64,000 bases of DNA from an uncultured Collinsella sp. (GTDB lineage Bacteria; Actinomycetota; Coriobacteriia; Coriobacteriales; Coriobacteriaceae). The translations under genes and the position numbers were made by a program. The stretch is taken from the NCBI GenBank assembly GCA_934646815.1, contig CAKUEW010000002.1, forward strand, positions 124,001 through 188,000, in the 5' to 3' direction. The notes beneath the pieces are model-generated. The model did no database searches. It was not told where the DNA came from and saw only the letters and a program-made list of their open reading frames with translations. Position 1 is the first letter of the stretch; each line of letters begins with the position of its first letter. This document shows, piece after piece, positions 1-64,000 of the stretch.

Positions 1-2
1 GC

Positions 3-1325
3 ATGGTCAACGCCTGGTGGAACCGCCTGCTCGGCGCCGTCTACGGCGGCGGCTTCTCCACACAAGAGGCCGAGTACGAGGAGCACGCCACTCGCCGCGA
101 CTACCTTTGGAACACCCTGGGCACCGCAGTCTGGGGTGCCGCCTTCCCGCTGCTCACCATTGTTTCGACGCAGCTGGTGGGCGCCGAGGAGGCCGGCAAG
201 TTTTCCATCGCCTTTGTCACCGGCACGCTCATCATGATCGCGTGCAACTACGGCGTGCGCATTTTTCAGGTCTCGGACATCGACGAGACCACGAGCTTCG
301 CCTCCTACCAGCTCAACCGCTGGATCTGCGGCGCGCTGGCCCTAGGTTGCGGCCTGCTCTACAGCAGCGCGCGCGGCTACGACGCGCAAATGGCCACCAT
401 CGGCCTGGGCGTCTATCTGTATAAGGTGATCGACGGTATCGCAGACGTCTACGAGGGTCGCTTGCAGCAGGCCGACAAGCTCTACCTGGCCGGTATGAGC
501 CAAACGCTGCGCTCGGCCGGCGTGGTCGCGATTTTTAGTCTGACGCTATTCCTCACGCGCAGCATGCCCATCGCTGCCATGGCCATGGGTATCGCCGCAA
601 TCGCCTCACTCGTGCTGGTCACCGCCCCGCTCGCACTGCTCGAGACCGAAAAGTCGCGCCGCGTGAGCCTGCGCGAAGTCGGCCACCTGTTTGCCCAGTG
701 CGCCCCGCTCTTTGGCGCGTTGTTCCTGTTCAACCTTATCGAGAGCATGCCCAAGTTTGTGATGGAAGGCACGCTGGCCTACAAGTATCAGCTGTACTTT
801 AATGCACTGTTCTTTCCCGCCCAAGCGATTTTGCTGAGCATTGGCTTTATCTATAAACCGCAGCTCTTGCGCTTGTCGAGCATTTGGGCCAACCCGCGCA
901 AGCGCCGTCGCTTTGATTTGATTATTGTTGCTGTTATGGCGCTGGTCGTGGTCATTACCGGCCTGTGCGGCGCCTTTATGGCGGGCCCCGGCATCCCCAT
1001 CATGAATGCCATGTACGGCCTGGATTTTGAACGCTACCGCACGCTGGCGTTGCTGATGGTTGTCGCCGGCGGCGTCACCGCGGGCATCGATTTTATCTAC
1101 GCCATCATCACGGTGCTGCGCCACGCCGGCGACGTCACCAAAATCTACCTGCTGTGCTTTGCCGTGAGCGCAGTTCTGCCGGTGATTCTGGTCAACCTGC
1201 TGGGCCTGACCGGCGCCGTCGTGAGCTACCTGGCAGTCATGACGCTGCTCCTGGTACTGCTGATTATCGAGTACGCCCACATCCGCAAACGCATCGAGCG
1301 CGAACGCAACCCGTACGGAGCGTAA
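3..1325 (+). CDS. Polysaccharide/lipid-linked oligosaccharide flippase-like membrane protein
   Basis: The 440-residue product is very hydrophobic, with about a dozen predicted membrane segments, the first near residues 37-60. It ends in a short basic cytoplasmic tail rich in Arg and Lys. Overall pattern and length fit the MATE/Wzx polysaccharide-transporter superfamily, which flips lipid-linked sugars across the membrane. I see no short diagnostic motif, so the substrate cannot be named. The window begins two bases before the first ATG, so neither the true start nor a ribosome site can be judged; the gene may begin upstream. It converges on the phosphoesterase gene, with a structured intergenic repeat between them. 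Confidence 0.6.
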   Translation: MVNAWWNRLLGAVYGGGFSTQEAEYEEHATRRDYLWNTLGTAVWGAAFPLLTIVSTQLVGAEEAGKFSIAFVTGTLIMIACNYGVRIFQVSDIDETTSFASYQLNRWICGALALGCGLLYSSARGYDAQMATIGLGVYLYKVIDGIADVYEGRLQQADKLYLAGMSQTLRSAGVVAIFSLTLFLTRSMPIAAMAMGIAAIASLVLVTAPLALLETEKSRRVSLREVGHLFAQCAPLFGALFLFNLIESMPKFVMEGTLAYKYQLYFNALFFPAQAILLSIGFIYKPQLLRLSSIWANPRKRRRFDLIIVAVMALVVVITGLCGAFMAGPGIPIMNAMYGLDFERYRTLALLMVVAGGVTAGIDFIYAIITVLRHAGDVTKIYLLCFAVSAVLPVILVNLLGLTGAVVSYLAVMTLLLVLLIIEYAHIRKRIERERNPYGA

Positions 1326-1342
1326 CTGGCAAAAATGACGTC

Positions 1343-1464
1343 GATGTTTTGGCGCCAACAGCGAGCAGCCCCGAAATGCCCCAGGTTGGCGCGAAAGAGG
1401 AGCGACGCGTACCTGTGTACGCGAGCGACGGCTTGAGCGACAAGATGGGGTGCTTCGGGGCTGC
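1343..1464. repeat. Structured intergenic repeat, copy 1
   Basis: Two nested stems are visible. Outer arms at 1367-1383 and 1446-1462 pair except for a three-base internal mismatch. An inner perfect 7-bp stem lies at 1406-1412/1417-1423 with a CTGT loop. The lead-in GATGTTTTGGC followed by CAACAGCGA recurs, slightly changed, at 63848-63869. This makes it a probable member of the family at 54180-54302 and 63841-64000. Confidence 0.5.
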
Positions 1465-1479
1465 GCAGCGTCAAGGTGA

Positions 1480-1501
1480 CCGCCGTTCGGTAGAACGGCG
1501 G
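1480..1501. terminator. Hairpin between convergent genes
   Basis: A perfect 9-bp stem (CCGCCGTTC / GAACGGCGG) with a 4-base loop lies just before the stop of the leftward phosphoesterase gene and downstream of the flippase-like gene. There is no clear T-run, so it is only a candidate bidirectional terminator. Confidence 0.4.
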
Positions 1502-1508
1502 AACTAGA

Positions 1509-2348
1509 TTACTCGCCAGGGCGAACGTTCGCGTAGAACTCCGCCCCGTCGTCCAAGCGCAGGATGCCCACGCGGCCAAACTCCGAGCCGGTGGCGGCAG
1601 CGCAGTCGATGTCGATACGGTCGGGCACGCCGGCGGTATCCTCGCCGCCCAGGCGCACGATGCGTCCGCGACCCGATTCCTCGTCGAGCCCCGCCAAGCC
1701 ACCCATCTCGCAATAGCGCCCGAGCGACACCGTGGGCGTGTGCCCGCTCACCACGACCGGTCCCTCGCCCTTGGCAGAAAGCAGCCCGGTCGGTGTATCC
1801 CAGTAACCGTGACGGATCCACAGCAGGTCGTCGGACGACTGCACCGCCAGCATCTGCGCCAGCAGCTCCTGGTCGGCGTCCACCGCCCCAGCACCATCGG
1901 AGCAATCCACGTTGTGCTCCTGCAAAAACGCGCGCGCGGCCTCCATCTCAATACCGGCATGCACCAGCAAATACGGCCGCTCGTCGGTCGCCGTCACCGC
2001 ATACAGCGGCAGCCCGGCCATCCAGCGCACGAGCTCCTCGTACGCCTCAAATTCCATAGCGTTGAGCTGCTGACGGGTGGTCCAACCACCGTTGATATCC
2101 CAAGTCTCGGCATCGAGCGGATCTTGGCCAATGATGGCATCGAGCATAATCTGCTCGTGGTTGCCCTTGAGCACGCGAGCGTTGGGCAGCGAACGCACGA
2201 GCTTGATAACGCCGACCGGATCGGGCCCGCGATCGATCATGTCGCCCAGCACGTACAGCGTATCGTCGGACGCCAGCGAAATCTTGGACAGGGCCTCGTC
2301 AAGCGCACGCACGTGCCCGTGAGCATCGGATGTCACATAGATCGCCAT
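1509..2348 (-). CDS. Metallophosphoesterase, PP2A/bis(5'-nucleosyl)-tetraphosphatase-like
   Basis: This 279-residue protein carries the calcineurin-like signature in order: an N-terminal D-x-H (SDAHGH, residues 7-12), GDMIDRGPD near residue 36, and GNHE near residue 62. Later metal-binding histidines are in LLVHAGIE (about residue 130) and SGHTP (about residue 200). These residues bind the dinuclear metal centre of Ser/Thr phosphatases and symmetrical Ap4A hydrolases, so phosphomonoester or dinucleotide hydrolysis in the cytoplasm is expected. AGAGAGGCG precedes the ATG. Length matches single-domain relatives. The physiological substrate cannot be told. Confidence 0.8.
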   Translation of the reverse strand: MAIYVTSDAHGHVRALDEALSKISLASDDTLYVLGDMIDRGPDPVGVIKLVRSLPNARVLKGNHEQIMLDAIIGQDPLDAETWDINGGWTTRQQLNAMEFEAYEELVRWMAGLPLYAVTATDERPYLLVHAGIEMEAARAFLQEHNVDCSDGAGAVDADQELLAQMLAVQSSDDLLWIRHGYWDTPTGLLSAKGEGPVVVSGHTPTVSLGRYCEMGGLAGLDEESGRGRIVRLGGEDTAGVPDRIDIDCAAATGSEFGRVGILRLDDGAEFYANVRPGE

Positions 2349-2655
2349 GAAACGCCTCTCTTTGCATTGCGGCCGAAGCCCAGCGCCGCAACTAAAACTT
2401 CAAGTTGAACTTAAACGTTACCCATTGTACTCCGTTGTAATAAAGCTGGAAAGGGTCGCATGCTACAGGCGATAGCCCACGCCGTCCACGCCACGCCGCC
2501 AGCCCCAGCACCTCAACCAGCACCGCTCGCGTCGCAGCCACGTGTCGAAAATGCGAACGCCAGTGCCTCAACCCCATCAACCCACCATCTTTGGGTACAA
2601 ATAACCGCAGACAACTGACCGTGCCACGCCAACCACCCAGGAGCGGACACCATCC
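2349..2655. other. Divergent intergenic region, no gene seen
   Basis: These 307 bases separate the leftward phosphoesterase from the rightward antiporter and should contain both promoters. No convincing -35/-10 pair with normal spacing, no ORF with a ribosome site and no strong hairpin were found. Confidence 0.5.
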
Positions 2656-4257
2656 ATGAACCAGATCCTTCTCTTTATCGGCCTCGTTATTATTCTGTGC
2701 CTGACCATCAAGCCCGTCGGCAAAAAACTCCCCTTCCCCACCCTGCTCATCTTTATCGCGCTCGGCATGCTGTTGGGCGTCAACGGGCCGGCGCACATCG
2801 AATTTAGCGACTACGCGCTCACCGAAACCGTCTGCAGCACGGCGCTGCTGTTCATCATGTTCTACGGCGGCTTTAACACCAATATCGACCGTGCCAAACC
2901 CGTTGCCGTGCCCGCGGTACTGCTGAGCACGCTCGGCGTCGTCATCACTGCCGGCATTACGGGTGCGTTTGCGCACTTCGTGCTGGGTTTTGACTGGATT
3001 GGTGGCCTGCTACTGGGATCGGTCGTGGCATCCACCGACGCGGCCAGCGTCTTTAGCGTGCTGCGCGAGCACAGCCTGTCGCTGAGAGGTGGCACCGACT
3101 CGCTACTCGAGGTCGAATCGGGCTCCAACGACCCCGTCGCCTACATGCTCACCGCCGTGCTCGCCACACTCGCGGCCGGCGGCGACATTAACATCCCCGT
3201 GCTGCTGGCCAAGCAGATCATCCTAGGCGTGGGGCTGGGCCTTGCCATCGGTTGGACATCCAGCCGCCTGATTGAACGCGCACACGCAACGGCCGAGGGC
3301 GCGCAGACTATCTTTTTGTTCGCCGTGGCGATCATCGCCTACGCGCTGCCGAGCTACCTGGGTGGCAACGGCTTTTTGGCCGTGTACCTGGCCGGCATTG
3401 TGCTGGGCGCGAGCGACATCACCGGCAAGGTCGAGATGGCGCACTTCTTCGACACCCTCACCGAGATGGCCGAGATGACCATTTTCTTTTTGCTCGGCCT
3501 GCTCGTGACGCCCGCCCGCCTGCCGCAAATGCTGCTGCCGGGCCTGGCGCTCATGGCGTTTATGCTCTTTGCGAGCCGCCCCATCGCCGTCGGTCTGCTG
3601 CTGGCGCCCTTTAAGACGAGCCCTCGCCAGGTTGCGCTCGTAAGCTGGGCGGGCTTGCGCGGCGCGGCTTCGGTCGTCTTTAGCCTCTTTGCCGTGGTGG
3701 CCGGCGTTCCCGGCGGACACGACCTATTTGACCTGGTGTTTGTGATTGCCGTATCGAGCATTGTGGTGCAGGGTTCGCTACTGCCGGCGGTGGCGAAGAA
3801 ACTCGATATGATCGATGCGGCCGGCGACGTGCGCCGCACCTTTAACGACTACCGCGACGAAGACGGCATGTCGTTTGTAAAGCTCAAGGTGGGCGCTGGC
3901 CATCCGTTTGCCGGGTGCTCGCTCGCCGATATTGGCAGCGCGACGGACATGCTCGTGGTCCTGGTGCTGCGCGACGGGGCGCATCCGGTACTGCCCAATG
4001 GCGACACCGTGATCCAGGAAGGCGATCTGCTGGTGATGGCAGCCCCAACGTTCGAAGAGCGTGCCGAGGTTACGCTGCGCGAGGTCACCGTGACGCCCCA
4101 CGGTCGCCTGGCCGGTCAGCGCCTGCGCGACGTGCCGCAGGGCAAGCACCCGTTTATCGTGGTGATGCTCAAGCGCGAAGGCCAAACGATCATCCCCGAC
4201 GGCGACACCCTAATATATGCCGGCGACGAAGCCGTCATCGCCACCCTAGCCTCGTAG
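2656..4257 (+). CDS. K+/H+ (or Na+/H+) antiporter of the CPA1 family with C-terminal RCK_C repeats
   Basis: The first ~385 of 533 residues form about 12 membrane helices typical of NhaP/CvrA antiporters, including the conserved LLEVESGSNDPVAYML stretch near residue 154 that carries the ion-binding aspartate, and GLRGAASVVFSL near residue 335. Two TrkA_C-like domains follow (about residues 410-470 and 475-530), each with the GDxxIxxGDxxV/L pattern (NGDTVIQEGDLLVM and DGDTLIYAGDEAVI). Such domains gate potassium antiporters in response to ligands. Expected role is cytoplasmic pH and K+ homeostasis at the membrane. AGGAG lies 13 bases before the ATG, a little far. The gene is monocistronic. Confidence 0.85.
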   Translation: MNQILLFIGLVIILCLTIKPVGKKLPFPTLLIFIALGMLLGVNGPAHIEFSDYALTETVCSTALLFIMFYGGFNTNIDRAKPVAVPAVLLSTLGVVITAGITGAFAHFVLGFDWIGGLLLGSVVASTDAASVFSVLREHSLSLRGGTDSLLEVESGSNDPVAYMLTAVLATLAAGGDINIPVLLAKQIILGVGLGLAIGWTSSRLIERAHATAEGAQTIFLFAVAIIAYALPSYLGGNGFLAVYLAGIVLGASDITGKVEMAHFFDTLTEMAEMTIFFLLGLLVTPARLPQMLLPGLALMAFMLFASRPIAVGLLLAPFKTSPRQVALVSWAGLRGAASVVFSLFAVVAGVPGGHDLFDLVFVIAVSSIVVQGSLLPAVAKKLDMIDAAGDVRRTFNDYRDEDGMSFVKLKVGAGHPFAGCSLADIGSATDMLVVLVLRDGAHPVLPNGDTVIQEGDLLVMAAPTFEERAEVTLREVTVTPHGRLAGQRLRDVPQGKHPFIVVMLKREGQTIIPDGDTLIYAGDEAVIATLAS

Positions 4258-4275
4258 CCGCCCATCCCCCTCCTA

Positions 4276-4342
4276 AGTTGCGGTGAAATAGGGACTGAAT
4301 AGGCCTTCTAGCAGCCATTTCAGTCCCTATTTCACCGCAAGT
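4276..4342. repeat. Palindromic repeat, TTGCGGTGAAATA family, copy 1
   Basis: Inverted arms of about 22 bp (4278-4299 and 4318-4340) read TTGCGGTGAAATAGGGACTG and its complement. The same arms recur at 57529, 61225 and 63574. Lying between convergent genes, it could act as a bidirectional terminator. Confidence 0.75.
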
Positions 4343-4375
4343 TATTGAGGGGATGGGGTTGAGAGGCTGGCTTGG

Positions 4376-4612
4376 TTACCAGTCCTCGTCTGAGTCGTAG
4401 CCTGCGCTGTAGCCGTCATCCGCGTCCTCGTCCACGGCGAAGTCGCGGAGGTCGAGGCCTTCGCGTTCGGCTCGGGCTAGGAGCTCTTGGGGCGACTCGT
4501 CCTCGATATCCATCACGTCGAGCATGGCAGCCGAAAAGCCCACGCCGACTGCGCTCCCCGCGCAGTCGAGCAGGCTCTCGCGCAGCTGGTCAACGTCAAC
4601 GTCGATCTTCAT
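4376..4612 (-). CDS. Small acidic protein of unknown function at the end of the accessory island
   Basis: The 78-residue product is not a family I recognise. AGGAGG sits seven bases before the ATG, which supports a real gene. The protein is strongly acidic, and the last ~20 residues are almost all Asp, Glu, Gly, Tyr and Ser, ending in DSDEDW. No membrane segment or signal peptide is visible. It starts 42 bases after the stop of the SNF2-like helicase on the same strand, so it could be the last gene of that transcription unit; it could equally be an unrelated host gene. Acidic tails like this occur in DNA-mimic and protein-docking factors, but no such function can be shown here. Confidence 0.6.
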   Translation of the reverse strand: MKIDVDVDQLRESLLDCAGSAVGVGFSAAMLDVMDIEDESPQELLARAEREGLDLRDFAVDEDADDGYSAGYDSDEDW

Positions 4613-4653
4613 CGTACAACCTCCTGCCTGGCCAGACCCCTAGCCTAGTAGCC

Positions 4654-6600
4654 TCAGTTATAGTTCAGTCCCGAAGCAGCATCACCAAGCAACCGCTCAA
4701 AAATAATGCGAAGATCTTCCTCGTCTAAATATCCATCCTCAAGGTAGCCGCCGTCGATAGCGTCGAGCATTATCTTCTCTTTTTCCTTTAGGCGCTCGTA
4801 AATCACCTTATCCAGCGAGAAGGGTATGCCATTGCTTTCAAAGATCGTGCGCATAAAGTAGTAGCGGGTCTTCTGGTCATCGGGAAGTCCAAGGCGATGA
4901 ATGCGATCCTTAGACTGCAAGAGGTGAACAAGGTTATAGCTGTACTCAAAGTACACAGCGTCATGGCACACCGAATGCAGCGAAACGGACTCGGCAAGCG
5001 TCTGTGGATTGGTCACAAGCACCTTAAAGCGTCCGGCGCGGAAATCATCCAATATCGCACGTCGATCCTCTTGCGGCGTTCCGCCGTAAATCGCCCGTGC
5101 GTCAATCCCCTTTTCGGCAAGCCCGCGCCGTAAATTAGTAATGCTGCGGACGAACAAACACCACACCACAGCAGGGCGCCCCTGAGCAACGATACGCTCG
5201 ATAAGCAGTTCACACGCTAAGAGCTTTGAAGTCGGTCGAGCTCGATCAATGGACTCGTAGAATGTTTGCGAGAAGTCGACATAGTCGATATCGGAGAACT
5301 CCTCCCCAACCTGATCGAGCACATACTCCAAGTCTTCTTGATCGATGGCCTGCTCGAGCATGGCAGGGTCGCTCTCAAGCTGCAACGTGCGGATGATACG
5401 CGAAAATGCGCTAGAGCACGCGCTGGACAAGATATGCAAAAGCGAATTTTCGTCGGCAGTCGCTTCGACTTCCACAATTTCGTCGGGCTCAGGCGCAGGA
5501 ACACCAAGCTCATTCTTATTTGTGCGGCAGAAGAAAGGCGCAAGGCTTTTGTTTAGCTGCTCAATCTCATCCGCCCTGGGAGATTTAAGCTCACCCGGCT
5601 CATAGCCAAAAAAGGTGTCATAGTCCTCGGGATAAAGAATGTGCAGCAGGTTGTAAATATCCTGGTAGGTGTTAGGTATGGGCGTACCCGTAAGAGCAAT
5701 CACGTACTTCGCGCCCTCATTTGCCTCAAGTGCCGAGGTCGCGCGCCTGCCCTTGATCGCCTTGATGCGATGCACCTCATCGAATACGACGAGTGTTTGG
5801 TTGGAAACGATGGGGTGCAGCTCCCTCACATAGCCAGCAAGAGCCTCATAGTTAAACGTAAACAGATTGCATGAACCGCTATCCAGCGAAAGCGCGCTCC
5901 GACGCCGCTCGGTGGACATTGCTGCTATATGCGGGTCCCCCAGCGAAAAACAGCACAGGGGAAGTTTGTCTCCAAAGGATGCCACCCACTCTTTTTCCCA
6001 AGCTTCAAAGCCGTTTTTTGGACAGACGACCACGATACGCTTCGCAAGCCCCAGATGCCTTAAATATGCAAATACGCCGAGCACGGTTGCGGTCTTGCCC
6101 GCACCAGGCACCGAGAAATCGGCCGCGCGGCCGACGGCGGCCATAAAGAACGCATCGAGCATCTGGCGGTCGCGCAAGGGACGCACCATCGAGGCATTCA
6201 CTATATCGCGAAACTCCCGGAAACGAGGCCCCAACTGGGGATCGTCGGCTATGCTCTGGGCAGTCTGGGCCTTAATGGCAAGGCCAACTTCCGAGCGCTC
6301 TCGGATGTACGTCTCCGTTGCGCTTGCATACGCCTCGAAGCTCCGATCAACCGCCACCTCAACGCCATGCTCAGCGGCCTCCTGCACCACCTCGAGCATC
6401 TCCTGGCACTCGCGCAAGCCCATGGCGTCATCGAGCAGAATGCAGTCGCCCTCGGTACCCACCACAGCGCTTGCAGGATAGTAAAGCCAGGCGCGCCATA
6501 CCGTCGAAACCATGAACTCTACAACGCTCTGTCCTTCGATACGCAGGAACATGCCTGGACGGGCATCGTCGTAGCCGACGATAATTCTAGGAGCGGTCAT
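4654..6600 (-). CDS. SNF2-like superfamily 2 helicase, cassette A
   Basis: About 648 residues with a complete SF2 ATPase core: Walker A as PGAGKT (about residue 167), DEVH Walker B (about 270), LTGTPIPN motif III (about 303), and a C-terminal RecA lobe with TNPQTLAESVSLH and QSKDRIHRLG (motifs V/VI, about residues 525-575). The first ~120 residues are a family-specific N-terminal domain shared with the helicase at 18971-20899; the two align end to end and are clear paralogs. SNF2-type enzymes translocate on double-stranded DNA and remodel bound proteins. The gene overlaps the upstream ParB-like gene by about 14 bases, which implies translational coupling. The ATG at 6600 has a weak GGTGA site; an in-frame TTG at 6612 is the alternative. 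Confidence 0.85.
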   Translation of the reverse strand: MTAPRIIVGYDDARPGMFLRIEGQSVVEFMVSTVWRAWLYYPASAVVGTEGDCILLDDAMGLRECQEMLEVVQEAAEHGVEVAVDRSFEAYASATETYIRERSEVGLAIKAQTAQSIADDPQLGPRFREFRDIVNASMVRPLRDRQMLDAFFMAAVGRAADFSVPGAGKTATVLGVFAYLRHLGLAKRIVVVCPKNGFEAWEKEWVASFGDKLPLCCFSLGDPHIAAMSTERRRSALSLDSGSCNLFTFNYEALAGYVRELHPIVSNQTLVVFDEVHRIKAIKGRRATSALEANEGAKYVIALTGTPIPNTYQDIYNLLHILYPEDYDTFFGYEPGELKSPRADEIEQLNKSLAPFFCRTNKNELGVPAPEPDEIVEVEATADENSLLHILSSACSSAFSRIIRTLQLESDPAMLEQAIDQEDLEYVLDQVGEEFSDIDYVDFSQTFYESIDRARPTSKLLACELLIERIVAQGRPAVVWCLFVRSITNLRRGLAEKGIDARAIYGGTPQEDRRAILDDFRAGRFKVLVTNPQTLAESVSLHSVCHDAVYFEYSYNLVHLLQSKDRIHRLGLPDDQKTRYYFMRTIFESNGIPFSLDKVIYERLKEKEKIMLDAIDGGYLEDGYLDEEDLRIIFERLLGDAASGLNYN

Positions 6601-7798
6601 CGATTTCACCAATCAGCTCATCGACCCTGTTCCTCACGGCAACAAGGTTGACACGCACTTTCGAAAGTTCGATTGCGTTCAACACATCAAGCATCTCGGG
6701 AAGGATCTTATTTAGATCTGCGAGGCATTCAGCGGACTTCTTAGCCGGCGTATCCATAAGCTTGGAGCGGCGTACAGTCTCTCGAGCCTTATCGCCCGCA
6801 CGCGAGAAGCTATCGACCAGATTCCGATCCGCACGAAGCTCACTCACCTTTTCGCGAGTAAGGGGGTCGGGCCCCATCTTCTCGAGCAGTTCTGACATCG
6901 CTTGCTGCTCGGCGGCCTTAAATTCCGCCTCGGCGGGTGTGCCCGCCACGTTTCCAAAATCTCTGACATAGCGAGTAATATCGCCCTCGGGCTGCACGAC
7001 CATATTCGAAAACATCGCGCGCTTAACAAATTGCTGGTCGCGCTTGCTGCCGTATTTCTTCAGAACACGGCCGAATTCGCCCAAGGGGCCATCGACCTTA
7101 AGGGCGCGGGCGAGATGATACTGCTCGGGGGCTCGGCAGAACTCGAGAAACTCCTCCATGTACTGAGCGCGGTCGACAAGCTTCTTGACCTCGGATTCGG
7201 TCATGCCCGTCGCGGTCCCGTACTCGGCGGGAGTGATCAGGTGGTTCTTAACGATATCGCGGTACACACCAACAAGGCGATCGACGGGATCATAGGCAAC
7301 CTTTTCCTCCTCGCCAATCTGAATAGCGAGCTCCAGCAGCTTGATGCGCTTGGGATCGCTGCCGGTAGCATCGTCGATGATGGCCGCCTCGAACCAGCCC
7401 GCCTCGTTGTTTTGGCGTGCAAGACGGCGAATGCAGGTCAGGCGGCGGTTTCCGTCAATGACGCGGCCGTCGTTAAGCACGATGCCCGGCCTCAGCTGGC
7501 CGCGGAGCGCAATGCTCTTCTCGGTCTTCTTGAGCGCCCCGGGGTTGCTTTCGACAATGAAGCCTTCGATGGCCCCGTTATACTCTTCGCGGCCAAGCGC
7601 AAGTAGGTCCGCATCCTGCGCGGCGTTGTACTCGCTTACCCATGTTGCGATGCGATCGTTTTGGTCGTTGTAGAACAGCAGATCGCACTTGATGCGATAG
7701 ACATCAAAGACACGTGTCACGTTCTCGATGGAGTGCTTTTCTTTGCGCCCCGTCGGCAGAACGTTGCCGGTAGCAATCCCCTCGTCAAGCAAGCTCAT
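6587..7798 (-). CDS. ParB/Srx-fold protein with DGNRR motif, cassette A
   Basis: A 403-residue protein. A ParB-like N-terminal domain (about residues 50-180) contains VIDGNRRLTCIRRLA around residue 115, matching the position of the ParB GERR / DndB DGQHR nucleotide-binding loop. It is followed by an HTH-like segment around YGTATGMTESEVKKLVDRA and an alpha-helical C-terminus. AAAGGAGG seven bases before the ATG at 7798 fixes the start, although the frame stays open further upstream. It overlaps the 437-aa gene upstream by 14 bases and the SNF2 gene downstream. It is a clear paralog of the protein at 20900-22132. Whether it binds CTP, cuts DNA or acts as a regulator cannot be read from sequence alone. 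Confidence 0.8.
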   Translation of the reverse strand: MSLLDEGIATGNVLPTGRKEKHSIENVTRVFDVYRIKCDLLFYNDQNDRIATWVSEYNAAQDADLLALGREEYNGAIEGFIVESNPGALKKTEKSIALRGQLRPGIVLNDGRVIDGNRRLTCIRRLARQNNEAGWFEAAIIDDATGSDPKRIKLLELAIQIGEEEKVAYDPVDRLVGVYRDIVKNHLITPAEYGTATGMTESEVKKLVDRAQYMEEFLEFCRAPEQYHLARALKVDGPLGEFGRVLKKYGSKRDQQFVKRAMFSNMVVQPEGDITRYVRDFGNVAGTPAEAEFKAAEQQAMSELLEKMGPDPLTREKVSELRADRNLVDSFSRAGDKARETVRRSKLMDTPAKKSAECLADLNKILPEMLDVLNAIELSKVRVNLVAVRNRVDELIGEIDDRS

Positions 7799-9098
7799 TG
7801 CGTGCCTCCTTTTTCCATGCTTCCATGGATGAATAGTATGCGTCTCCGATGTCATCGTAATAGACGTCGGAATTATGAACGGTCGTCGTCAGGAGCGGCG
7901 CCGGACAGGCTATGCCCAAGTCACTCACGAGCAGACGCGGCAAATCATCGCGCTCGATTCCCTCATGGCGAGCGACGACCCACTCAATAAGACCAGTGGC
8001 AGAGAACCGCTCCTCGCCGCCAACGACAAATACCTTGGCGCCGGCAAGCGTACAGCTGCGGAATAACCCTGCCACGTCGAGCAGCCCCTCGTAAAAGTCA
8101 TCGGGCATATCCAACCCGTATAACGGGTGCATAGTCGCGCCACCCGCACGCAAGCTCGCTATGGTGAAGGGCTCTCCCTCGTTTGCATCTACACAAACCG
8201 TGGACGCATACGACTCGACGTCGGCCATACGCAGGCCCAGCACGTCGTGCAGCCGCGTAAATGAAATGTAGCTATCGCCTTCGTAGGCAAGCACGCGATG
8301 GTCCGAAAGCGCTTGGCGCAGTACGTGACGGAAGGCAGGATGCTGCCATACGGCATTCTCAAACCCGGCCTCGCCCTTCGCAAAGGACGGATGTGCCGCC
8401 AATAGCCGCGTAAAATGGCCGTTCGGGGTATCCCCCTCTTGGAAGAGCAGACCGTGGTCCTCGTAGTAGCCCGCGGCAACGATACCGCGATCGAACGCCT
8501 CGGACTGCTCGCCAGGAAACTCAAAACCAAAACGTCGGCGGACAAGCCCGGCATCACAAATCTGGTCGGCAAGCTCCCGAGCGAGAAAACCCTCAAGAGT
8601 GGGCGCCTCGCATTCGACGTCGCCCGTCTCAGGCGCCTCCGAGCGGACGACCGGAACGCCCGCCGGGTGCTCGGCAGGCTTGACGCCAAGCCACTCCGAG
8701 ACGCTCACGTCCGCCGGCTCGGCGAACAGATCGAGCCATATCGCGGCGACACCGGCGCTAAAGCCGTATTCACGCTCGTAGGCCTTGGCAATAACGTTTT
8801 TGGGCTCGCCCGCATGACGTTCGGCAAAGGCGCGCACCTGGCGGCGGCGATCGAATCCGCCGAATCCGACAGAAAGGTGGTCACCCAGAGTGACACCTTC
8901 GTCAGCGTTCCAGAAAACCTGCTTCAGCTCGTCATAGAGCGCGGCGGGCGTGGCGATCCCCGCGCGCCTTAGCTCGTTGCGCGAGGCGCGAAAGACCAGG
9001 CGGGCGCACAGCTCGGTGTCGTCGCCCCGCGCGGCATCCACCGCTGCCCGCGCCGCCTCCGCGCGCCCGTCCTTTGAGCTATCGGTCACATCTGCCAC
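7785..9098 (-). CDS. Stand-alone copy of the island's shared C-terminal module (437 aa)
   Basis: I do not recognise a named family. From about residue 30 to the end it aligns with the last ~370 residues of the 1065-aa and 1620-aa island proteins. Shared landmarks in order are: a FDRRRQVRAFAERHAG-like segment (compare TDRKNQ and ADRDAQ), an AYEREYGF segment, the block GEPFTIASLRAGG (compare DVPFTVMSLRKQG), a conserved [DN]xFYxxxL, and a final ERFSATGLIEWVV (compare GSFSSADAVEYVV). No catalytic motif or membrane segment is evident. It starts at GTG, with GAGGCG upstream and only four bases after the helicase gene. It is the counterpart, in cassette A, of the 1620-aa protein that precedes the ParB-SNF2 pair in cassette B. 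Confidence 0.75.
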   Translation of the reverse strand: MADVTDSSKDGRAEAARAAVDAARGDDTELCARLVFRASRNELRRAGIATPAALYDELKQVFWNADEGVTLGDHLSVGFGGFDRRRQVRAFAERHAGEPKNVIAKAYEREYGFSAGVAAIWLDLFAEPADVSVSEWLGVKPAEHPAGVPVVRSEAPETGDVECEAPTLEGFLARELADQICDAGLVRRRFGFEFPGEQSEAFDRGIVAAGYYEDHGLLFQEGDTPNGHFTRLLAAHPSFAKGEAGFENAVWQHPAFRHVLRQALSDHRVLAYEGDSYISFTRLHDVLGLRMADVESYASTVCVDANEGEPFTIASLRAGGATMHPLYGLDMPDDFYEGLLDVAGLFRSCTLAGAKVFVVGGEERFSATGLIEWVVARHEGIERDDLPRLLVSDLGIACPAPLLTTTVHNSDVYYDDIGDAYYSSMEAWKKEARNELA

Positions 9099-9102
9099 GC
9101 GC

Positions 9103-12100
9103 CTACGCCTCGTTCAGCTTGGGTCCAAAGACGCGTTCGACATAGGCGTCCAGTGTGCCTTCCTTGGCAAGCTCCGCAGAGTCCGCGAGCTCAAAGTTCG
9201 AGTTGCACCCCTGGCCGACCTCGTCGTGGAAGCCAAGGATAAAGTGCGTGGCGATCTCGTAGATGATCTTGGTGGGCGCGATACCAAATACCTGGCGCTC
9301 CAAGATATGATCCAGTCGCTCGCGATCGTCCGGGAAGGCCGCTTTCATGCCGTCGCTGTTGTACAGGCGTTTGATGATCTCTGTGATGTAGAGCCCCGAC
9401 TTCATGTATAGGTCGGCAAAGGTGTGACTCGGATCGTCGAAGCAGCCCGGGTTCTCCTTCTCAAAAAGGTCAACCATCTGGACCACGACGTTGCGCGGCG
9501 TGAAGATCTGGTTGGTCTTCTGGGGCGGCACGTAATCGAAGATGTCCTCCGTCTGGGACTCGTCAAAGTAGTTGGCAAGGCGTTGGCGAAGCTTGATGAA
9601 CTCGCTGACGGAATCGTTAAACACCACCTCGTCGAAGAGGTGCCCGGCGAACTGCTTTGTCTCACCAGTCTCGGCATCGGTGTAATCGCCGCCATCGCGC
9701 AGAAAACGGAACTCGTCCACGGTGATGCTCGTAACATCGAAGAAAACGTCTGCGGGAATCACGGTATCGAAGTTCGCGAGCGTCGTATTGTCCTCGCCAT
9801 ACGCCATAAGGAACGACGGGATGGTGCGCGAGAAGCCACGAAGATGAGCGCGGACCTTGTCCTCGATACCCTGTTTCTCGTCCTCCTTTTTCGCCGTCTC
9901 TACCTCGCGCACCACGGTCTCGCCGGCGCTCTGCACGAGCTCCTCGCGGGAGTCCTCGAGCTTTTGAGCAAGTGCCTGGAACGCCTCGGCCTTCTGCTCA
10001 TCATGCCTTTGGTTCACCTCAGCACGCTCGGCAGCACTGACAGCCGCCTTGAGCTCGTCCTTGCGCGATTGTTCGATACGACGCGCCTGAATCTGATAGT
10101 CACCGACCTGGCGGTTGAGCTGAATGTCCGCATCGGCCTGAACCTTGCGCTCAAGCTGTTTCTGTTGTCGCGGCTTGAGCTCGCTGCCATAGCTCTCCTT
10201 GGCGGCCTGCACCAAGGGCGCTGTCACGCTTTGCTTAAACGCATCCTTGAGGTTTTCGAGCATAGCGCTGTCATCGTTGTCAGCCGCGTGGGCTTTTGCG
10301 ATTTCTTCGACCTGGCCCGAGAACTCAACGACAACATCGCCGTAGACCTTCGGCCCAAAGACGTCAGCCGCCTTGCCAACGACCTGCTCCTCGGGAATCT
10401 CCACATCGCCTTCGTCGTTAATCGAGAGCTTGTCAGCGGTGCCCTTGTCGATCTCGACTTTGTTCTTCTCGGCGTTCTGTGCCTTGCCCTGCTCATAAGG
10501 GTCAAATCGTTGAATGATCTCCACGACCTCGGCCGGGGCGCGAAAGACGCTCGCGATGTTCTGGAACAGGAAGTTGCTCATAAATCCGCGTTTGACCACC
10601 TCGCAGGCATGGATGTGCCTCGGCACGCTGAGTACCTGCTCGGCGTCGAGCTCGACCATCTGGCCCTCGTCGTCCTCGCCGTAGACGGGGAAGAAGTTCA
10701 ACAACTGGCGGATATGGCGCTCGCGCGTCTCCACGTCGCCGCCACCACGGGCAGTATCGCCGTATAGGTCATTAGCGAACTGCTCAAAGATGGTGAGCGT
10801 GCGGGCAGGGTCGAAGTCAAAGACGTACGCGTTTTCCTTGCGCGCGTAGTTACCGCCGCCCAAATCGAACAGGCAGGGGTTCTGGCTGCGAAAAGCCGCC
10901 TGCATGTAAAGCGCGGGGCTCGCCATGTTCGAAAGCATGAGCACGGCGGTCCACTCGGGCACGGTCACGCCCGTGGTGAGCTGGCCCACCGAGAGCGTAA
11001 TGGTCTTGTCGTGCTCCTTGATCGCACGGCGCACCTTGTCGAGCGATTTCTCGTTCTCGTCATCGGCGTCGATCTTACCGTCGCCAGCAGCGAGCACCAC
11101 CTCGTAATCCTTGAAGACGGGGTGCGCCTGCAGCTTCTTGGCAAGGGCGCGTGCGGAGTCGACGCGGTTGAGCATCCAGAACGTATGGCGCAGCTCGTCA
11201 CGCAGCTCGGGCGTCGAGAACGGGAACTTTTTCTGCGTGGTTAGCGCCTCGAGGAATTTGTCCACGTCGGCGTCGTGGACAAAGGCCCCACCTTGTTTGG
11301 TCGAGAAAAACTCGTTGAGGTCGAAGGCAAACTCAGTCTGCTCGCCGTCAATCTCCATGCCGCCGCGAGCTTCCTGCTCCACAATGTCGCTCATCTGGTA
11401 CGTGAGCAGATTGAGCTTAGGCAGATTCGCGTAAGGGTTCGGCTGTTCGGAGTCGGCCGGCCAGTCGCGCTTTGCCTGCTGCTCGTCGGCGTACGTCCAG
11501 TTGTAGATGGCGTCTTCGGCGAACTTCTCGTTAGCAATGGCCTTAAAGGGCGTACCGGAAAGATGCAGCGTAAAACGGCGCTTGATATGGTCAAACGCCA
11601 CGTCGGTCTTAAAGGTGTCGACGCCCTCGTGAGCTTCGTCGATGATGAGCACGTCCCACGTAAGGTCGGCCGCCTCGTCGAGCTTCCGATATATGCCGCC
11701 AAAGCGGATGGAGCCCTTGAGGTCCTGAAGGCTCACAAACTCGATGAACCCCCTGGGGCCCTCGGGGTCGTTATGGAGAGTGCGCAGGTATTCCTCACGG
11801 CTGAGGCAGTAGGGCTTATCGGCAAGGGCGTCCACGCCGCTGATAAAGCGGTAACCGCCCTCCAGGCCCACGAACTTTACGTAGTCGTCGTACCAGGAGT
11901 TGGCGATGGCGGGACGGTTGGTGACGATGAGCACCTTCTGCGCGCCGATGCTGCGGCAGAGGTCATAGGCGGTGAGCGTCTTGCCAAAGCGCGGCTTCGC
12001 GTTCCACAGGAACTCGCCGCCGTGCGCGCCGCCCTCGTCCCAATGGGCGCGGGCGAAGGCGCCCGTCTGCTCCACTGCGCGCTGCTGCTCGGCGCGCAGT

Positions 12101-12486
12101 GTATAGGAAGCCGCGCCGGGCGCATCCAGCACGCCGTCGGTGTCGCGGAACCGATAGAACTGTTGGTGCGACTCCTCGCCACTGATCTTGAACCATTCCT
12201 TTTTTGGTTCGCGCTCGACTCCCTGCTTCTCCAAATAGGCATGAAAGTCGGTGTCATGGAACGTGCCCGCGCGGTGCTCCCAAGTGGCGTTGCCGCTCCA
12301 CTCCAGGTGCCATTGCACGTCGGCGGTGTGCGTCTGCTGTTTGATGCGCTCGCGCACGTCCTGCTCGGTGTAGCCGATCTTGATCCATCCGTTGTGGCGG
12401 GCGATCTCGGGCGTGGTGTAGGCATAGATCTGCGGCACCGCGGGAACGGTGGTCTCGATGATCTGGGAGATGTCGATGCTAGCCAT
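9103..12486 (-). CDS. GIY-YIG (Mug113/T5orf172-type) nuclease fused to DEAH helicase and a methyltransferase-like C-terminus
   Basis: This 1127-residue protein is restriction-like. Residues ~15-110 resemble a GIY-YIG domain: IYAYTTPE, then WIKIGYTEQDVRERI and a terminal EWFKI. A type I/III restriction SF2 helicase follows: KPRFGKT (about 163), LIIDEAHEG (about 282), LHLSGTPF (about 310), GQLTTGVTVPEW and a QAAFRSQNP motif VI. Residues ~735-880 are a charged coiled coil. The last ~140 residues contain NQIFTPRNVVVQMVDLF and DLYMKSGLYITEI, which look like motifs X and I of a gamma-class N6-adenine methyltransferase with altered glycines. AAAGGAG precedes the ATG, two bases after the methyltransferase gene, so the pair is probably co-translated as a restriction-modification-like unit. 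Confidence 0.8.
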   Translation of the reverse strand: MASIDISQIIETTVPAVPQIYAYTTPEIARHNGWIKIGYTEQDVRERIKQQTHTADVQWHLEWSGNATWEHRAGTFHDTDFHAYLEKQGVEREPKKEWFKISGEESHQQFYRFRDTDGVLDAPGAASYTLRAEQQRAVEQTGAFARAHWDEGGAHGGEFLWNAKPRFGKTLTAYDLCRSIGAQKVLIVTNRPAIANSWYDDYVKFVGLEGGYRFISGVDALADKPYCLSREEYLRTLHNDPEGPRGFIEFVSLQDLKGSIRFGGIYRKLDEAADLTWDVLIIDEAHEGVDTFKTDVAFDHIKRRFTLHLSGTPFKAIANEKFAEDAIYNWTYADEQQAKRDWPADSEQPNPYANLPKLNLLTYQMSDIVEQEARGGMEIDGEQTEFAFDLNEFFSTKQGGAFVHDADVDKFLEALTTQKKFPFSTPELRDELRHTFWMLNRVDSARALAKKLQAHPVFKDYEVVLAAGDGKIDADDENEKSLDKVRRAIKEHDKTITLSVGQLTTGVTVPEWTAVLMLSNMASPALYMQAAFRSQNPCLFDLGGGNYARKENAYVFDFDPARTLTIFEQFANDLYGDTARGGGDVETRERHIRQLLNFFPVYGEDDEGQMVELDAEQVLSVPRHIHACEVVKRGFMSNFLFQNIASVFRAPAEVVEIIQRFDPYEQGKAQNAEKNKVEIDKGTADKLSINDEGDVEIPEEQVVGKAADVFGPKVYGDVVVEFSGQVEEIAKAHAADNDDSAMLENLKDAFKQSVTAPLVQAAKESYGSELKPRQQKQLERKVQADADIQLNRQVGDYQIQARRIEQSRKDELKAAVSAAERAEVNQRHDEQKAEAFQALAQKLEDSREELVQSAGETVVREVETAKKEDEKQGIEDKVRAHLRGFSRTIPSFLMAYGEDNTTLANFDTVIPADVFFDVTSITVDEFRFLRDGGDYTDAETGETKQFAGHLFDEVVFNDSVSEFIKLRQRLANYFDESQTEDIFDYVPPQKTNQIFTPRNVVVQMVDLFEKENPGCFDDPSHTFADLYMKSGLYITEIIKRLYNSDGMKAAFPDDRERLDHILERQVFGIAPTKIIYEIATHFILGFHDEVGQGCNSNFELADSAELAKEGTLDAYVERVFGPKLNEA

Positions 12487-12488
12487 GG

Positions 12489-14684
12489 CTAGTTCATCTC
12501 CTTTACGTGGGATTCGATGAACTCAATTTCGTTGTCATCGAGGCCGTACTTCGCATAAAGCTGGCGGTCGATGTCGGCCACGGACTGCGTCCAGTCGATG
12601 TCGGAGTTAACGGTGAAGTCCTGGAGAGGAACAAACTTCCATTTTTCAGGAGGGTTGTGTTGCGTAATTTTAAGAACTCCAAGCATAGCCCGGACGAACT
12701 TCGTGCAGATGTACTTATAGATAGCCTGTGCTTCTTCTTCGGAATCAACAGAGCCAATACCAAGGAATGTCTGCGTATACCCCAGTTCGGGCGTGCCGAT
12801 AATTGGTGTGCTCAGTGTCTCTCCGAATTTACCGCTTCCGTTAACGGCAGTGATTAGAACTTTATACTTGTTGTAATTCTCTGCGAGATCAATGTAACTC
12901 GAACGAATCCACTTGGAGCATCGTTGTCCATTTGCACGCCCCAAGATTCTGCAGTATTCGTGCTCGTCGTTCGGTTTTGCATCAAAAAATAGATCCTCAT
13001 CCCAATTGGGCAAAGTAAGCAAGTCGAATATATTAGTTGTAATAATCCGGAGATTGCTTAACTTACCCTCTTTCTCATCTTTTGATAATTTATTTCGATT
13101 TTTTGCAATGTACTCAACTTCGGCTTTGCGGTTCGGAAAATCCTCCCACAGCCGATTTGCAAGCGTGTATGTTGAATACGGATACATTATGCTGCCGAGA
13201 TCCGAGATGAAGAGAGCCTTAACCTTCTGTGAAATCGAATTCAGCTCTGGATAAGAAGTAAAGGTGCCGATGGGCCCTAATATCACTTGAGAGTCTCGAT
13301 AGTGTATGGCAACCCCACCTTTAATTTCGGCTCCACAGAAGACTTTTGAGCTATCGGGCTCATAGTGTAAAACCTTGAAATGTTCGTCACTGAGCATTGC
13401 TTGATTCCATGTTTTAGGAGTTGCTCCAGCGTTGAATAGGAAACGGGCAGGCGTGATAAGCTCAACCCTGTCTGATACCTCATATGCCGCATCCATAAAA
13501 ACATTGTAGACGGGCATATCTTTCGTTGTTTCGCGGCTCTCTTGGTACGGGGGGTTTCCAATCACCGCATAGAACTTCTTTCCCATGGCTGCTGCCTTAC
13601 CTTTCAATGAGGCGAACTCGAAGGGCTCGCCGTTCTGCCAGTCGTATATAACGCACAGGGGAACCGTTTCCTTCGGCTCATCTTTCTTGGTCTCTTCAGT
13701 TGTCTCCTCGGGGAATACGTCGTCGAACAGGTCGAAAAGTGACGGCTGTATCGGTTCCGGCTCGGGCTCCTCGAACGTTCCCAGGGTCGACTCCACCTCG
13801 GCGCCCATCTTGTTGGTGGGCACGGCGTCCGTGAAGCCGTTCATCTGCCAGAAGTTCCAGGAAACGATCCACGCCGCCTGCTCGAGCTCGTCGGGCTCGG
13901 AGTCCGACCCCCAGCGGTCGCGGAGATGCTCGGCGACCGTCTCGAATACATTGATGCGGGCGATGAGCAGGTTGTCACCCTGGTACTCGAAACCGTACGT
14001 CGCGCGCAGCGCGTCGAGGGCGCGGCGAACCCACTCCTTGCGCGTCTTGGTCTTCTCGGTCACGACACGCAGTTTGCGGTCCAGGAAGCCCACGCGCTCG
14101 CCTACAGGCAGCTCGTCGCCCGTCACGGTGTCGTAGCGCGAGCACACGAACGGCGCCTCGCCGCATGTAATCTCGAGCCGCGACGCCTCCACGTAGGCAT
14201 GCCAACCATGTCCCTTCGACTTGGGGAATACAATCGGCTCATCAGTAGTCGCCCATGTCTTGGCGCCGTCTTCCGCAACGGTCTCGGTATTGAAAACATC
14301 GCGACGGCCGAACCACACCTCATCCAGATCGTTATTCATCTGATTGCACAGCCATGCCGGCGAGAAAACTTCGGCACGGCTCTTAGTACGCAGCGACTGC
14401 TGCTCAATGGCCTTCGCAATGCGCGGCCTGATCACATTAACGTTTGGACCCGTAATCTTCTCGACGGTTATCTCGTCGTCGCCCATATAGCCATCGCCCA
14501 GGGCTTCGTACTCGTTGTCCGCCCAGATAATATTGCGTCCCGTTGTACGGTCACATAGAAGCGTCTCTAGGATATGTCTGGAATAACGCTGTTCAAAGCC
14601 TTCTAGGAAGCTTTCGCCCAGTTTTTTATGCTCGGCAGTTTCCACGCGCCATTGACTCCTCTTCGCAGGTTTTTTATTACACAT
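12489..14684 (-). CDS. Eco57I-type gamma-class DNA adenine methyltransferase
   Basis: A 731-residue protein with the methyltransferase landmarks in order: motif X-like EVFSPAWLCNQMN (about residue 110), SAM-binding motif I LEITCGEAPF (about 168) with a nearby acidic SRYD, and the catalytic NPPY at about residue 375 (VIGNPPYQES). The C-terminal ~300 residues would hold the target-recognition region. Expected activity is N6-adenine methylation of DNA, giving self-protection to a restriction module with the next gene. The ORF opens at ATG 14684, but an in-frame GTG at 14645 has a better AGGAG site, so 14 fewer residues are possible. About 125 bases separate it from the upstream gene. The stretch ~12.7-13.5 kb looks AT-richer than its neighbours, a sign of transfer. 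Confidence 0.8.
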   Translation of the reverse strand: MCNKKPAKRSQWRVETAEHKKLGESFLEGFEQRYSRHILETLLCDRTTGRNIIWADNEYEALGDGYMGDDEITVEKITGPNVNVIRPRIAKAIEQQSLRTKSRAEVFSPAWLCNQMNNDLDEVWFGRRDVFNTETVAEDGAKTWATTDEPIVFPKSKGHGWHAYVEASRLEITCGEAPFVCSRYDTVTGDELPVGERVGFLDRKLRVVTEKTKTRKEWVRRALDALRATYGFEYQGDNLLIARINVFETVAEHLRDRWGSDSEPDELEQAAWIVSWNFWQMNGFTDAVPTNKMGAEVESTLGTFEEPEPEPIQPSLFDLFDDVFPEETTEETKKDEPKETVPLCVIYDWQNGEPFEFASLKGKAAAMGKKFYAVIGNPPYQESRETTKDMPVYNVFMDAAYEVSDRVELITPARFLFNAGATPKTWNQAMLSDEHFKVLHYEPDSSKVFCGAEIKGGVAIHYRDSQVILGPIGTFTSYPELNSISQKVKALFISDLGSIMYPYSTYTLANRLWEDFPNRKAEVEYIAKNRNKLSKDEKEGKLSNLRIITTNIFDLLTLPNWDEDLFFDAKPNDEHEYCRILGRANGQRCSKWIRSSYIDLAENYNKYKVLITAVNGSGKFGETLSTPIIGTPELGYTQTFLGIGSVDSEEEAQAIYKYICTKFVRAMLGVLKITQHNPPEKWKFVPLQDFTVNSDIDWTQSVADIDRQLYAKYGLDDNEIEFIESHVKEMN

Positions 14685-14808
14685 ACGCCAGCGATGTTAT
14701 TAGAGAGTGCTGCACTAAAAGGCATCAAAAATCTCTGCATTCACCCATCGCCACGCGCATGATGCGATATGCAATATAGACGAATTATACGGTACAGCTT
14801 GGCAATAC
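14685..14808. promoter_or_regulatory. Short intergenic gap inside the island
   Basis: On the minus strand a TATAAT hexamer occurs at 14784-14789. The nearest TTGCCA lies only 10 bases upstream, too close for a normal promoter. An internal promoter for the methyltransferase half of the island is possible but unproven. Confidence 0.25.
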
Positions 14809-17800
14809 TTACTCCGGATACAGCATATCCCGCTCTCTATCCAACCGAATGCCCACCTGCTTTATCTGCGTACGTATGACCGGTTTTTTAATCGAAACCC
14901 CGTAAAGCTCGTACAGCAGCTCCGCCATCTGAGAGACCGACATGGCCCCGCGCTGATGAACAAGCATGTTAAGCAATCCGGCCGTACTAAACGACCCCGT
15001 CATCTTGCAGAACAGCATGGTGTCCTCGATGGATGTACGTTTAATATGACCCCCTACATAGCCCTGCATCATGATCGACTGGCACACGTAATCCTCTAGA
15101 CCTAAATCGAGCAACGTATCATTCAGCGCATCAAAGAAGCCAAACTCTTTGAGGTTGGCCATGCTATAAGGCCGCTCCGGTTCCATGCAATCAATAACAG
15201 CATCCAGGATTGCACGCATCATCTGCGCGCCGACAGGATGAGGGGCCGACTCAAAGACGGTGATATTCACATACTCCCGCGGCCCGATCTCAAGGACCGA
15301 AAACGCGCGTTCCGCCTTGCGCAGCTCCGAAATAAAATCCTTGTCGTTAATCACATCGTTGGTAAATTCGCCAAATTCCAAGCAAAAATAATCATGCTCT
15401 GCAATCAACTGGGCAAAGTAGTCATGGGCATCCATCGATTTGTCGACAACGGCACCGCCACACAGGCGCAGGCCATACGGGGCGAGCAGCGCATCCGTAA
15501 GCACAAAATTCGAACGTTGCGGATACGCACTAAGAAATGAGGACTCAATGTCTTTAGCCCTGCCGCCCACGCCAATCTTCTCCAAAATAGCACTGAGCGC
15601 CGAGCGCTCACCGGCATCAAGCTCAACCGCGTCGACGATATAAAGACCGTCATGGCACCAACGCTCAAAGCCGTTCAAAAAACTCCCGCGGAACGTTGTC
15701 TCCTTCACGCCATAACGACGCTCGTATTCTTTAGAAACAGCCACGGCGTCTGCCGGTCCAATATCCCTTATCACACTGACGATTTGCGCATCACGGTCGG
15801 CCGCGCCCAATGCGAGCATCGGCACGCGTGAATACACAACGCCCTCGATCGGTTCACACCAACGTGCGAGAACGTAGTGAAGCTCGTATTCGTTTCTGAC
15901 ATCAAGCGCGGGGAGCAGTTTTGCAATCGAAGGCTGCTTCATTAAAAACGCTGTGGAGCACTCGATATCAAGATGAACAAGCGATGCGACGGCAGCCCGT
16001 AGCGGGGCAAAATCATACTGACCCGAATAATAAGGGCGCACGCCCCGTCGCATACCATCCTCATCCCTCGGAACGTGTGCATCCATGACATTGTCATATC
16101 GATCGATGCAGGCGCCGAATGCTCGCGCTGACGTCGAGTCGAGGCACTTAACACTGCCCAGGTCATGCTCGGCAATAAATGAACAGTACAGGTCATACAA
16201 ACGCCGTTCATCCATGGGGCATTCATGCACATGCGTAGCTAGTAGATAGTCAACGATGCCCTCTTTATCGAGCTTTATGCGCTGTCCCTCAATAAGTAGC
16301 TCGTTGCCGACCGCTCTTAGTGAAGCAATCGCATCGCGCACACACTCGGAAAGGCTCTCGTCATGCAAGGCGTCCAAAAGCGGCAAGCGATTCGCGGCGC
16401 GAGTTTTAGAGACGGTCACTAGGTAGCGATAGTCTCGTTCGCTCAGTCCAGTTATGCTGGCAAACTGACTGGGCGTCATCGCGTACCGGTCAACAAACGA
16501 CTGGTAAACATCACCCTTGAGCAGGACGCGATGAGACAGCGTCGATTCGCACATCTGCCTCACCCGCTCACGCGTAATGGATAGCTTGTCACCCACCTCT
16601 TGCAACGTAGCCCCATCAAGACGCATGCGTAGCGCATCGGCATGGCGGGCATCAATCGTGTCGAGCCATTCGTCCAAGGAGCACAGGTGGGGCCGAAGCA
16701 TACGGGAATCGACGTCGAATTCGACACGTCCCCCGCTGTTTTGAACGGCCAAAAGTGCGGCATCCGTCCAATCGGACCCCGATGGAACGGCCACGCCCTC
16801 CATAGCCCCAGAGCCTCCAAGTACGCTATCGACATCACGAGTAAGTTGCCTTGCGCGCCATAAGGCCGCGGACGGACTTACTTCTAGTTCGCCAACCAGC
16901 GACGCAATGACTTCCTTATCAGAGCTACCGAGCTTCCGCATTCGCTGAGCCTCAGGTGTCAGCAAAACGACACAGGCAGGACCGAACGGGTTATAGCCAT
17001 CGGCAATCAGCTTCTGCTGTACCTCATCAACGATTCGAATGGCGCCCTCGCCATATTCGCTCAAGAACGCTTGCTCATCGAAAGGCTCGACAGCGGCGGC
17101 GCACCACATGGGAGGATTCTCGCCAACACGACCGCAATACTCTGCCAGTGCTTTAACAATACTGTTAACCGCACCTCCGCCCATACTGGGAATACGCGCA
17201 AGGCCCTCCCTCTTGAGCTTATTGATCTTCTCTATCGTCTCGATGCCATGCGTGCGCAGCCGACGTTCCACAGGCTCGCTTAGACCAAGTGCTGCAATAT
17301 CAAGACCGACAAAAGGGTTCCGCTCGTTAGCCGCAAGCTCGGGCAGTGCAACAAGCAAACCAAGGGAGTCGAACGAAAGACCCTGGCAGTTGGCAATGCC
17401 CCGAAGCGCCTGGAGCTGCTGCTTGGAAAGCGCGCAGCTTAACGGGCGAGCCACCTCGAGGAAGCAGGTACGAGTCTTGTCAATCGTTCCAGCACCCATG
17501 CCGGGCTCGCGATCCAGTCTATCCAACAGGGAGACTGCTCCCCTAACGTCAGTGATACGCTTTTCTGCGAAGCGATTACAGGCGCGCGTAGGAAGCATCA
17601 GGCAATCAGAGGAGTCGTCAAAGAACAGGGGCACCGACGAACCATTGTCCGCTGTTTCATCTGCGGTTGAGATTTCCGCGTTCGATCCCTGCGCTGGTTC
17701 GTCAGCCAAAACCGAACCCTTTTCAGCCTTTTCGTCGACAATAGGAGAAAGCGTGCCCAAAAGCCCTTCACCGAGCGCCGCCGGAGCCCCGAGCAAAACC

Positions 17801-18006
17801 TCGTCAAGCGCAACACTAACACCCAGAGGCGTAAATCCCTCGGCATCAATCTTCAAACGCCCTTCTTGGCATAGCTCCACCAGGGCAATGGCGACATCGC
17901 CTTTAGAACAAAGCGAAACGTATGACGAAATCGCATCGAGCGTGCAGATGCCATCAATACTCGAAAGCACATTTATAACCGTGGCTTTAAGCTCTTCCAT
18001 TTTCAT
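14809..18006 (-). CDS. Large protein with RNA polymerase alpha-CTD-like and sigma region 4-like segments plus the shared island module
   Basis: About 1065 residues; no named family recognised. Visible parts in order: a winged-helix-like N-terminus (about 1-60, matching the N-terminus of the 1620-aa protein); a linker; a helix-hairpin-helix region (about 235-285) reading IAALGLSEPVERRLRTHGI and ARIPSMGGGAVNSIVKAL, close to the alpha-subunit C-terminal domain of RNA polymerase; a segment (about 445-490) with TLQEVGDKLSITRERVRQM, the classic sigma-70 region 4 helix-turn-helix; and from about 700 to the end the module shared with the 437-aa and 1620-aa proteins. A role in DNA recognition or transcription interference is inferred. 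The start at 18006 is preceded by AGGACGAAC; an in-frame upstream ATG at 18033 is less likely. Confidence 0.75.
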   Translation of the reverse strand: MKMEELKATVINVLSSIDGICTLDAISSYVSLCSKGDVAIALVELCQEGRLKIDAEGFTPLGVSVALDEVLLGAPAALGEGLLGTLSPIVDEKAEKGSVLADEPAQGSNAEISTADETADNGSSVPLFFDDSSDCLMLPTRACNRFAEKRITDVRGAVSLLDRLDREPGMGAGTIDKTRTCFLEVARPLSCALSKQQLQALRGIANCQGLSFDSLGLLVALPELAANERNPFVGLDIAALGLSEPVERRLRTHGIETIEKINKLKREGLARIPSMGGGAVNSIVKALAEYCGRVGENPPMWCAAAVEPFDEQAFLSEYGEGAIRIVDEVQQKLIADGYNPFGPACVVLLTPEAQRMRKLGSSDKEVIASLVGELEVSPSAALWRARQLTRDVDSVLGGSGAMEGVAVPSGSDWTDAALLAVQNSGGRVEFDVDSRMLRPHLCSLDEWLDTIDARHADALRMRLDGATLQEVGDKLSITRERVRQMCESTLSHRVLLKGDVYQSFVDRYAMTPSQFASITGLSERDYRYLVTVSKTRAANRLPLLDALHDESLSECVRDAIASLRAVGNELLIEGQRIKLDKEGIVDYLLATHVHECPMDERRLYDLYCSFIAEHDLGSVKCLDSTSARAFGACIDRYDNVMDAHVPRDEDGMRRGVRPYYSGQYDFAPLRAAVASLVHLDIECSTAFLMKQPSIAKLLPALDVRNEYELHYVLARWCEPIEGVVYSRVPMLALGAADRDAQIVSVIRDIGPADAVAVSKEYERRYGVKETTFRGSFLNGFERWCHDGLYIVDAVELDAGERSALSAILEKIGVGGRAKDIESSFLSAYPQRSNFVLTDALLAPYGLRLCGGAVVDKSMDAHDYFAQLIAEHDYFCLEFGEFTNDVINDKDFISELRKAERAFSVLEIGPREYVNITVFESAPHPVGAQMMRAILDAVIDCMEPERPYSMANLKEFGFFDALNDTLLDLGLEDYVCQSIMMQGYVGGHIKRTSIEDTMLFCKMTGSFSTAGLLNMLVHQRGAMSVSQMAELLYELYGVSIKKPVIRTQIKQVGIRLDRERDMLYPE

Positions 18007-18064
18007 GTTCGTCCTGCCACCTTTCCTAGGCATAAAGAACGGCTATGGGCTCGCGGGGGCTGCC

Positions 18065-18967
18065 CTACTGCCCCAACTTCCTAAGCGCTTGCAGGGACGC
18101 TGCGCGGGTCTCGGCGTAGGCAAGGCGCGCGTCGCTCAATTGCTTGTCGATCATGTCGACTTTTCCGCTCAGCACCTCAACTTGCCTGCCGATCTCCTCC
18201 ATGTCGGCCATCGTTTTCCAGCTCTTTTGGTTCGAGAGGTCCCGATACTTGCGACGCAAGGAGAGCAACTGGTTGAGCAGCGCATTGCGCGCGTGGTCGA
18301 GCTCCATCATCTTGTCGCGCGCGCTTTTAACTTCCCGCAAAAAGCGCTGCTTTTCTTGCTCCGTCGACAGGGGCGCGGGGGCAGGCTCAGTCTCCGCCTC
18401 CACAGGCACCGGATCTTCCATCTCCAAAAACGCGCAGATCCCCGGCTCCGTCGCCGGCCTTGCCTCGAGCACGGTGGCAATCACGCTGCTGCTCAGCATC
18501 GTGCTCTGCGAGCAAAGCACCGCGCGAAAGCGCCGCATAAGAAAGCCAAACCCGGATATCTGCCGTGCCAAGCGCTCGTCAAAGGCAACGCGGATCTCGC
18601 CCTCGTCGCCCTGCCGCATCGTAAGCCAGTCGCCCACGCACATGAGCTGCACAAGCGTAATGGGCGTCAGGTCGCCCTCAAAGAGCAGCTGCAGACGGGG
18701 CAACACATCGTCGCGGGGAACGACAAGCTCGGTATGCTTCTCGAGCTCAGCGAGCGTGGTGCCGACGTACTGGCACAAATCGATATTGCTCGGAACATCC
18801 GTAAAATGCTCGCGCGCATGGCTCAGAAGCCACTCGCTTTTGTCGGCGTTGATGCGAACGCGCTTAACGGCATGCGCCGACCCATCCCACGTCACATCGG
18901 AATGCGTCAAAAACAGCCAGCCGTCGCAAAACAGCTCCATGACAAAGATGGGAAAGGCTTTCTGCAT
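18065..18967 (-). CDS. Coiled-coil protein of unknown function in cassette B
   Basis: The 300-residue product matches no family I know. The first ~180 residues look globular, opening with FVMELFCDGWLFL. A Pro/Glu-rich linker (EAETEPAPAPLS, about 190-205) follows. The last ~95 residues are a long amphipathic coiled coil rich in Arg, Lys, Glu and Leu (KSARDKMMELDHARNALL onward). It starts three bases after the SNF2 stop, with GAGGAG upstream, so it is co-translated with cassette B. Cassette A has no equivalent. A scaffolding or dimerising role is a guess from the coiled coil alone. Confidence 0.65.
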   Translation of the reverse strand: MQKAFPIFVMELFCDGWLFLTHSDVTWDGSAHAVKRVRINADKSEWLLSHAREHFTDVPSNIDLCQYVGTTLAELEKHTELVVPRDDVLPRLQLLFEGDLTPITLVQLMCVGDWLTMRQGDEGEIRVAFDERLARQISGFGFLMRRFRAVLCSQSTMLSSSVIATVLEARPATEPGICAFLEMEDPVPVEAETEPAPAPLSTEQEKQRFLREVKSARDKMMELDHARNALLNQLLSLRRKYRDLSNQKSWKTMADMEEIGRQVEVLSGKVDMIDKQLSDARLAYAETRAASLQALRKLGQ

Positions 18968-18970
18968 CGT

Positions 18971-20899
18971 TTACATCTCCTCGGGTTCTTGCATATCGTT
19001 CGCGGCATCTTGGCTGCTGACCTTGCTCCGCTGGCCCTCGTCATCAAACAGGCCCTTGAACACCAGCTCAAGGTCGCGCTCGTCGGTATAGCCGGGCTCC
19101 AGCGTGCCGCGGTCGATCGAGTCGAGCATGACCTGCTCCTTGTACTGCAGCCGCTCATAGATATTACGGTCGAGCGACCACGGCCCGTCGCGGCGCTCGT
19201 ACACGGCGCGCAGGTAGTGGTACTGCGTGTACTGCTCTTGCGACAGGCCCAGGCGGTGAATCCGGTCCTTGGACTGCAGCAGGTGCACCAGGTTGTAGCT
19301 GCACTCAAAGTAAACGGCGTCGTGGCATACGCCGTGGAGCGAGACCGACTCGGCTAGCGTGTGCGGGTTGGTGACCAACACGCTCGTCTCCCCCGCCTTA
19401 AACGAATCGATCACGCGGGCGCGCGTGGGCATGTCGGTGCCACCGCTAATGGCACGGGCCGTAATGCCGCGCCCGTGCAGCTCGTGCACGACGTTGCGGA
19501 TGCTGCGCTTAAAGATGCACCACACGATGACCGACTTGCCCTGAGCCGCCAGTGATTCGACCAGGTCCAGGCAGGCGATCATCTTGGCCGTGGGCCGGTC
19601 GTCCACCTGCAGGCCTTCCAGTGCCTTGCCCGCACCCGTCTGCACCTCACCGTCAAACAGGTCGGCATAATCGCCGGCGCTCAGGTCCTCGGCCAGCATG
19701 CGTGGATCGGACGAAAGCTGCAGCAGGCGAATAATCATCTCGAAAGGCTCGCCCGAAAGCGTACGCAGCACCTTTTGGAATAGCTGCTGCTCCCAACGGT
19801 CCACCGGCACATCGAGCAGATGGTCCTCGTTGGCCTGGGGAACGCCCAGCTGGTGCTTGTTCGTGCGGCAGAAAAACGGCGCGATGGACTCGTTGATATG
19901 CTCAACGTCATCGGTACCCGTCGACTTAAGCGCGTTGGCGCTGCGGCCAAAGTACCAGTTGTAATCGCGCGGCCACAGGCAGTGGAGCAGGTTGTACAGA
20001 TCCTCAAACGAGTTGGGGATCGGCGTGCCCGTCAGCGCAATAAAATACGGCGCCGCGGCGGCAATCTGCACGGCGCTTGCCGCACGTTTGCCGCCCACGC
20101 GTTTAACCTTGTGCACCTCGTCGAACACCACCAAGGCGCGGTCCGCCGCAATGCGCGCGGCGGCCTCCCCCAGCCCGACCGATTCGTAATTGAGCAGAAT
20201 CATGTCGTAGCGTTTGTAGTCGAACAGCAAGGCGCTGTTTTTGTCGCGCGTGGAGCGGCCGCGGAACTCGGGGTCGTGAAAGCACAGCGAACGCAGCGGG
20301 CGATCCGTGCCAAAGCACGCCGCCCACTCGTCGCGCCACGAGCCAAAGGCGTTTTTGGGCGAAAGCACGATGACGCGGTCGACCAGGCCGCGCTCGCGCA
20401 GATAGGCAAAGGTTCCCAGAACCGACGCCGTCTTGCCCGAACCGGGAACGGAAAAGTTGGCGCAACGGCCCATGGCGCTCATAAAGAATGCATCCCACAG
20501 CTGGCGGTCCTTGAGCGGGCGCTGCATAAGGGCGTCTTCTGCCTGGCAGAACTCGCTGAAGCGGTCGGCCACCGACTCGTCGTGCGCCTTGATCAGCAGG
20601 CCCACGCGCGCCTTCTCGCGCAGCAGGTCCTCGCGCGCGGTAAGGCCTCGAAGCAGGTCCGGATCGATCTCGCAGTCCACGTCAAAGCTTGCCGCCTGCT
20701 GCAGCAGCTCAACGACGCGCTTGGCGCCCGGGTCTTCCAGCGACAGCGAAAAGAGCACGTCCGCCTCTCGATAGCTGGGCGCATAGCGGCGCAGCACCGA
20801 AAGCCGGATCTTCCAGACCGGCTCGCGGCGCAGCTGCTCAACCGTCATGTCGAGTGGCACGACGGAAATACCGTCGCTATACGAGAGGCGCAGCTTCAT
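18971..20899 (-). CDS. SNF2-like superfamily 2 helicase, cassette B
   Basis: 642 residues with the full SF2 set: Walker A PGSGKT (about 153), VVFDEVHKVKR (about 252), LTGTPIPNSFEDLYNLLH (about 290), WCIFKRSI, TNPHTLAESVSLHGVCHD and QSKDRIHRLG in the second RecA lobe. It is a full-length paralog of the helicase at 4654-6600, including the N-terminal ~110-residue specific domain and the shared FFCRTNKxxLGVP segment between lobes. The start codon directly abuts the stop of the ParB-like gene (TAAATG), with GAGGAAG upstream. The C-terminus has a short extra acidic tail, absent from cassette A. ATP-driven DNA translocation is the family function; its role here is inferred. Confidence 0.85.
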   Translation of the reverse strand: MKLRLSYSDGISVVPLDMTVEQLRREPVWKIRLSVLRRYAPSYREADVLFSLSLEDPGAKRVVELLQQAASFDVDCEIDPDLLRGLTAREDLLREKARVGLLIKAHDESVADRFSEFCQAEDALMQRPLKDRQLWDAFFMSAMGRCANFSVPGSGKTASVLGTFAYLRERGLVDRVIVLSPKNAFGSWRDEWAACFGTDRPLRSLCFHDPEFRGRSTRDKNSALLFDYKRYDMILLNYESVGLGEAAARIAADRALVVFDEVHKVKRVGGKRAASAVQIAAAAPYFIALTGTPIPNSFEDLYNLLHCLWPRDYNWYFGRSANALKSTGTDDVEHINESIAPFFCRTNKHQLGVPQANEDHLLDVPVDRWEQQLFQKVLRTLSGEPFEMIIRLLQLSSDPRMLAEDLSAGDYADLFDGEVQTGAGKALEGLQVDDRPTAKMIACLDLVESLAAQGKSVIVWCIFKRSIRNVVHELHGRGITARAISGGTDMPTRARVIDSFKAGETSVLVTNPHTLAESVSLHGVCHDAVYFECSYNLVHLLQSKDRIHRLGLSQEQYTQYHYLRAVYERRDGPWSLDRNIYERLQYKEQVMLDSIDRGTLEPGYTDERDLELVFKGLFDDEGQRSKVSSQDAANDMQEPEEM

Positions 20900-22132
20900 T
20901 TAGGCTTCCTCGCCGCCCATCTTGTAGGCGATCTTGTCCTTGATCATGCTCACCCTGGCCTCCAGCTTGGCAAGCTCGGCAGCGATATTGGCAACCTCGT
21001 CCGCAGGCAGCAGGCCAAAGGTGGACTCCTCCACCTGATCAAGATCCTTGATGGCGCGGGTGATCGAGAGCGAAGGCGACTTGAGGGCCTTGTTCATCTT
21101 GGTGGTGTTTTCGGCCGATTCCATAACCTCGCGGAAGGCCGTCCCCAGCTGAACGTCGTCGCGGATCTCGGCGATGTCGGTCGAGGTCACGACCTCCTTG
21201 TTCTTAAGGCGCTCGGCGACTTCAAAGGCCAGCTCATTCTCGCGGTCAATAAAGCGCTCGGCGTCGGGGCCCTCCAAAATCGGCTTTATCTTGCGGACAA
21301 AGCGCACGATGTCGCCCTGCGGCTCGGCAATCATGTTGGCAAAGACGATGTTCTTGGCGTCCTCTTCCTGATCATCGCTCTTGCATTTTTTAAGGACGCC
21401 CTGCAACTCGTTGATAACGCCGGCGACCTTGAGTTCGCGCGCCAGGTGGAACTGGTCCTTGGCGTTGGCAAACTCCAAAAACTCGTTCATATAGCGGGCT
21501 TTAATAATCTCCTTCTCGAGCTCCTTGGGCTCCACGCCAATGCACTGGGCGTATTCCTCCTTGGACAGCAGGTTGGAGCTAATGATGTCGTTGTAGATGC
21601 CCACCAGGCGGTCGACGGGGTCGTAGCCTACCTTCTCTTCCTCGCCATGCTGGATCGAGAGCTCCAGCATCTTGATCTTCTTTGAGTCGTTGCCCAGGCT
21701 CTCGGGCAGAATGACCGCCTCAAACCAGCCAAAACTGGGATTTTTGGCGGCAAGGCGGCGCAGGCACGTAAAGCGGCGGTTGCCGTCGACGATCAGGCCG
21801 TCGGCCAGTACCACGCCAGGGCGCTCCTGCGAACGCAGGGCAATGCTGCGCTGCGTCTTGTCGATGGCGTCCTTGTTGCTGTCGACGATAAAGCCCTCGA
21901 TGATGTCGTTGCAGGCGGCAACGTCCAGCTCGTTAAACGCATGCTCGCCGTGCTCGGCCTTGTAGCGGCTAATCCACGAGGCGATACGGTCGTTTTGCAC
22001 GTTGTAGCGCAGATACTCCAGCTTAATGCTGTAAACGGGATACATCTCGGGCTTGCCGTCGATCACGATTTTGTGGCTGGCGCCGGTCGGCTTAATGTTG
22101 ACACCGTCGCCGATCATCTCGAGCAGGTTCAT
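20900..22132 (-). CDS. ParB/Srx-fold protein with DGNRR motif, cassette B
   Basis: 410 residues, paralogous throughout to the protein at 6587-7798. Both share NDRIA[ST]W[IV]S near residue 45, EGFIV[DE]SN, SIALR, VDGNRRFTC[LI]RRLA near residue 115, GEEEKV[GA]YDPVDRLVG, the HTH-like segment, and an [MN]xFLEF block. The DGNRR loop corresponds to the nucleotide-binding loop of ParB and to DGQHR of DndB-like proteins. GGAGGAAG lies seven bases before the ATG, and the gene begins 12 bases after the 1620-aa gene. Constant pairing with an SNF2 helicase in both cassettes suggests the two proteins work together. Nuclease, NTPase or purely DNA-binding roles remain open. Confidence 0.8.
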   Translation of the reverse strand: MNLLEMIGDGVNIKPTGASHKIVIDGKPEMYPVYSIKLEYLRYNVQNDRIASWISRYKAEHGEHAFNELDVAACNDIIEGFIVDSNKDAIDKTQRSIALRSQERPGVVLADGLIVDGNRRFTCLRRLAAKNPSFGWFEAVILPESLGNDSKKIKMLELSIQHGEEEKVGYDPVDRLVGIYNDIISSNLLSKEEYAQCIGVEPKELEKEIIKARYMNEFLEFANAKDQFHLARELKVAGVINELQGVLKKCKSDDQEEDAKNIVFANMIAEPQGDIVRFVRKIKPILEGPDAERFIDRENELAFEVAERLKNKEVVTSTDIAEIRDDVQLGTAFREVMESAENTTKMNKALKSPSLSITRAIKDLDQVEESTFGLLPADEVANIAAELAKLEARVSMIKDKIAYKMGGEEA

Positions 22133-22144
22133 GTTGGCTTCCTC

Positions 22145-25100
22145 CTATTGGTTGATGTTGACGTACAGACTGCGCAGGTATTCTGCGTTCACTCTTTTAT
22201 TGAGCATGACCATATTCAGGTCCTCGTTATAGAACAGACCCTTGTCCTGAACGGCTCTGCTAATGTCGGGCGCGGTAATGACGACGCCGTAGTCGTCCAT
22301 AAATGCGTCAATCAGATCGCCCACCTCGATGGGCCCCTTTTGCCTAACAACATACTCAACCGCATCGGCAGACGAGAACGACCCCTCCTTGCGGCAGAAC
22401 ATGCAGACACCGCCAAAGCGCGTGCGCCTTATATGCTCATTCGCCAAGCCGTACAGAACGATTGAGTCGTAAAACGAATTGTCAAAACCGCACTCGTCGA
22501 CCACGGCATCGAGCTTGTGCATAAAGCCCTGCTTGCGCAGGCTCATCACCGTAAACGGCACATCGGGCTCGGTGCGACTAAACAGCGAGCACGCGTAAGA
22601 GCCCAAATCCAGGCGCCGAACGCCCGCCGATTCGCCCAAGCGCTTAAGCGAGATAAACGAATCGCGGTTGCACTCGATAAACGTAAAGTTGCGCAGCAGC
22701 GGCGTAATGGCATTCCTAAATTCCGGATGGTTAATGACCTCGTCGCCAAAGCCCGGGGCGCCATAGGCAAAGCTATCGTGCGACATAAGCAGGTTCGTAA
22801 ACGAACGTCGCAGGTCCACGCCCTCTTTAACGATCAGGTCCCTCGAGATCTCCAGGCCAAGGGGCGCGAGCGTCTGATCGTTAACGAGACGGTCGGACGT
22901 GGGGCCAAACTTGGCGGCAAAGCTTGCCGTAACGTACGGCAGCGAGACGTAATCCTCGGTCACCAAGTCTTGGATGAACTGCCGCTGCTCGGCCGTAAGG
23001 TCACTGTCCACATACGAATAACGACCGTTACGCAAATACGCGTTCATGTCGCGCAGGTAGTTGTTACGAACCGTCTTTATGGCTATGCAGTACTTGTCGG
23101 CGTAGCGCTGGGCAAACTCCTCGCGTGACAGCTCGGTGCCCGCGTCGCGCAGCACGCCGAGCATCTGGTTTTTGCGATCCGTTTTACCCAGGCGGATCAG
23201 CGGCGTCACGCCCATCTCCAAGCCAGACACCGAGCCCGGGCGCACAAACGAGCGGATAATCTCGTAGAGCTCCTCGTCGTCGCGAATGTCGTACAGGTCG
23301 CACAGCTCCTTGTTCTCGCGCATGATGAGGCCCGTTCCGCACTCGATATTGCGTCCCGCGGCAAGCGTCAGGATCTCGCGCAACCCGGACGTAAGGCGGC
23401 TGTCGACCTTGTAGGCGCGGATCTTATTGGCGCGTGCCACCAGGAACATGTGCGTGTCACGCAGCTCGTTAAGGCACTTAACGTCATCGTCAGGCAACGC
23501 GAGCGTCAGTCTAAAGCCACACTTGTTTTCTCCCAAAAACTGCTGGTACCTGTTGCGGAAATCTTTAAGGTTGCGATATTCCTTAACGGCTCCAGACTCC
23601 GCGAAGGCGCTCAGCGCCGCACCGCGCGTAGAGAAGTTGCCCAGCTTTTTACGTGCGATTTGTTCGAGCTGAGAGGCGTTGCGCTCCTCGGTGTTTGCGG
23701 GCATTCGAGGGGCATCGGCGGCAGACCGGCGGTACAGCCGAGCTATCCTGTCGCGCCATTCCCGCGGCAGCGTGCCGTCGTTAGCGGCCAGACGGAGGCT
23801 AAACTTGTTCGAGATCTTGACGGCTTTTAGATAGCCAAAGGCCATCGGGTCTGCCAGTGTAATCTTGCAGAACGCTTCCTCGGTAATGTCGTAACGCATG
23901 TATAGCGGAGCAAATTGATCCTCGTTCAAATGCGGACGATTTTTGAGCAGCGCGGCACGGCGCTGACGAAGCGGGCCGAGCCCGGCGGGTTTGTGGGGAT
24001 AGTCCATAAGAGGCTTATCGCTAATAACCCAGCGCATCAAGTCGGCATCGTCGCTGGGCAGCAGCGCCAGCCACGCCTCGATGGACATGGGACCCTTACT
24101 GGTGAGGTCTTCAATTTTGCTCGTGAAGGGCTTGGCAGGTTGTTGCGGGGCCGGGGCGGGAGCGGGTTCTGGGGCCGGGGCCGTCACCGGCCCGGGCGTC
24201 GGCTCAGGCTCGGGCGCCGGTTCCGGATCTGACGTCGGTTCCGGCTCAGGCTCGGGAGCGGAAGCGACCGCTTGATCGGGCTCCGCGGCAAGCACGGGCT
24301 CAGAAGCTGGCTCGGGCTCAGCCGCCGACTCGATCGATGGCGAAACAGCCTGCTCTGCAGGCGCAGGTTTTTCCTCGACCTGATCGTCGGCGTATTCAGC
24401 TGCCATGCCGGCCAAATACGCTCGAACCACATCACAAACAGCCGGCGCAAGATCCTTATCGACCTGGGCATATTTAAGCGGAATAGTACCCTGGCCGTAC
24501 ACGCGCTTCATGTACAGGAAGGCAGGCTGCGCGGTGTGCGTTAGCCCGTAAAACTCCTCGGCAGACAGCTTATACGTATGGAAAAGCGGCCCGAAGGTAT
24601 CGATATCGAATGTGGGGCGCCCCGTCATAAGGGCATCGTAACGCTCACGGATTTTCCAGGCAGATTTGCCAAGGTTATCCATCCACCGAGCTGGCTTATC
24701 ATCAATAAGCATATAACCCATCAGAGTACGATCCTGATACACGAGGTCCGTAAACCACCTATTGAACTTTGCAAGGTCCCGGCCCACGGCAAGCTTAAGC
24801 GCCTGCTCAACCGTAAGGTCCTGCGCCGCAGGCTGCTCAGGCTCGCGAGCGGCCTGCGCCCCAGGCGCCTCTGTCTGGGTATCCAACTGGTCATCTGGTT
24901 TTACCTCATCGACCGACGCAATAACGCTGTCTGTCGAATTGCCATTTTCGCAGGTAGATTCCAAATTACTGGCCTCAATATCTTCTTGATCCTGAGGCAG
25001 TTCAAAGTTCAGACGCTTAAACGTCTTTATAGCCGCGTTGTAAGCGGGGAATTCGTTTTTAAGCTCGGTGAGCACCGAACCGACGGAGTACTTATCACTG

Positions 25101-27007
25101 TAGCCCGCCGCAAGCTTACCCGCCAATCTGATACAAAAAAGCAGGCGGAATGAAGGTCCATGCGCAGACAAGTGCTCTCTGCGCAGCTGCAGGATAGCTT
25201 CGTCAGCAAGGTCATTTACTCTTTTGGCGCGCTCAACAGGCGTATTGACCGGAGGATACCAACCCCCTATCGCCGCCTGGCGGGCGAGCTCCAGCTCGGT
25301 TTTAGTTCTCCCCAGCAGCAAGCGCCCCGCAGGCCAATCATTCAATGCAGAGACAATCGAACGCACCTCAGCCGAGGTAAGGCCCTTTTCTTGAAGCACC
25401 TTCCAGCTGCACGCGAGCAACTCGGGCATATTGTGGATTTGACAGTTCCATTTTAATTTGCGCTGGATGGTCGCGGTAATCGAAAGATTCCACAGCGAGA
25501 GCGGTTCGCCATCACCCGAATAAACACTGCCGAGTGATTCAGTTGCCGGCCCCTTAACATCCATATACGCACAGCATTCGCGCCCGACTTTTCGCAAATT
25601 ACCAAACACGTCAAACACAAATTTCGCATTGCCCGAGAGCTTGCCGAGCTCGGGCGCCTGCGCGCGGTACTGCGGAGAAAGCGGCATCGCGTAGGTCAAG
25701 AGCCGCCTCTCAAAGGCAGCGCGCACGTTTGCGTCTTTTGCCTTGCCCAGTTCGCGCACAAGGCAAAACACATCGTGAATCTTCTGCTTATCGAGGAAAG
25801 CGACCTGGGTCTCGCTGTCGAACACGCACCGCGGGTCGTCCCAGCCGCTCAGGCAATCGGGGCGCTCAGGCTTATTGACGGGAAGGGAGAAGGGATTGAA
25901 TTCAGCTGCGGGCGCATCATCAGGTTTAGACTCAGGAGTGGGTGCTGCCTCGGCGTCCGCCTCGGGCTCAGGCGCAAGCTCCTCAACGGATACGGGTTCA
26001 GATTCAAACGCAAGCGCAGGCTGCTCAGGCTCGGCAGCAACCTCGGGCTCGGGCTCGGCGGCAGCTTCGGGCTCGGCGACGGCCTGCTCGACCTCAAGGC
26101 CATCCGAGAAGGAAATGGCCAGCTGCTGCGGCTCAGAAGACAGCGTGAGCTCGGGACGCGCAGGCTGTACGGACTCTTGCTGCTCCGTCGCCGCCGCAGG
26201 CTCCGCCGCCACAGGCTCCGCCGCCACAGGCTCTGCCGGCGGCTCATACCCCATGAGGGCAAGGCCATCCGCCGGCTTCTTGTCATACGAAACACCCACG
26301 GCGACAGGAATGGGCCAGCTGCGCTCATTAACCTTCAGCTGCTCAAGGGTCGAATCCGCACGCAACGAGATGGGGCCGACGGCCTTCGCCGCAGGGGTCT
26401 CGGGGGCAACGGGCTCGACAACGACGACCTCAGCGCTCGCGGACCCCAAGACTTCAAGCTCAGCAGAGTCGTCATCAATTGCCACGTCCCCATCTGCCAT
26501 GACCTCGTCATCTTGGAACTCAGCGTTCTCAATTTCAGCGCTATCCACGTCTTTGATTTCGGCAACTTCGGGCTCATCGCCTTCGTCCTCAACGGCCTCG
26601 GATTCGACGGCCTCAAGCCCATCGTCTTCGTCCTCGACGGTCTCGCCCTCAACATCTTCGGACTCAGCGGTCTTGGGCTCAATATCCTCGTCTTCAATTA
26701 CTTCGGACTCGACGGCTTCAGGCTTAACGGTATCGGCCGCCTCCGGCTCCCTTACAGGCTCCACCGCTTCGACGGCAACATCAGGTGCCATGCGGTACTC
26801 GCCGTTGGCATACAAAAGCTCACCATCTATAACCAATTGGGCAAGCGCGCGTTCGTATGCCTCATTAATGGTGCGGTACACGTTCGAGCGCACCAACGCT
26901 TCGTGCAGCGGAGCATCAGCTTGCGCGACCGCATTCATAATAAGAGACTCAAAATATGCGCCTACGTATATTGAATCGTTTGTTGCACTCGCACCATCGT
27001 TATTCAT
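22145..27007 (-). CDS. Giant multidomain protein leading cassette B (1620 aa)
   Basis: No named family recognised. Layout by residue: 13-73 winged-helix-like (LVIDGELLYANGEYRMAP at its end); ~75-370 acidic low-complexity Glu/Val/Ala/Pro sequence; ~372-680 a globular region; ~730-860 and ~970-1100 two copies of one repeat, aligned through DTFGPLFHTYKLSAEEFY and DQFAPLYMRYDITEEAFC; a Pro-Glu-rich linker between them (~870-960); ~1250-1620 the module shared with the 437-aa and 1065-aa proteins. No signal peptide or membrane segment. GGGGG precedes the ATG. It is the first gene of the leftward series and shares its upstream region with the divergent SNF2 gene. The long disordered linkers suggest a flexible scaffold that brings partners together. 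Confidence 0.75.
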   Translation of the reverse strand: MNNDGASATNDSIYVGAYFESLIMNAVAQADAPLHEALVRSNVYRTINEAYERALAQLVIDGELLYANGEYRMAPDVAVEAVEPVREPEAADTVKPEAVESEVIEDEDIEPKTAESEDVEGETVEDEDDGLEAVESEAVEDEGDEPEVAEIKDVDSAEIENAEFQDDEVMADGDVAIDDDSAELEVLGSASAEVVVVEPVAPETPAAKAVGPISLRADSTLEQLKVNERSWPIPVAVGVSYDKKPADGLALMGYEPPAEPVAAEPVAAEPAAATEQQESVQPARPELTLSSEPQQLAISFSDGLEVEQAVAEPEAAAEPEPEVAAEPEQPALAFESEPVSVEELAPEPEADAEAAPTPESKPDDAPAAEFNPFSLPVNKPERPDCLSGWDDPRCVFDSETQVAFLDKQKIHDVFCLVRELGKAKDANVRAAFERRLLTYAMPLSPQYRAQAPELGKLSGNAKFVFDVFGNLRKVGRECCAYMDVKGPATESLGSVYSGDGEPLSLWNLSITATIQRKLKWNCQIHNMPELLACSWKVLQEKGLTSAEVRSIVSALNDWPAGRLLLGRTKTELELARQAAIGGWYPPVNTPVERAKRVNDLADEAILQLRREHLSAHGPSFRLLFCIRLAGKLAAGYSDKYSVGSVLTELKNEFPAYNAAIKTFKRLNFELPQDQEDIEASNLESTCENGNSTDSVIASVDEVKPDDQLDTQTEAPGAQAAREPEQPAAQDLTVEQALKLAVGRDLAKFNRWFTDLVYQDRTLMGYMLIDDKPARWMDNLGKSAWKIRERYDALMTGRPTFDIDTFGPLFHTYKLSAEEFYGLTHTAQPAFLYMKRVYGQGTIPLKYAQVDKDLAPAVCDVVRAYLAGMAAEYADDQVEEKPAPAEQAVSPSIESAAEPEPASEPVLAAEPDQAVASAPEPEPEPTSDPEPAPEPEPTPGPVTAPAPEPAPAPAPQQPAKPFTSKIEDLTSKGPMSIEAWLALLPSDDADLMRWVISDKPLMDYPHKPAGLGPLRQRRAALLKNRPHLNEDQFAPLYMRYDITEEAFCKITLADPMAFGYLKAVKISNKFSLRLAANDGTLPREWRDRIARLYRRSAADAPRMPANTEERNASQLEQIARKKLGNFSTRGAALSAFAESGAVKEYRNLKDFRNRYQQFLGENKCGFRLTLALPDDDVKCLNELRDTHMFLVARANKIRAYKVDSRLTSGLREILTLAAGRNIECGTGLIMRENKELCDLYDIRDDEELYEIIRSFVRPGSVSGLEMGVTPLIRLGKTDRKNQMLGVLRDAGTELSREEFAQRYADKYCIAIKTVRNNYLRDMNAYLRNGRYSYVDSDLTAEQRQFIQDLVTEDYVSLPYVTASFAAKFGPTSDRLVNDQTLAPLGLEISRDLIVKEGVDLRRSFTNLLMSHDSFAYGAPGFGDEVINHPEFRNAITPLLRNFTFIECNRDSFISLKRLGESAGVRRLDLGSYACSLFSRTEPDVPFTVMSLRKQGFMHKLDAVVDECGFDNSFYDSIVLYGLANEHIRRTRFGGVCMFCRKEGSFSSADAVEYVVRQKGPIEVGDLIDAFMDDYGVVITAPDISRAVQDKGLFYNEDLNMVMLNKRVNAEYLRSLYVNINQ

Positions 27008-27311
27008 ACAGAAACGACCCCCAAGAATCCATGGCGCAACCTACCGGCTACGTCGGGAAATAAGGAAGATGATTGTTATTACTACTTCATACGCCACTTG
27101 TGAGCGTATTTGTTTAGCAACATTTTGTTGCGCAACAAATCAACTGTGCATATGCAGATGAGCGGTAGTTTTAATCGGTGAACGGCGATCGCGCACACTT
27201 AGAACCCGTTTCATTTTCCTTGGCTCCGCGGCAATTAAAATGAACCTGACGCGCGGTTACATCCCGCGCCTCACGCGTCTCAACTTGTCCGCATATCTTC
27301 AGGAGTCCGTA
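27008..27311. promoter_or_regulatory. Divergent promoter region of the island
   Basis: These 304 bases separate the leftward island series from the rightward SNF2 gene. A possible rightward promoter is TTGCGC at 27128-27133, a 17-base spacer, and TATGCA at 27151-27156. The leftward promoter cannot be placed with confidence. The region looks AT-richer than the genes around it. Confidence 0.45.
27117..27139. promoter_or_regulatory. Palindromic operator candidate
   Basis: TTTGTTGCGCAACAAA at 27124-27139 is a perfect 16-bp palindrome. It overlaps a second inverted repeat, GCAACA (27117-27122) / TGTTGC (27126-27131), so GCAACA occurs twice, 15 bases apart. It overlaps the possible rightward -35. 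This fits a dimeric regulator controlling both directions. Confidence 0.5.
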
Positions 27312-30251
27312 ATGGCAAGACCGTTTAGCCCCAGCGAAGCAAAAGCAATCGTCTCGAAAGCGCGGGAGCTGCTGGACGCCATCGAGGTTATTTCGAGGGC
27401 CACGATATACGGACCCGACAGCTTTAGGGACGCGATCACGCAAGCCAAGACACAAACGCTGAACAAAGAACTTCGAAAGATAAAACTCAGCGACCTTAAA
27501 GTAACGAAGGGCGCACAGAAGAGGCTCAAAGCTCAAAACATCAAGACGGCATACGACCTCTACTGTCATGGTGAATTGGCAAAAGATGATGACTATTTCA
27601 AAATACTCGTCCGCATGGCGAATGAATGTGCCGACGCAATTCGCGAGCTCTATCGACCCAAACCGAAAAGCACCCATATGCGCGACGCGCTCTTTTTTGC
27701 CGCGCGCTACTACAAGTCCCAGCAACTTGCCGAAACCTACGCGTCTGCGATTCATGATGCCCGCACCGTTCTTGAGGACTGTGATGTTTTGACCCAAAAC
27801 AGCGGCAGACTTCGCTGGCTCTTGCTAAGTGCCGCCGACAAGCAGACGACCGAGGCTGCATATCATCGCCTTGTGCAATTCACGGGCACCTCTAACAGCA
27901 ATTTTCTGAGAGACGGCCGTCGGCGAGCGGACAACATTCTTGGCATGAGCACAAGCGCCAAACTGGATGCGGAGATCCGGAAGATAGCCATCGATATCAT
28001 CGCTGAGGACGCAGGCGAGAACCTCTTTGCAGCTGACACTAAGCCCAACAGAGACGAAATTGAAGCGGCGGTCTATGGCGCTGAAGACAGAATTCCCGGA
28101 AACACAGTTTCCAAATTGGAAGAAAAGCTTAGGCGCAGCAAAAACCAAATCCGCAAACAAGCAAACAAGGCCCGCCACGCCGATGCTCGGCGCTACGTTT
28201 CTGAGCAATCGGTCGACATCCTTAAAGATTTGGTTCCAGGCGTCCGAATCAAGTGCATCAAGGATGCTGGATATACGACGCTCGCCCAGATCATGTATGG
28301 CAGATTGCGCAGACGCGAAAAACAGCTTAGGGATAACTACGAGCAGAGGTCCGATCTAAGAAGAATTAATGGCATTAGCGAAAGCGCTGCCGAAAGAATT
28401 GTCGAGGCTATTAAACAGCAGACCGACATGCTCGCAAAAAGCGGCAAGATTAAACTGACCCCCGACAATAAAAAGCCCGAGGACACGGCGCTTCTCCAGG
28501 AAGTCTATAAGCACTTTGAGCTGGAGGAGTTACTCAACGAGGCCAAGGCAGCATCCGCACGCATCACCGAAGAGTTTTCGGAGCTGCAAGACCAGCTCAT
28601 GCCGGCGCTCGATGCGTATGGCTGGCTTATCTGCAAAGACCGCGACACGGTTTACGACGCGTACAAAAAACTCAGCGATCTTACGAACGGTACCGAGCTC
28701 AAAAAGATCAACAGCTACGTCGGACGCAACCTCAAAGAGCTGGACGAGAAAACCGTGTGGGAGCTCTTCGGGGCCGACCCCATCCGCGTGTACAACCTGC
28801 TCGAAAAGCTAATTCCCGAGGCGTTTTCTTCGACTTCCAACGGCTACGGCCTGCCCGAGAAGCTCGCCAAACAAATTAAAACGACGACGTTCGATACCAC
28901 GGGGCTTAAGTGCGAGCTCCGTACGTACCAAACATGGGGCGTTCGCTACATACTGCATCAGAACAACGTGCTGCTGGGCGACGAGATGGGATTGGGTAAG
29001 ACGGTCCAGGCCATCGCCGCGATGACCGCGCTCAAAAACAAAGGTGCCAAGAAGTTTTTGGTCGTTTGTCCCGCCAGCGTTCTGGAGAACTGGGTGCGCG
29101 AGGTGCGCAAACACAGTGACCTTACGTGCATTAAAATCCATGGGCCCGCGAAGGACCTCCATGCAAAGACATGGCTGGCGGGGCTGGATGTGGGCGTCAC
29201 CAACTATGAGAGCACCAGCTACATTGAGCTTGACCAGTCGGTGAAACTCGATCTGGTCGTCGTCGACGAGGCCCATTACATTAAAAACCCAAACGCCAAG
29301 CGAAGCATCAATACGCTCAACCTGTGTAAGCAGGCAAAGCGCGTTCTGTTTATGTCGGGTACGCCGCTCGAGAATAAGGTCGACGAGATGATCGGGCTCG
29401 TGTCGCACCTCAACAAAAAGGCTGCTCGAGAGGCAAGAAAACACGCCAGCAGATTTAGTTCTGCAGAATTTAGAGACGCTCTGGCGCCGGTTTACTACCG
29501 TCGCAAGCGCGAGGACGTGCTCTCGGAGCTGCCCGACCTCATCGAAAACAGCGAGTGGTGCCAGATGGGATCTTCGGAGCTCCAGCAATACTACCTAACC
29601 CTGCGGATGCGAAACCCAATGCAGATCCGTCAGTTGTCGTGGAACACCCCGGACCCCCGCGACTCGTCCAAGCTCAAACGTCTGCGCGAAATCGTTGCCG
29701 ACGCCAAAGACGAAAACCGCAAAATCTTGGTGTTCTCGTTCTTCCACGACACCATCGACGTGGTGCGTTCAGCGTTTGGAAGTGCGTGCTACGGTCCCAT
29801 CAGCGGATCTATCCCACTCGATAGACGCCAGAAGATTATCGATTCGTTTGACGCGGCGACCGCCGGCTCTGTACTGGTGGCGCAGATTCAGTCGGGCGGC
29901 ACGGGACTTAATATTCAGTCGGCAAGCGTCGTCGTGTTGTGCGAGCCGCAGTACAAGCCCTCGATCGAAAACCAGGCCATTTCGCGCGCGTACCGCATGG
30001 GGCAATCGCGCAACGTGCTGGTGTATCGCTTGCTGTGCAAAGACACGATCGACGAGCGCATCATGTCAGTCCTCGAGCGCAAGCAGGGCGACTTTAACGC
30101 CTTTGCAGACAAGTCCGCTGCCGCCGAAGCCGACATGCAAAACGAGCTCGAGGTCAAACAGGAGCAACTCAACGCCATGTTCGACGAAGAGATTAAACGC
30201 CTGGAGAACCTGATGCCCTCGCTCGCAGAACTCGATCTGCTGGAGGAGTAA
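27312..30251 (+). CDS. SNF2-family DNA translocase with helix-hairpin-helix N-terminus
   Basis: About 979 residues. The C-terminal half is a classic Swi2/Snf2 ATPase: GDEMGLGKT (about 558), VVVDEAHYIKN (about 650), MSGTPLENKVDEM, and in lobe 2 QSGGTGLNIQSASVVV and ISRAYRMGQSRNVLVYRL. It is therefore closer to canonical Snf2/Rad54 than the two cassette helicases. The N-terminal ~530 residues are specific, with helix-hairpin-helix-like stretches (VTKGAQKRLKAQNIKTAYDL; LVPGVRIKCIKDAGYTTL then INGISESAAERIVEAI) that resemble the alpha-CTD-like part of the 1065-aa protein. AGGAG seven bases before ATG 27312 supports this start over one at 27240. It is divergent from the rest of the island and likely part of the same system. 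Confidence 0.85.
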   Translation: MARPFSPSEAKAIVSKARELLDAIEVISRATIYGPDSFRDAITQAKTQTLNKELRKIKLSDLKVTKGAQKRLKAQNIKTAYDLYCHGELAKDDDYFKILVRMANECADAIRELYRPKPKSTHMRDALFFAARYYKSQQLAETYASAIHDARTVLEDCDVLTQNSGRLRWLLLSAADKQTTEAAYHRLVQFTGTSNSNFLRDGRRRADNILGMSTSAKLDAEIRKIAIDIIAEDAGENLFAADTKPNRDEIEAAVYGAEDRIPGNTVSKLEEKLRRSKNQIRKQANKARHADARRYVSEQSVDILKDLVPGVRIKCIKDAGYTTLAQIMYGRLRRREKQLRDNYEQRSDLRRINGISESAAERIVEAIKQQTDMLAKSGKIKLTPDNKKPEDTALLQEVYKHFELEELLNEAKAASARITEEFSELQDQLMPALDAYGWLICKDRDTVYDAYKKLSDLTNGTELKKINSYVGRNLKELDEKTVWELFGADPIRVYNLLEKLIPEAFSSTSNGYGLPEKLAKQIKTTTFDTTGLKCELRTYQTWGVRYILHQNNVLLGDEMGLGKTVQAIAAMTALKNKGAKKFLVVCPASVLENWVREVRKHSDLTCIKIHGPAKDLHAKTWLAGLDVGVTNYESTSYIELDQSVKLDLVVVDEAHYIKNPNAKRSINTLNLCKQAKRVLFMSGTPLENKVDEMIGLVSHLNKKAAREARKHASRFSSAEFRDALAPVYYRRKREDVLSELPDLIENSEWCQMGSSELQQYYLTLRMRNPMQIRQLSWNTPDPRDSSKLKRLREIVADAKDENRKILVFSFFHDTIDVVRSAFGSACYGPISGSIPLDRRQKIIDSFDAATAGSVLVAQIQSGGTGLNIQSASVVVLCEPQYKPSIENQAISRAYRMGQSRNVLVYRLLCKDTIDERIMSVLERKQGDFNAFADKSAAAEADMQNELEVKQEQLNAMFDEEIKRLENLMPSLAELDLLEE

Positions 30252-30384
30252 AGACCCTCCCCCATGTAACCATCCTGTAAATCATAGCGGCACACTCGGG
30301 TTTTACCGTGATGCGGTCGCGCCCGCCGTTGCACTGTGCTAAAGTATCCCGAACGTTCAAACGACTACGAGGGGGACCTAGAAG

Positions 30385-31509
30385 ATGGCACGTGTGCACA
30401 ACTTCTCAGCAGGCCCGGCCGCACTGCCCACCAGCGTGCTCGCCGAGATCGCCGACGAGATGATGGACTACCGCGGTTGCGGCATGTCTGTGCTCGAGAT
30501 GAGTCATCGATCTAGTATGTACCAGCAGATCATCGACGACGCCGAGGCAACCCTGCGCCGCCTGCTGAGCATCCCCGACAACTACCGCGTCCTGTTTTTG
30601 CAGGGCGGCGCCACGTTGCAGTTTGCGGGCATCCCCATGAACCTCATGCGCCGTGGCCGCGCCGGCTACGTCGTGACCGGCAACTTTGCCAACAAGGCGT
30701 ACAAGGAAGCCGCCAAGTACGGCGAGGCCGTGCTGCTCGCAAGCTCCCAGGACACCAACTTCGACCGCATTCCCAATATGGCCGACATCAACGCGCGCAT
30801 TGCCGCCGAGGCCGCGGGCGACGGGCTCGACTACGTCTACATCTGCCAGAACAACACCATCTTTGGCACCATGTACCACGAACTGCCCGATTGCGGCGAC
30901 GTGCCGCTGGTCGCCGACGTCTCGAGCTGCTTTCTGTCGCAGCCGCTCGACGTTGAGCGCTACGGCCTCATCTACGCCGGCGCGCAGAAAAACGCCGGCG
31001 CCGCGGGCGTGACCGTGGTCATCGTGCACGACGACCTGATCGCCGACGGCCCCGCCTTTGCGCAGACGCCGCAATACATGGACCTTAAGACCCAGGCCGC
31101 CAAGGGATCCATGCTCAACACACCCAACACCTTTGGCATCTACGTGTGCGGCAAGGTGTTCCGTTGGGTCGAGGAGACCGGCGGGCTTGCCGCCATGGCC
31201 GAGCGCAACTGGGCCAAGGCCAACCTGCTCTACGACCTGCTCGAGCACAGCGAACTGTTCCATGGCACCGTGCAGGTAGACAGCCGCTCCATTTCCAACG
31301 TCACGTTCCGCACCGGCGACGCCGAGCTGGACGCCGCCTTTGTCGCGGGCGCGGCCGAACACCAGATTCAAAACGTCAAGGGCCATCGCCTGGTGGGCGG
31401 CATGCGCGCCAGCGTGTACAACGCCGTCACCATGGAGGATGTGCAGGCGCTGGCCTCGTACATGAAGGACTTCGAAGCGCAACACAGTTTGAGTCCGCGA
31501 TCTAACTAG
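30385..31509 (+). CDS. serC: Phosphoserine aminotransferase
   Basis: 374 residues with the class-V aminotransferase pattern of SerC: HNFSAGPAALPTSVL at the start, SHRSSMYQQIID, FLQGGATLQFAGIPMNL (about 72-88), and the PLP-lysine segment IYAGAQKNAG near residue 198. The enzyme transfers an amino group from glutamate to 3-phosphohydroxypyruvate in serine synthesis, and can act in pyridoxal phosphate synthesis. GGGGG lies about 11 bases before the ATG. It is followed 69 bases later by the dehydrogenase for the previous step, an evident serine biosynthesis operon. No serB is in the window. It marks the right border of the accessory island. Confidence 0.95.
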   Translation: MARVHNFSAGPAALPTSVLAEIADEMMDYRGCGMSVLEMSHRSSMYQQIIDDAEATLRRLLSIPDNYRVLFLQGGATLQFAGIPMNLMRRGRAGYVVTGNFANKAYKEAAKYGEAVLLASSQDTNFDRIPNMADINARIAAEAAGDGLDYVYICQNNTIFGTMYHELPDCGDVPLVADVSSCFLSQPLDVERYGLIYAGAQKNAGAAGVTVVIVHDDLIADGPAFAQTPQYMDLKTQAAKGSMLNTPNTFGIYVCGKVFRWVEETGGLAAMAERNWAKANLLYDLLEHSELFHGTVQVDSRSISNVTFRTGDAELDAAFVAGAAEHQIQNVKGHRLVGGMRASVYNAVTMEDVQALASYMKDFEAQHSLSPRSN

Positions 31510-31578
31510 CCCGCAACGCGCGGGCCGACCAGCCACCTCAAACCACCTGTTTAAAACAAACCCGCTAAGGAGCTTTCC

Positions 31579-32742
31579 ATGCGTAAGATCAAGACCATCG
31601 ACGACATCACCAAAGACGGCAAAGTCGAGTTTGGCGAGGGCTACAAGTTTGTGAGCACCGCCGAGGAGGCCGACGCCATCCTGATGCGCTCGACCGACCT
31701 GCACGGTTACGAGCTGCCCGAGGGCATCCGCGCCATCGCCCGCTGCGGCGCCGGCGTCAACAACATCCCCGTCGAGGAGTATGCCAAGAAGGGCGTCGTC
31801 GTATTTAACTCCCCCGGCGCCAACAGCAACGCCGTCAAGGAGCTCGTCCTGGGCATGCTGGTGCTTTCGAGCCGCGGCGTGGTGCAGTCGATGAACTGGG
31901 TGCGCGACAACGCCGACGACCCCGAGATTCAGGTCGATGCCGAGAAGGCCAAGAAGGCCTTTGTGGGTCGCGAGCTCAAGGGTAAGCGCATCGGCGTCAT
32001 CGGCCTGGGCAACGTGGGCTCCAAGGTCGCCAACGCCTGCGTCGATCTGGGCATGGACGTCTACGGCTACGATCCGTTCATTTCCGTCGAGCACGCTTGG
32101 GTGCTGAGCCGCGAGGTGCAGCGCGTGGGCACGCTCGAGGACCTGTGCCGCGGCTGCGACTATCTCACGGTGCACGTGCCCAGCAAGGCCGACACCATCG
32201 GCATGATCAGCACCGAGCAGATCGACCTGCTGGCTCCCAACGCCGTGCTCATCAACTACGCTCGCGAGACCATCATCGACGAGGACGCCGTCGACGCCGC
32301 CCTGCGCGAGGGCAAGCTGAGCTGGTTTAGCTGCGACTTCGCCACGCCCAAGACCGTCAAGATGCCCAACACGTTTATTACCACGCACTCGGGTGCCGGC
32401 ACGGGCGAGGCCGAGGCCAACTGCGCCGACATGGCCATCAGCGAGCTCAAGGATTACCTAGAGAACGGCAATATCGCGCACAGCGTTAACTACCCCGCTT
32501 GCAGCATGGGCAAAGCGCGTGCCGCAAGCCGCATCGCCTGCCTGCACGCCAACGTGCCCAACATGATCGGCCAGATCACGGCCATCCTTGCCAAAGACAA
32601 CGCCAACGTGCAGCGCATGACCAACGAGTCCGCCGGCGAGAACGCCTACACCATGTTCGACACCGACGAGCACCTGGACAGCAGCACCATCGAGGCGCTC
32701 AAGCAGATCCCGTCGATGTATCGTGTGCGCGTGATCAAATAG
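31579..32742 (+). CDS. serA: D-3-phosphoglycerate dehydrogenase with ACT domain
   Basis: 387 residues. The NAD-binding Rossmann fold shows GVIGLGNVGSKVANAC (about residue 138). Catalytic Arg, Glu and His of the 2-hydroxyacid dehydrogenase family are expected near ARCGAGVNNIP, in the region after RETIIDEDA, and in THSGAGTGEAEAN. The C-terminal ~70 residues form an ACT domain (NVPNMIGQITAILAKDNANV), the usual site of serine feedback inhibition. It is the short PGDH type without the extra intervening domain. TAAGGAG lies seven bases upstream of the ATG. Paired with serC, it makes phosphohydroxypyruvate for the next step. The operon ends in a strong terminator. Confidence 0.93.
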   Translation: MRKIKTIDDITKDGKVEFGEGYKFVSTAEEADAILMRSTDLHGYELPEGIRAIARCGAGVNNIPVEEYAKKGVVVFNSPGANSNAVKELVLGMLVLSSRGVVQSMNWVRDNADDPEIQVDAEKAKKAFVGRELKGKRIGVIGLGNVGSKVANACVDLGMDVYGYDPFISVEHAWVLSREVQRVGTLEDLCRGCDYLTVHVPSKADTIGMISTEQIDLLAPNAVLINYARETIIDEDAVDAALREGKLSWFSCDFATPKTVKMPNTFITTHSGAGTGEAEANCADMAISELKDYLENGNIAHSVNYPACSMGKARAASRIACLHANVPNMIGQITAILAKDNANVQRMTNESAGENAYTMFDTDEHLDSSTIEALKQIPSMYRVRVIK

Positions 32743-32781
32743 CGCCGGCGCCAAGCCTGCCAGACAGCCCGCGAAGCCCAT

Positions 32782-32812
32782 TCGGCCCCCGTTTCCACGA
32801 AACGGGGGCCGA
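32782..32812 (+). terminator. Rho-independent terminator of serC-serA
   Basis: A perfect 14-bp stem (TCGGCCCCCGTTTC / GAAACGGGGGCCGA) with a 3-base loop, followed by TTTCGTT, sits 39 bases after the serA stop. Confidence 0.85.
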
Positions 32813-32827
32813 TTTCGTTGCTCCGGA

Positions 32828-33021
32828 CGGCTTTAGAAATGCTACCTAGAACAAGTTTTTTCGGATAATAGACGGTGAGACCCCAATCACAAAGCATAAC
32901 CGCTTTGATAAACAACTTTATCAGGGGTTTTAGTGGGTAGAAATTGATCTCTATATGTCCATATCAAGTTGACTGTCGATTTTCCGAAACAACTTGTTCT
33001 TGATATCATTTTCTAAAGCCC
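32828..33021. repeat. Inverted-repeat-bounded element 1 (194 bp)
   Basis: Arms of about 38 bp (32828-32865 and 32983-33021) pair with few mismatches and a one-base gap. The inside is AT-rich and holds two small hairpins, CAAAGC/GCTTTG and GATAAA/TTTATC, around 32888-32922. No ORF. It lies 72 bases beyond the 3' end of the endonuclease-domain gene. It could be a MITE-like element or a structured RNA. Confidence 0.6.
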
Positions 33022-33093
33022 TTCCAAGGTTAAACTGAAGTCCTATTTCGCGAGCAAAACCCTAGTTCGCGCGACCGTTCTCCACCCGCACGA

Positions 33094-34143
33094 CTACATG
33101 TCCGCCCAATCGATAAAAATCTCCTCACGAAGCCGCCGTTCGAGCTCCTGCTGCCTCGGCGTCTTGTCCTTCAACGGCATATCGAGATAGGACATGATGA
33201 GCTCCATCACCACTCGGAAGGCATCGGCGTCGACCAGCTGGCCATAGGTCATCAAAACGACGGGATATCCCATCGCCTGCAGGGCCGTCGTTCGATCGGA
33301 GTCCGAAATCTTGGATTCTATGGATCCGTGAATGGCCCTACCTTGGCATTCAACCAGGCACTCCCGCCTGCCGTCCTTATTTGCCAGCAGGATATCGGCA
33401 TAGCGTCTATCAAGCCCCGAAATCAGGCGGGCGCTGCGCGTCATGCGAATCTCAACGTTATTGGTAAGGCTCAGTCCTTCGCCGCCGCGCAACCTCGAAA
33501 GGCCAAACAGCATCGAAGCCTGGACCTCAAGCGGCGATGCCGCCATCCCCGTAATGCATTTCGCGGCACGCGTGAACGATTTAGCACCGCGGAGCCCCTG
33601 AACCTTATCGACGTACTCCGTAAGTTCGGAGAGCTCAATCAAGGGAGGTCGCTTCCATAAGTCCGTTGGATTCCCCGAGACATCCTTTACGTTTTCCCAG
33701 CCCAGCCGTGCGTCACCCCAGCGGCTCCCATATGCCTGCTCAAGCGCCAACTTTACCTTGGGCGCAATCTTGCACACGGCAAAGGTGCCGCACATCTCAT
33801 ACATGCACATGATCAGACGCTCGTTTGAGACCGAGGGAGCCAGGGTCAGCAGGGTAAAGAGCGGGGACGCAACATCGAAGCCAAACTCCGTCTGCCGCAC
33901 GGAGCCAAACGGCCTTTCGCCATTCCAAACATGTCTGACAATGCGTTCACCCTTGCGCCCGCAGCCGCCCTGTGCCAACACGTGTAACGGGGTGCCCAGG
34001 AAATGCGTGACGAGCGGATGCCCACAAAGGTGCTCCCTGCGCGGGTCGTCCACAGAATCGGGCAGGTCCGGCATTATTGCCAAGACCTGTGGAGGTATCC
34101 GGTGATACCGAAACGCAGATATGTCGCATAGCATGTCGTCCAT
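33094..34143 (-). CDS. Endonuclease-domain (DUF559/Vsr-like) protein, paralog 1
   Basis: About 350 residues. The C-terminal half has a PD-(D/E)xK-like layout: a glutamate in SPLEVQASMLFGL, an aspartate in RYADILLA, then CLVECQGRAIHG, and a terminal TALQAMGYPVVLMTYGQL. Compare PMETAF, FMDAYL, DVEYNG and ASMGYGIITV in the protein at 42333-43523; the two are clear though distant relatives. The N-terminal half probably recognises a partner or DNA. Such proteins are often called AbiEi-like or DUF559; toxin or defence roles are suspected but unproven. The start is uncertain: ATG 34143 lacks a good ribosome site, and longer frames overlap the divergent peptidase gene. An inverted-repeat element follows the gene. 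Confidence 0.6.
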   Translation of the reverse strand: MDDMLCDISAFRYHRIPPQVLAIMPDLPDSVDDPRREHLCGHPLVTHFLGTPLHVLAQGGCGRKGERIVRHVWNGERPFGSVRQTEFGFDVASPLFTLLTLAPSVSNERLIMCMYEMCGTFAVCKIAPKVKLALEQAYGSRWGDARLGWENVKDVSGNPTDLWKRPPLIELSELTEYVDKVQGLRGAKSFTRAAKCITGMAASPLEVQASMLFGLSRLRGGEGLSLTNNVEIRMTRSARLISGLDRRYADILLANKDGRRECLVECQGRAIHGSIESKISDSDRTTALQAMGYPVVLMTYGQLVDADAFRVVMELIMSYLDMPLKDKTPRQQELERRLREEIFIDWADM

Positions 34144-34297
34144 GAAGGGTACGTACCCACTGCGCCGCCTGCGAGCCCGCTCGGACGGCAAGCGCGATAG
34201 TTCGGCCTGCGAACGGTAAATACTGCCACGCGCGCGTCGCGGACCTCCCAGGAAGCATACAATCGGTTTGGATTGCAAACTGATTGTGAGGTTGCAT

Positions 34298-35518
34298 ATG
34301 GTTGATGAGGACTTTGCCTGGCGGCTTGCGCAGGACCTTGTGAGGATTGATAGCTCGGACCCCGGCGCATATGAGGGCGAGATCGAGCAATACATCAAAG
34401 GTCTGGTCGAGGCGTATGTCGCCGATCTCGATGCGTCCGTGCTGGACGCCGTGGAAATACGCGAGCTCGAGGTGCTTCCCGGGCGTCGCAACCTTATGGT
34501 TACCGTACCGGGCACCGGCGATGAGCCGCGGCTTGTTTGCATCTGTCATATGGACACTGTCACCTTGGGTGATGGCTGGGATCCCGGCATCGACCCGCTC
34601 GGGGCGACCGTGCGCGACGGCAAGCTCTATGGCCGCGGAGCTTGCGATATGAAAGGCGGCCTGGCCTGCGCCATTGCCGCGCTCGCCCATACGCTCGAGC
34701 GCGCCGCGGCGGAGGGCACGCTCCCCCGCCGCGGCTTTTCGCTCATTTGCTCGGTCGACGAAGAGGACTTTATGCGCGGCTCCGAGGCCGCCATTGCCGC
34801 CGGCTGGGTCGGCGCGAACGAGTGGGTGCTGGACACCGAGCCCACCGACGGGCAGATCCAGGTGGCGCACAAGGGACGCACGTGGTTCGAGATTGAGATG
34901 GCCGGCGTGACGGCACATGCGAGCCAGCCTTGGAAGGGAGCCGACGCCGTCGCCGCCATGGCCGAAGTCGTCTGCGCGCTTCGACGCGCGTTCGCGGAGA
35001 TGCCCGTGCATGAAGAGTTGGGGCCTTCGACCATTACGTTTGGCCAGATCAAGGGCGGGTATCGGCCCTACGTCGTGCCCGACCACGCCAAGGTCTGGGT
35101 CGACATGCGTCTGGCGCCGCCGACCGATACGACCGCAGCAGCCTGCATCGTTGAACAGGCGATCGCCGCCGCCAAGGCCACGGTTCCTGGCTGTCACGGC
35201 AGCTATACCATAACAGGCGATCGCCCCGCCATCGAGCGCGACCCGGCCTCTCCCTTTCTGGCCGCGCTTAAGCATGCGGCCGACAATGTGACCGGCGCCA
35301 ACACGCCCGTAGGCTTCTTTACCGGATACACCGACACCGCCGTCATTGCCGGCAAGACAGGCAACCGCAACTGCATGAGCTACGGCCCCGGTTCGTTGGC
35401 GCTCGCCCACAAGCCCAACGAATATGTGCCCCATGCCGATATCGTCCGCTGCCAGCGCGTGCTAACGGCGCTTGTGGACAACACACTCTGGGACGCGAAC
35501 AGACAAGTTGGGGCATAA
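34298..35518 (+). CDS. M20-family metallopeptidase (ArgE/DapE-like)
   Basis: 406 residues. Zinc-ligand motifs are in the expected order: ICHMDTVTLGDGWD (about residue 80), GRGACDMKGGLAC (about 112), SVDEEDFMRGSEAA with the catalytic glutamate pair (about 148), an aspartate in WVLDTEPTDG (about 172), and a C-terminal histidine near LAHKPNEYV. A dimerisation insert (about 185-300) lies between the halves. The family hydrolyses amide bonds of small N-acyl amino acids or dipeptides in the cytosol; the exact substrate is unclear. GAGG six bases before ATG 34298 defines the start. It reads divergently from the endonuclease-domain gene and is followed by the DUF1015 gene. Confidence 0.85.
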   Translation: MVDEDFAWRLAQDLVRIDSSDPGAYEGEIEQYIKGLVEAYVADLDASVLDAVEIRELEVLPGRRNLMVTVPGTGDEPRLVCICHMDTVTLGDGWDPGIDPLGATVRDGKLYGRGACDMKGGLACAIAALAHTLERAAAEGTLPRRGFSLICSVDEEDFMRGSEAAIAAGWVGANEWVLDTEPTDGQIQVAHKGRTWFEIEMAGVTAHASQPWKGADAVAAMAEVVCALRRAFAEMPVHEELGPSTITFGQIKGGYRPYVVPDHAKVWVDMRLAPPTDTTAAACIVEQAIAAAKATVPGCHGSYTITGDRPAIERDPASPFLAALKHAADNVTGANTPVGFFTGYTDTAVIAGKTGNRNCMSYGPGSLALAHKPNEYVPHADIVRCQRVLTALVDNTLWDANRQVGA

Positions 35519-35557
35519 TAAGCCGCGAACAAACCGATTCGCACGTTAGGACCGCCC

Positions 35558-36247
35558 ATGAAAGCTCTTCCGTTTCCCTGCATTCGCCCGGCACAGGACC
35601 GCGTGCTCGAGGCGCTGCCGCAGATGGGCAGCATCCTGAGCGGCAACGACGCCCTGCACGGCGCCATCGCTGATGGGCTCATGCTCAAGGATCCTGGCGC
35701 GGCGTATTACGTGTATGAATGCTCGGGCGAGCCGGGGCGCGTGACGGGCGTCGTGGCGATCTGCCCGGTTGGCGTGCTCGCAGGCGGCAGCAACGCCGAC
35801 GAGCACGACGCCGACACGGCGGCCGCCGCCCGCGCAATCGCCGAGCTCAAGGTTCAGCCGCGCCCCGTGTCGCTCGCCTACGACGCCTCGCCCGTCATGG
35901 ATATCATCCTCGGTGCCGCCAAAGAGGGCGCATCGCTCTATGCCGTCACCGATCCCGCGGGCATCACGCACCGCGTGTGGGAGGTCAAGCGCGAGGACGC
36001 TGTCGGCGCCATCCGCGCCATGCTGGAGCAGGCGCCCGAGTCGGTGCTCGCCGACGACCCCGCCTACGCCGCTGCACTGGCCGAGGCATCGCGGCTCCTG
36101 GCCGACGAGGCCCGCGCCGCCGGCACCTATACCGGCAAAGAGCCGTTTAACTTTGCCGTTGCCGCACTGTTCCCGGCGGCGCAGGTGAGCGGCAGCGCGC
36201 CGCAGGTTCCGACGGGGCTTCTCACGCACCAGATTGCACGCTTCTAG
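35558..36247 (+). CDS. Short DUF1015-like protein
   Basis: 229 residues. Segments such as FPCIRPAQDRV at the start, PGAAYYVYECSGEPGRVTGVVAI (in two halves near 45-70), RPVSLAYDAS (compare PVFLTY in the family) and TDPAGITHRVWEV match the order of DUF1015 proteins. Family members are usually near 400 residues, so this is a shortened form that lacks much of the C-terminal half. Function is unknown in the family. TTAGGA precedes the ATG by eight bases. It follows the M20 peptidase by 39 bases and could share its transcript; a strong terminator lies just after it. Confidence 0.6.
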   Translation: MKALPFPCIRPAQDRVLEALPQMGSILSGNDALHGAIADGLMLKDPGAAYYVYECSGEPGRVTGVVAICPVGVLAGGSNADEHDADTAAAARAIAELKVQPRPVSLAYDASPVMDIILGAAKEGASLYAVTDPAGITHRVWEVKREDAVGAIRAMLEQAPESVLADDPAYAAALAEASRLLADEARAAGTYTGKEPFNFAVAALFPAAQVSGSAPQVPTGLLTHQIARF

Positions 36248-36289
36248 CGGCGTCAATCACTCGAGACAAAACTCGGCATCCAAACAAGC

Positions 36290-36325
36290 AAGGGGCGGGA
36301 CGCATCGCATTGCGCCCCGCCCCTT
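36290..36325 (+). terminator. Rho-independent terminator
   Basis: A GC-rich stem (AAGGGGCGGG-CGCA / TGCG-CCCGCCCCTT, with one opposed mismatch) is followed by TTTTC, 42 bases after the DUF1015-like stop. It may also serve the convergent phosphatase gene. Confidence 0.8.
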
Positions 36326-36371
36326 TTCACTTCGAGCAATTATGTCGGCGACTCACATCGCCGCGACCGCA

Positions 36372-37007
36372 TTACCCGCGCTGCGGACCCACCGCAGCCA
36401 CCAACGGCTCCAGCCCCAGCTCGCGCGCGTAATCCTCCTGCGTAAAGACCTCAACCAGCTCAAACGTGTCGGACTCGTCGTCAAACGTAAAGTGCAGCAC
36501 CGAACAGTTGCCCGGCACACGATCGCGCTCGTCAGCCGCCGCGCCCTTGGTGTGGTCCATAAACTCCTTGATGGCCGAGCCGTGGCTCACCGCGAGCACA
36601 CGCTCGTGGTCGGGCTTCTGCATGAGTCCGGTCAGCGTCGCGACCATACGCTCGCGCACCTGCATCTGGCCCTCGCCGCCAAACTGGCGATAGAAGTCGC
36701 GCCACGGACGCTCGGGCATCAGCATTACGCGCTCGGCCTCAAAGTCGCCAAAGAACCACTCGCGCAGGCCGTCCAGGCGCTCGTAGGCAAGGCCCGGCCA
36801 CAGGTTGGCGATGGTCTGCTCGGTGCGGTGCAGCGTAGACGTGTAGGCGTGATCCGGCTCAATGCCGCGCGCACGCAAGAACATGCCAGCGCGTGCCGCC
36901 TGGTCGCACCCCAGCTGCGTGAGCGGCGAGTCACTCCAACCCTGGATAATGCACTTAAGGTTGAATATTGTCTGCCCGTGACGGACCAGATACAGATCTT
37001 TATTCAT
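36372..37007 (-). CDS. Histidine phosphatase family protein, copy 2 of tandem pair
   Basis: 211 residues from ATG 37007, with GAAGGGA upstream. The catalytic RHG motif is at DLYLVRHGQTIFN (residues 4-16); the second histidine is in VLAVSHGSAIKEFMDH near residue 150. This is the phosphoglycerate-mutase-like branch 1 fold, which forms a phosphohistidine intermediate. Likely substrates are small phosphometabolites; mutase activity is unlikely given the short length. It directly follows a second, closely similar gene, sharing RHGQTxxNL, IxQGWxDSPLT, REW and VSHGSAxxEF, so the pair looks like a tandem duplication. Confidence 0.85.
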   Translation of the reverse strand: MNKDLYLVRHGQTIFNLKCIIQGWSDSPLTQLGCDQAARAGMFLRARGIEPDHAYTSTLHRTEQTIANLWPGLAYERLDGLREWFFGDFEAERVMLMPERPWRDFYRQFGGEGQMQVRERMVATLTGLMQKPDHERVLAVSHGSAIKEFMDHTKGAAADERDRVPGNCSVLHFTFDDESDTFELVEVFTQEDYARELGLEPLVAAVGPQRG

Positions 37008-37024
37008 AGGGGTCCCTTCATTCG

Positions 37025-37567
37025 TTACCAATCAAGGAGCGAAAACGCCCCGTCTGTGCAGTCAAAGTGAAGTACGGCGCCGTTGTCGGGCTGCTCTCCC
37101 CCGCCGGCTACGCACCCAAGAAACTCCTGGCAGGCAGAGCCATGGGAGACGGCGAGCACGCAGTTGTGCAGCGGCCGCGCCATAATGCGGGACAGCGCCG
37201 CCACCATACGCGTTCGCAGTTGCGCCTCCGACTCGCCGCCATACGCAACGGGATAATCGCCCCAGGGCTGGGCCGGCATCTCGCGGTTTGATATACCCTC
37301 CAGCGAGCCCAAATGCCACTCGCGCAGGTCGTCGACAAGCTCAATGGGGCAATCTGCGCCAACGATCAGCTCAGCCGTACACCGCGCCCGGCCCAACGGC
37401 GACGAATATACATGGTCAAACGTCACGCCGCGCGCGTCAAACGCCGCCCGCGTCGCCAGCGCCTGCTCGCGCCCGCGCGCCGTAAGCGGCGAATCATGCC
37501 AACCCTGCAAAATGTTCTGCAGATTGAGCTCGGTCTGCCCATGCCGCACCAAATACAGATCGGCCAC
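37025..37567 (-). CDS. Histidine phosphatase family protein, copy 1 of tandem pair
   Basis: 180 residues from GTG 37567, preceded by GGGAGG with four bases between; the open frame runs further upstream but through repeat sequence. ADLYLVRHGQTELNLQNIL carries the catalytic histidine, with the second in VLAVSHGSACQEFLG. It is shorter than its neighbour at 36372-37007 and clearly homologous to it along its whole length. The family hydrolyses phosphate monoesters through a phosphohistidine; substrate unknown. The gap to the next gene is 17 bases, so the two are probably co-transcribed. A CCACCAC palindrome lies just upstream. Confidence 0.85.
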   Translation of the reverse strand: MADLYLVRHGQTELNLQNILQGWHDSPLTARGREQALATRAAFDARGVTFDHVYSSPLGRARCTAELIVGADCPIELVDDLREWHLGSLEGISNREMPAQPWGDYPVAYGGESEAQLRTRMVAALSRIMARPLHNCVLAVSHGSACQEFLGCVAGGGEQPDNGAVLHFDCTDGAFSLLDW

Positions 37568-37580
37568 ACGCCCTCCCCTC

Positions 37581-37620
37581 AAACCACCACAATGGGGACA
37601 GGCACCTTTGTGGTGGTTTT
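37581..37620. repeat. Palindromic repeat, CCACCAC family, copy 1
   Basis: Arms AAACCACCACAA and TTTGTGGTGGTTT enclose GGGGACAGGCACC. Near-identical copies occur at 50015-50055 and, inverted, at 50076-50114. Confidence 0.8.
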
Positions 37621-37650
37621 GCCGCCGAATCGCACCGCAACGACGCGCGG

Positions 37651-38322
37651 CTACACCAAAACGTCGGCGAGCGGACGCTTGGGCACGTGATGCACCTGCG
37701 TCTCGTCGCGCCAATAATTAATGGAGCCGTCCGGGTTGGAATCGATCGCATCGATGACCTGCGTCTCGGCCGGCACGCCAAAGGCCATAATCAGCTTGAG
37801 CTCGAACTTGTCGTTATCGAGACCCATAGCGTCAATCGCGCGGGGCGTAAAGGCCTTGAACATGCAAGCCGCAACCTCGGGCGTGGCGCTTCGGGCGGCG
37901 AGCATCATCGTCTGGGCAGCGATGCCGGTATCGACCTCGGTGATGGGTGCCGCAGGCTTGCCCGGCACGACACGCTCGGCAAGAATCGCGATATAGCCGG
38001 TCGGGCGCTCGCCCTCGGCAGGACCCGGCCAATCCTTGAGCGCGCCAGCCCACGCGAGCTCGTCGAACACGCGCGCGCAATCCTCGGCACCGCTCACCAC
38101 GTGAAAACGCAGGCGCTGAGCATTGGCACCACACGGAGCCAGATGCGCCAGCTCCGCCAGCTCGAGCAAAAACTCGCGCGGCACGCGCATGGACTCGTCA
38201 AAGCGGCGACACGTGCGGGCGCGGCGAACCAGTGCATCAAAAGCGCCCAGGCCAAGCTTCTCGCAACCCTGCTTTGCCATCGTCTCGACGCCCGACGGCG
38301 CCTCGGGAACTGCTTTATTCAT
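37651..38322 (-). CDS. Nitroreductase family protein
   Basis: 223 residues from ATG 38322, with GGGGGTCC upstream. RARTCRRFDES near residue 31 is the FMN-contacting Arg-rich segment of the family. LAHLAPCGANAQRLRFHVV (about 60-78), GIAAQTMMLAA (about 140) and LIMAFGVPAE (about 185) match the conserved nitroreductase blocks. The enzyme is expected to reduce nitro or quinone compounds with NAD(P)H as a cytosolic FMN homodimer; the true substrate is unknown. Its leader GGGTCCCTATGAATAAAG resembles that of the histidine phosphatase at 37007. Confidence 0.85.
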   Translation of the reverse strand: MNKAVPEAPSGVETMAKQGCEKLGLGAFDALVRRARTCRRFDESMRVPREFLLELAELAHLAPCGANAQRLRFHVVSGAEDCARVFDELAWAGALKDWPGPAEGERPTGYIAILAERVVPGKPAAPITEVDTGIAAQTMMLAARSATPEVAACMFKAFTPRAIDAMGLDNDKFELKLIMAFGVPAETQVIDAIDSNPDGSINYWRDETQVHHVPKRPLADVLV

Positions 38323-38556
38323 AGGGACCCCCAATAAAAGCTAATTGTTCTTAGGAAAATCTAACCTAAAACGTAGGCAATAACATGCCCCAGAGCAATG
38401 TTCCACAACCGTTGATTAACCCTCATCAAAGTGGGAACAAAGGTAACAATTCGGGAAGGATGGGCGGCAATTCGACCTCCTCACCCCATGCGCCGGCGCC
38501 ATTGCGAGATACTGGTTACATCAAATACGGCAAACGCCGCGCGGAAAGGAGACATC

Positions 38557-39159
38557 ATGGGCATCTTTAAAAACGAGGACCAAAAGTCGAGCCAATTTGG
38601 ATTTGACGAGCGCAGCATGGCGGGCAAGGCCATTAAGGCCGTGCGCTGGATCTACGCCATCACCGGCGTCGTCGCGCTTATCGCCGGCATCGCGTTACTC
38701 TTTGCGCCGGCTAAAACCCTCGTCTTTTTGACGACCGTCCTGGGTGCCTACTTTGTGATCACAGGCGGCATCAGGCTCTTCACCACGGTTTTTGAATCCC
38801 AGCTGCCCACCGGCTGGCGCGTGATGAGCATTATCACCAACCTGCTCATCATCCTGGGCGGCGTGGTGATCCTGCGTAACCAGGCGTTCTCGACGGCGAC
38901 GCTCAGCACAATGGTGGTGGTCGTGGCAGGCTTTGGCTGGATTATCGAGGGCATTATGGCGATTCTGGAGTCCGAGCTTTCGCCTAACCGCGGCTTTACC
39001 ATCCTGAGTGGCGCGCTCTCCATTATTGCGGGCGTGTTCGTGTTCATTTACCCGCTGTGGTCGGCCAAGATGCTCGTCATCTTTACCGGCGCCGCCCTTT
39101 TGGTGTTTGGCGTGACGCTGGTTATTCGTGCCATCCGCTTTGGCAAGCTGGTGCACTAG
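38557..39159 (+). CDS. DUF308 (HdeD-like) membrane protein
   Basis: About 200 residues. After a polar N-terminus of ~25 residues there are six closely spaced membrane helices, beginning with AVRWIYAITGVVALIAGIAL. The helices come in short-loop pairs typical of the DUF308/HdeD fold (FAPAKTLVFLTTVLGAYFVITGG; AFSTATLSTMVVVVAGFGW). In enterobacteria HdeD is linked to acid resistance; here the role is unknown. AAAGGAG lies seven bases before ATG 38557. The next gene begins immediately after the stop codon, so the two are coupled. Confidence 0.75.
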   Translation: MGIFKNEDQKSSQFGFDERSMAGKAIKAVRWIYAITGVVALIAGIALLFAPAKTLVFLTTVLGAYFVITGGIRLFTTVFESQLPTGWRVMSIITNLLIILGGVVILRNQAFSTATLSTMVVVVAGFGWIIEGIMAILESELSPNRGFTILSGALSIIAGVFVFIYPLWSAKMLVIFTGAALLVFGVTLVIRAIRFGKLVH

Positions 39160-39642
39160 ATGCCTCGGACGCTTTTTATTGATGCCGACGCCTGCCCCGT
39201 CACGCGCGAGTCGATCGACTGCGCGCGGCGGGCGGGCGTCGCCGTGGTGATCGCAGGCAACAGCACGCAAAACCTGGAGCGGCACATTCGCCGTGACGAT
39301 CCGCGCAATGCTGAGCACGCGCGACGGGGCTTTTGGGTGACGACGCTCGACGTGAGCGTAGGCGCCGATAGCGCCGACTTTGCCATTATCGAGCGCCTGC
39401 AGGCAGGCGACGTGGTCGTGACGCAGGATATTGGTCTGGCGAGCATGGTGCTCGGACGCGACGCTGCCGCCATCGGCGTGCGTGGGCGTGTCTACGACAA
39501 GGCCACCATCGATATGCAGCTTTTTATTCGTCACGAGGAAAAGAAAGTGCGCCGCGCCGGCGGACGCACGCGCGGGCCGGCAGCCTTCACCAACGAAGAC
39601 CGTGCTCGCTTTAAACGCAACCTCACCGAGCTACTGCGCTAA
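39160..39642 (+). CDS. YaiI/YqxD family protein (DUF188)
   Basis: 160 residues, matching the family length of about 150. The N-terminal signature FIDADACPVTRESI holds the conserved Asp-x-Asp and Cys of the PIN-like DUF188 fold. GDVVVTQDIGLASMVLGRDA (in the middle) and DKATIDMQLFIRHEEKKVRRAG (in the last third) are further conserved blocks. A nuclease-like role is suspected for the family, but no activity is established that I know of. The ATG directly follows the TAG of the DUF308 gene. A hairpin terminator follows two bases after its stop. Confidence 0.85.
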   Translation: MPRTLFIDADACPVTRESIDCARRAGVAVVIAGNSTQNLERHIRRDDPRNAEHARRGFWVTTLDVSVGADSADFAIIERLQAGDVVVTQDIGLASMVLGRDAAAIGVRGRVYDKATIDMQLFIRHEEKKVRRAGGRTRGPAAFTNEDRARFKRNLTELLR

Positions 39643-39643
39643 C

Positions 39644-39685
39644 AAAAGGTAGATTTTTGGGACATGCCTAGAAATCTACCTTTTT
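39644..39685. terminator. Rho-independent terminator
   Basis: Stem AAAAGGTAGATTT / AAATCTACCTTTTT with a ~15-base loop; T-runs on both strands suit the two convergent genes on either side. Confidence 0.8.
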
Positions 39686-39750
39686 GCTTTTGAGCATGGG
39701 AAACGCCCAGGTGACGGGGGTAGTTTTTAAGGCATGCCCCAACAATCTAT

Positions 39751-40845
39751 TTAGAGGCCGAAGGCGGACAGGACAAGGCCCCAACCTGCGCCGATGACGT
39801 ACATCATGACCAGGAACAGGATGTTTTCGCGGGCGCTGCGGTTGGTGCGGAACAGGACCAGATAGCCCACGCCGGCGGAGATAAGCGTGCCGGCGAGCAT
39901 CGGCGCGAGCTGCAGCGCGCCCTCCAGGTAGAGCTGCGTAATGACAACGCTAGCCGAGCAGTTGGGAATCAGACCGACGAGCGCCGAGCCCAAGACGGCA
40001 AGCGTCTCGTTGCCGCGCAGGAACTGCTCGATCGCAGACTCGCCGAAGGTCTCGAGCACGGCGACGAGGATCAGCGTCACCAGGAAGATGAATACCGAGA
40101 CCTGCACGGTGTGCGAGATTGCGCTGCGGATAATCGACAGGACGGGCGCGCCCTCGTGGGAGTGGCCGTGGCAGCGATCATGGTCGTGATGGTGCCCATG
40201 CTCGTGGCCGTGACCATGCCCATGGCCATGTCCGTGCTCATGCTCATCCTCGTCCTCGTCGCAACCGCAATGGTCGCGCTCGCACAGCTCATGAATGTGA
40301 TCGGCACCCACACCGGCCTCTGCCACCTCGTCGATAATGTCGCCGCCGCTGTGGTCGTCGTGCGCGCAGTTTACGTGCGCCGAGTTTGCCTCAACGCCCA
40401 GCACCGTACGACGAATCGCGGCGTGCGCACGGGCATTGCGACGAAGCCCGCGGATGGCCGCGTCAACGATAAAGCCCGTAACCAGCGCAATCAACGCCTT
40501 TGAAGCCAGCAGCATCGCCATGGTCTGCATGGGCACCTGCTCGGCAAGCAACAGGGGCAGCATCTCGTCGGAGGTCGAGAGGAACACCGCCACCAACGTG
40601 CCCAGCGTCACAACGCGGCCGGCATACAGCGTTGCCGCCATCGCCGAAAAGCCGCACTGCGGCACGATGCCCAGCAGCGAACCCACCACCGGGCCCGCGG
40701 TACCGGCGCGCTTGATCAAGCCGTTAACGCGGTCGCCCGCAACATGCTCCAGGGTCTCGAGCAGCAAATACGTCACTAGCAAAAACGGCACCAGCGAAAG
40801 CGTGTCCTTGCCGGCGTCGAGCAAAATATCAATCAGCAAATCCAT
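39751..40845 (-). CDS. Putative heavy-metal (manganese/arsenic-type) exporter of the ArsP_2 family
   Basis: 364 residues with about ten membrane helices in two halves. The first half contains GIVPQCGFSAMAATLYAG and VAVFLSTSDEMLPLLL; the second contains LGSALVGLIPNCSASVVITQLYLEG. This paired PxCxxS pattern is typical of the 10-TM putative metal exporters. Between the halves is a cytosolic loop of about 70 residues with a His-rich core (alternating His-Gly and His-Glu, around residues 200-230), which surely binds metal. Substrate is likely Mn, Zn or another divalent ion. The gene stands alone and is convergent with the DUF188 gene. Confidence 0.75.
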   Translation of the reverse strand: MDLLIDILLDAGKDTLSLVPFLLVTYLLLETLEHVAGDRVNGLIKRAGTAGPVVGSLLGIVPQCGFSAMAATLYAGRVVTLGTLVAVFLSTSDEMLPLLLAEQVPMQTMAMLLASKALIALVTGFIVDAAIRGLRRNARAHAAIRRTVLGVEANSAHVNCAHDDHSGGDIIDEVAEAGVGADHIHELCERDHCGCDEDEDEHEHGHGHGHGHGHEHGHHHDHDRCHGHSHEGAPVLSIIRSAISHTVQVSVFIFLVTLILVAVLETFGESAIEQFLRGNETLAVLGSALVGLIPNCSASVVITQLYLEGALQLAPMLAGTLISAGVGYLVLFRTNRSARENILFLVMMYVIGAGWGLVLSAFGL

Positions 40846-41014
40846 GACGGATGGAACCTTTCGTGTCTTTCGGCAGCAATTTAAAAGTCCTAGCGGTCAA
40901 CTAGGGTATTGTAGTTGTCCTAGGCGCAGTGCCAATAGTTGCACATGGTAAACTATCATCTCGCCATAACTCAGCAATCCGAGCCGTGCCCGCGGCCCGT
41001 CCAAGGAGCAACAT

Positions 41015-41983
41015 ATGAACGTATCGCAAGCCCTCGAATACGAGCGCCAGCCGTTTATCCCCATGTTTATCTACGGCGATCACGGCGCTATGGAGTCCGA
41101 GCGCCAAAAGGGCGAGGAAGCCCTCAAGGTGCTCGAGACCGAGTACTTTACCGCCGAGAGCGACCCCGACTTTGACTTTGCCACCGTGCGCGACCTGGCC
41201 GACCGTAACCGCGACCTGTGCGATCAGATCGGCGAGGCACGCCTGCGCAACGTGACGCCCGCGACCCTTTCGCGCGGCCTGTCCGACGCCGACACCTGCG
41301 CCGCTATCGGCAAGATGCAAAAGCGCACCGCCGCGTCCGTCATGCGCGAGATCCGCGGCGACCGCGACGCACTCGGTGTGGCGTATGCCCGCAAGCCCAT
41401 CCAGGGCACCGTGCTGGGCATCGACATCGAGACCACCGGACGCGCGCCCGAGCGCGGCTATATCATCAACGTTGGCTGGGAGATCATGGACCTCACCAGC
41501 GACGCCGTCCCGCACGATGCCGAGGCGCACTACTGTGGCCTGCCCGACGTCTACCGCGGCGAAGACGTACCGTTGTCGAACATCCATCACATCACCTGGG
41601 ACGACATCGACGGTAAAAAGCCATTCCGCGAGAACAAAGAGCTGCAAAAGCAGCTGCTCAAACTCATGAAGAAGTACCCCTACATGGCGCACAACGCTGC
41701 CTTTGAGGATAGCTGGTTCAAGATTCACCTGGACGGTTACGCCGAGGCGCGCCGCGCGGGCAAGATCATCGTCATCGACTCGCGCCAGATCTGCCGCAGC
41801 CTGGACGCCGAGGTGCGCTCGCTCCCCCGCGAGTCCGCCCCCGCCGCGCTCGAAAACTGGGCACGTCGCCGCGGCACCCTTGCCCCCGACGCCAACGAGC
41901 AGCACCTGGGCCTGGACGACACGGACCTCATGCTCCGCACCGTACAGGCCGAGTTCAACCTCAAGAACCTGTTCGCAAAATAG
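41015..41983 (+). CDS. DEDD-family 3'-5' exonuclease
   Basis: 322 residues. The N-terminal ~125 residues are a charged helical region of unknown role. The exonuclease fold follows: Exo I in VLGIDIETTGRAPERG (about residue 135), Exo II in YMAHNAAFEDSWFKIHL (about 228), and Exo III near the C-terminus in LGLDDTDLMLRTV. That makes it DnaQ-like, processing DNA or RNA 3' ends with two metal ions. Aspartates and glutamate at motifs I-II are intact; the final His/Tyr-Asp motif is less clear. AGGAG is seven bases before the ATG. The gene is monocistronic and ends at a strong hairpin. Confidence 0.75.
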   Translation: MNVSQALEYERQPFIPMFIYGDHGAMESERQKGEEALKVLETEYFTAESDPDFDFATVRDLADRNRDLCDQIGEARLRNVTPATLSRGLSDADTCAAIGKMQKRTAASVMREIRGDRDALGVAYARKPIQGTVLGIDIETTGRAPERGYIINVGWEIMDLTSDAVPHDAEAHYCGLPDVYRGEDVPLSNIHHITWDDIDGKKPFRENKELQKQLLKLMKKYPYMAHNAAFEDSWFKIHLDGYAEARRAGKIIVIDSRQICRSLDAEVRSLPRESAPAALENWARRRGTLAPDANEQHLGLDDTDLMLRTVQAEFNLKNLFAK

Positions 41984-42010
41984 AAACGCCTGCGACAAAC
42001 ATTGCTTGCC

Positions 42011-42057
42011 CACGGGACGGCCTCACAGCGAAAACCTCGCAGTGAGGCCGTCCCGTG
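42011..42057 (+). terminator. Hairpin terminator after the exonuclease gene
   Basis: A perfect 16-bp stem (CACGGGACGGCCTCAC / GTGAGGCCGTCCCGTG) with a 15-base loop; only a short T stretch follows. Confidence 0.65.
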
Positions 42058-42332
42058 TTGCATGGACAAGCCCCTCTCCACAAATTCTGAACCCTAATTT
42101 TGAACGATTCCGGCCTTTTCTCGACACACGATTTGTTGTCGGGCGGCAGTCCATCGATATCAAATGTGAAGCAATTGAGCAGTTCTTTGCTATGGCTGAA
42201 CTGCGAAAACAATGATTTAGGACGAACGGGTCCATTATTGCGTCAAGCTTTTGGACAGTATTTGGTTAGACCCCTAAAACGGCTTTTCCGCTCAGCGCCA
42301 TCAACACGGTACTAGCTGACACAATAGATACT
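42058..42332. other. AT-richer intergenic region before the second endonuclease-domain gene
   Basis: No ORF with a ribosome site and no long inverted repeat found. It contains GACCCCTAAAACGG (around 42270-42283); a CCCCTAA-type motif also lies inside the inverted-repeat elements near 43729-43737 and, on the other strand, near 32923-32932. Confidence 0.4.
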
Positions 42333-43523
42333 ATGAGTATCGTATTGTCACATACCACGGCAAAAGCGGTCTACCAGACCGCACGCTCGATGTCTGCAGG
42401 GGGCATCGAACACTGTAGCCCCGCCGCGATATACGTATCATGCCCCACCGGAACGCTTCTCGACGCAGCCACAGAATGGCTCACCAAACACGATGTAACC
42501 CTCGACGCGAATAATCTCCTAGAGGTGATGGTGTTTGATCGTAGACACGCGCGTTACGCGATGGGCTGCCGATGCCACGTTTCGTCAAAGCGATTCTCAA
42601 GCTCGCGTTTTGTAGATCTCGGAGACGGCATCTACATCATTGGCGTTGAGCTTTGTGCACTTCAGGCCGCCACCTATCTGCCTTTTCGCGAACTGGTGGA
42701 GTACTACTTTGAGCTGTGCGGCGCCTATTCCCTTGGAGCTGGCCCTTCTGCCTCTTATACCGAGCGCTTCGCGCTCACCTCGACCGAGAGGCTAAAGCAG
42801 TTCTTTAATTCCATTACCAGATGCGACGGTCTGGCCCTTGCCCGAAAGGCGATCCAATGCGCGCGCGATGGATGCCGGTCTCCTATGGAAACGGCCTTTG
42901 TCATGATGCTTACGCTGCCCAAAAGCGAAGGTGGACTCGGCATTAGGGGAATTGAGACCGATTACGAGGTGCAGGTCACCGCTGCCGTAAAGAATCTCAC
43001 GAGACGCAAGAAGTTCTTTATGGATGCCTATCTGAAAAAATCTCGTACAGACGTTGAATACAACGGTTTCTATCACGACGCAGAAGAGAACCGCGCCATC
43101 GACGAAGAGCGCAAGAACGCGCTTGCGTCCATGGGGTACGGAATTATTACCGTCAGTCGATATTCCTTTATGCATGCCAGCGCTTTTGCTAGAGTCATGG
43201 AGGCGATCCAGCGGAAAGAGGGCATACGCCCCTCGCGTCTGCCAAAGGACTTCCATATCACGCAAGAGGACCTGAGGCAGTTCGTGCTCAGAAGGTTTAT
43301 AGAGGAGAAGAAACTAATCCGGGAGCAGCTTCGTCAGGATGCCGAAGAGCGCCAACGAATCGACCTCGAAAAAGCAACGCTCGAAGGTATCACGCTGGAT
43401 GATCCGACGATTAACGAAGTTCCGGAAATCGATGATATGCAGGCAATCGAACCCAATAGCCCATCACTCGATCAAACAAGCTGCCACGAACCCGAGGGCA
43501 GGGTTTTCGGGGCCGGAAAATAG
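42333..43523 (+). CDS. Endonuclease-domain (DUF559/Vsr-like) protein, paralog 2
   Basis: 396 residues. The core (about 185-290) has the PD-(D/E)xK-type layout: a glutamate in SPMETAFVMML, an aspartate in KKFFMDAYLKKS, then DVEYNGFYHDAEENRAIDEERKNALASMGYG (given here as the stretch from residue ~233 to 263) and a beta-strand IITVSRYSF. This is the order seen in DUF559 and Vsr-like nucleases. The N-terminal ~170 residues align loosely with the protein at 33094-34143 (YYFELCGAYSLG compared with MYEMCGTFAVC). The last ~110 residues are a charged helix and acidic tail. No clear ribosome site precedes the ATG. A 256-bp inverted-repeat element starts ten bases after the stop, as also happens after paralog 1. 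Confidence 0.65.
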   Translation: MSIVLSHTTAKAVYQTARSMSAGGIEHCSPAAIYVSCPTGTLLDAATEWLTKHDVTLDANNLLEVMVFDRRHARYAMGCRCHVSSKRFSSSRFVDLGDGIYIIGVELCALQAATYLPFRELVEYYFELCGAYSLGAGPSASYTERFALTSTERLKQFFNSITRCDGLALARKAIQCARDGCRSPMETAFVMMLTLPKSEGGLGIRGIETDYEVQVTAAVKNLTRRKKFFMDAYLKKSRTDVEYNGFYHDAEENRAIDEERKNALASMGYGIITVSRYSFMHASAFARVMEAIQRKEGIRPSRLPKDFHITQEDLRQFVLRRFIEEKKLIREQLRQDAEERQRIDLEKATLEGITLDDPTINEVPEIDDMQAIEPNSPSLDQTSCHEPEGRVFGAGK

Positions 43524-43532
43524 GCCGACTAA

Positions 43533-43788
43533 CAAGGTGGGTGCCCTAACGACGTGCAAATTCGCGAGTATTCTGCAGGAACAGTCCTCCAACACCCACA
43601 AGCAGATCCAAGTGAGAAGCAAAATCGCTATTGAACGGCAACGTTTGGCAACATTTGAGGAAGAACGCATCTATTTAACGTCCCTGAATATGTCTTGATC
43701 AGTAAAATTTGGTTTGATTAGATTAACAAACCCCCTAACATTGCAGAATACTCCGTTTTTTGCACGGCGCAAGGGTACCCACCTTGGC
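43533..43788. repeat. Inverted-repeat-bounded element 2 (256 bp)
   Basis: Arms of about 46 bp (43533-43578 and 43743-43788) pair at roughly 36 positions. The arm contains CAAGGTGGGT at its outer end and GAGTATTCTGCA at its inner end. Inside is AT-rich, with a small GGTTTG/CAAACC hairpin near 43711-43732. No ORF. It begins ten bases after the stop of the endonuclease-domain gene. Confidence 0.6.
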
Positions 43789-43866
43789 ATCGGCTATTAA
43801 AACCGCTCAGTCTAGGCCCTCGTTCGCATTTTCCATTCATTTTAAAGGCGAATTGCCTAAACGTTA

Positions 43867-43926
43867 TTGACATATGAGCATGCGCTCATATACTCAGAGG
43901 TAAGTTATATGAGCGCATGTTCATAT
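43867..43926 (+). promoter_or_regulatory. Promoter and two ArsR-type operators of the metal operon
   Basis: TTGACA (43867-43872), a 16-base spacer and TATACT (43889-43894) form a strong sigma-70-type promoter. Operator 1, ATATGAGCATGCGCTCATAT (43872-43891), fills the spacer. Operator 2, ATATGAGCGCATGTTCATAT (43907-43926), lies between the promoter and the ATG. Both are imperfect palindromes like known SmtB/CzrA sites, so bound repressor would block polymerase. Confidence 0.8.
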
Positions 43927-43940
43927 GAAAGGATATTGCA

Positions 43941-44309
43941 ATGAGCGAACACGACGATGAAACCAAGAACGGCACCGAGGCCGCCTCTGAGCCCGTCGTC
44001 CCCACCACCTGCTCGCCCGAGGACCTTCCCGACGAGGAGCTGCTCTACGACCTGGCAGATCTGTTCAAGGTCTTCAGCGACACGACGCGCATCAAGATCC
44101 TCTACGCCCTCATGGGCCGCGAGCTCTGCGTCGCCGACATCGCCGAGTCAACCGCAACCTCGCAGTCTGCAGTGTCGCACCAGCTTCGCACCCTTAAACA
44201 ATCGCACCTGGTCAAGTTCCGCCGCGACGGCCGCAACATCCTCTACTCGCTTGCCGACGACCACGTCTACACCATGCTCAATCAGGGCATGAGCCACATC
44301 TGCGAGTAA
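43941..44309 (+). CDS. ArsR/SmtB-family metal-sensing repressor
   Basis: 122 residues. A winged helix-turn-helix spans about 35-105 (DTTRIKILYALMGRELCVADIAE followed in the next helix by SQSAVSHQLRTL). The C-terminal helix DDHVYTMLNQGMSHICE has Asp, His, His and Glu at exactly the spacing of the SmtB/CzrA alpha-5 zinc site (D-x-H, ten residues, H-x-x-E). A Cys also sits in ELCV as in CadC-like sensors, but its partner cysteines are missing, so zinc-type sensing is favoured over Cd/Pb. GAAAGGAT precedes the ATG. It leads a metal-efflux operon and should release its operators when Zn(II) or a similar ion binds. Confidence 0.88.
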   Translation: MSEHDDETKNGTEAASEPVVPTTCSPEDLPDEELLYDLADLFKVFSDTTRIKILYALMGRELCVADIAESTATSQSAVSHQLRTLKQSHLVKFRRDGRNILYSLADDHVYTMLNQGMSHICE

Positions 44310-44372
44310 CAGCAAACCACGGTACCAGCGCGGCCGGCACCCAGGCCGCTAACACAGGGAAAGGAACCCACC

Positions 44373-44591
44373 ATGAAAAAGCAGTTTAAGCTCGACGAGA
44401 TCGACTGTGCCAACTGCGCGCGCGAGCTCCAGGACGAGCTGGCAAAGCTCGAAGGCGTCAAGTCCGTTTCGGTCAACTTTATGACCCAGAAGCTGACGCT
44501 CGAGGCAGACGATGCCGAGTTCGACGAGGTTCTCGACCGCGTCGTTGAGTTCACTGCCGACGCCGAGCCGGACTGCGAGATCATCCGCTAG
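44373..44591 (+). CDS. Heavy-metal-associated (HMA) domain protein
   Basis: 72 residues forming a single ferredoxin-like HMA domain. The metal-binding CxxC is in DEIDCANCARELQDEL (residues 8-23), followed by LEGVKSVSVNFMTQKL and a final CEII with an extra Cys. Such proteins hand soft or divalent metal ions to a P1B ATPase. The ATPase two genes on lacks its own N-terminal HMA, so this gene probably supplies the domain as a separate protein. AAAGGAA lies eight bases before the ATG; it follows the repressor by 63 bases. Confidence 0.85.
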   Translation: MKKQFKLDEIDCANCARELQDELAKLEGVKSVSVNFMTQKLTLEADDAEFDEVLDRVVEFTADAEPDCEIIR

Positions 44592-44649
44592 CCCGCGCTT
44601 ACGCCGACTCGCAAGGCCGCGCTTGCCGCGGCCTTTGATCGCGTCATTA

Positions 44650-44667
44650 TCTGAGCGAGTGTTCATA
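44650..44667 (+). promoter_or_regulatory. Third ArsR-type operator, upstream of the metal ATPase
   Basis: TCTGAGCGAGTGTTCATA matches operator 2 (TATGAGCGCATGTTCATA) at 15 of 18 positions and lies 24 bases before the ATPase ATG. No clear promoter pair surrounds it; it may fine-tune the ATPase separately. Confidence 0.55.
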
Positions 44668-44690
44668 CATTCAAATGGGAGGTTTGAATC

Positions 44691-46643
44691 ATGGCAACCG
44701 CCGACCCCAAAAAGAAAAAGAAGAAGCGCAAAAAGAAAGAGTCGCTCGAGCATAAGCGCAACCGCATTCTGGTAGCGCTGAGTATTTTCGCCGTGGTCTA
44801 CGCCCTCGAGGAGCTCGGTGGCCTCACCGCAGCATTTGGCGAGCCGGGCGACATCTACGCCAGCTTCGTGTTGTTCCTGGTGCCGTTTTTGTTCGCCGGC
44901 TACGACGTTCTGCAAAAGGCGTTCAACAACATCCGCCGCGGCAAGGCCTTCGATGAGAGCTTCCTCATGGCGGTTGCGACCATCGGCGCATTCGCGATGG
45001 TACTGTTCCCCGACACCGACCCGCACATGGCCGAAGGTGCCGCCGTCATGCTGTTCTACCAGGTCGGCGAGTTGTTCCAGGCCTACGCCGTGGGCAAGAG
45101 CCGCAAGTCGATCAGCGCCATGATGGACATCGCGCCCGACTACGCCAACGTCGAGCAGCCCGATGGCACGCTTGAGCAGGTCTTCCCCGATGACATCGCC
45201 GTCGGCACCGTCATCGTCGTCAAGCCCGGCGAGCGCGTGCCCATCGATGGCGTCATCGTCGAGGGCGAGACGCAGCTCGACACCGCCGCGCTCACGGGCG
45301 AGTCGGTCCCCCGCCCCGCCAAGGCCGGCGACGACATCACCAGCGGCTGCATCAACATGACGGGCCTCATCCACATGCGCACCACCAAGCCGTTTGGCGA
45401 GTCCACCGTTGCGCGCGTCCTGGAGCTCGTCGAGAACGCCAGCGAAAAGAAAGCCCGCACCGAGAACTTCATCACGCGCTTTGCCCGCGTCTATACGCCC
45501 GCTGTCACCGGCGCGGCCGCGGTGCTCGCGATCGGCGGCGGCCTGGTCACCGGCGTCTGGTCCGACTGGATTTTGCGCGGCCTGACCTTCCTGGTCGTCA
45601 GCTGCCCGTGCGCCCTCGTGATCAGCGTGCCGTTGAGCTTCTTTGGAGGCATCGGCGGCGCGTCCAAGCTTGGCGTTCTCATCAAGGGCTCCAACTACCT
45701 CGAGTCGCTCGCCGACGTGGACACCGTCGTCTTCGACAAGACCGGCACCCTCACCAACGGCACGTTCTCGGTGGTCGCGGTACACCCCGAGGCCGACTAC
45801 ACCGAGCAGTCGCTACTCGAGGTCGCCGCCCTTGCCGAGTCGTTCTCCGACCACCCCATCGCACAGTCGGTACGCACCGCCTACACCGCTGAGCTCGACC
45901 CCAAGCGCGTAAGTGATTCCGCCAACGATGCAGGACATGGCGTGACGGCCACCATCGACGGAAAGTGCGTCGTCGTTGGCAACGCCAAGATGCTCGCCGC
46001 AGCCGGCATCGCGGCACCGGATTGTGAGATCGTCGGCACGATCCTCCACGTGCTTGTCGACGGCGCATACGCTGGCCACATCGTGATTGCCGATACCGTT
46101 AAGGCCGATGCCGAGCAGACGATTTGCGACCTGCACGCCGCCGGCGTCACCCGCACCGTCATGCTCACAGGCGACCGCGAGGAGGTTGCATCGTCCGTAG
46201 CCAAGCAGTTGGGGCTCGATGAGTTCCATGCGCAGCTGCTACCAGGCGATAAGGTCGAGCGCGTCGAAGCGCTGCTTGCGGCCGAGTCGGGCAAGGGCAA
46301 GCTTGCCTTTGTCGGCGACGGCATCAACGACGCGCCGGTGCTCACCCGCGCCGATGTGGGCATTGCCATGGGCGCTATGGGCTCCGATGCCGCGATTGAG
46401 GCGGCCGACGTCGTGCTTATGGACGACAAGCCGTCCAACATCGCACGCGCCATCCGCGTGGCCCGCAAGACCATGTCGATTGTTTGGCAGAACATCATCT
46501 TTGCGCTGGGTATTAAGCTGCTGATTCTGGTGCTCGCGGCTCTGGGCATCGCCAACATGTGGCTTGCTGTGTTTGGCGACGTGGGTGTGGCGATCATAGC
46601 CATCTTGAACGCCATGCGCGCGATGGGTGTCAAGAACCTTTAG
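44691..46643 (+). CDS. P1B-type heavy-metal-translocating ATPase (CadA/ZntA-like)
   Basis: 650 residues. After a Lys-rich N-terminus (DPKKKKKKRKKKESLEHK) come the P1B helices, the actuator motif ALTGESVPRPAK (about 205), the CPC transmembrane metal site in VVSCPCALVISVPL (about 305), the phosphorylation motif FDKTGTLTNG (about 348), HP in SFSDHPIAQS (about 390), and GDGINDAPVL (about 543). CPC with a Zn/Cd-type sensor and no own HMA domain suggests P1B-2-like export of Zn, Cd or Pb. GGGAGG precedes the ATG. It is the third gene of the metal operon and has an extra operator in front. The Lys-rich start may dock the acidic HMA partner. Confidence 0.9.
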   Translation: MATADPKKKKKKRKKKESLEHKRNRILVALSIFAVVYALEELGGLTAAFGEPGDIYASFVLFLVPFLFAGYDVLQKAFNNIRRGKAFDESFLMAVATIGAFAMVLFPDTDPHMAEGAAVMLFYQVGELFQAYAVGKSRKSISAMMDIAPDYANVEQPDGTLEQVFPDDIAVGTVIVVKPGERVPIDGVIVEGETQLDTAALTGESVPRPAKAGDDITSGCINMTGLIHMRTTKPFGESTVARVLELVENASEKKARTENFITRFARVYTPAVTGAAAVLAIGGGLVTGVWSDWILRGLTFLVVSCPCALVISVPLSFFGGIGGASKLGVLIKGSNYLESLADVDTVVFDKTGTLTNGTFSVVAVHPEADYTEQSLLEVAALAESFSDHPIAQSVRTAYTAELDPKRVSDSANDAGHGVTATIDGKCVVVGNAKMLAAAGIAAPDCEIVGTILHVLVDGAYAGHIVIADTVKADAEQTICDLHAAGVTRTVMLTGDREEVASSVAKQLGLDEFHAQLLPGDKVERVEALLAAESGKGKLAFVGDGINDAPVLTRADVGIAMGAMGSDAAIEAADVVLMDDKPSNIARAIRVARKTMSIVWQNIIFALGIKLLILVLAALGIANMWLAVFGDVGVAIIAILNAMRAMGVKNL

Positions 46644-46726
46644 CTGGGGACTGTCCGGCCGGGGCCGCTGGTCCCGGTCGCTGTCCCGCGCCGTTCCGGC
46701 GCGAGAGGCGCGCTACTGGGGACCGG

Positions 46727-47116
46727 CTAGGCTTCCGTTGTTGAGCCTGACACTTCATCCCTGCCCAGCATCGCGCGCAGCTTCTCGAAGCTCTCCTCGC
46801 TCAGGCAATGCTCCATGTGGCAGCCCTCTTGCGACGCGACTTCGGCCGCAACGCCCGCATCCTCAAGCAAGCCAACGAAAAAGCAGTGGCGTTCCCACAT
46901 TTGACGAGCGACCTCGAGCCCCTGCTCGGTCAAATGAACATCGCGCTTGCCCATCTCCACGTAACCGTTGCTCTCCAGGGTCGCCATGGCTTTGGAGACG
47001 CTTGCCTTGGTTACGCCTAGGTATTCGGCGACGTCAATCGAGCGTACGGTGCCCAGGCGCTGGGACAGCACGTAGATGGATTCGAGATAGTCTTCTCCAG
47101 ATTCACGCAGGGCCAT
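46727..47116 (-). CDS. DtxR/MntR-family metal-dependent repressor
   Basis: 129 residues. The N-terminal winged helix reads SGEDYLESIYVLSQRLGTVR, then IDVAEYLGVTKASVSKAM, the classic DtxR/MntR DNA-binding helices. The dimerisation and metal domain follows, with His and Glu/Cys ligands in ERHCFFVGLL and CHMEHCLSEESFEKL. There is no SH3-like third domain, so it is of the short MntR/IdeR-like kind. It should repress iron or manganese uptake genes when loaded with metal. Upstream, GGCTAACT occurs twice on its strand, and ACTTT/AAAGT inverted halves lie at 47169-47184; either may be autoregulatory. It is convergent with the metal ATPase operon. Confidence 0.85.
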   Translation of the reverse strand: MALRESGEDYLESIYVLSQRLGTVRSIDVAEYLGVTKASVSKAMATLESNGYVEMGKRDVHLTEQGLEVARQMWERHCFFVGLLEDAGVAAEVASQEGCHMEHCLSEESFEKLRAMLGRDEVSGSTTEA

Positions 47117-47336
47117 GGGCCGCCTTTCGCAATAAAGGGTAGTTAGCCACCTGATACTTTCGTGACTTACTTTACCGCAAAAGTTGCCCTTGTCTTACTG
47201 AATTATCGAGAAAGTTAGCCGCACTTCACAAATACGCGGAACGAGATACCGGGCGAAATGGACGCGGCCCCGCAAGGACTGTCCCCAAGTGCCGGCAGGA
47301 AAGGAACGTCCCTATCTGCCGGCCCGAGCCACGCTC

Positions 47337-48107
47337 CTACACCAGCCCAAAGTGCTTGGCGGCGTTGTAAATTCCGTCGTCGTCCACGGCGGTCGTCACG
47401 TAGGTCGCGGCGGCCTTCACTGTGTCCTGCGCGTTGCCCATGGCCACGCTTGTGCCCACCGCCGAGAACATCGAGAGGTCGTTCTCGCCGTCGCCAAAGG
47501 CAATCGCCTCGCTCGCGTCGATACCCAGGCGCTCGAGCGTCGCCGCCACACCCAAATCCTTGCCGCCGTTAGCAGGGATAATGTCGCAGAACAGGTCGCA
47601 CCAGCGCGTGGTGAGCGAATGCGACACCGCATCGGTCACGATATGCTCGTCGGCTGGGTCCACAAAAGCGCAAAACTGGTAGACCGGCGCGTCAAAGGCG
47701 TGCTCAAACGGCTCCTCGTGATACACGATCCCCGCATTGCTACCAGCCGTCACCACGCGCTCGGACAGGCGGTTCACAAACGAGTTCTCGCCCTGCATGC
47801 ACAGCGAGTCGTAGCGCCCTTGCGCCACCTGGTCGACAATCGTCGCCACGTCGCCCGGGTGAATGGCGCAGCTGCGATACACGCCCTCGGCGTCATAGCA
47901 ATGCTGGCCCGAAAGCGTAATGTACGCGTCCCAGCCCAGGTCAAACAGCCAATCCGGCATCTGGTAGGTCGGGCGGCCCGTCGCGATCACGCACGCAATC
48001 CCCTGCTCGTGAAAGCTGTCGAGCACCCGCTGCGCCGACGCCGGAATCCGGTGAGTCTTAAAGCTCAGCAGCGTGCCGTCGATATCGAAAAACGCGGCCT
48101 TGATCAT
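47337..48107 (-). CDS. Cof-type HAD-IIB phosphatase
   Basis: 256 residues. HAD motif I is AFFDIDGTLLSF (residues 5-16), motif II is VIATGRPTY (about 39), and motifs III/IV are in the C-terminal KDLGVAATLERLGI and AFGDGENDLSMF (about 205). A C2B cap lies between. This group dephosphorylates sugar phosphates, nucleotides or cofactors in the cytosol; the substrate is not predictable. GAGGAG, part of the end of the ABC-F gene, supplies the ribosome site, six bases separate the two genes, and they are likely co-transcribed. Confidence 0.88.
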   Translation of the reverse strand: MIKAAFFDIDGTLLSFKTHRIPASAQRVLDSFHEQGIACVIATGRPTYQMPDWLFDLGWDAYITLSGQHCYDAEGVYRSCAIHPGDVATIVDQVAQGRYDSLCMQGENSFVNRLSERVVTAGSNAGIVYHEEPFEHAFDAPVYQFCAFVDPADEHIVTDAVSHSLTTRWCDLFCDIIPANGGKDLGVAATLERLGIDASEAIAFGDGENDLSMFSAVGTSVAMGNAQDTVKAAATYVTTAVDDDGIYNAAKHFGLV

Positions 48108-48113
48108 CCTCGT

Positions 48114-49970
48114 CTACTCCTCGCCCTCGAGCTTTTCGCTCGCCTCGAGCCACGCCATCTCCAGCTCGTCCATGGCGGCGTGAGCCTCGTCGATCTTTGC
48201 CTGCTGCTCACCGAGCGCCGTGTAGTTGGTGGGGTCGACCTGGGCCATCGCGGCCTCGGCCTCCTCCACGCGGGCGCGCTGCGTCTCCATCTTGCGCTCG
48301 AGCGAGCTCACCTCACGGCGGAGCTTTTGGCGCTCAGCGTTGGAAAGCCCGTTGGGCTGGCCGCTCGCCTTGGGCTTCTCAGCAGCAGCCGCGGCACCCG
48401 TGTCGAACGTGCCGGTCTTGGCACTCGGTGCGCCCACGGGCTCGCCCTCGGCCGTGGCGTTGCACAGGCGCAGGTACTGGTCCACACCGCCGGGCATATG
48501 CGTCAGATGGCCGTCGAGCAGCGCCCACTGCTGGTCGGTCACGCGCTCCATCAAAAAGCGATCGTGCGTTACCAGGATGAGCGTGCCGGGCCACCCGTCG
48601 AGCAGGTCCTCGACAATCGCCAGCATGTCGGTATCAAGATCGTTGCCGGGCTCGTCCAGAATGAGCACGTTGGGCTCGTCCAGGATCGTCAGCAGCAGCG
48701 ACAGGCGGCGGCGCTGGCCGCCCGAAAGGTCGCCGATGCGGCTCCAGAGCTGCTGGGTCGTAAAGCCCAGGCGCTCGCAGAGCTTCTCGGGCGAGGTTTC
48801 CTTGCCGTCGATGACGTAGTACTTTTTGTAGTTGCCGAGCACCTCGCGGATCGTGTCGCCCATGTAGGGCTCAAGCTCCTCGAGCTGCTGCGACAGCACG
48901 CCAAAGCGCACCGTCTGGCCAATCTTCACGCGGCCGCGCGTGGGCGCGATCTTGCCCTGGATCACATCGAGCAGCGTGGACTTGCCGGCGCCGTTCTCAC
49001 CCAAAAGGCCATAGCGGTCGCCCGCGCCGATCAGCCAAGTCACATCGGAGAGCACCTGCTTGGGCGCGCCGTCCGTGTCGGTGTAGCCGGCGTCGACGTC
49101 GACCACGTCGATGACCTGCTTGCCCAGGCGACTCACCGCCAGGCGCTTGAGCTCTAGCTCGTCGCGCACGGGCGGAACGTCGGCGATCAGCTCGCGGGCA
49201 GCGTCCACGCGAAACTTGGGCTTGGTCGAGCGCGCCTGCGCACCGCGGCTGAGCCACGCGAGCTCCTTGCGCGCCATGTTGCGGCGACGCTCCTCGGTGA
49301 CGGCGGCCATGCGATCGCGCTCCACGCGCTGCAGGATGTAGGCCGAGTAGCCGCCCTCAAAGGGGTCGACCTGCCCGTCGTGGACCTCCCACATGCTGGT
49401 GCAGACCTCGTCCAAAAACCAGCGGTCGTGCGTGACCACGAGCATGGCGCCCTGGCCGCGCTGCCAGCGGGCCTTAAGGTGACGTGCGAGCCAGTTGATG
49501 GTACGCATATCCAGGTGGTTGGTGGGCTCGTCGAGCATAAGCACGTCGTAGTCGCCAATCAGCAGGCGCGCGAGGTCTACGCGGCGGCGCTGACCGCCGG
49601 AGAGCTCGCCCACCGTGCCCTCCCAGGGCACATCGCTAATAAGGCCGGCCAGAATCTGGCGCGTGCGGGGGCTCGACGCCCACTCGTACTCGGGCGTGTC
49701 GCCCACGACGGCGTGATGCACGGTGTCGGTGTCGGCCAGCAGGTCTTTTTGGCCGAGCAGTCCGACCGTGACACCGCGGCGGTGCGTCACGCGGCCGTCG
49801 TCGGGCTCCAACGTGCCCGCGAGCACGCTCAGCAGCGTCGACTTGCCGTCGCCGTTTTTGCCGACGATACCAATGCGGTCGCCCTCGCCCACGCCGAGCG
49901 TCACGCTATCGAAAATATGCTTGGTGGGAAACTCTAGGCTAACGGAATCGCATCCCAAAAGAATCGCCAT
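48114..49970 (-). CDS. ABC-F family ATPase (Uup/EttA-like)
   Basis: 618 residues from ATG 49970, with AAGGAG upstream; the frame continues further back only through repeat DNA. There are two ATPase domains in one chain and no membrane part: Walker A GKNGDGKST (about 37) and GENGAGKST (about 330), signatures LSGGQRRRVDLARLL and LSGGQRRRLSLLL, and Walker B MLDEPTNHLD and ILDEPGNDLD. A C-terminal coiled coil (about 540-618, SSLERKMETQRARVEEAE) resembles Uup. ABC-F proteins act on the ribosome or in DNA-structure processing; the coiled coil favours a Uup-like role. Antibiotic resistance cannot be inferred. Confidence 0.88.
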   Translation of the reverse strand: MAILLGCDSVSLEFPTKHIFDSVTLGVGEGDRIGIVGKNGDGKSTLLSVLAGTLEPDDGRVTHRRGVTVGLLGQKDLLADTDTVHHAVVGDTPEYEWASSPRTRQILAGLISDVPWEGTVGELSGGQRRRVDLARLLIGDYDVLMLDEPTNHLDMRTINWLARHLKARWQRGQGAMLVVTHDRWFLDEVCTSMWEVHDGQVDPFEGGYSAYILQRVERDRMAAVTEERRRNMARKELAWLSRGAQARSTKPKFRVDAARELIADVPPVRDELELKRLAVSRLGKQVIDVVDVDAGYTDTDGAPKQVLSDVTWLIGAGDRYGLLGENGAGKSTLLDVIQGKIAPTRGRVKIGQTVRFGVLSQQLEELEPYMGDTIREVLGNYKKYYVIDGKETSPEKLCERLGFTTQQLWSRIGDLSGGQRRRLSLLLTILDEPNVLILDEPGNDLDTDMLAIVEDLLDGWPGTLILVTHDRFLMERVTDQQWALLDGHLTHMPGGVDQYLRLCNATAEGEPVGAPSAKTGTFDTGAAAAAEKPKASGQPNGLSNAERQKLRREVSSLERKMETQRARVEEAEAAMAQVDPTNYTALGEQQAKIDEAHAAMDELEMAWLEASEKLEGEE

Positions 49971-50014
49971 ATGCCCCGCTCCTTCAACGAAATTCAACGT
50001 TGTCCATGATAGCG

Positions 50015-50055
50015 AAAACCACCACAAAGGGGACAGGCACCTTCGTGGTGGTTTT
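50015..50055. repeat. Palindromic repeat, CCACCAC family, copy 2
   Basis: AAAACCACCACAAAGGGGAC then AGGCACCTTCGTGGTGGTTTT; nearly identical to 37581-37620 and in inverted orientation to copy 3. Confidence 0.8.
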
Positions 50056-50075
50056 GGCAGGCGCCTCGTTATTCG

Positions 50076-50114
50076 AAAAACCACCACGAAGGTGCCTGTC
50101 CCCTTTGTGGTGGT
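50076..50114. repeat. Palindromic repeat, CCACCAC family, copy 3 (inverted)
   Basis: Reads as the reverse complement of copy 2, 20 bases away, so the two together can form one large cruciform between the ABC-F and pstB genes. Confidence 0.8.
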
Positions 50115-50224
50115 CGGTCTGGTAGCGGCACAAAAAGGCGGGCCATCTCCGCAAAGAGATGACCCGCCTCTCCAATCAGTCCCGTGGCGACCGTGGCCAC
50201 CGCGGGCCTCAAGCATGTTCCGGA

Positions 50225-51093
<869 letters not shown>

Positions 51094-51097
<4 letters not shown>

Positions 51098-52020
51098 TCG
51101 GCCGTCATCCTCCTTGCCAGCTGCTTGCCCACGATGCGGGCGATCACGTTAAACAGCAGCACGCAAATCATCAGCAGTGCCGCGGTGCCCCAAACAATCT
51201 GCTGAGCCTCGGGGCTGCCCTCGCCGTAGATCTTGTAGATGTGCACGGCGAGCGACTCGCCAGGACGGAACACGTTCCAGGCGCAGGTGGGGCTCGACAG
51301 GTTAAAGCTCAAGAAGTTCAGACGAACCGGCGAGCTCATGCCCGAGGTAAAAAGCAGGGCTGCGGCCTCGCCAAACACGCGGCCGGCCGAAAGCACGATA
51401 CCGGTCACGATGGCGGGCATGGCCTCGGGGATCAGGATGTGCAGCGTGGCCTCCCAGCGGGTAAGACCCATGGCCAGACACGCATCGCGCTGGGCCTGCG
51501 GCACGTCCTCCAGCGCCTGCTGAATCACGCGCACCAGAATGGGGATATTGAACATGGTGAGCGCGACGGCGCCGGAGATGATGGAGTACTTCCAGCCCAG
51601 CTGCACCGAGAACACCAAAAAGCCGAACATGCCCACGACGATCGACGGCAGCGAGGACAGTGTCTCGATGGCGGTGGAGGCGATGTCGCGGATGGGGCCG
51701 TCCGGCGCGTACTCAACCAGGAACACGGCGCCGCCCAGGCTGATGGGCACCGAGATGACCAGGGTGATCAGCAGTAGGTAGAACGAGTCGAACAGCTGGT
51801 AGAGCACGCCGCCCTGGGTGCCGTTGGCGCGCGCCGGCTGCGTGAGGAAGCCGGGCTTAAACAGCGTCGAGATGCCCTCGAACAGAATGTAGGCCACCAT
51901 GGAAACGACGATGAGCATGACGATGGCGACAATTGCCGTCAACACGCCCGTAGCGATGCGGTCCTGCTTTTGGACACGCCCGAGTCTCGCCTCGTCGATG
52001 TGGATGCGCGTGCTAGCCAC
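51094..52020 (-). CDS. pstA: Phosphate ABC transporter permease PstA
   Basis: About 308 residues starting at GTG 52020, with GAAGG upstream and an 8-base overlap with pstC. Six membrane helices, the first in VLTAIVAIVMLIVVSMVAYILF. The permease signature (EAA-type loop) is around AQRDACLAMGLTRWEATLHILIPEA (residues ~200-225). It forms the inner-membrane channel with PstC for phosphate import. It ends in a positively charged KQLARRM tail and overlaps the pstB start by four bases. Confidence 0.93.
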
Positions 52021-52921
52021 GAGCCTTCGCCCCCTTGCGGCCAATAAGGTGGATGATCAGGATGAAGATGAGGCTCATGCCCATCAGCAGCAGACCGAGC
52101 GCCCACAGGACGTCGTCCTGGGCCGAGCCCTCGGCGTAGACCGCCATGGACGTGGTGAGCGTGGTGGTGATGGTCGACGCCGGCGACAGCAGCGACGTCG
52201 GCATGGCCTCGATACCGCCGATAACCATGCGCACGGCAAGCGTCTCGCCAAAGGCGCGCGTCATACCCAGGATGACCGCGGTCATAAGCGACGGCATGGC
52301 GGACTTGAGCACCACGTGCCAAATGGTCTGCCAGCGGGTGTAGCCCAGCGCGAGCGAACCCTGACGGTAGCTGTCGGGCACGGCGCGCAGGCCGTCGACC
52401 GAAAGCGTGGTCATCGTCGGCAGGATCATGACGGCCAGCACAATGGCGCCGGGCAGGACGCCCAGGCCCGTGCTCACGTGAAAGACGCTCTTCATAAGGC
52501 CGACGACCACGTGAAAGCCAATCAGGCCAAAGACGACCGAGGGAATGCCGGTCAAAAGCTCAATAAGCGGCTGAAAGACCTTGGAGCCAAACTTAGGCTG
52601 AATCTCGACCGCAAAGATGGCAGAGCCGATGGCGATGGGCAGCGCGATGAGCGTGGAGAGTACCATGACCGCAAACGAGGTGACGATCAGGGGCAGGGCG
52701 CCGGTGTAGGGCAGACCGTTTTCGGCCGTGTTGGCCAGATCCCATTTGGTGCCGGTGAAGAACTCGACGACCGAAACGCCGTCCTTGAGAAAAGCCAAGA
52801 GGCCCTTTTGGGCGACCATAAAGATGAGCGCGGCAACAACAAGCGTCACGAGCGCTACGCACGCGCCCGTGACGCCTAGGCCCACGTTCTCAAGGTCGCG
52901 CTTTGGCAGCTGTTTTGCCAT
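52013..52921 (-). CDS. pstC: Phosphate ABC transporter permease PstC
   Basis: 302 residues with six membrane helices; the first is in LGVTGACVALVTLVVAALIFM. FFTGTKWDL near residue 55 is a PstC periplasmic-loop hallmark. The EAA-type loop is around SYRQGSLALGYTRWQTIWHVV (residues ~195-215). It pairs with PstA to form the phosphate channel. GAAAGG lies seven bases before the ATG, 24 bases after pstS, in the same operon. Confidence 0.93.
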   Translation of the reverse strand: MAKQLPKRDLENVGLGVTGACVALVTLVVAALIFMVAQKGLLAFLKDGVSVVEFFTGTKWDLANTAENGLPYTGALPLIVTSFAVMVLSTLIALPIAIGSAIFAVEIQPKFGSKVFQPLIELLTGIPSVVFGLIGFHVVVGLMKSVFHVSTGLGVLPGAIVLAVMILPTMTTLSVDGLRAVPDSYRQGSLALGYTRWQTIWHVVLKSAMPSLMTAVILGMTRAFGETLAVRMVIGGIEAMPTSLLSPASTITTTLTTSMAVYAEGSAQDDVLWALGLLLMGMSLIFILIIHLIGRKGAKARG

Positions 52922-52945
52922 TGCAAACCTTTCCGGGGCGATTAA

Positions 52946-53884
52946 TTACTTAGCGGAGACCTTGCCGCTGGCGTCCTTGACGACCTTCATGGCAGAGACG
53001 GGGATAAAGCCCTGCTCCTCGACGAGCTTGCCCTGGACGTCGTCGGACAGCATGAACTCCAGGAAGGCAGTGGTGGCCTCGTCGGCGTCCTTGGAGCAGT
53101 ACATGTGCTCGGTAGCCCAGATCTTAAAGGAGTCGTCGGTGACGTTGGCGCTCTTGGGCTCCACGCCCTCGACCTTGATGGCGCTGAATTTGGAGTCGTC
53201 GAAGTGCGAGAAGTCCAGGTAGGAGATGGCGTTGTCGGTGCTGGCCATCTGAGTCTGGACGTCGCCGGACTTGTCGAGCTCGGCGTCGCCCTTAAAGTCG
53301 ACAGCCTCGTCGCCAAAGACGGCAGCCTCGAAGGTGGCGCGGGTACCGGAGCCGGCCTTGCGGTTGAGGACGACGATGGTAGCGTCGTCGCCGCCGACCT
53401 CCTTCCAGTTGGTGATCTGGCCGGAGAAGATGCCCTTGAGCTGCTCGAGGGACAGGTCGTCGACCTTCACGTTCTTGGAGACGACCGGGCCCATGCCCAC
53501 GACGGCGACCTCGTGATCGACGAGGTTCTTGACCTGGTCGGCCTCGAGCTTGGTCTCGGCGAAGACGTCGGAGTTACCGATGGTGACGGTGCCGGCGGCC
53601 ACAGCGGTCAGGCCCTTGCCCGAACCGTTGCCCGAACCGGAGATGGAGACATCGGGGTTGGCGTCCATGAACTTCTCGGCAGCGGCCTCGACGAGAGCCT
53701 GGAACGAAGAGGCGCCGTCGTAGGTCACCTCGCCGGATACGGACTCGGCAGCGGCGGCGCTACCCTCGGCAGCGGTGTCGGCGGCGTTAGAGCCACCGCA
53801 ACCAACGAGGCCGAGACCGACGATGCTGGCAAGACCACCAGCGAGGCCGAGGAACTGACGACGAGAATAAGCCTGATCGAGCAT
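52946..53884 (-). CDS. pstS: Phosphate-binding lipoprotein PstS
   Basis: 312 residues from ATG 53884, with AAAGGAAG upstream. The N-terminus SRRQFLGLAGGLASIVGLGL leads to the lipobox LVGC, so it combines a twin-arginine-like motif with a lipoprotein signal. The mature protein has the PstS phosphate pocket: DGASSFQALVEAAA, SGSGNGSGKGLTAVAAGT, and RKAGSGTRATFE. It captures phosphate outside the membrane and delivers it to PstCA. As first gene of pstSCAB it should be induced by phosphate starvation. Upstream, CCGTAAG occurs twice on its strand around 53980-54010, possibly part of a PhoP site, but no consensus is proven. Confidence 0.92.
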   Translation of the reverse strand: MLDQAYSRRQFLGLAGGLASIVGLGLVGCGGSNAADTAAEGSAAAAESVSGEVTYDGASSFQALVEAAAEKFMDANPDVSISGSGNGSGKGLTAVAAGTVTIGNSDVFAETKLEADQVKNLVDHEVAVVGMGPVVSKNVKVDDLSLEQLKGIFSGQITNWKEVGGDDATIVVLNRKAGSGTRATFEAAVFGDEAVDFKGDAELDKSGDVQTQMASTDNAISYLDFSHFDDSKFSAIKVEGVEPKSANVTDDSFKIWATEHMYCSKDADEATTAFLEFMLSDDVQGKLVEEQGFIPVSAMKVVKDASGKVSAK

Positions 53885-54100
53885 GATCTTCCTTTCATAC
53901 ATGCGACTCGCGGGCACCCTGCCCGCTTTGCTGTTTGGAAAGATACGACCCCGATCGGGCGGCAACTGCGCTATCTGCGGTTTCTTACGGGCATTTGATA
54001 GACCCTTACGGCAAGCGCGGCATGTCCTTTACAAACGAATAACATTCCCCCACCCAAGCATGGTGCGCCTTTTACACCAGAGGAAAGTAGCCATCGGGTG
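53885..54100. promoter_or_regulatory. Upstream region of pstSCAB
   Basis: Contains the repeated CCGTAAG on the minus strand, but no clear promoter hexamers at standard spacing. No ORF supported. Confidence 0.3.
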
Positions 54101-54165
54101 TTCTTAAGCGACTAGTCGTTGGGGACGCTCTTGTTTGACTAGTCATTTAAGAACGTCCCCAATGA
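54101..54165. repeat. GACTAGTC / GAACGTCCCC repeat, copy 1
   Basis: TTGGGGACG (54119-54127) and CGTCCCCAA (54154-54162) form an inverted pair; GACTAGTC occurs twice. CATTTAAGAACGTCCCCAA recurs at 63781-63799. Confidence 0.65.
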
Positions 54166-54179
54166 CCACCTTGGAAACC

Positions 54180-54302
54180 CCGCAGGATGAGCATAAGTCA
54201 GCGAAAACGCCCCTAAGCGAGCAAGGTGACGTGAAAGAGGAGGGCATTGACCTTCTGGTCATGCCCGACGATTGAACGTCAGATTGCCGCTTAGGGGCGT
54301 TT
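54180..54302. repeat. Structured intergenic repeat, copy 2
   Basis: Outer perfect 15-bp arms at 54205-54219 and 54288-54302 (AAACGCCCCTAAGCG and its complement). Inner hairpin GGGCAT-t-GACC-TTCT-GGTC-ATGCCC at 54242-54266. The copy at 63910-63997 keeps the same inner structure with two compensatory pair changes. Confidence 0.75.
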
Positions 54303-54344
54303 GCAGCGTCGAGCCGTTACGCGGTTTGATAAAACCGCGTAACC

Positions 54345-55781
54345 TTAAAGCTCTAATTCATTGAGCCTTAAAATCGCCACGATATAAATCTTGAGCGCCT
54401 GCTTGAGCTGCTCCTCGTTGGCGCACTCGTTGGGGCCGTGCATCTGGCCGCCCCACGCGGGCAGCTCCAGGCCGGTCTCCTCGGGACCAAACGAGACGGC
54501 GCGGGCAAAGTTGCGTGCATACGTGCCGCCGCCCATGGCGAAGGGCTCGGCATGCTTGCCCGTAAACTCGTTGTAGGTATCGATGAGCGCCTTCACGGCC
54601 GGATCGTCGGCAGAAACCGAGAACGGCACTTTCGCGCGGCCCAGCTGGCATGTCACGCCAAAGCGGCCCACGAGCGGCTCAAGCTGCTCGACAATGGTAT
54701 CGGCGCTCGTGCTGTCGGGGAAACGCACGTCGATAACCTGCTCAATGTGCCCGTCCGCCACGCGAATCACACCGGGGTTACAGGTAAGCGGGCCAAACGC
54801 CGGGCTCGTCGCGTCGATGCCCAGGCCGCGGCCATAGGCGTCCGCATGCACAAAGGCCAGGAACTTGACGTACTCGTGCTCGGCAGGCGTCAGCAGACGC
54901 TCGCCGCGACCACCAAACGCGTCCTCGGCCTCGCGCAGGTACGCCACGATCAAGCCGACAGCATTGATGGTGCCCTCGGGCATCGAGGCATGGCCGCCAA
55001 TGCCGTGGGCGAAAATCTGCGCATGGCCGTTCTCGAGCGCCGTGATCTCCAGGCGATCGGCATGCTCGACCGGCACCGGAAGCTCGTCGGCGGCAATGGC
55101 CAGCTCGCAGATGGACTGCGAAGGAATGGCGTTGCTCGCCTCGGCACCGCTCCACGACACGATTCGTCCGCCGTCGATCCTGGGGCTCACAAACGTCGCG
55201 CCAAACTGGCCCTTCTCGGCATTGCAGACCGGGAACTCGGCATCGGGTGTAAACAAGAAGTCGGGGTTGGGGTAGTTCTCCAAATAATGGTGGACGTCGG
55301 ACATGCCCACCTCCTCATCGCAGCCCAGCAGCGCGCGGAAAGTGTAGCGCGGCACTATGCCGTGCTTGAGCAGGTAGGCGCCGGCGTAGAGCGAAAGCAC
55401 GGCCGGACCCTTGTCATCAATAACACCACGGCCGAGCAGCCAGCCCTCGCGACGCTCCATCGCAAACGGATCGGTGTTCCAGCCAGGGCCGGCGGGCACC
55501 ACGTCCACGTGGCAGATGGTCGCAAGCTGCTTGTCGCCGCGACCGGGGATATCGGCAATGCCCATATAGCCCTCATCGTCGCTCGTTTGGTAGCCGAGCT
55601 TTTGCGCAATGCCGAGCGCGCAGTCGAGCGCGTTGCGGACCGGACGGCCAAACGGCGCACCGGGTTCCGCATCGGCGGCAACGGCCACGGACGGATAGTT
55701 CACCAGTTGCTCAATATCGGCGACGACGTCTTCCCACACCTCGTCGACATACTCGGCAACGCTCTGCTCAACCTGGTTCAT
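54345..55781 (-). CDS. Sapep-type M20 dipeptidase
   Basis: 478 residues from ATG 55781, with GGAGG upstream. Metal ligands and catalytic residues are in order: CHVDVVPAGPGWNTDPF (about 80), GRGVIDDKGPAVL (about 108), LGCDEEVGMSDV (about 145), TPDAEFPV (about 170) and MHGPNECANEE near the end. The FxxxxGHASMPEGTINA segment lies in the lid domain. This matches Zn-dependent dipeptidases of the PepV/Sapep group, which cleave X-amino-acid dipeptides in the cytosol. It is 54 bases from the HAD gene downstream of the same promoter direction. Confidence 0.88.
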   Translation of the reverse strand: MNQVEQSVAEYVDEVWEDVVADIEQLVNYPSVAVAADAEPGAPFGRPVRNALDCALGIAQKLGYQTSDDEGYMGIADIPGRGDKQLATICHVDVVPAGPGWNTDPFAMERREGWLLGRGVIDDKGPAVLSLYAGAYLLKHGIVPRYTFRALLGCDEEVGMSDVHHYLENYPNPDFLFTPDAEFPVCNAEKGQFGATFVSPRIDGGRIVSWSGAEASNAIPSQSICELAIAADELPVPVEHADRLEITALENGHAQIFAHGIGGHASMPEGTINAVGLIVAYLREAEDAFGGRGERLLTPAEHEYVKFLAFVHADAYGRGLGIDATSPAFGPLTCNPGVIRVADGHIEQVIDVRFPDSTSADTIVEQLEPLVGRFGVTCQLGRAKVPFSVSADDPAVKALIDTYNEFTGKHAEPFAMGGGTYARNFARAVSFGPEETGLELPAWGGQMHGPNECANEEQLKQALKIYIVAILRLNELEL

Positions 55782-55835
55782 ATGCAACCTCCTTACCAAT
55801 GGGGGGCAGGCGAGCCCGTCCCCCACATCAAGCTC

Positions 55836-56498
55836 TTATATAGCGAAAAGTTTAGCAAGCTCGGCCACCGAGTGCACCACCGCATCGGCGCCCGCTGCCT
55901 CGTGCTCGCCCGGCGCCGCCGCGCCCGAATAGATGCCGATGCACGGCACGCCCATCGCGTGCGCACCCTCCACATCGTTAAAGCGATCACCAATCATCAC
56001 GGCATCACCGGCGCTCGCGCCAAGGGCCGCCAGAGCATCGCGAACCGAATCCGCCTTGGTCTCGCGACCCTGCGGCGGATTCATGCCAACTACCGCCTCA
56101 AACTGACAAAGCCCCAGTTCGCGTACCATGTCTACGCACTTCGCCTCCATGCGAGACGTCGCCACGGCCATGCGATGTCCCTGTGCCGCAAGGCCATCGA
56201 GCAGCCCCGGGATTCCCTCGAACACGGGATACTCCGCCGGTCCCAGCTCGTCAAAAAAGGCGCGGTACTCGTCGGCCACCACGAGTGACTCCTCGCGCGA
56301 GAAGCCATAAAAGTCGTGGAAGCTCTTCCACAGGGGCGGCCCGATCATGCGACGCAGGTCGCCCATCTGCGCTTCCGAAAACCCGCGCGCGGCGAGCGTC
56401 TTGCGCGTCGAGGTCATTACCGCCCGGCCCGTATCGGCCACCGTGCCATCAAAATCGAACAGCACGACCGGCCGTTCGCGTAGCTCCAATGCCATCAT
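55836..56498 (-). CDS. HAD-superfamily phosphatase (phosphoglycolate phosphatase-like)
   Basis: About 220 residues. Motif I VVLFDFDGTVADTGRAV near the start, a cap domain, motif II in AVATSRMEAKC (about 105), and motif IV in VMIGDRFNDVEGAHAMG (about 172). The layout is of GPH/PGPase (HAD-IA) enzymes that clear phosphoglycolate or related esters. Several close ATGs exist; ATG 56498 has GAGGG six bases away, and 56495 or 56504 are alternatives. It is read in the same direction as the dipeptidase downstream and divergent from degV. Confidence 0.82.
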   Translation of the reverse strand: MMALELRERPVVLFDFDGTVADTGRAVMTSTRKTLAARGFSEAQMGDLRRMIGPPLWKSFHDFYGFSREESLVVADEYRAFFDELGPAEYPVFEGIPGLLDGLAAQGHRMAVATSRMEAKCVDMVRELGLCQFEAVVGMNPPQGRETKADSVRDALAALGASAGDAVMIGDRFNDVEGAHAMGVPCIGIYSGAAAPGEHEAAGADAVVHSVAELAKLFAI

Positions 56499-56654
56499 CG
56501 GCATCCCTCTTCCCCAATTGACGATTTCCACACCAACGCTTCAAATTGTTGACTATTCAACATTTGAACCTATCAATGTGGAATGACTCCACTATACTTT
56601 TCGCACTTTGCTCTCAGAAGGCGGCGCTGCGGCGCCCCAACGAAAGGTGCAATT

Positions 56655-57515
56655 ATGTCTTTTGCCATCATAACCGACTCCACGTCGGACATCTCTCCCG
56701 CCCGCGCTCAAGAGCTCGGCATTTACGTGATTCCGCTGCATGTGATTATCGAAGGCGAGGACCTGCTCGACCAGGTACAGATTACCGCCCAGGAGTACGT
56801 CGCCCGCATGGCCGGCTCCGAGCAGCTGCCGCACACCTCGCAGCCGAGTGCCGGCGAGTTCAAGGCGCTCTTTGACCGCGTGCGCGCCGACGGTTACGAT
56901 AGCGCGATCTTCATTTCGCTGTGCAGCGAATGGTCCGCTTGCTATTCCAACGCATGCCTGGTGGCCGAGACCCACGAGCTCGACGTGCGCTGCATCGATT
57001 CGCGCACCGGCTCGGGCGCCGAGGGCCTGCTGGTAGAGTACGCGCTTGCCATGCGAGAGGACGGCCGCAGCCTGGACGAGACCGAGGCGCAAATCCGCGC
57101 AACGCTGCCTGACGCACACCTATTGCTGATCCCCCGTACACTCGAGAACCTGGTCAAGAACGGCCGTGCCCCCAAGCTGGCCGGTCAGCTCACGCAGATG
57201 CTCAACATTCGCCTGGCCGTTTCGCCGGAGTGGAAATCAGGCGAGATCAAGGCCATCAAGAAGGGCCGCGGCGCCAAGCGCATCGTCGCCAATACCATGG
57301 CCGATTGCCTGGCGTTTTTGGCTGAGCACCCGGGTTCCAGCGTGCGCGTACTCACGACCGGCGCCGCCGAGGAGCGCGAGCTGGTAAACGAAGCACTTGC
57401 GGGCCAGGACTACGCGGACGCCGGCACCGGCCCCATCGGCTGCACCATCGCCACCCATGTAGGCGTCGACGCCATCGCCATCAGCTACTGCCCCCGCTAC
57501 CAACCCGCCAAGTAA
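56655..57515 (+). CDS. DegV family fatty-acid-binding protein
   Basis: 286 residues from ATG 56655, with GAAAGG upstream. The N-terminus FAIITDSTSDISPARAQELG is the DegV signature; then IPLHVIIEGEDL, TSQPSAGEF, the serine-rich IFISLCSEWSACYSNA region, and the C-terminal TIATHVGVDAIAISY. DegV/FakB proteins bind fatty acids and present them to the FakA kinase for incorporation into phospholipid; no fakA is in the window. The gene is isolated and is followed by a palindromic repeat. Confidence 0.92.
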   Translation: MSFAIITDSTSDISPARAQELGIYVIPLHVIIEGEDLLDQVQITAQEYVARMAGSEQLPHTSQPSAGEFKALFDRVRADGYDSAIFISLCSEWSACYSNACLVAETHELDVRCIDSRTGSGAEGLLVEYALAMREDGRSLDETEAQIRATLPDAHLLLIPRTLENLVKNGRAPKLAGQLTQMLNIRLAVSPEWKSGEIKAIKKGRGAKRIVANTMADCLAFLAEHPGSSVRVLTTGAAEERELVNEALAGQDYADAGTGPIGCTIATHVGVDAIAISYCPRYQPAK

Positions 57516-57528
57516 GGACGCCCCTATC

Positions 57529-57595
57529 AGTTGCGGTGAAATAAGGGCTGTTTTTGGCCCATAACCAGCCAATCAATCCGCATTCCACCGCAACT
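57529..57595. repeat. Palindromic repeat, TTGCGGTGAAATA family, copy 2
   Basis: AGTTGCGGTGAAATA at the left and the complementary ATTCCACCGCAACT at the right, with a diverged middle. It is the beginning of the left flank duplicated at 61225. Confidence 0.75.
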
Positions 57596-57617
57596 TATAG
57601 GCAATCAATTTGGGACT

Positions 57618-57664
57618 GGGCTAAAAAGACTTGTATGTAACGTTTCATACCAGTCTTTTTAGCC
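57618..57664. terminator. Rho-independent terminator within the left duplicated flank
   Basis: GGGCTAAAAAGACTTGTATG / CATACCAGTCTTTTTAGCCC form a ~20-bp stem with one mismatch and an 8-base loop. It is absent from the right flank copy. Confidence 0.7.
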
Positions 57665-57683
57665 CCGTCCCATTTTAGCTGCC

Positions 57684-57815
57684 CTACATGAGTCCGCTTA
57701 GCGCGATGTTGACGACATCGCTGAGGTCGTCGGTGATGTACACCAAGCCCGAACCGAGCGAGCTGATCATACCGGCGTCCATCACCGGGCCGTTGAGCCA
57801 GTCGAACAGGCCCCT
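57684..57815 (-). pseudogene. 3'-end fragment of a LOG-family gene
   Basis: Read on the minus strand it encodes roughly the last 40 residues of the LOG protein, beginning near LFDWLNGPVMDAGMIS and ending ALSGLM and a stop. The intact gene (61346-62104) has the same end with several substitutions. The rest of the gene is missing here, so this is a remnant, created or carried when the primase-helicase segment was inserted. Confidence 0.8.
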
Positions 57816-57822
57816 CGCGGTG

Positions 57823-58050
57823 CCCCGTGGTCAAAAAATGCCAAATATGAGTACTGTCACTAAATTAGTAACAGCGAATTCTGACTCAAATTGTTGATTT
57901 TGGGCAATTCCAAGTCACAGCAAGGCTCAATTTGCAGTGCTTAGGGGGTTAGATATATCAATATTCACTCAATTGGTCTTATTTTCTTGCCAAATGATGT
58001 GATATCTCCCTGGCAACAGTACTCATATTTGGCATTTTTTGCCCACAGGG
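57823..58050. repeat. Inverted-repeat-bounded element 3 (228 bp)
   Basis: Arms of 35 bp (57823-57857 and 58016-58050) match with two mismatches; the inner 26 bp are perfect. The arm includes ATGCCAAATATGAGTACTGT. Inside is AT-rich, with no ORF. It starts right where the LOG fragment ends and lies 207 bases before the helicase start. Confidence 0.75.
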
Positions 58051-58257
58051 TCCAACCGGTCTCGCTTCCAACTCCCCGATCACACCACATGTTCGCTAAA
58101 ACTCACCTCGCAGGAGTTGTCACGCACCTTGGCTTCGGCTAAAAGCCGTTCGCGGAACAACGCCCCACTGCTACCGAGCAAGACCAAAATCGCACGCCAC
58201 CGCAAATCGACATGCCGTACCCTCATCTCAATAAACCTCTATGAGAACGGCATTCGA
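58051..58257. other. Region before the primase-helicase gene
   Basis: An open frame from TTG 58039 continues into the helicase, but no ribosome site is seen before ATG 58258, and its sequence is not primase-like. It probably holds the promoter and leader. Confidence 0.4.
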
Positions 58258-61200
58258 ATGTCCAGCGCCATGCATCAATACGCCCTGTTTGGGTCATCGC
58301 AATTCAAATTCGACAAAGTCATTAGCCACGCCTCCGACCCAAAGAGGCAAATCGTCATCTGCAACAACGGCGCAGACATTCGTTACGCTACGCTCGAAGA
58401 ATGGGAGAAAGCTGGCGAATCTTTCGACGAACGGGCGCAAACTGAAGGCATCGTCACCAGCGCAAGCCCAGCACGCGACAAGCTCGAGCTCTTTCGCAAT
58501 CTCTTTACTGGCCGCAAAGATGTTTACGCTCATGGGTATCGCAGAAAAGACGGAGGAATCGGTTATACACCAGCATGTACAAATGAATGGAAGCCAGGCA
58601 CCTGCCCCAAAGCCAACCACCAGAGAGCTAAATGCGCGGAATGCGGCAACCGTATCTTTCTCGAGCTAAGCGATGCCGCAATCATCGCCCATTTCAAAGG
58701 CAACGATGACAGGCTTCGAGACGTCATAGGTCAATATGTCCTCGACAAAGATTGCAACACGAATGTCCTTATCATCGATTTTGACAAAGCCGACTGGAAA
58801 GAAGCGACAAACGCTGTCCGGCTTGTCGCAAAAAGCCATGGAATCGATGCTGCAGTTGAGCGATCAAGGTCGGGAAGCGGTGCCCATATCTGGTTTTTCT
58901 TCCTAGAGCCCATGAGTGCAAAAACTGCGCGGGATTTTGGAAGCAGCCTTATCAACGAAGCTGCCGCGCTCAACAAGACAATCACCTTCGATGCTTTTGA
59001 TCGGATGCTGCCCGCGCAGTCCACCATTCCCGAGGGTGGCTTCGGAAATCTCATCGCGCTGCCTTTTCAAGGAAGGGCGCAGCAGGAAGGAAACAGCGTA
59101 TTTGTCGATGAACAATTCGAGCCCCTTCCCGACCAATGGCTCTTCCTTTCGCGAATCCAGCTAATTCAGCGTGCGACGGTAAAAAGCCTGATCGAAAGTA
59201 CCGAGAACAAGCCCCATGGAATAACAGCAATTGCATCGGCAAACAAAACCAAACGCAATTCCCAAAGGCAGCGAAAGCGACTCCAGCTCACCCAACGAGA
59301 CTTTCCTCCATCGCTGCCCGTCACGCAAGCCGACATGCTCTACATCCCCGAGAAGTCTCTGAGTCCGGCAGCCCAGCTGGAAATCCGAGGCCTTGCGACA
59401 TTTGCCAACCCGGAATTCTTCCGCGCGCAATCTATGCATCAATCAGTATTCGGCAAGCCGCGACTGATAGACCTTAGCGAACTGCGGAACAGATGCGTTG
59501 CGATTCCCAGAGGCTGCAAAGCTCAACTTGAGCGACTGCTCCAAGAAGTTGGCGTCTCTACCCGCTATTCAGATGAGCGTATGTCGGGCAATCCGGTTGA
59601 GATGACGTTTAAGGGAACCCTTCGCCCCGAACAGCAAATTGCCGCCGACCAAATGCTCGGATACGAAGACGGGATCATGTCTGCGCCAACGGGCTTCGGT
59701 AAAACCGTCATCGGAGCTTACCTTATTGCCTCTGTCGGTCTTTCAACGCTCGTCATCGTTCCCAAGACCGCACTCATAACCCAATGGAAAACCCAACTCG
59801 AGCGATTCCTCGACATTACAGACAACAGGGAGCCTGTCCGGACACCAAAGGGACGAATCAGCAAAAAGCAGCCTCCTATCATCGGACAGATCGGAGGGGG
59901 CAAAACCGCCGTCAGCGGCCTTATCGACGTCGCTTCGTTTCAATCGCTATCTGGCAAAGACCCCCAAACCGGGGAGCCCATAGTTAAGAACCTTGTTCGT
60001 GATTACGGGCTCATCATATGCGACGAATGCCACCATGCGGCTGCGCCCCAGCTTGAGCTCATCCTTAAGTCTGCCCCAGCCAAATATGTATACGGCCTTT
60101 CCGCGACTCCCGAGCGTTCGGACGGACTCACGCGGGCGCTCTCGATGCTGTGCGGACCGCTTCGCTATGTCGTTAACCCAAAAACGCAAGCAATTCAGCA
60201 GGGCATTCAACGCGTCGTTCGTCCGCGTTTTACCGGCATTCGACTACCGGCATACGAACCGGGCGCTTCCTTCAATCAGATTCTCGACCTGTTGTGTTCA
60301 CATGTGGCAAGAAACGAGATGGTTGTCGAAGACGCTCTCGAAGCTGCGTCAAACGGCCGACACCCGCTCATACTTTCGAAAAGGAAAAAGCATGCCGACG
60401 AGCTTTACAAACTTTTGCGAGAGCGTAACCATGATCCCATTCTTTTGACCGGTGAAATCGGCAAGAAAGACAGAGAAGCGATACTGAGCAGTCTTCCCGG
60501 CTTCGAGCATGAGCATCGAATCATCGTCGCCACCGAAAGCCTTCTGAGCGAGGGCTTCGACCTGTCATACCTTGATACTCTACTCATTGCGACACCGATA
60601 TCTTGGGATGGCAGCATCACACAACAGGCAGGCAGACTGCATAGAAACCACGAGGGTAAGCGGCAGGTTGAGATATTTGACTATGTTGACCTATCAATCC
60701 CTATGCTCGCCCGCATGTATCAGAAAAGGCTTAAGACCTACGCCAAGCTCGGATACGAGGTCTACGCGGCAGAGAGCGGCGAGCAATCAGATCAAAACAT
60801 TCTCATCGAACCAGCGAGTGCCATTAATACCCTAATTCAAGACATCACCGGTGCCGCAAAGAACATTTTTATTGCCGCACCCTACGCATCCTCCGCCTGC
60901 CTCGCGGAGCTCGCTGACGTATTCAGAGACGCCATTGCCCGAGGAATCGTCCCCGAGATTTACATCGCCTCAACTCCGCAAGAAGACGCAAAGGAGGCTT
61001 TGTCCAAAATGGACGCCGAGTATGTGATTAGAGCGGAAGGGCGTTTATGCGCAGCGATAATCGACGAGGAAATCATTTGGTATGGAACGATTCCGCTGCT
61101 AGCTTTCCCCAAGAAAGAAGACTGCAGCATTCGATTCAAAAACAGCGAGGTCGCAGCTGAGCTTATAGACGAAATCCGGCAAAAGGGGGAATCAGAGGCT

Positions 61201-61260
61201 GCGCCCGCAAACGGGACACTCGACAGTTGCGGTGAAATAGGGACTGTATTTGCCCCGTAA
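58258..61260 (+). CDS. TOTE-type archaeo-eukaryotic primase fused to SF2 helicase and PLD-like domain
   Basis: 1000 residues. Domains in order: a Cys4 zinc-like cluster (ACTNEWKPGTC then KCAECGN, about 105-140); an AEP primase with D-x-D in LIIDFDKADW (about 178), SGSGAHIWFFF (about 205) and FGNLIALPFQGRA (about 263), as in TOTE conflict-system primases; an SF2 helicase with PTGFGKT (about 480), IICDECHHAA (about 588), GLSATPERSDGL (about 615) and QQAGRLHR (about 790); and a C-terminal PLD-like segment (AAPYASSACLAEL; CAAIIDEEIIWYG) whose HKD residues look lost. Biological conflict or defence is the family role. The last ~11 residues are encoded by an intergenic palindrome, so the C-terminus is likely cut or altered by the insertion junction. 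ATG 58258 has a weak GAGAA site. Confidence 0.85.
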   Translation: MSSAMHQYALFGSSQFKFDKVISHASDPKRQIVICNNGADIRYATLEEWEKAGESFDERAQTEGIVTSASPARDKLELFRNLFTGRKDVYAHGYRRKDGGIGYTPACTNEWKPGTCPKANHQRAKCAECGNRIFLELSDAAIIAHFKGNDDRLRDVIGQYVLDKDCNTNVLIIDFDKADWKEATNAVRLVAKSHGIDAAVERSRSGSGAHIWFFFLEPMSAKTARDFGSSLINEAAALNKTITFDAFDRMLPAQSTIPEGGFGNLIALPFQGRAQQEGNSVFVDEQFEPLPDQWLFLSRIQLIQRATVKSLIESTENKPHGITAIASANKTKRNSQRQRKRLQLTQRDFPPSLPVTQADMLYIPEKSLSPAAQLEIRGLATFANPEFFRAQSMHQSVFGKPRLIDLSELRNRCVAIPRGCKAQLERLLQEVGVSTRYSDERMSGNPVEMTFKGTLRPEQQIAADQMLGYEDGIMSAPTGFGKTVIGAYLIASVGLSTLVIVPKTALITQWKTQLERFLDITDNREPVRTPKGRISKKQPPIIGQIGGGKTAVSGLIDVASFQSLSGKDPQTGEPIVKNLVRDYGLIICDECHHAAAPQLELILKSAPAKYVYGLSATPERSDGLTRALSMLCGPLRYVVNPKTQAIQQGIQRVVRPRFTGIRLPAYEPGASFNQILDLLCSHVARNEMVVEDALEAASNGRHPLILSKRKKHADELYKLLRERNHDPILLTGEIGKKDREAILSSLPGFEHEHRIIVATESLLSEGFDLSYLDTLLIATPISWDGSITQQAGRLHRNHEGKRQVEIFDYVDLSIPMLARMYQKRLKTYAKLGYEVYAAESGEQSDQNILIEPASAINTLIQDITGAAKNIFIAAPYASSACLAELADVFRDAIARGIVPEIYIASTPQEDAKEALSKMDAEYVIRAEGRLCAAIIDEEIIWYGTIPLLAFPKKEDCSIRFKNSEVAAELIDEIRQKGESEAAPANGTLDSCGEIGTVFAP

Positions 61261-61292
61261 GCCGCCAATCAATCCGTATTCCACCGCAACTT
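61225..61292. repeat. Palindromic repeat, TTGCGGTGAAATA family, copy 3
   Basis: AGTTGCGGTGAAATAGGGAC on the left and ATTCCACCGCAACT on the right. It overlaps the 3' end of the primase-helicase gene and provides its stop codon. It begins the right copy of the flank duplication. Confidence 0.75.
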
Positions 61293-61345
61293 AAAAGCAG
61301 CTCATTTGGCCCCGTCCCATTTTAGCTGCCCCTTGGGACAGCCTT

Positions 61346-62104
61346 CTACATGAGCCCGCTGAGCGCGATGTCGACGGCCTCGTCGAGGTCGTCGGTAATG
61401 TGCACCAGATCTGGATCGAGCGGGCTGATCATACCGGCGTCCATCACCGGGCCGTTGAGCCAGTCGAACAGTCCCTGCCAGTATTCGGTGCCCACCAGCA
61501 CGAGCGGCATGCGCTTGACCTTGTGCGTCTGCACCAGCGTGAGCACCTCGAACATCTCGTCGAGCGTGCCAAAGCCACCGGGAAACACGATAGCGCCCGA
61601 GCTGTACTTGACGAACATCGTCTTGCGCACAAAGAAGTACCGGAAGTCCATGCCCAGGTTCACATATTTGTTGAGCCCCTGCTCGTGTGGCAACTCGATA
61701 CCCAGGCCAACCGACTTGCCGTTGGCACTCGCCGCTCCCCTGTTGGCCGCCTCCATAATGCCGGGGCCGCCGCCGGTGATAACCGCCACGCCGCGCTGCG
61801 CGATCTTGCGGCCGACCGTGCGCGCCGCCTTGTAGACCGGATCGTTTTTGGGCGTGCGGGCGCTACCGAAGATGGTCACCGCGGGACCGAGCTCGGCAAG
61901 CGCGCCAAAACCATCGACAAACTCGGCCTGTATGCGCAGTACGCGCCACGGGTCGGCATGCAGCCAGTCGGTCGATTCCTCGGGAGCCAGCAGGTTGGCG
62001 TACGTGTTGTCCTTGGGAATCATGGGGCCGCGCATGACCACGGGACCGCGTCGGTACGTCTCGTCGTAGGCAGGCTCGCCCTCGACGTTTTCATTCTTAA
62101 TCAT
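61346..62104 (-). CDS. LOG-family (TIGR00730-type) nucleotide-binding protein
   Basis: 252 residues from ATG 62104, with AGGAG upstream. The Rossmann fold shows VTIFGSARTPKNDPVYKAA (about 75), VITGGGPGIMEAANRGA (about 112) and the diagnostic PGGFGTLDEMFEVLTL (about 180). The family includes cytokinin riboside monophosphate phosphoribohydrolases, and hydrolysis of AMP-like nucleotides is the likely activity; the label lysine decarboxylase is historical. The ~60-residue N-terminal extension is typical of the actinobacterial long form. Its last ~130 bases are duplicated at 57684-57815. Confidence 0.88.
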   Translation of the reverse strand: MIKNENVEGEPAYDETYRRGPVVMRGPMIPKDNTYANLLAPEESTDWLHADPWRVLRIQAEFVDGFGALAELGPAVTIFGSARTPKNDPVYKAARTVGRKIAQRGVAVITGGGPGIMEAANRGAASANGKSVGLGIELPHEQGLNKYVNLGMDFRYFFVRKTMFVKYSSGAIVFPGGFGTLDEMFEVLTLVQTHKVKRMPLVLVGTEYWQGLFDWLNGPVMDAGMISPLDPDLVHITDDLDEAVDIALSGLM

Positions 62105-62333
62105 GAGCACTCCTATCGAAAATAGAAACGGGCGAGGTCGACGCCATGCGCCAAACACCCGCCCGAACATCAACTATTCGGTATGGTACCCACGATGTAT
62201 CAAGCACCTGCAAGCTATCGGTCAGCGGTCGCGCAGACGGCGCCAACGAATGTGGCCACCGGCGCCGACCGCACGTAGCCGACCGACGCGGCGGACGCAC
62301 CGCCCGAGTACCTTGCAAGCGAACCCGCAACTC

Positions 62334-63473
62334 TTAGTAATCCACCGCCGCGGGGCTGTTCATCCAGTCGCTCACAAACGCGCCGTAGCGGCCCTCGATA
62401 ATGGCCTGACGGGCGCGCTGCATAAGGTTGAGCAGGTAGTAGATGTTGTGCATGGAAAGCAGGATGCCACCGAGCATCTCCTTCTGCGTCACCATATGGC
62501 GGATGAGTGCTCGGCTGTAACCGCCCGTGCACACCGGGCAGGTGCAGGTGGGATCGATGGGGCCATCGTCGTGCGCAAAGCGCGCGTTGCGGAAGTTGAG
62601 GCGCCCCTCGCTAGAGAACGCCGTGCCCATACGGCCGGTACGCGTCGGCAGTACGCAGTCGAACATGTCGATACCCACGCCCACACCACGCACGAGCGTT
62701 GTGGGATTGCCGACGCCCATCAGGTAGCGCGGCTTGTGCTTGGGCATGTACTCGCTCGCGAGCGGCGCCAGCGTCTCGAACATGGTCTCGTGGTCCTCAC
62801 CCACCGAGTAACCACCGATGCCGTAACCGGGAAAGTCACCGCACTCCTCCAGATGACGCAGCGAGCGCAGGCGCAAATCCAGATGCATGCCGCCCTGGAC
62901 AATGCCAAAGAGTGCCTGGTCATCGCGGGTGTGCGCCTTGTAGCAACGTTCTGCCCACATGCTCGACAGCTCCACGGCGCGCTCGACGTAAGCACGCGTG
63001 GCCGGGTAACCGGGGCACTGGTCGAGCTGCATGCAGATATCGGAGCCGAGTTTCATGGCGATTTCCATGTTGTCCTCGGGCGTCCAGAACACGTGACGGC
63101 CGTCGTAGTCGTTGACGATAAAACGCACGCCCTCGTCGGTGAGCTTGACGGCGTCATTGTGGCTAAACACCTGGAAGCCACCCGAATCGGTAAGGATGGG
63201 GCCGTGCCAATTCATAAACTTGTGCAGTCCGCCCAGCTCGGCGATGGTGTCCTCGCCGGGGCGCATGGACAGGTGATAGGTGTTGGCAAGCACGATCTGG
63301 GCGCCGAGCTGCTTAACGGTCTCGGTGGGGATGCCCTTCACGTTTGCCTTGGTGCCCACGGGCATAAAGATCGGCGTCTCGATATCGCCGTGCGGCGTGT
63401 GTAGGACGCCAGCGCGTGCATGCGTGGTAGGATCCTCGGCGATCAGGTCGAATTTAAAGAGGTTCTGGTCCAT
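62334..63473 (-). CDS. tgt: Queuine tRNA-ribosyltransferase
   Basis: 379 residues, the usual length. The catalytic aspartate is in ILTDSGGFQVFSH (about residue 95), with YHLSMRPGEDTI before it and FDCVLPTRTGRMGTAF (about 268) containing the second aspartate. The zinc site is CTCPVCTGG with a following RHM histidine (about 308-325). The enzyme exchanges guanine 34 for preQ1 in tRNAs for Asp, Asn, His and Tyr. ACCAAGGAG lies six bases or so before the ATG. No queuosine synthesis genes are near it. It is an ordinary tRNA enzyme, not the DNA-acting DpdA type. Confidence 0.96.
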   Translation of the reverse strand: MDQNLFKFDLIAEDPTTHARAGVLHTPHGDIETPIFMPVGTKANVKGIPTETVKQLGAQIVLANTYHLSMRPGEDTIAELGGLHKFMNWHGPILTDSGGFQVFSHNDAVKLTDEGVRFIVNDYDGRHVFWTPEDNMEIAMKLGSDICMQLDQCPGYPATRAYVERAVELSSMWAERCYKAHTRDDQALFGIVQGGMHLDLRLRSLRHLEECGDFPGYGIGGYSVGEDHETMFETLAPLASEYMPKHKPRYLMGVGNPTTLVRGVGVGIDMFDCVLPTRTGRMGTAFSSEGRLNFRNARFAHDDGPIDPTCTCPVCTGGYSRALIRHMVTQKEMLGGILLSMHNIYYLLNLMQRARQAIIEGRYGAFVSDWMNSPAAVDY

Positions 63474-63573
63474 AAACTGGAGCTCCTTGGTTGCGGTTCA
63501 TACGCAATCCATTATACGGGCAACCCACAAGGAGCACCGACTCGACAGAAACTGACCCCAATGCACCAGGTTG

Positions 63574-63640
63574 AGTTGCGGTGAAATACGGACTGGATAG
63601 GCGCCAGATGCCCCCATTCAGTCCCTATTTCACCGCAACT
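63574..63640. repeat. Palindromic repeat, TTGCGGTGAAATA family, copy 4
   Basis: AGTTGCGGTGAAATACGGAC / GTCCCTATTTCACCGCAACT, nearly perfect arms, downstream side of tgt's promoter region. Confidence 0.75.
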
Positions 63641-63696
63641 CAAGTGGATCTATGGAGACAGCGGAACGAGAGAGGATTTTTGGACGCCCACAGAAC

Positions 63697-63760
63697 GAGA
63701 GTGGACAATCTCCCACTTTTGACCAAAATCCATGCCCAAAACGGGAGATTATCCACTCTC
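63697..63760. repeat. Inverted repeat
   Basis: GAGAGTGGACAATCTCCC (63697-63714) and GGGAGATTATCCACTCTC (63743-63760) pair with one mismatch over 18 bp, with a 28-base loop. No gene is visible from 63474 to the window end. Confidence 0.7.
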
Positions 63761-63775
63761 TATTTGATCCACTAG

Positions 63776-64000
63776 GCAGTCATTTAAGAACGTCCCCAAC
63801 GACTAAGAACGTCCAACGACTAGCTTTCGACAACCATGACAACGCCGATGTTTTGGCAACGACAGCGAAAACCCGCCAGAGCGAGCAAGGTGCCTTGAAG
63901 CGAAATGAATCCGCAGGTTGAACATAAGTCAGCGAGCGGGTCGCATTTGAGACAAGGTGACGTGAAACGAAAGGGCGCTGACCTTCTGGTCGCGCCCTTG
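63776..64000. repeat. Repeat cluster with structured intergenic repeat copy 3 (cut by window end)
   Basis: CATTTAAGAACGTCCCCAA (63781-63799) repeats 54145-54163. GATGTTTTGGCAACGACAGC (63848 on) repeats the lead-in at 1343. AACATAAGTCAGCGAGCGGG and the hairpin GGGCGC-t-GACC-TTCT-GGTC-GCGCCC (63973-63997) repeat 54190-54266. The outer right arm would lie beyond the window. Confidence 0.7.

Follow-up and report, generated by a model that had tools for sequence, protein, structure and literature searches.

The accessory island analysed here, about 26 kb long, consists of two related three-gene cassettes together with a restriction-modification (RM) pair, as judged from sequence, and an independent SNF2 gene. 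Each cassette encodes a protein with DNA-binding domains (C), a ParB-like protein (B) and a SNF2 ATPase (A). The island lies in the window, a stretch of 64,000 nucleotides from an uncultured gut Collinsella sp. (GenBank assembly GCA_934646815.1, contig CAKUEW010000002.1, positions 124,001 to 188,000 of the forward strand). The C-B-A cassette apparently has no name so far: no description of it or of its parts was found in the literature searched, including the available portions of PMC12839542, PMC10853773, PMC3710099, PMC5512222 and PMC6459918, a search that left subscription papers, bioRxiv preprints, MZA and Azaca largely outside. From the sequences we infer a role in defence, and we tentatively favour the view, short of calling it probable, that C-B-A serves modification-based restriction systems as an accessory module for recognition and translocation.

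Organization of the island

Ten long open reading frames, spaced by −71 to +124 bp, run leftward between 27007 and 4654, and one gene diverges from them. The original prediction of ten to eleven packed leftward genes plus one divergent gene is borne out, with every gene where it had been placed; a small acidic ORF of 78 aa (4376..4612, minus strand) accounts for its "ten to eleven" and for its start of the island at 4376.

The right unit, all on the minus strand, has the order C1620-B410-A642-X300-C1074. It opens with C1620 (22145..27007), which joins an acidic, low-complexity N-terminus to a C-terminal module common to all three C proteins, and continues with B410 (20900..22132) and A642 (18971..20899), in which a Walker A motif (PGSGKT) and a Walker B motif (DEVH) were read in the sequence. 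The fourth gene, X300 (18065..18967), is the predicted coiled-coil protein; the gene is there, but it has no family match and its coiled coil was recognised by eye only. C1074 (14809..18033) follows. What had been given as a 1065-aa protein is a real gene, but is C1074 read from a later start; a database search returned only nine close homologues, 83–91% identical, seven of which are 1063–1065 aa long.

The left unit, also on the minus strand, begins with M731 (12489..14684) and R1127 (9103..12486), and then has C437 (7785..9098), a short C protein with the common C-terminal module only, B422 (6587..7855), whose homologues begin at codon 20 to give 403 aa, and A652 (4654..6612). Since A652 and A642 are 47% identical and B422 and B410 are 42% identical, the locus contains the three-gene cassette in two copies. 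The divergent gene, S1003 (27240..30251, plus strand), encodes a SNF2 ATPase of 1003 aa and is an independent accessory gene. Palindromes at 27108..27140, in the intergenic region between C1620 and S1003, include a perfect one of 16 bp at 27124–27139, a weak candidate operator; matches with two mismatches occur at near-chance frequency.

Two loci dissect this arrangement. Collinsella locus L007 has the right unit without S1003 and without the left unit, which is missing as one block (4754..14753) with 88 bp in its place, so the island appears to be gained and lost in blocks. Locus L006 has S1003 and C-B-A-X, followed directly by BREX (brxA-brxB-brxC) where C1074 and the left unit would otherwise stand; in L005, another Collinsella locus, BREX-1 occupies the same serC-side site as the window island. 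That the whole 26 kb works as one cooperating system, to which the close spacing of ten same-strand genes might point, is scarcely credible: besides the missing S1003 and left unit of L007 and the BREX genes of L006, Bifidobacterium, Arcanobacterium, Paraeggerthella and other Collinsella carry the order M-R-C437-B-A with no right unit in the DNA analysed around those loci. We rejected the single 26-kb system on the block structure of L007 and L006. The prediction of an accessory island in a defence context is supported. Its "one or two cooperating systems" survives as two cassettes, but the RM pair and the SNF2 gene are separate pieces.

Proteins of the cassettes

Two ParB-like proteins had been predicted, and both were confirmed, B410 by its predicted fold and B422 through its identity to B410. 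In a Foldseek search the predicted structure of B410, a ParB nucleotide-binding fold with a helix-turn-helix domain, matched KorB best, in an entry titled transcriptional repressor; the ParB match reached an E value of only 2e-3, and no sequence match to ParB, KorB or Noc was obtained in the PDB set. RK2 KorB, ParB and Noc are CTP-dependent DNA clamps. The conserved residues of B, a DGNRR motif and other polar positions, are only suggestive of such CTP-dependent loading. Additional helices form the C-terminus of B410.

The module shared by C437, C1074 and C1620 is indeed common to the three, as predicted, but it is no longer "unknown": it is largely explained as winged helices. In C1074 tandem winged helices (about aa 505–1074, from predicted secondary structure) are preceded by an alpha-CTD-like domain (aa 239–300) and a sigma region 4 (aa 451–505), so that its domains match two parts of RNA polymerase, and the sigma region aligns to TRERIRQ of SigA/RpoD, in the −35 recognition helix. 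From about aa 505 on, the fold search gave no clear match, and with a whole-model pTM of 0.45 this is no proof of a new fold. In most of the family, alpha-CTD-like repeats, sigma region 4 and winged helices are chained. Pfam finds sigma region 4 in 42 of 45 members, and the residues of its recognition helix are kept in 41–43 of the 45 aligned rows, those of the alpha-CTD in 25–39. C1074 itself lacks the motif with which an alpha-CTD contacts DNA. Neither C1620 nor C437 has an alpha-CTD or sigma-4 match in Pfam, and no sigma-4 motif was found in C1620; promoter reading is thus argued from one of the three window C proteins and from the wider family. Sigma region 2 (Sigma70_r2) is not among the 16 families matched by the 45 members.

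All three predicted SNF2 proteins hold up, A652 and A642 through Pfam and S1003 through SNF2 models of NCBIfam, which it matches at scores under the cut-offs. Pfam shows no nuclease domain, and no PLD, in A642 or A652. Some A variants elsewhere do carry a PLD nuclease domain. In these long A proteins the motif HxKx5D is present in 20 of 20 aligned sequences, and the strict HxKx4D in none of 22.

The predicted Eco57I methyltransferase and GIY-YIG/DEAH helicase correspond to M731 (Eco57I, 53.9 bits; MTase_II, 309 bits) and to R1127, its restriction partner, in which Pfam finds a T5orf172 nuclease domain, which we take to be GIY-YIG-type, and a ResIII helicase. Mean identity of M731 to four loci is 18–42% at aa 451–650 and 80–94% at aa 51–350, and R1127 is 90–95% identical to five loci. 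A hypervariable stretch at about aa 450–650 within a conserved remainder is as would be expected of a target-recognition region, and with a methyltransferase gene adjacent to a nuclease/helicase gene M731-R1127 has the make-up of an RM pair. This pair also exists without C-B-A: in all 11 regions of that kind checked, a relative of M731 lies near R, and in 4 of the 11 a GmrSD-like gene (39–88 bits) follows R.

Distribution and neighbourhood

At least 2823 B homologues were scored. Of 80 loci located through B, 46 have the order C-B-A, and these span four phyla. With the first few candidates per genome scored, A and B match the same 12 of 296 Coriobacteriia genomes, and C is found in 11 of those. 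The conserved order in other phyla and this co-occurrence are more than chance would give. The expectation of conserved neighbours in distant genomes is largely borne out, in that the ParB-like, SNF2 and module genes stay together, but B-A without C also occurs, in viral-type loci and in at least three clostridial genomes, and so does C alone (once, in G347); within Clostridia, C was found in only one of six B genomes. One BREX locus (L150, genome G175) contains a C gene. Plasmid records with the cassette number 66, of which 52 are from Enterococcus, and the cassette is also on long genome contigs in many hosts.

The effector-like part differs from locus to locus: in some A carries a PLD nuclease, in some B carries a HEPN RNase, and in others RM, BREX or GmrSD genes lie next to the cassette. 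Cassettes adjoin restriction systems of types I, II and III, BREX and GmrSD; in L026 a GmrSD gene follows the cassette. RM linkage was seen in 18 of 18 viral contigs, scored with references from among them. In a test of 33 loci whose references came partly from those loci, the flanks of 15 yielded neither a methyltransferase nor a BREX gene. A PADLOC tally, which covered 125 of the 193 flank proteins and 125 of the 235 control proteins and counts families rather than single proteins, and so gives only a hint, shows C5-type methyltransferase models in four flank proteins; among the controls, none of the seven families with two members is a methyltransferase or restriction enzyme, and one protein matches MTase_I. 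Among the best 25 Pfam families, the flanks have C5 methylase (4), MutH-type nuclease (4) and AspBHI (2), and the controls have PDDEXK_1 (2) with no other restriction-like family of two members. Since RM genes also gather with defence genes unrelated to them, adjacency by itself does not prove joint action.

Proposed function and alternatives

If C-B-A is a recognition and translocation module, C would read DNA, with promoter-like sequence as the target of its alpha-CTD and sigma-4 domains in much of the family, and would load B onto it. Like ParB and KorB, B would then clamp that DNA under the control of a nucleotide, and A may translocate along the DNA and bring in or trigger an effector, the outcome being a block of incoming DNA. 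The left copy would be joined to the RM pair, with M731 marking self DNA and R1127 cutting. The right copy, with no recognised nuclease or methyltransferase, may work by roadblock, by silencing or with enzymes encoded elsewhere.

Promoter-reading domains in C-family proteins, the titled repressor KorB as the best structural match of B, and palindromes upstream of the right operon would also suit a regulator, in which a KorB-like B, a promoter-binding C and a RapA-like remodeller A time the restriction genes, with methylation preceding cutting on entry into a new cell; the cassettes do stand beside very different RM systems that all need timed expression. We regard this as rather unlikely. The two window cassettes devote about 4.4 and 8.0 kb of coding sequence to the task and include a motor ATPase, a large outlay for a regulator. 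Moreover, some variants have a PLD nuclease or HEPN RNase domain of their own, 15 of the 33 loci showed no flanking methyltransferase or BREX gene, the M-R pair does without C-B-A in each of the 11 regions, and L006 and L007 have only imperfect versions of the 16-bp palindrome. Those 15 loci, the right window cassette and the A642 and A652 proteins without a nuclease domain would suit self-standing transcription silencing, whereby C and B coat the promoters of incoming DNA, A keeps host DNA clear and the RM genes are island company; relatives such as ParB, KorB and Noc do coat DNA. The RM linkage of the viral contigs and the PLD and HEPN variants point instead to destruction, and we consider silencing unlikely.

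Quite unlikely, in our estimate, is that C is an integrated decoy displaying copies of the alpha-CTD and sigma region 4, two parts of RNA polymerase targeted by phages when they take over transcription, so that a phage takeover protein binding or modifying it would release clamp and motor and unleash the attached effector. It is very improbable that the cassette is a maintenance or partition module of mobile elements, a ParB with a helper, and not defence. The plasmid records would agree with this, but no ParA is annotated beside the cassette in three plasmid regions (PLSDB annotation is incomplete), and the long genome contigs in many hosts and the association with RM, BREX, HEPN and PLD speak against it.

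Were the recognition and translocation module real, a ParB-like and SNF2 unit would be common to defence systems that are now listed separately. The promoter-reading parts of the C family would suggest how defence could tell active foreign DNA, or a phage's takeover of transcription, from ordinary DNA. In addition, since B homologues are common, a functional hypothesis would become available for many genes annotated as "hypothetical" or "DEAD/DEAH box helicase".

Comparison with known systems

As originally predicted, the island as a whole does not fit DISARM, BREX, Dnd or Druantia: no pglZ, brxC, drmB or dndC/D model was matched (among the best 25 families for the SNF2 proteins), and B and C have only weak or partial matches to defence models. 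DISARM likewise combines a SNF2 ATPase with a methyltransferase and, as in the variants, a PLD nuclease, but no DrmA or DrmB (DUF1998) accompanies the methyltransferase among the matches listed for ten window proteins, S1003 aside, and the DrmD match of a window SNF2 protein is weak (36.6 bits). For Zorya, the matches to ZorD are of the SNF2 type only (46–58 bits), with no ZorA or ZorB match listed.

PbeA of the PbeABCD/CxC ABC-ATPase systems is a PLD-helicase protein, and these systems (PMC6459918, PMC10853773) share a modification-linked restriction logic with the module proposed here. In the single long A that was scanned, the PLD part gives 234 bits against PbeA, but A652 and A642 match PbeA in the SNF2 part only (43.8 and 31.9 bits). 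The window has a ParB-fold protein and a C protein instead, and none of the matches listed is to the ABC-ATPase PbeC or the DndE-like PbeD. At an outlying locus (L046), B and a PLD-type A are followed by a gene for an SMC/ABC-type ATPase.

MZA is a named anti-phage system with a sigma-4-bearing protein, MzaA (NCBIfam NF041931), which C1074 matches in the sigma-4 stretch only, at 17.6 bits versus a cut-off of 800. Unlike RNA polymerase alpha-CTD and sigma region 4, these domains in C are fused to tandem winged helices without Sigma70_r2, and C1074 has lost the alpha-CTD contact motif. Unlike KorB, ParB and Noc, B has an extra helical C-terminus and a SNF2 ATPase as partner. GmrSD, of type IV, is described as ParB plus HNH in the available part of PMC12839542; B has no HNH part that we found, and its SNF2 partner is separate. 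The HEPN-bearing B variants resemble the Swt1-like HEPN fused to ParB in Saro_3948 (PMC3710099), a source whose available part mentions no C-type protein or C-B-A cassette. Finally, BREX type 1, of which no core protein, PglZ and BrxC included, was found in the window island, is nevertheless linked to C-B-A by position: it shares the serC-side site, follows C-B-A-X directly in L006 and harbours a C gene in L150.

Organization of the island and its insertion site

Ten long genes of the island (4376–30251) point leftward, as does a 78-aa gene at its edge; a single gene, encoding the SNF2 protein S1003, is transcribed in the opposite direction. In order of transcription, from right to left, the ten are C1620, B410, A642, X300, C1074, M731, R1127, C437, B422 and A652 (numbers give protein lengths). 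The trio of C (chained DNA-binding domains), B (ParB/KorB/Noc fold) and A (SNF2 ATPase) is duplicated within the island: in an all-against-all comparison of its proteins, A642 and A652 share 47% identity, B410 and B422 share 42%, and a C-terminal module is common to C437, C1074 and C1620. A Pfam scan of these ten proteins matched A642 and A652 to SNF2, M731 to Eco57I, R1127 to T5orf172 and ResIII, C1074 to sigma-70 region 4, and B422 to ddrB-ParB, the last weakly and under the cut-off (16.7 bits), with no match for C437, X300, B410 or C1620. PADLOC returned generic SNF2 matches for A642 and A652, methyltransferase and type IIG matches for M731 and R1127, a single weak match each for B410 and C1074 (E about 0.01), and none for B422, C437, X300 or C1620.

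The flank of the island shares 88% identity with Collinsella aerofaciens TSDC17.2, where a BREX-1 operon occupies the serC-side site. At another Collinsella locus, L007, the flanks continue, 88 bp stands in place of 4754–14753 (M731-R1127-C437-B422-A652), and a different sequence of about 760 bp takes the place of about 27274–30254 (S1003). At L006, S1003 and C-B-A-X are present, with brxA, brxB and brxC directly after X and no C1074 in between. The L006 and L007 genomes have one B match each. Given these block differences, the serC-side site is a hotspot of exchangeable blocks. Thus, the island of the original prediction is present, not as a single unit but as at least three such blocks.

Several local features were also observed. 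Immediately left of the island, 4272–4345 forms a long, terminator- or REP-like inverted repeat (arms of ~24 bp by eye), and palindromes at 27108–27140 lie between the divergent C1620 and S1003 genes, where nearby intergenic DNA appears strongly conserved in L006 and L007. The record carrying the BREX-1 operon at the serC-side site (L005, NZ_OY725717; 899,693 bp) is labelled a plasmid, yet holds serC, tgt and pst genes and looks like a chromosome piece. Broken copies occur in L007, L027, L029, G010 and G188 (an in-frame stop in a C gene, M and R each split into two frames, A and B in fragments), a state to be expected of accessory genes that carry a cost.

Predicted folds of B and C

The B model (pLDDT 91) resembles KorB, ParB, Noc and sulfiredoxin, with Foldseek E-values that are marginal on their own (best 2e-3); comparison of the B sequence with ParB structures gave no sequence match. 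For C, 45 rows were aligned, namely the window's C1074 and C1620 and 43 of the 87 HMM-matching frames in fetched DNA, leaving out fragments, second copies, near-duplicates and C437-type frames. Sigma70_r4 matched in 42 rows and RNA_pol_A_CTD in 35. In the C1074 model (mean pLDDT 76, pTM 0.45), fold search placed an alpha-CTD at residues 239–300 and sigma-4 at 451–505, followed by predicted repeating helix-helix-helix-hairpin units that may be interpreted as winged helices. Conservation in C is among the highest in the sigma-4 recognition helix (41–43 of 45 rows at five positions), which aligns with TRERIRQ of SigA/RpoD; the aligned residues are presumably readers of the -35 element. Putative UP-element residues in the first alpha-CTD-like repeat, which we take to read that element, are conserved in 25–39 of the 45 rows; the window's own C1074 has lost the alpha-CTD contact motif.

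Distribution of the cassette

A search with B found at least 2823 homologues out of 7999 scored. The genome collection yielded 289 confirmed relatives, and the 80 best loci were retained. By HMM, the order C-B-A is present in 46 of these 80 (38 CBA, 5 CCBA, 3 mixed), 24 carry B then C without A, and four C-B without A; the remainder are two B-A, two B only, one with two B pieces and one fused B-A. Gaps, computed with the start codon nearest to the preceding stop, are mostly within 20 bp or overlapping (C-B 52/54, B-A 49/52).

Among 296 Coriobacteriia genomes, scored for the first few candidates each at unequal cut-offs (B 1e-3, C 1e-15, A 1e-60), B was found in 12, five of them already known through the B search, A in the identical 12, and C in 11 of these plus one further genome. 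In the sole A/B genome without C, G188, A and B are present only as fragments. The C search matched 48 genomes, 36 of which were set aside, as their matches (E 3e-17 to 1e-15) cover the alpha-CTD end only and look like ordinary alpha subunits. C1074 as query gave nine homologues, all close. Among 291 Clostridia genomes, B was found in six and C in two, with one genome common to both; in at least three of the six, B-A stands without C, in one case within a C5 methyltransferase/BanI-DpnII-like locus. The Clostridia search also led to a lone C protein (L145, 5207–7795) with alpha-CTD-like repeats by eye, and neither A nor B was found across the 15 kb fetched around it.

Restriction neighbours and exchanged parts

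Among loci that have A and no less than 18 kb of sequence, 18 of 33 have a methyltransferase or BREX gene beside the cassette, versus 1 of 20 control stretches taken from these contigs; the count is 12/27 excluding the six M-R loci and 9/22 excluding near-duplicates as well. On viral contigs, 18/18 loci have restriction-modification (RM) genes, the reference set being drawn partly from those same loci.

As an RM system, the M-R pair also exists without C-B-A. R1127 has relatives at 63–69% identity in 11 Coriobacteriia genomes, an M731 relative lies near R in all 11 fetched regions (in several, split into two frames), and A, B and C were found in none of these regions; one of the genomes, G201, has B elsewhere. 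A GmrSD-like gene (39–88 bits) follows R in four of the 11 (L157, L159, L160, L161), as if the pair took either GmrSD or C-B-A as its partner; L026, L027, L029 and L030 have both. The six joined M-R-C-B-A loci come from Bifidobacterium, Arcanobacterium, Paraeggerthella and Collinsella. Between the window and five of them, identities are 90–95% for R, 80–87% for B, 73–82% for C and 76–80% for A, whereas residues 451–650 of M are only 18–42% identical to four of the six, a pattern that fits horizontal spread with changing target specificity. Separately, L150 (G175; 415–10962) has a 1128-aa C-type gene within a BREX-1 locus, flanked by a PglX part and, by eye, an apparent PglX C-terminal part, with a PglZ match downstream.

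Twenty A proteins of 840–880 aa have an additional N-terminal region with HxKx5D and GSNNET consensus; both long A proteins scanned matched PLDc_2, and the single one scanned with PADLOC matched PbeA in this PLD-type region. Of the 29 B-matching frames that reach 540 aa or more, 25 have an RNxxxH motif, and in the B-C variant L053 a Swt1-type HEPN stands at the N-terminus of B and a HIRAN gene after C. Two further arrangements were seen: a 1024-aa B-A fusion in Staphylococcus pasteuri (L037, 13–4437), its next gene a HEPN_Apea match at cut-off (24.4 bits), and B with a PLD-type A and, after them, a gene for an SMC/ABC-type ATPase (L046, 637–8134), which may link C-B-A to Pbe-type systems.

Possible roles and relation to known systems

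We tentatively read C-B-A as a module for recognition and translocation that is accessory to restriction systems, a plausible reading that falls somewhat short of probable. Its observed basis is the families, predicted folds, linkage and exchange of effector-like parts; its steps would be loading, sliding, pumping and blocking. That C-B-A is instead a regulator seems unlikely to us, yet this rival is a serious one, KorB-like and sigma-like parts being well-known regulators. In the boldest reading, which we consider improbable, C would be a decoy of RNA-polymerase parts targeted by phages. The fold search listing includes 4g6d, a complex of staphylococcal sigma-4 with G1 ORF67, presumably a phage protein, which shows only that phage targeting of sigma-4 exists.

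With defence models (PADLOC 2023 and NCBIfam; for C1620, PADLOC and Pfam), the window's B and C gave weak or partial matches at best, and the portion of the literature covered by our search held no description of the C-B-A trio. The parts are of known kinds; what looks new is their combination and its recurrence next to unrelated restriction systems.
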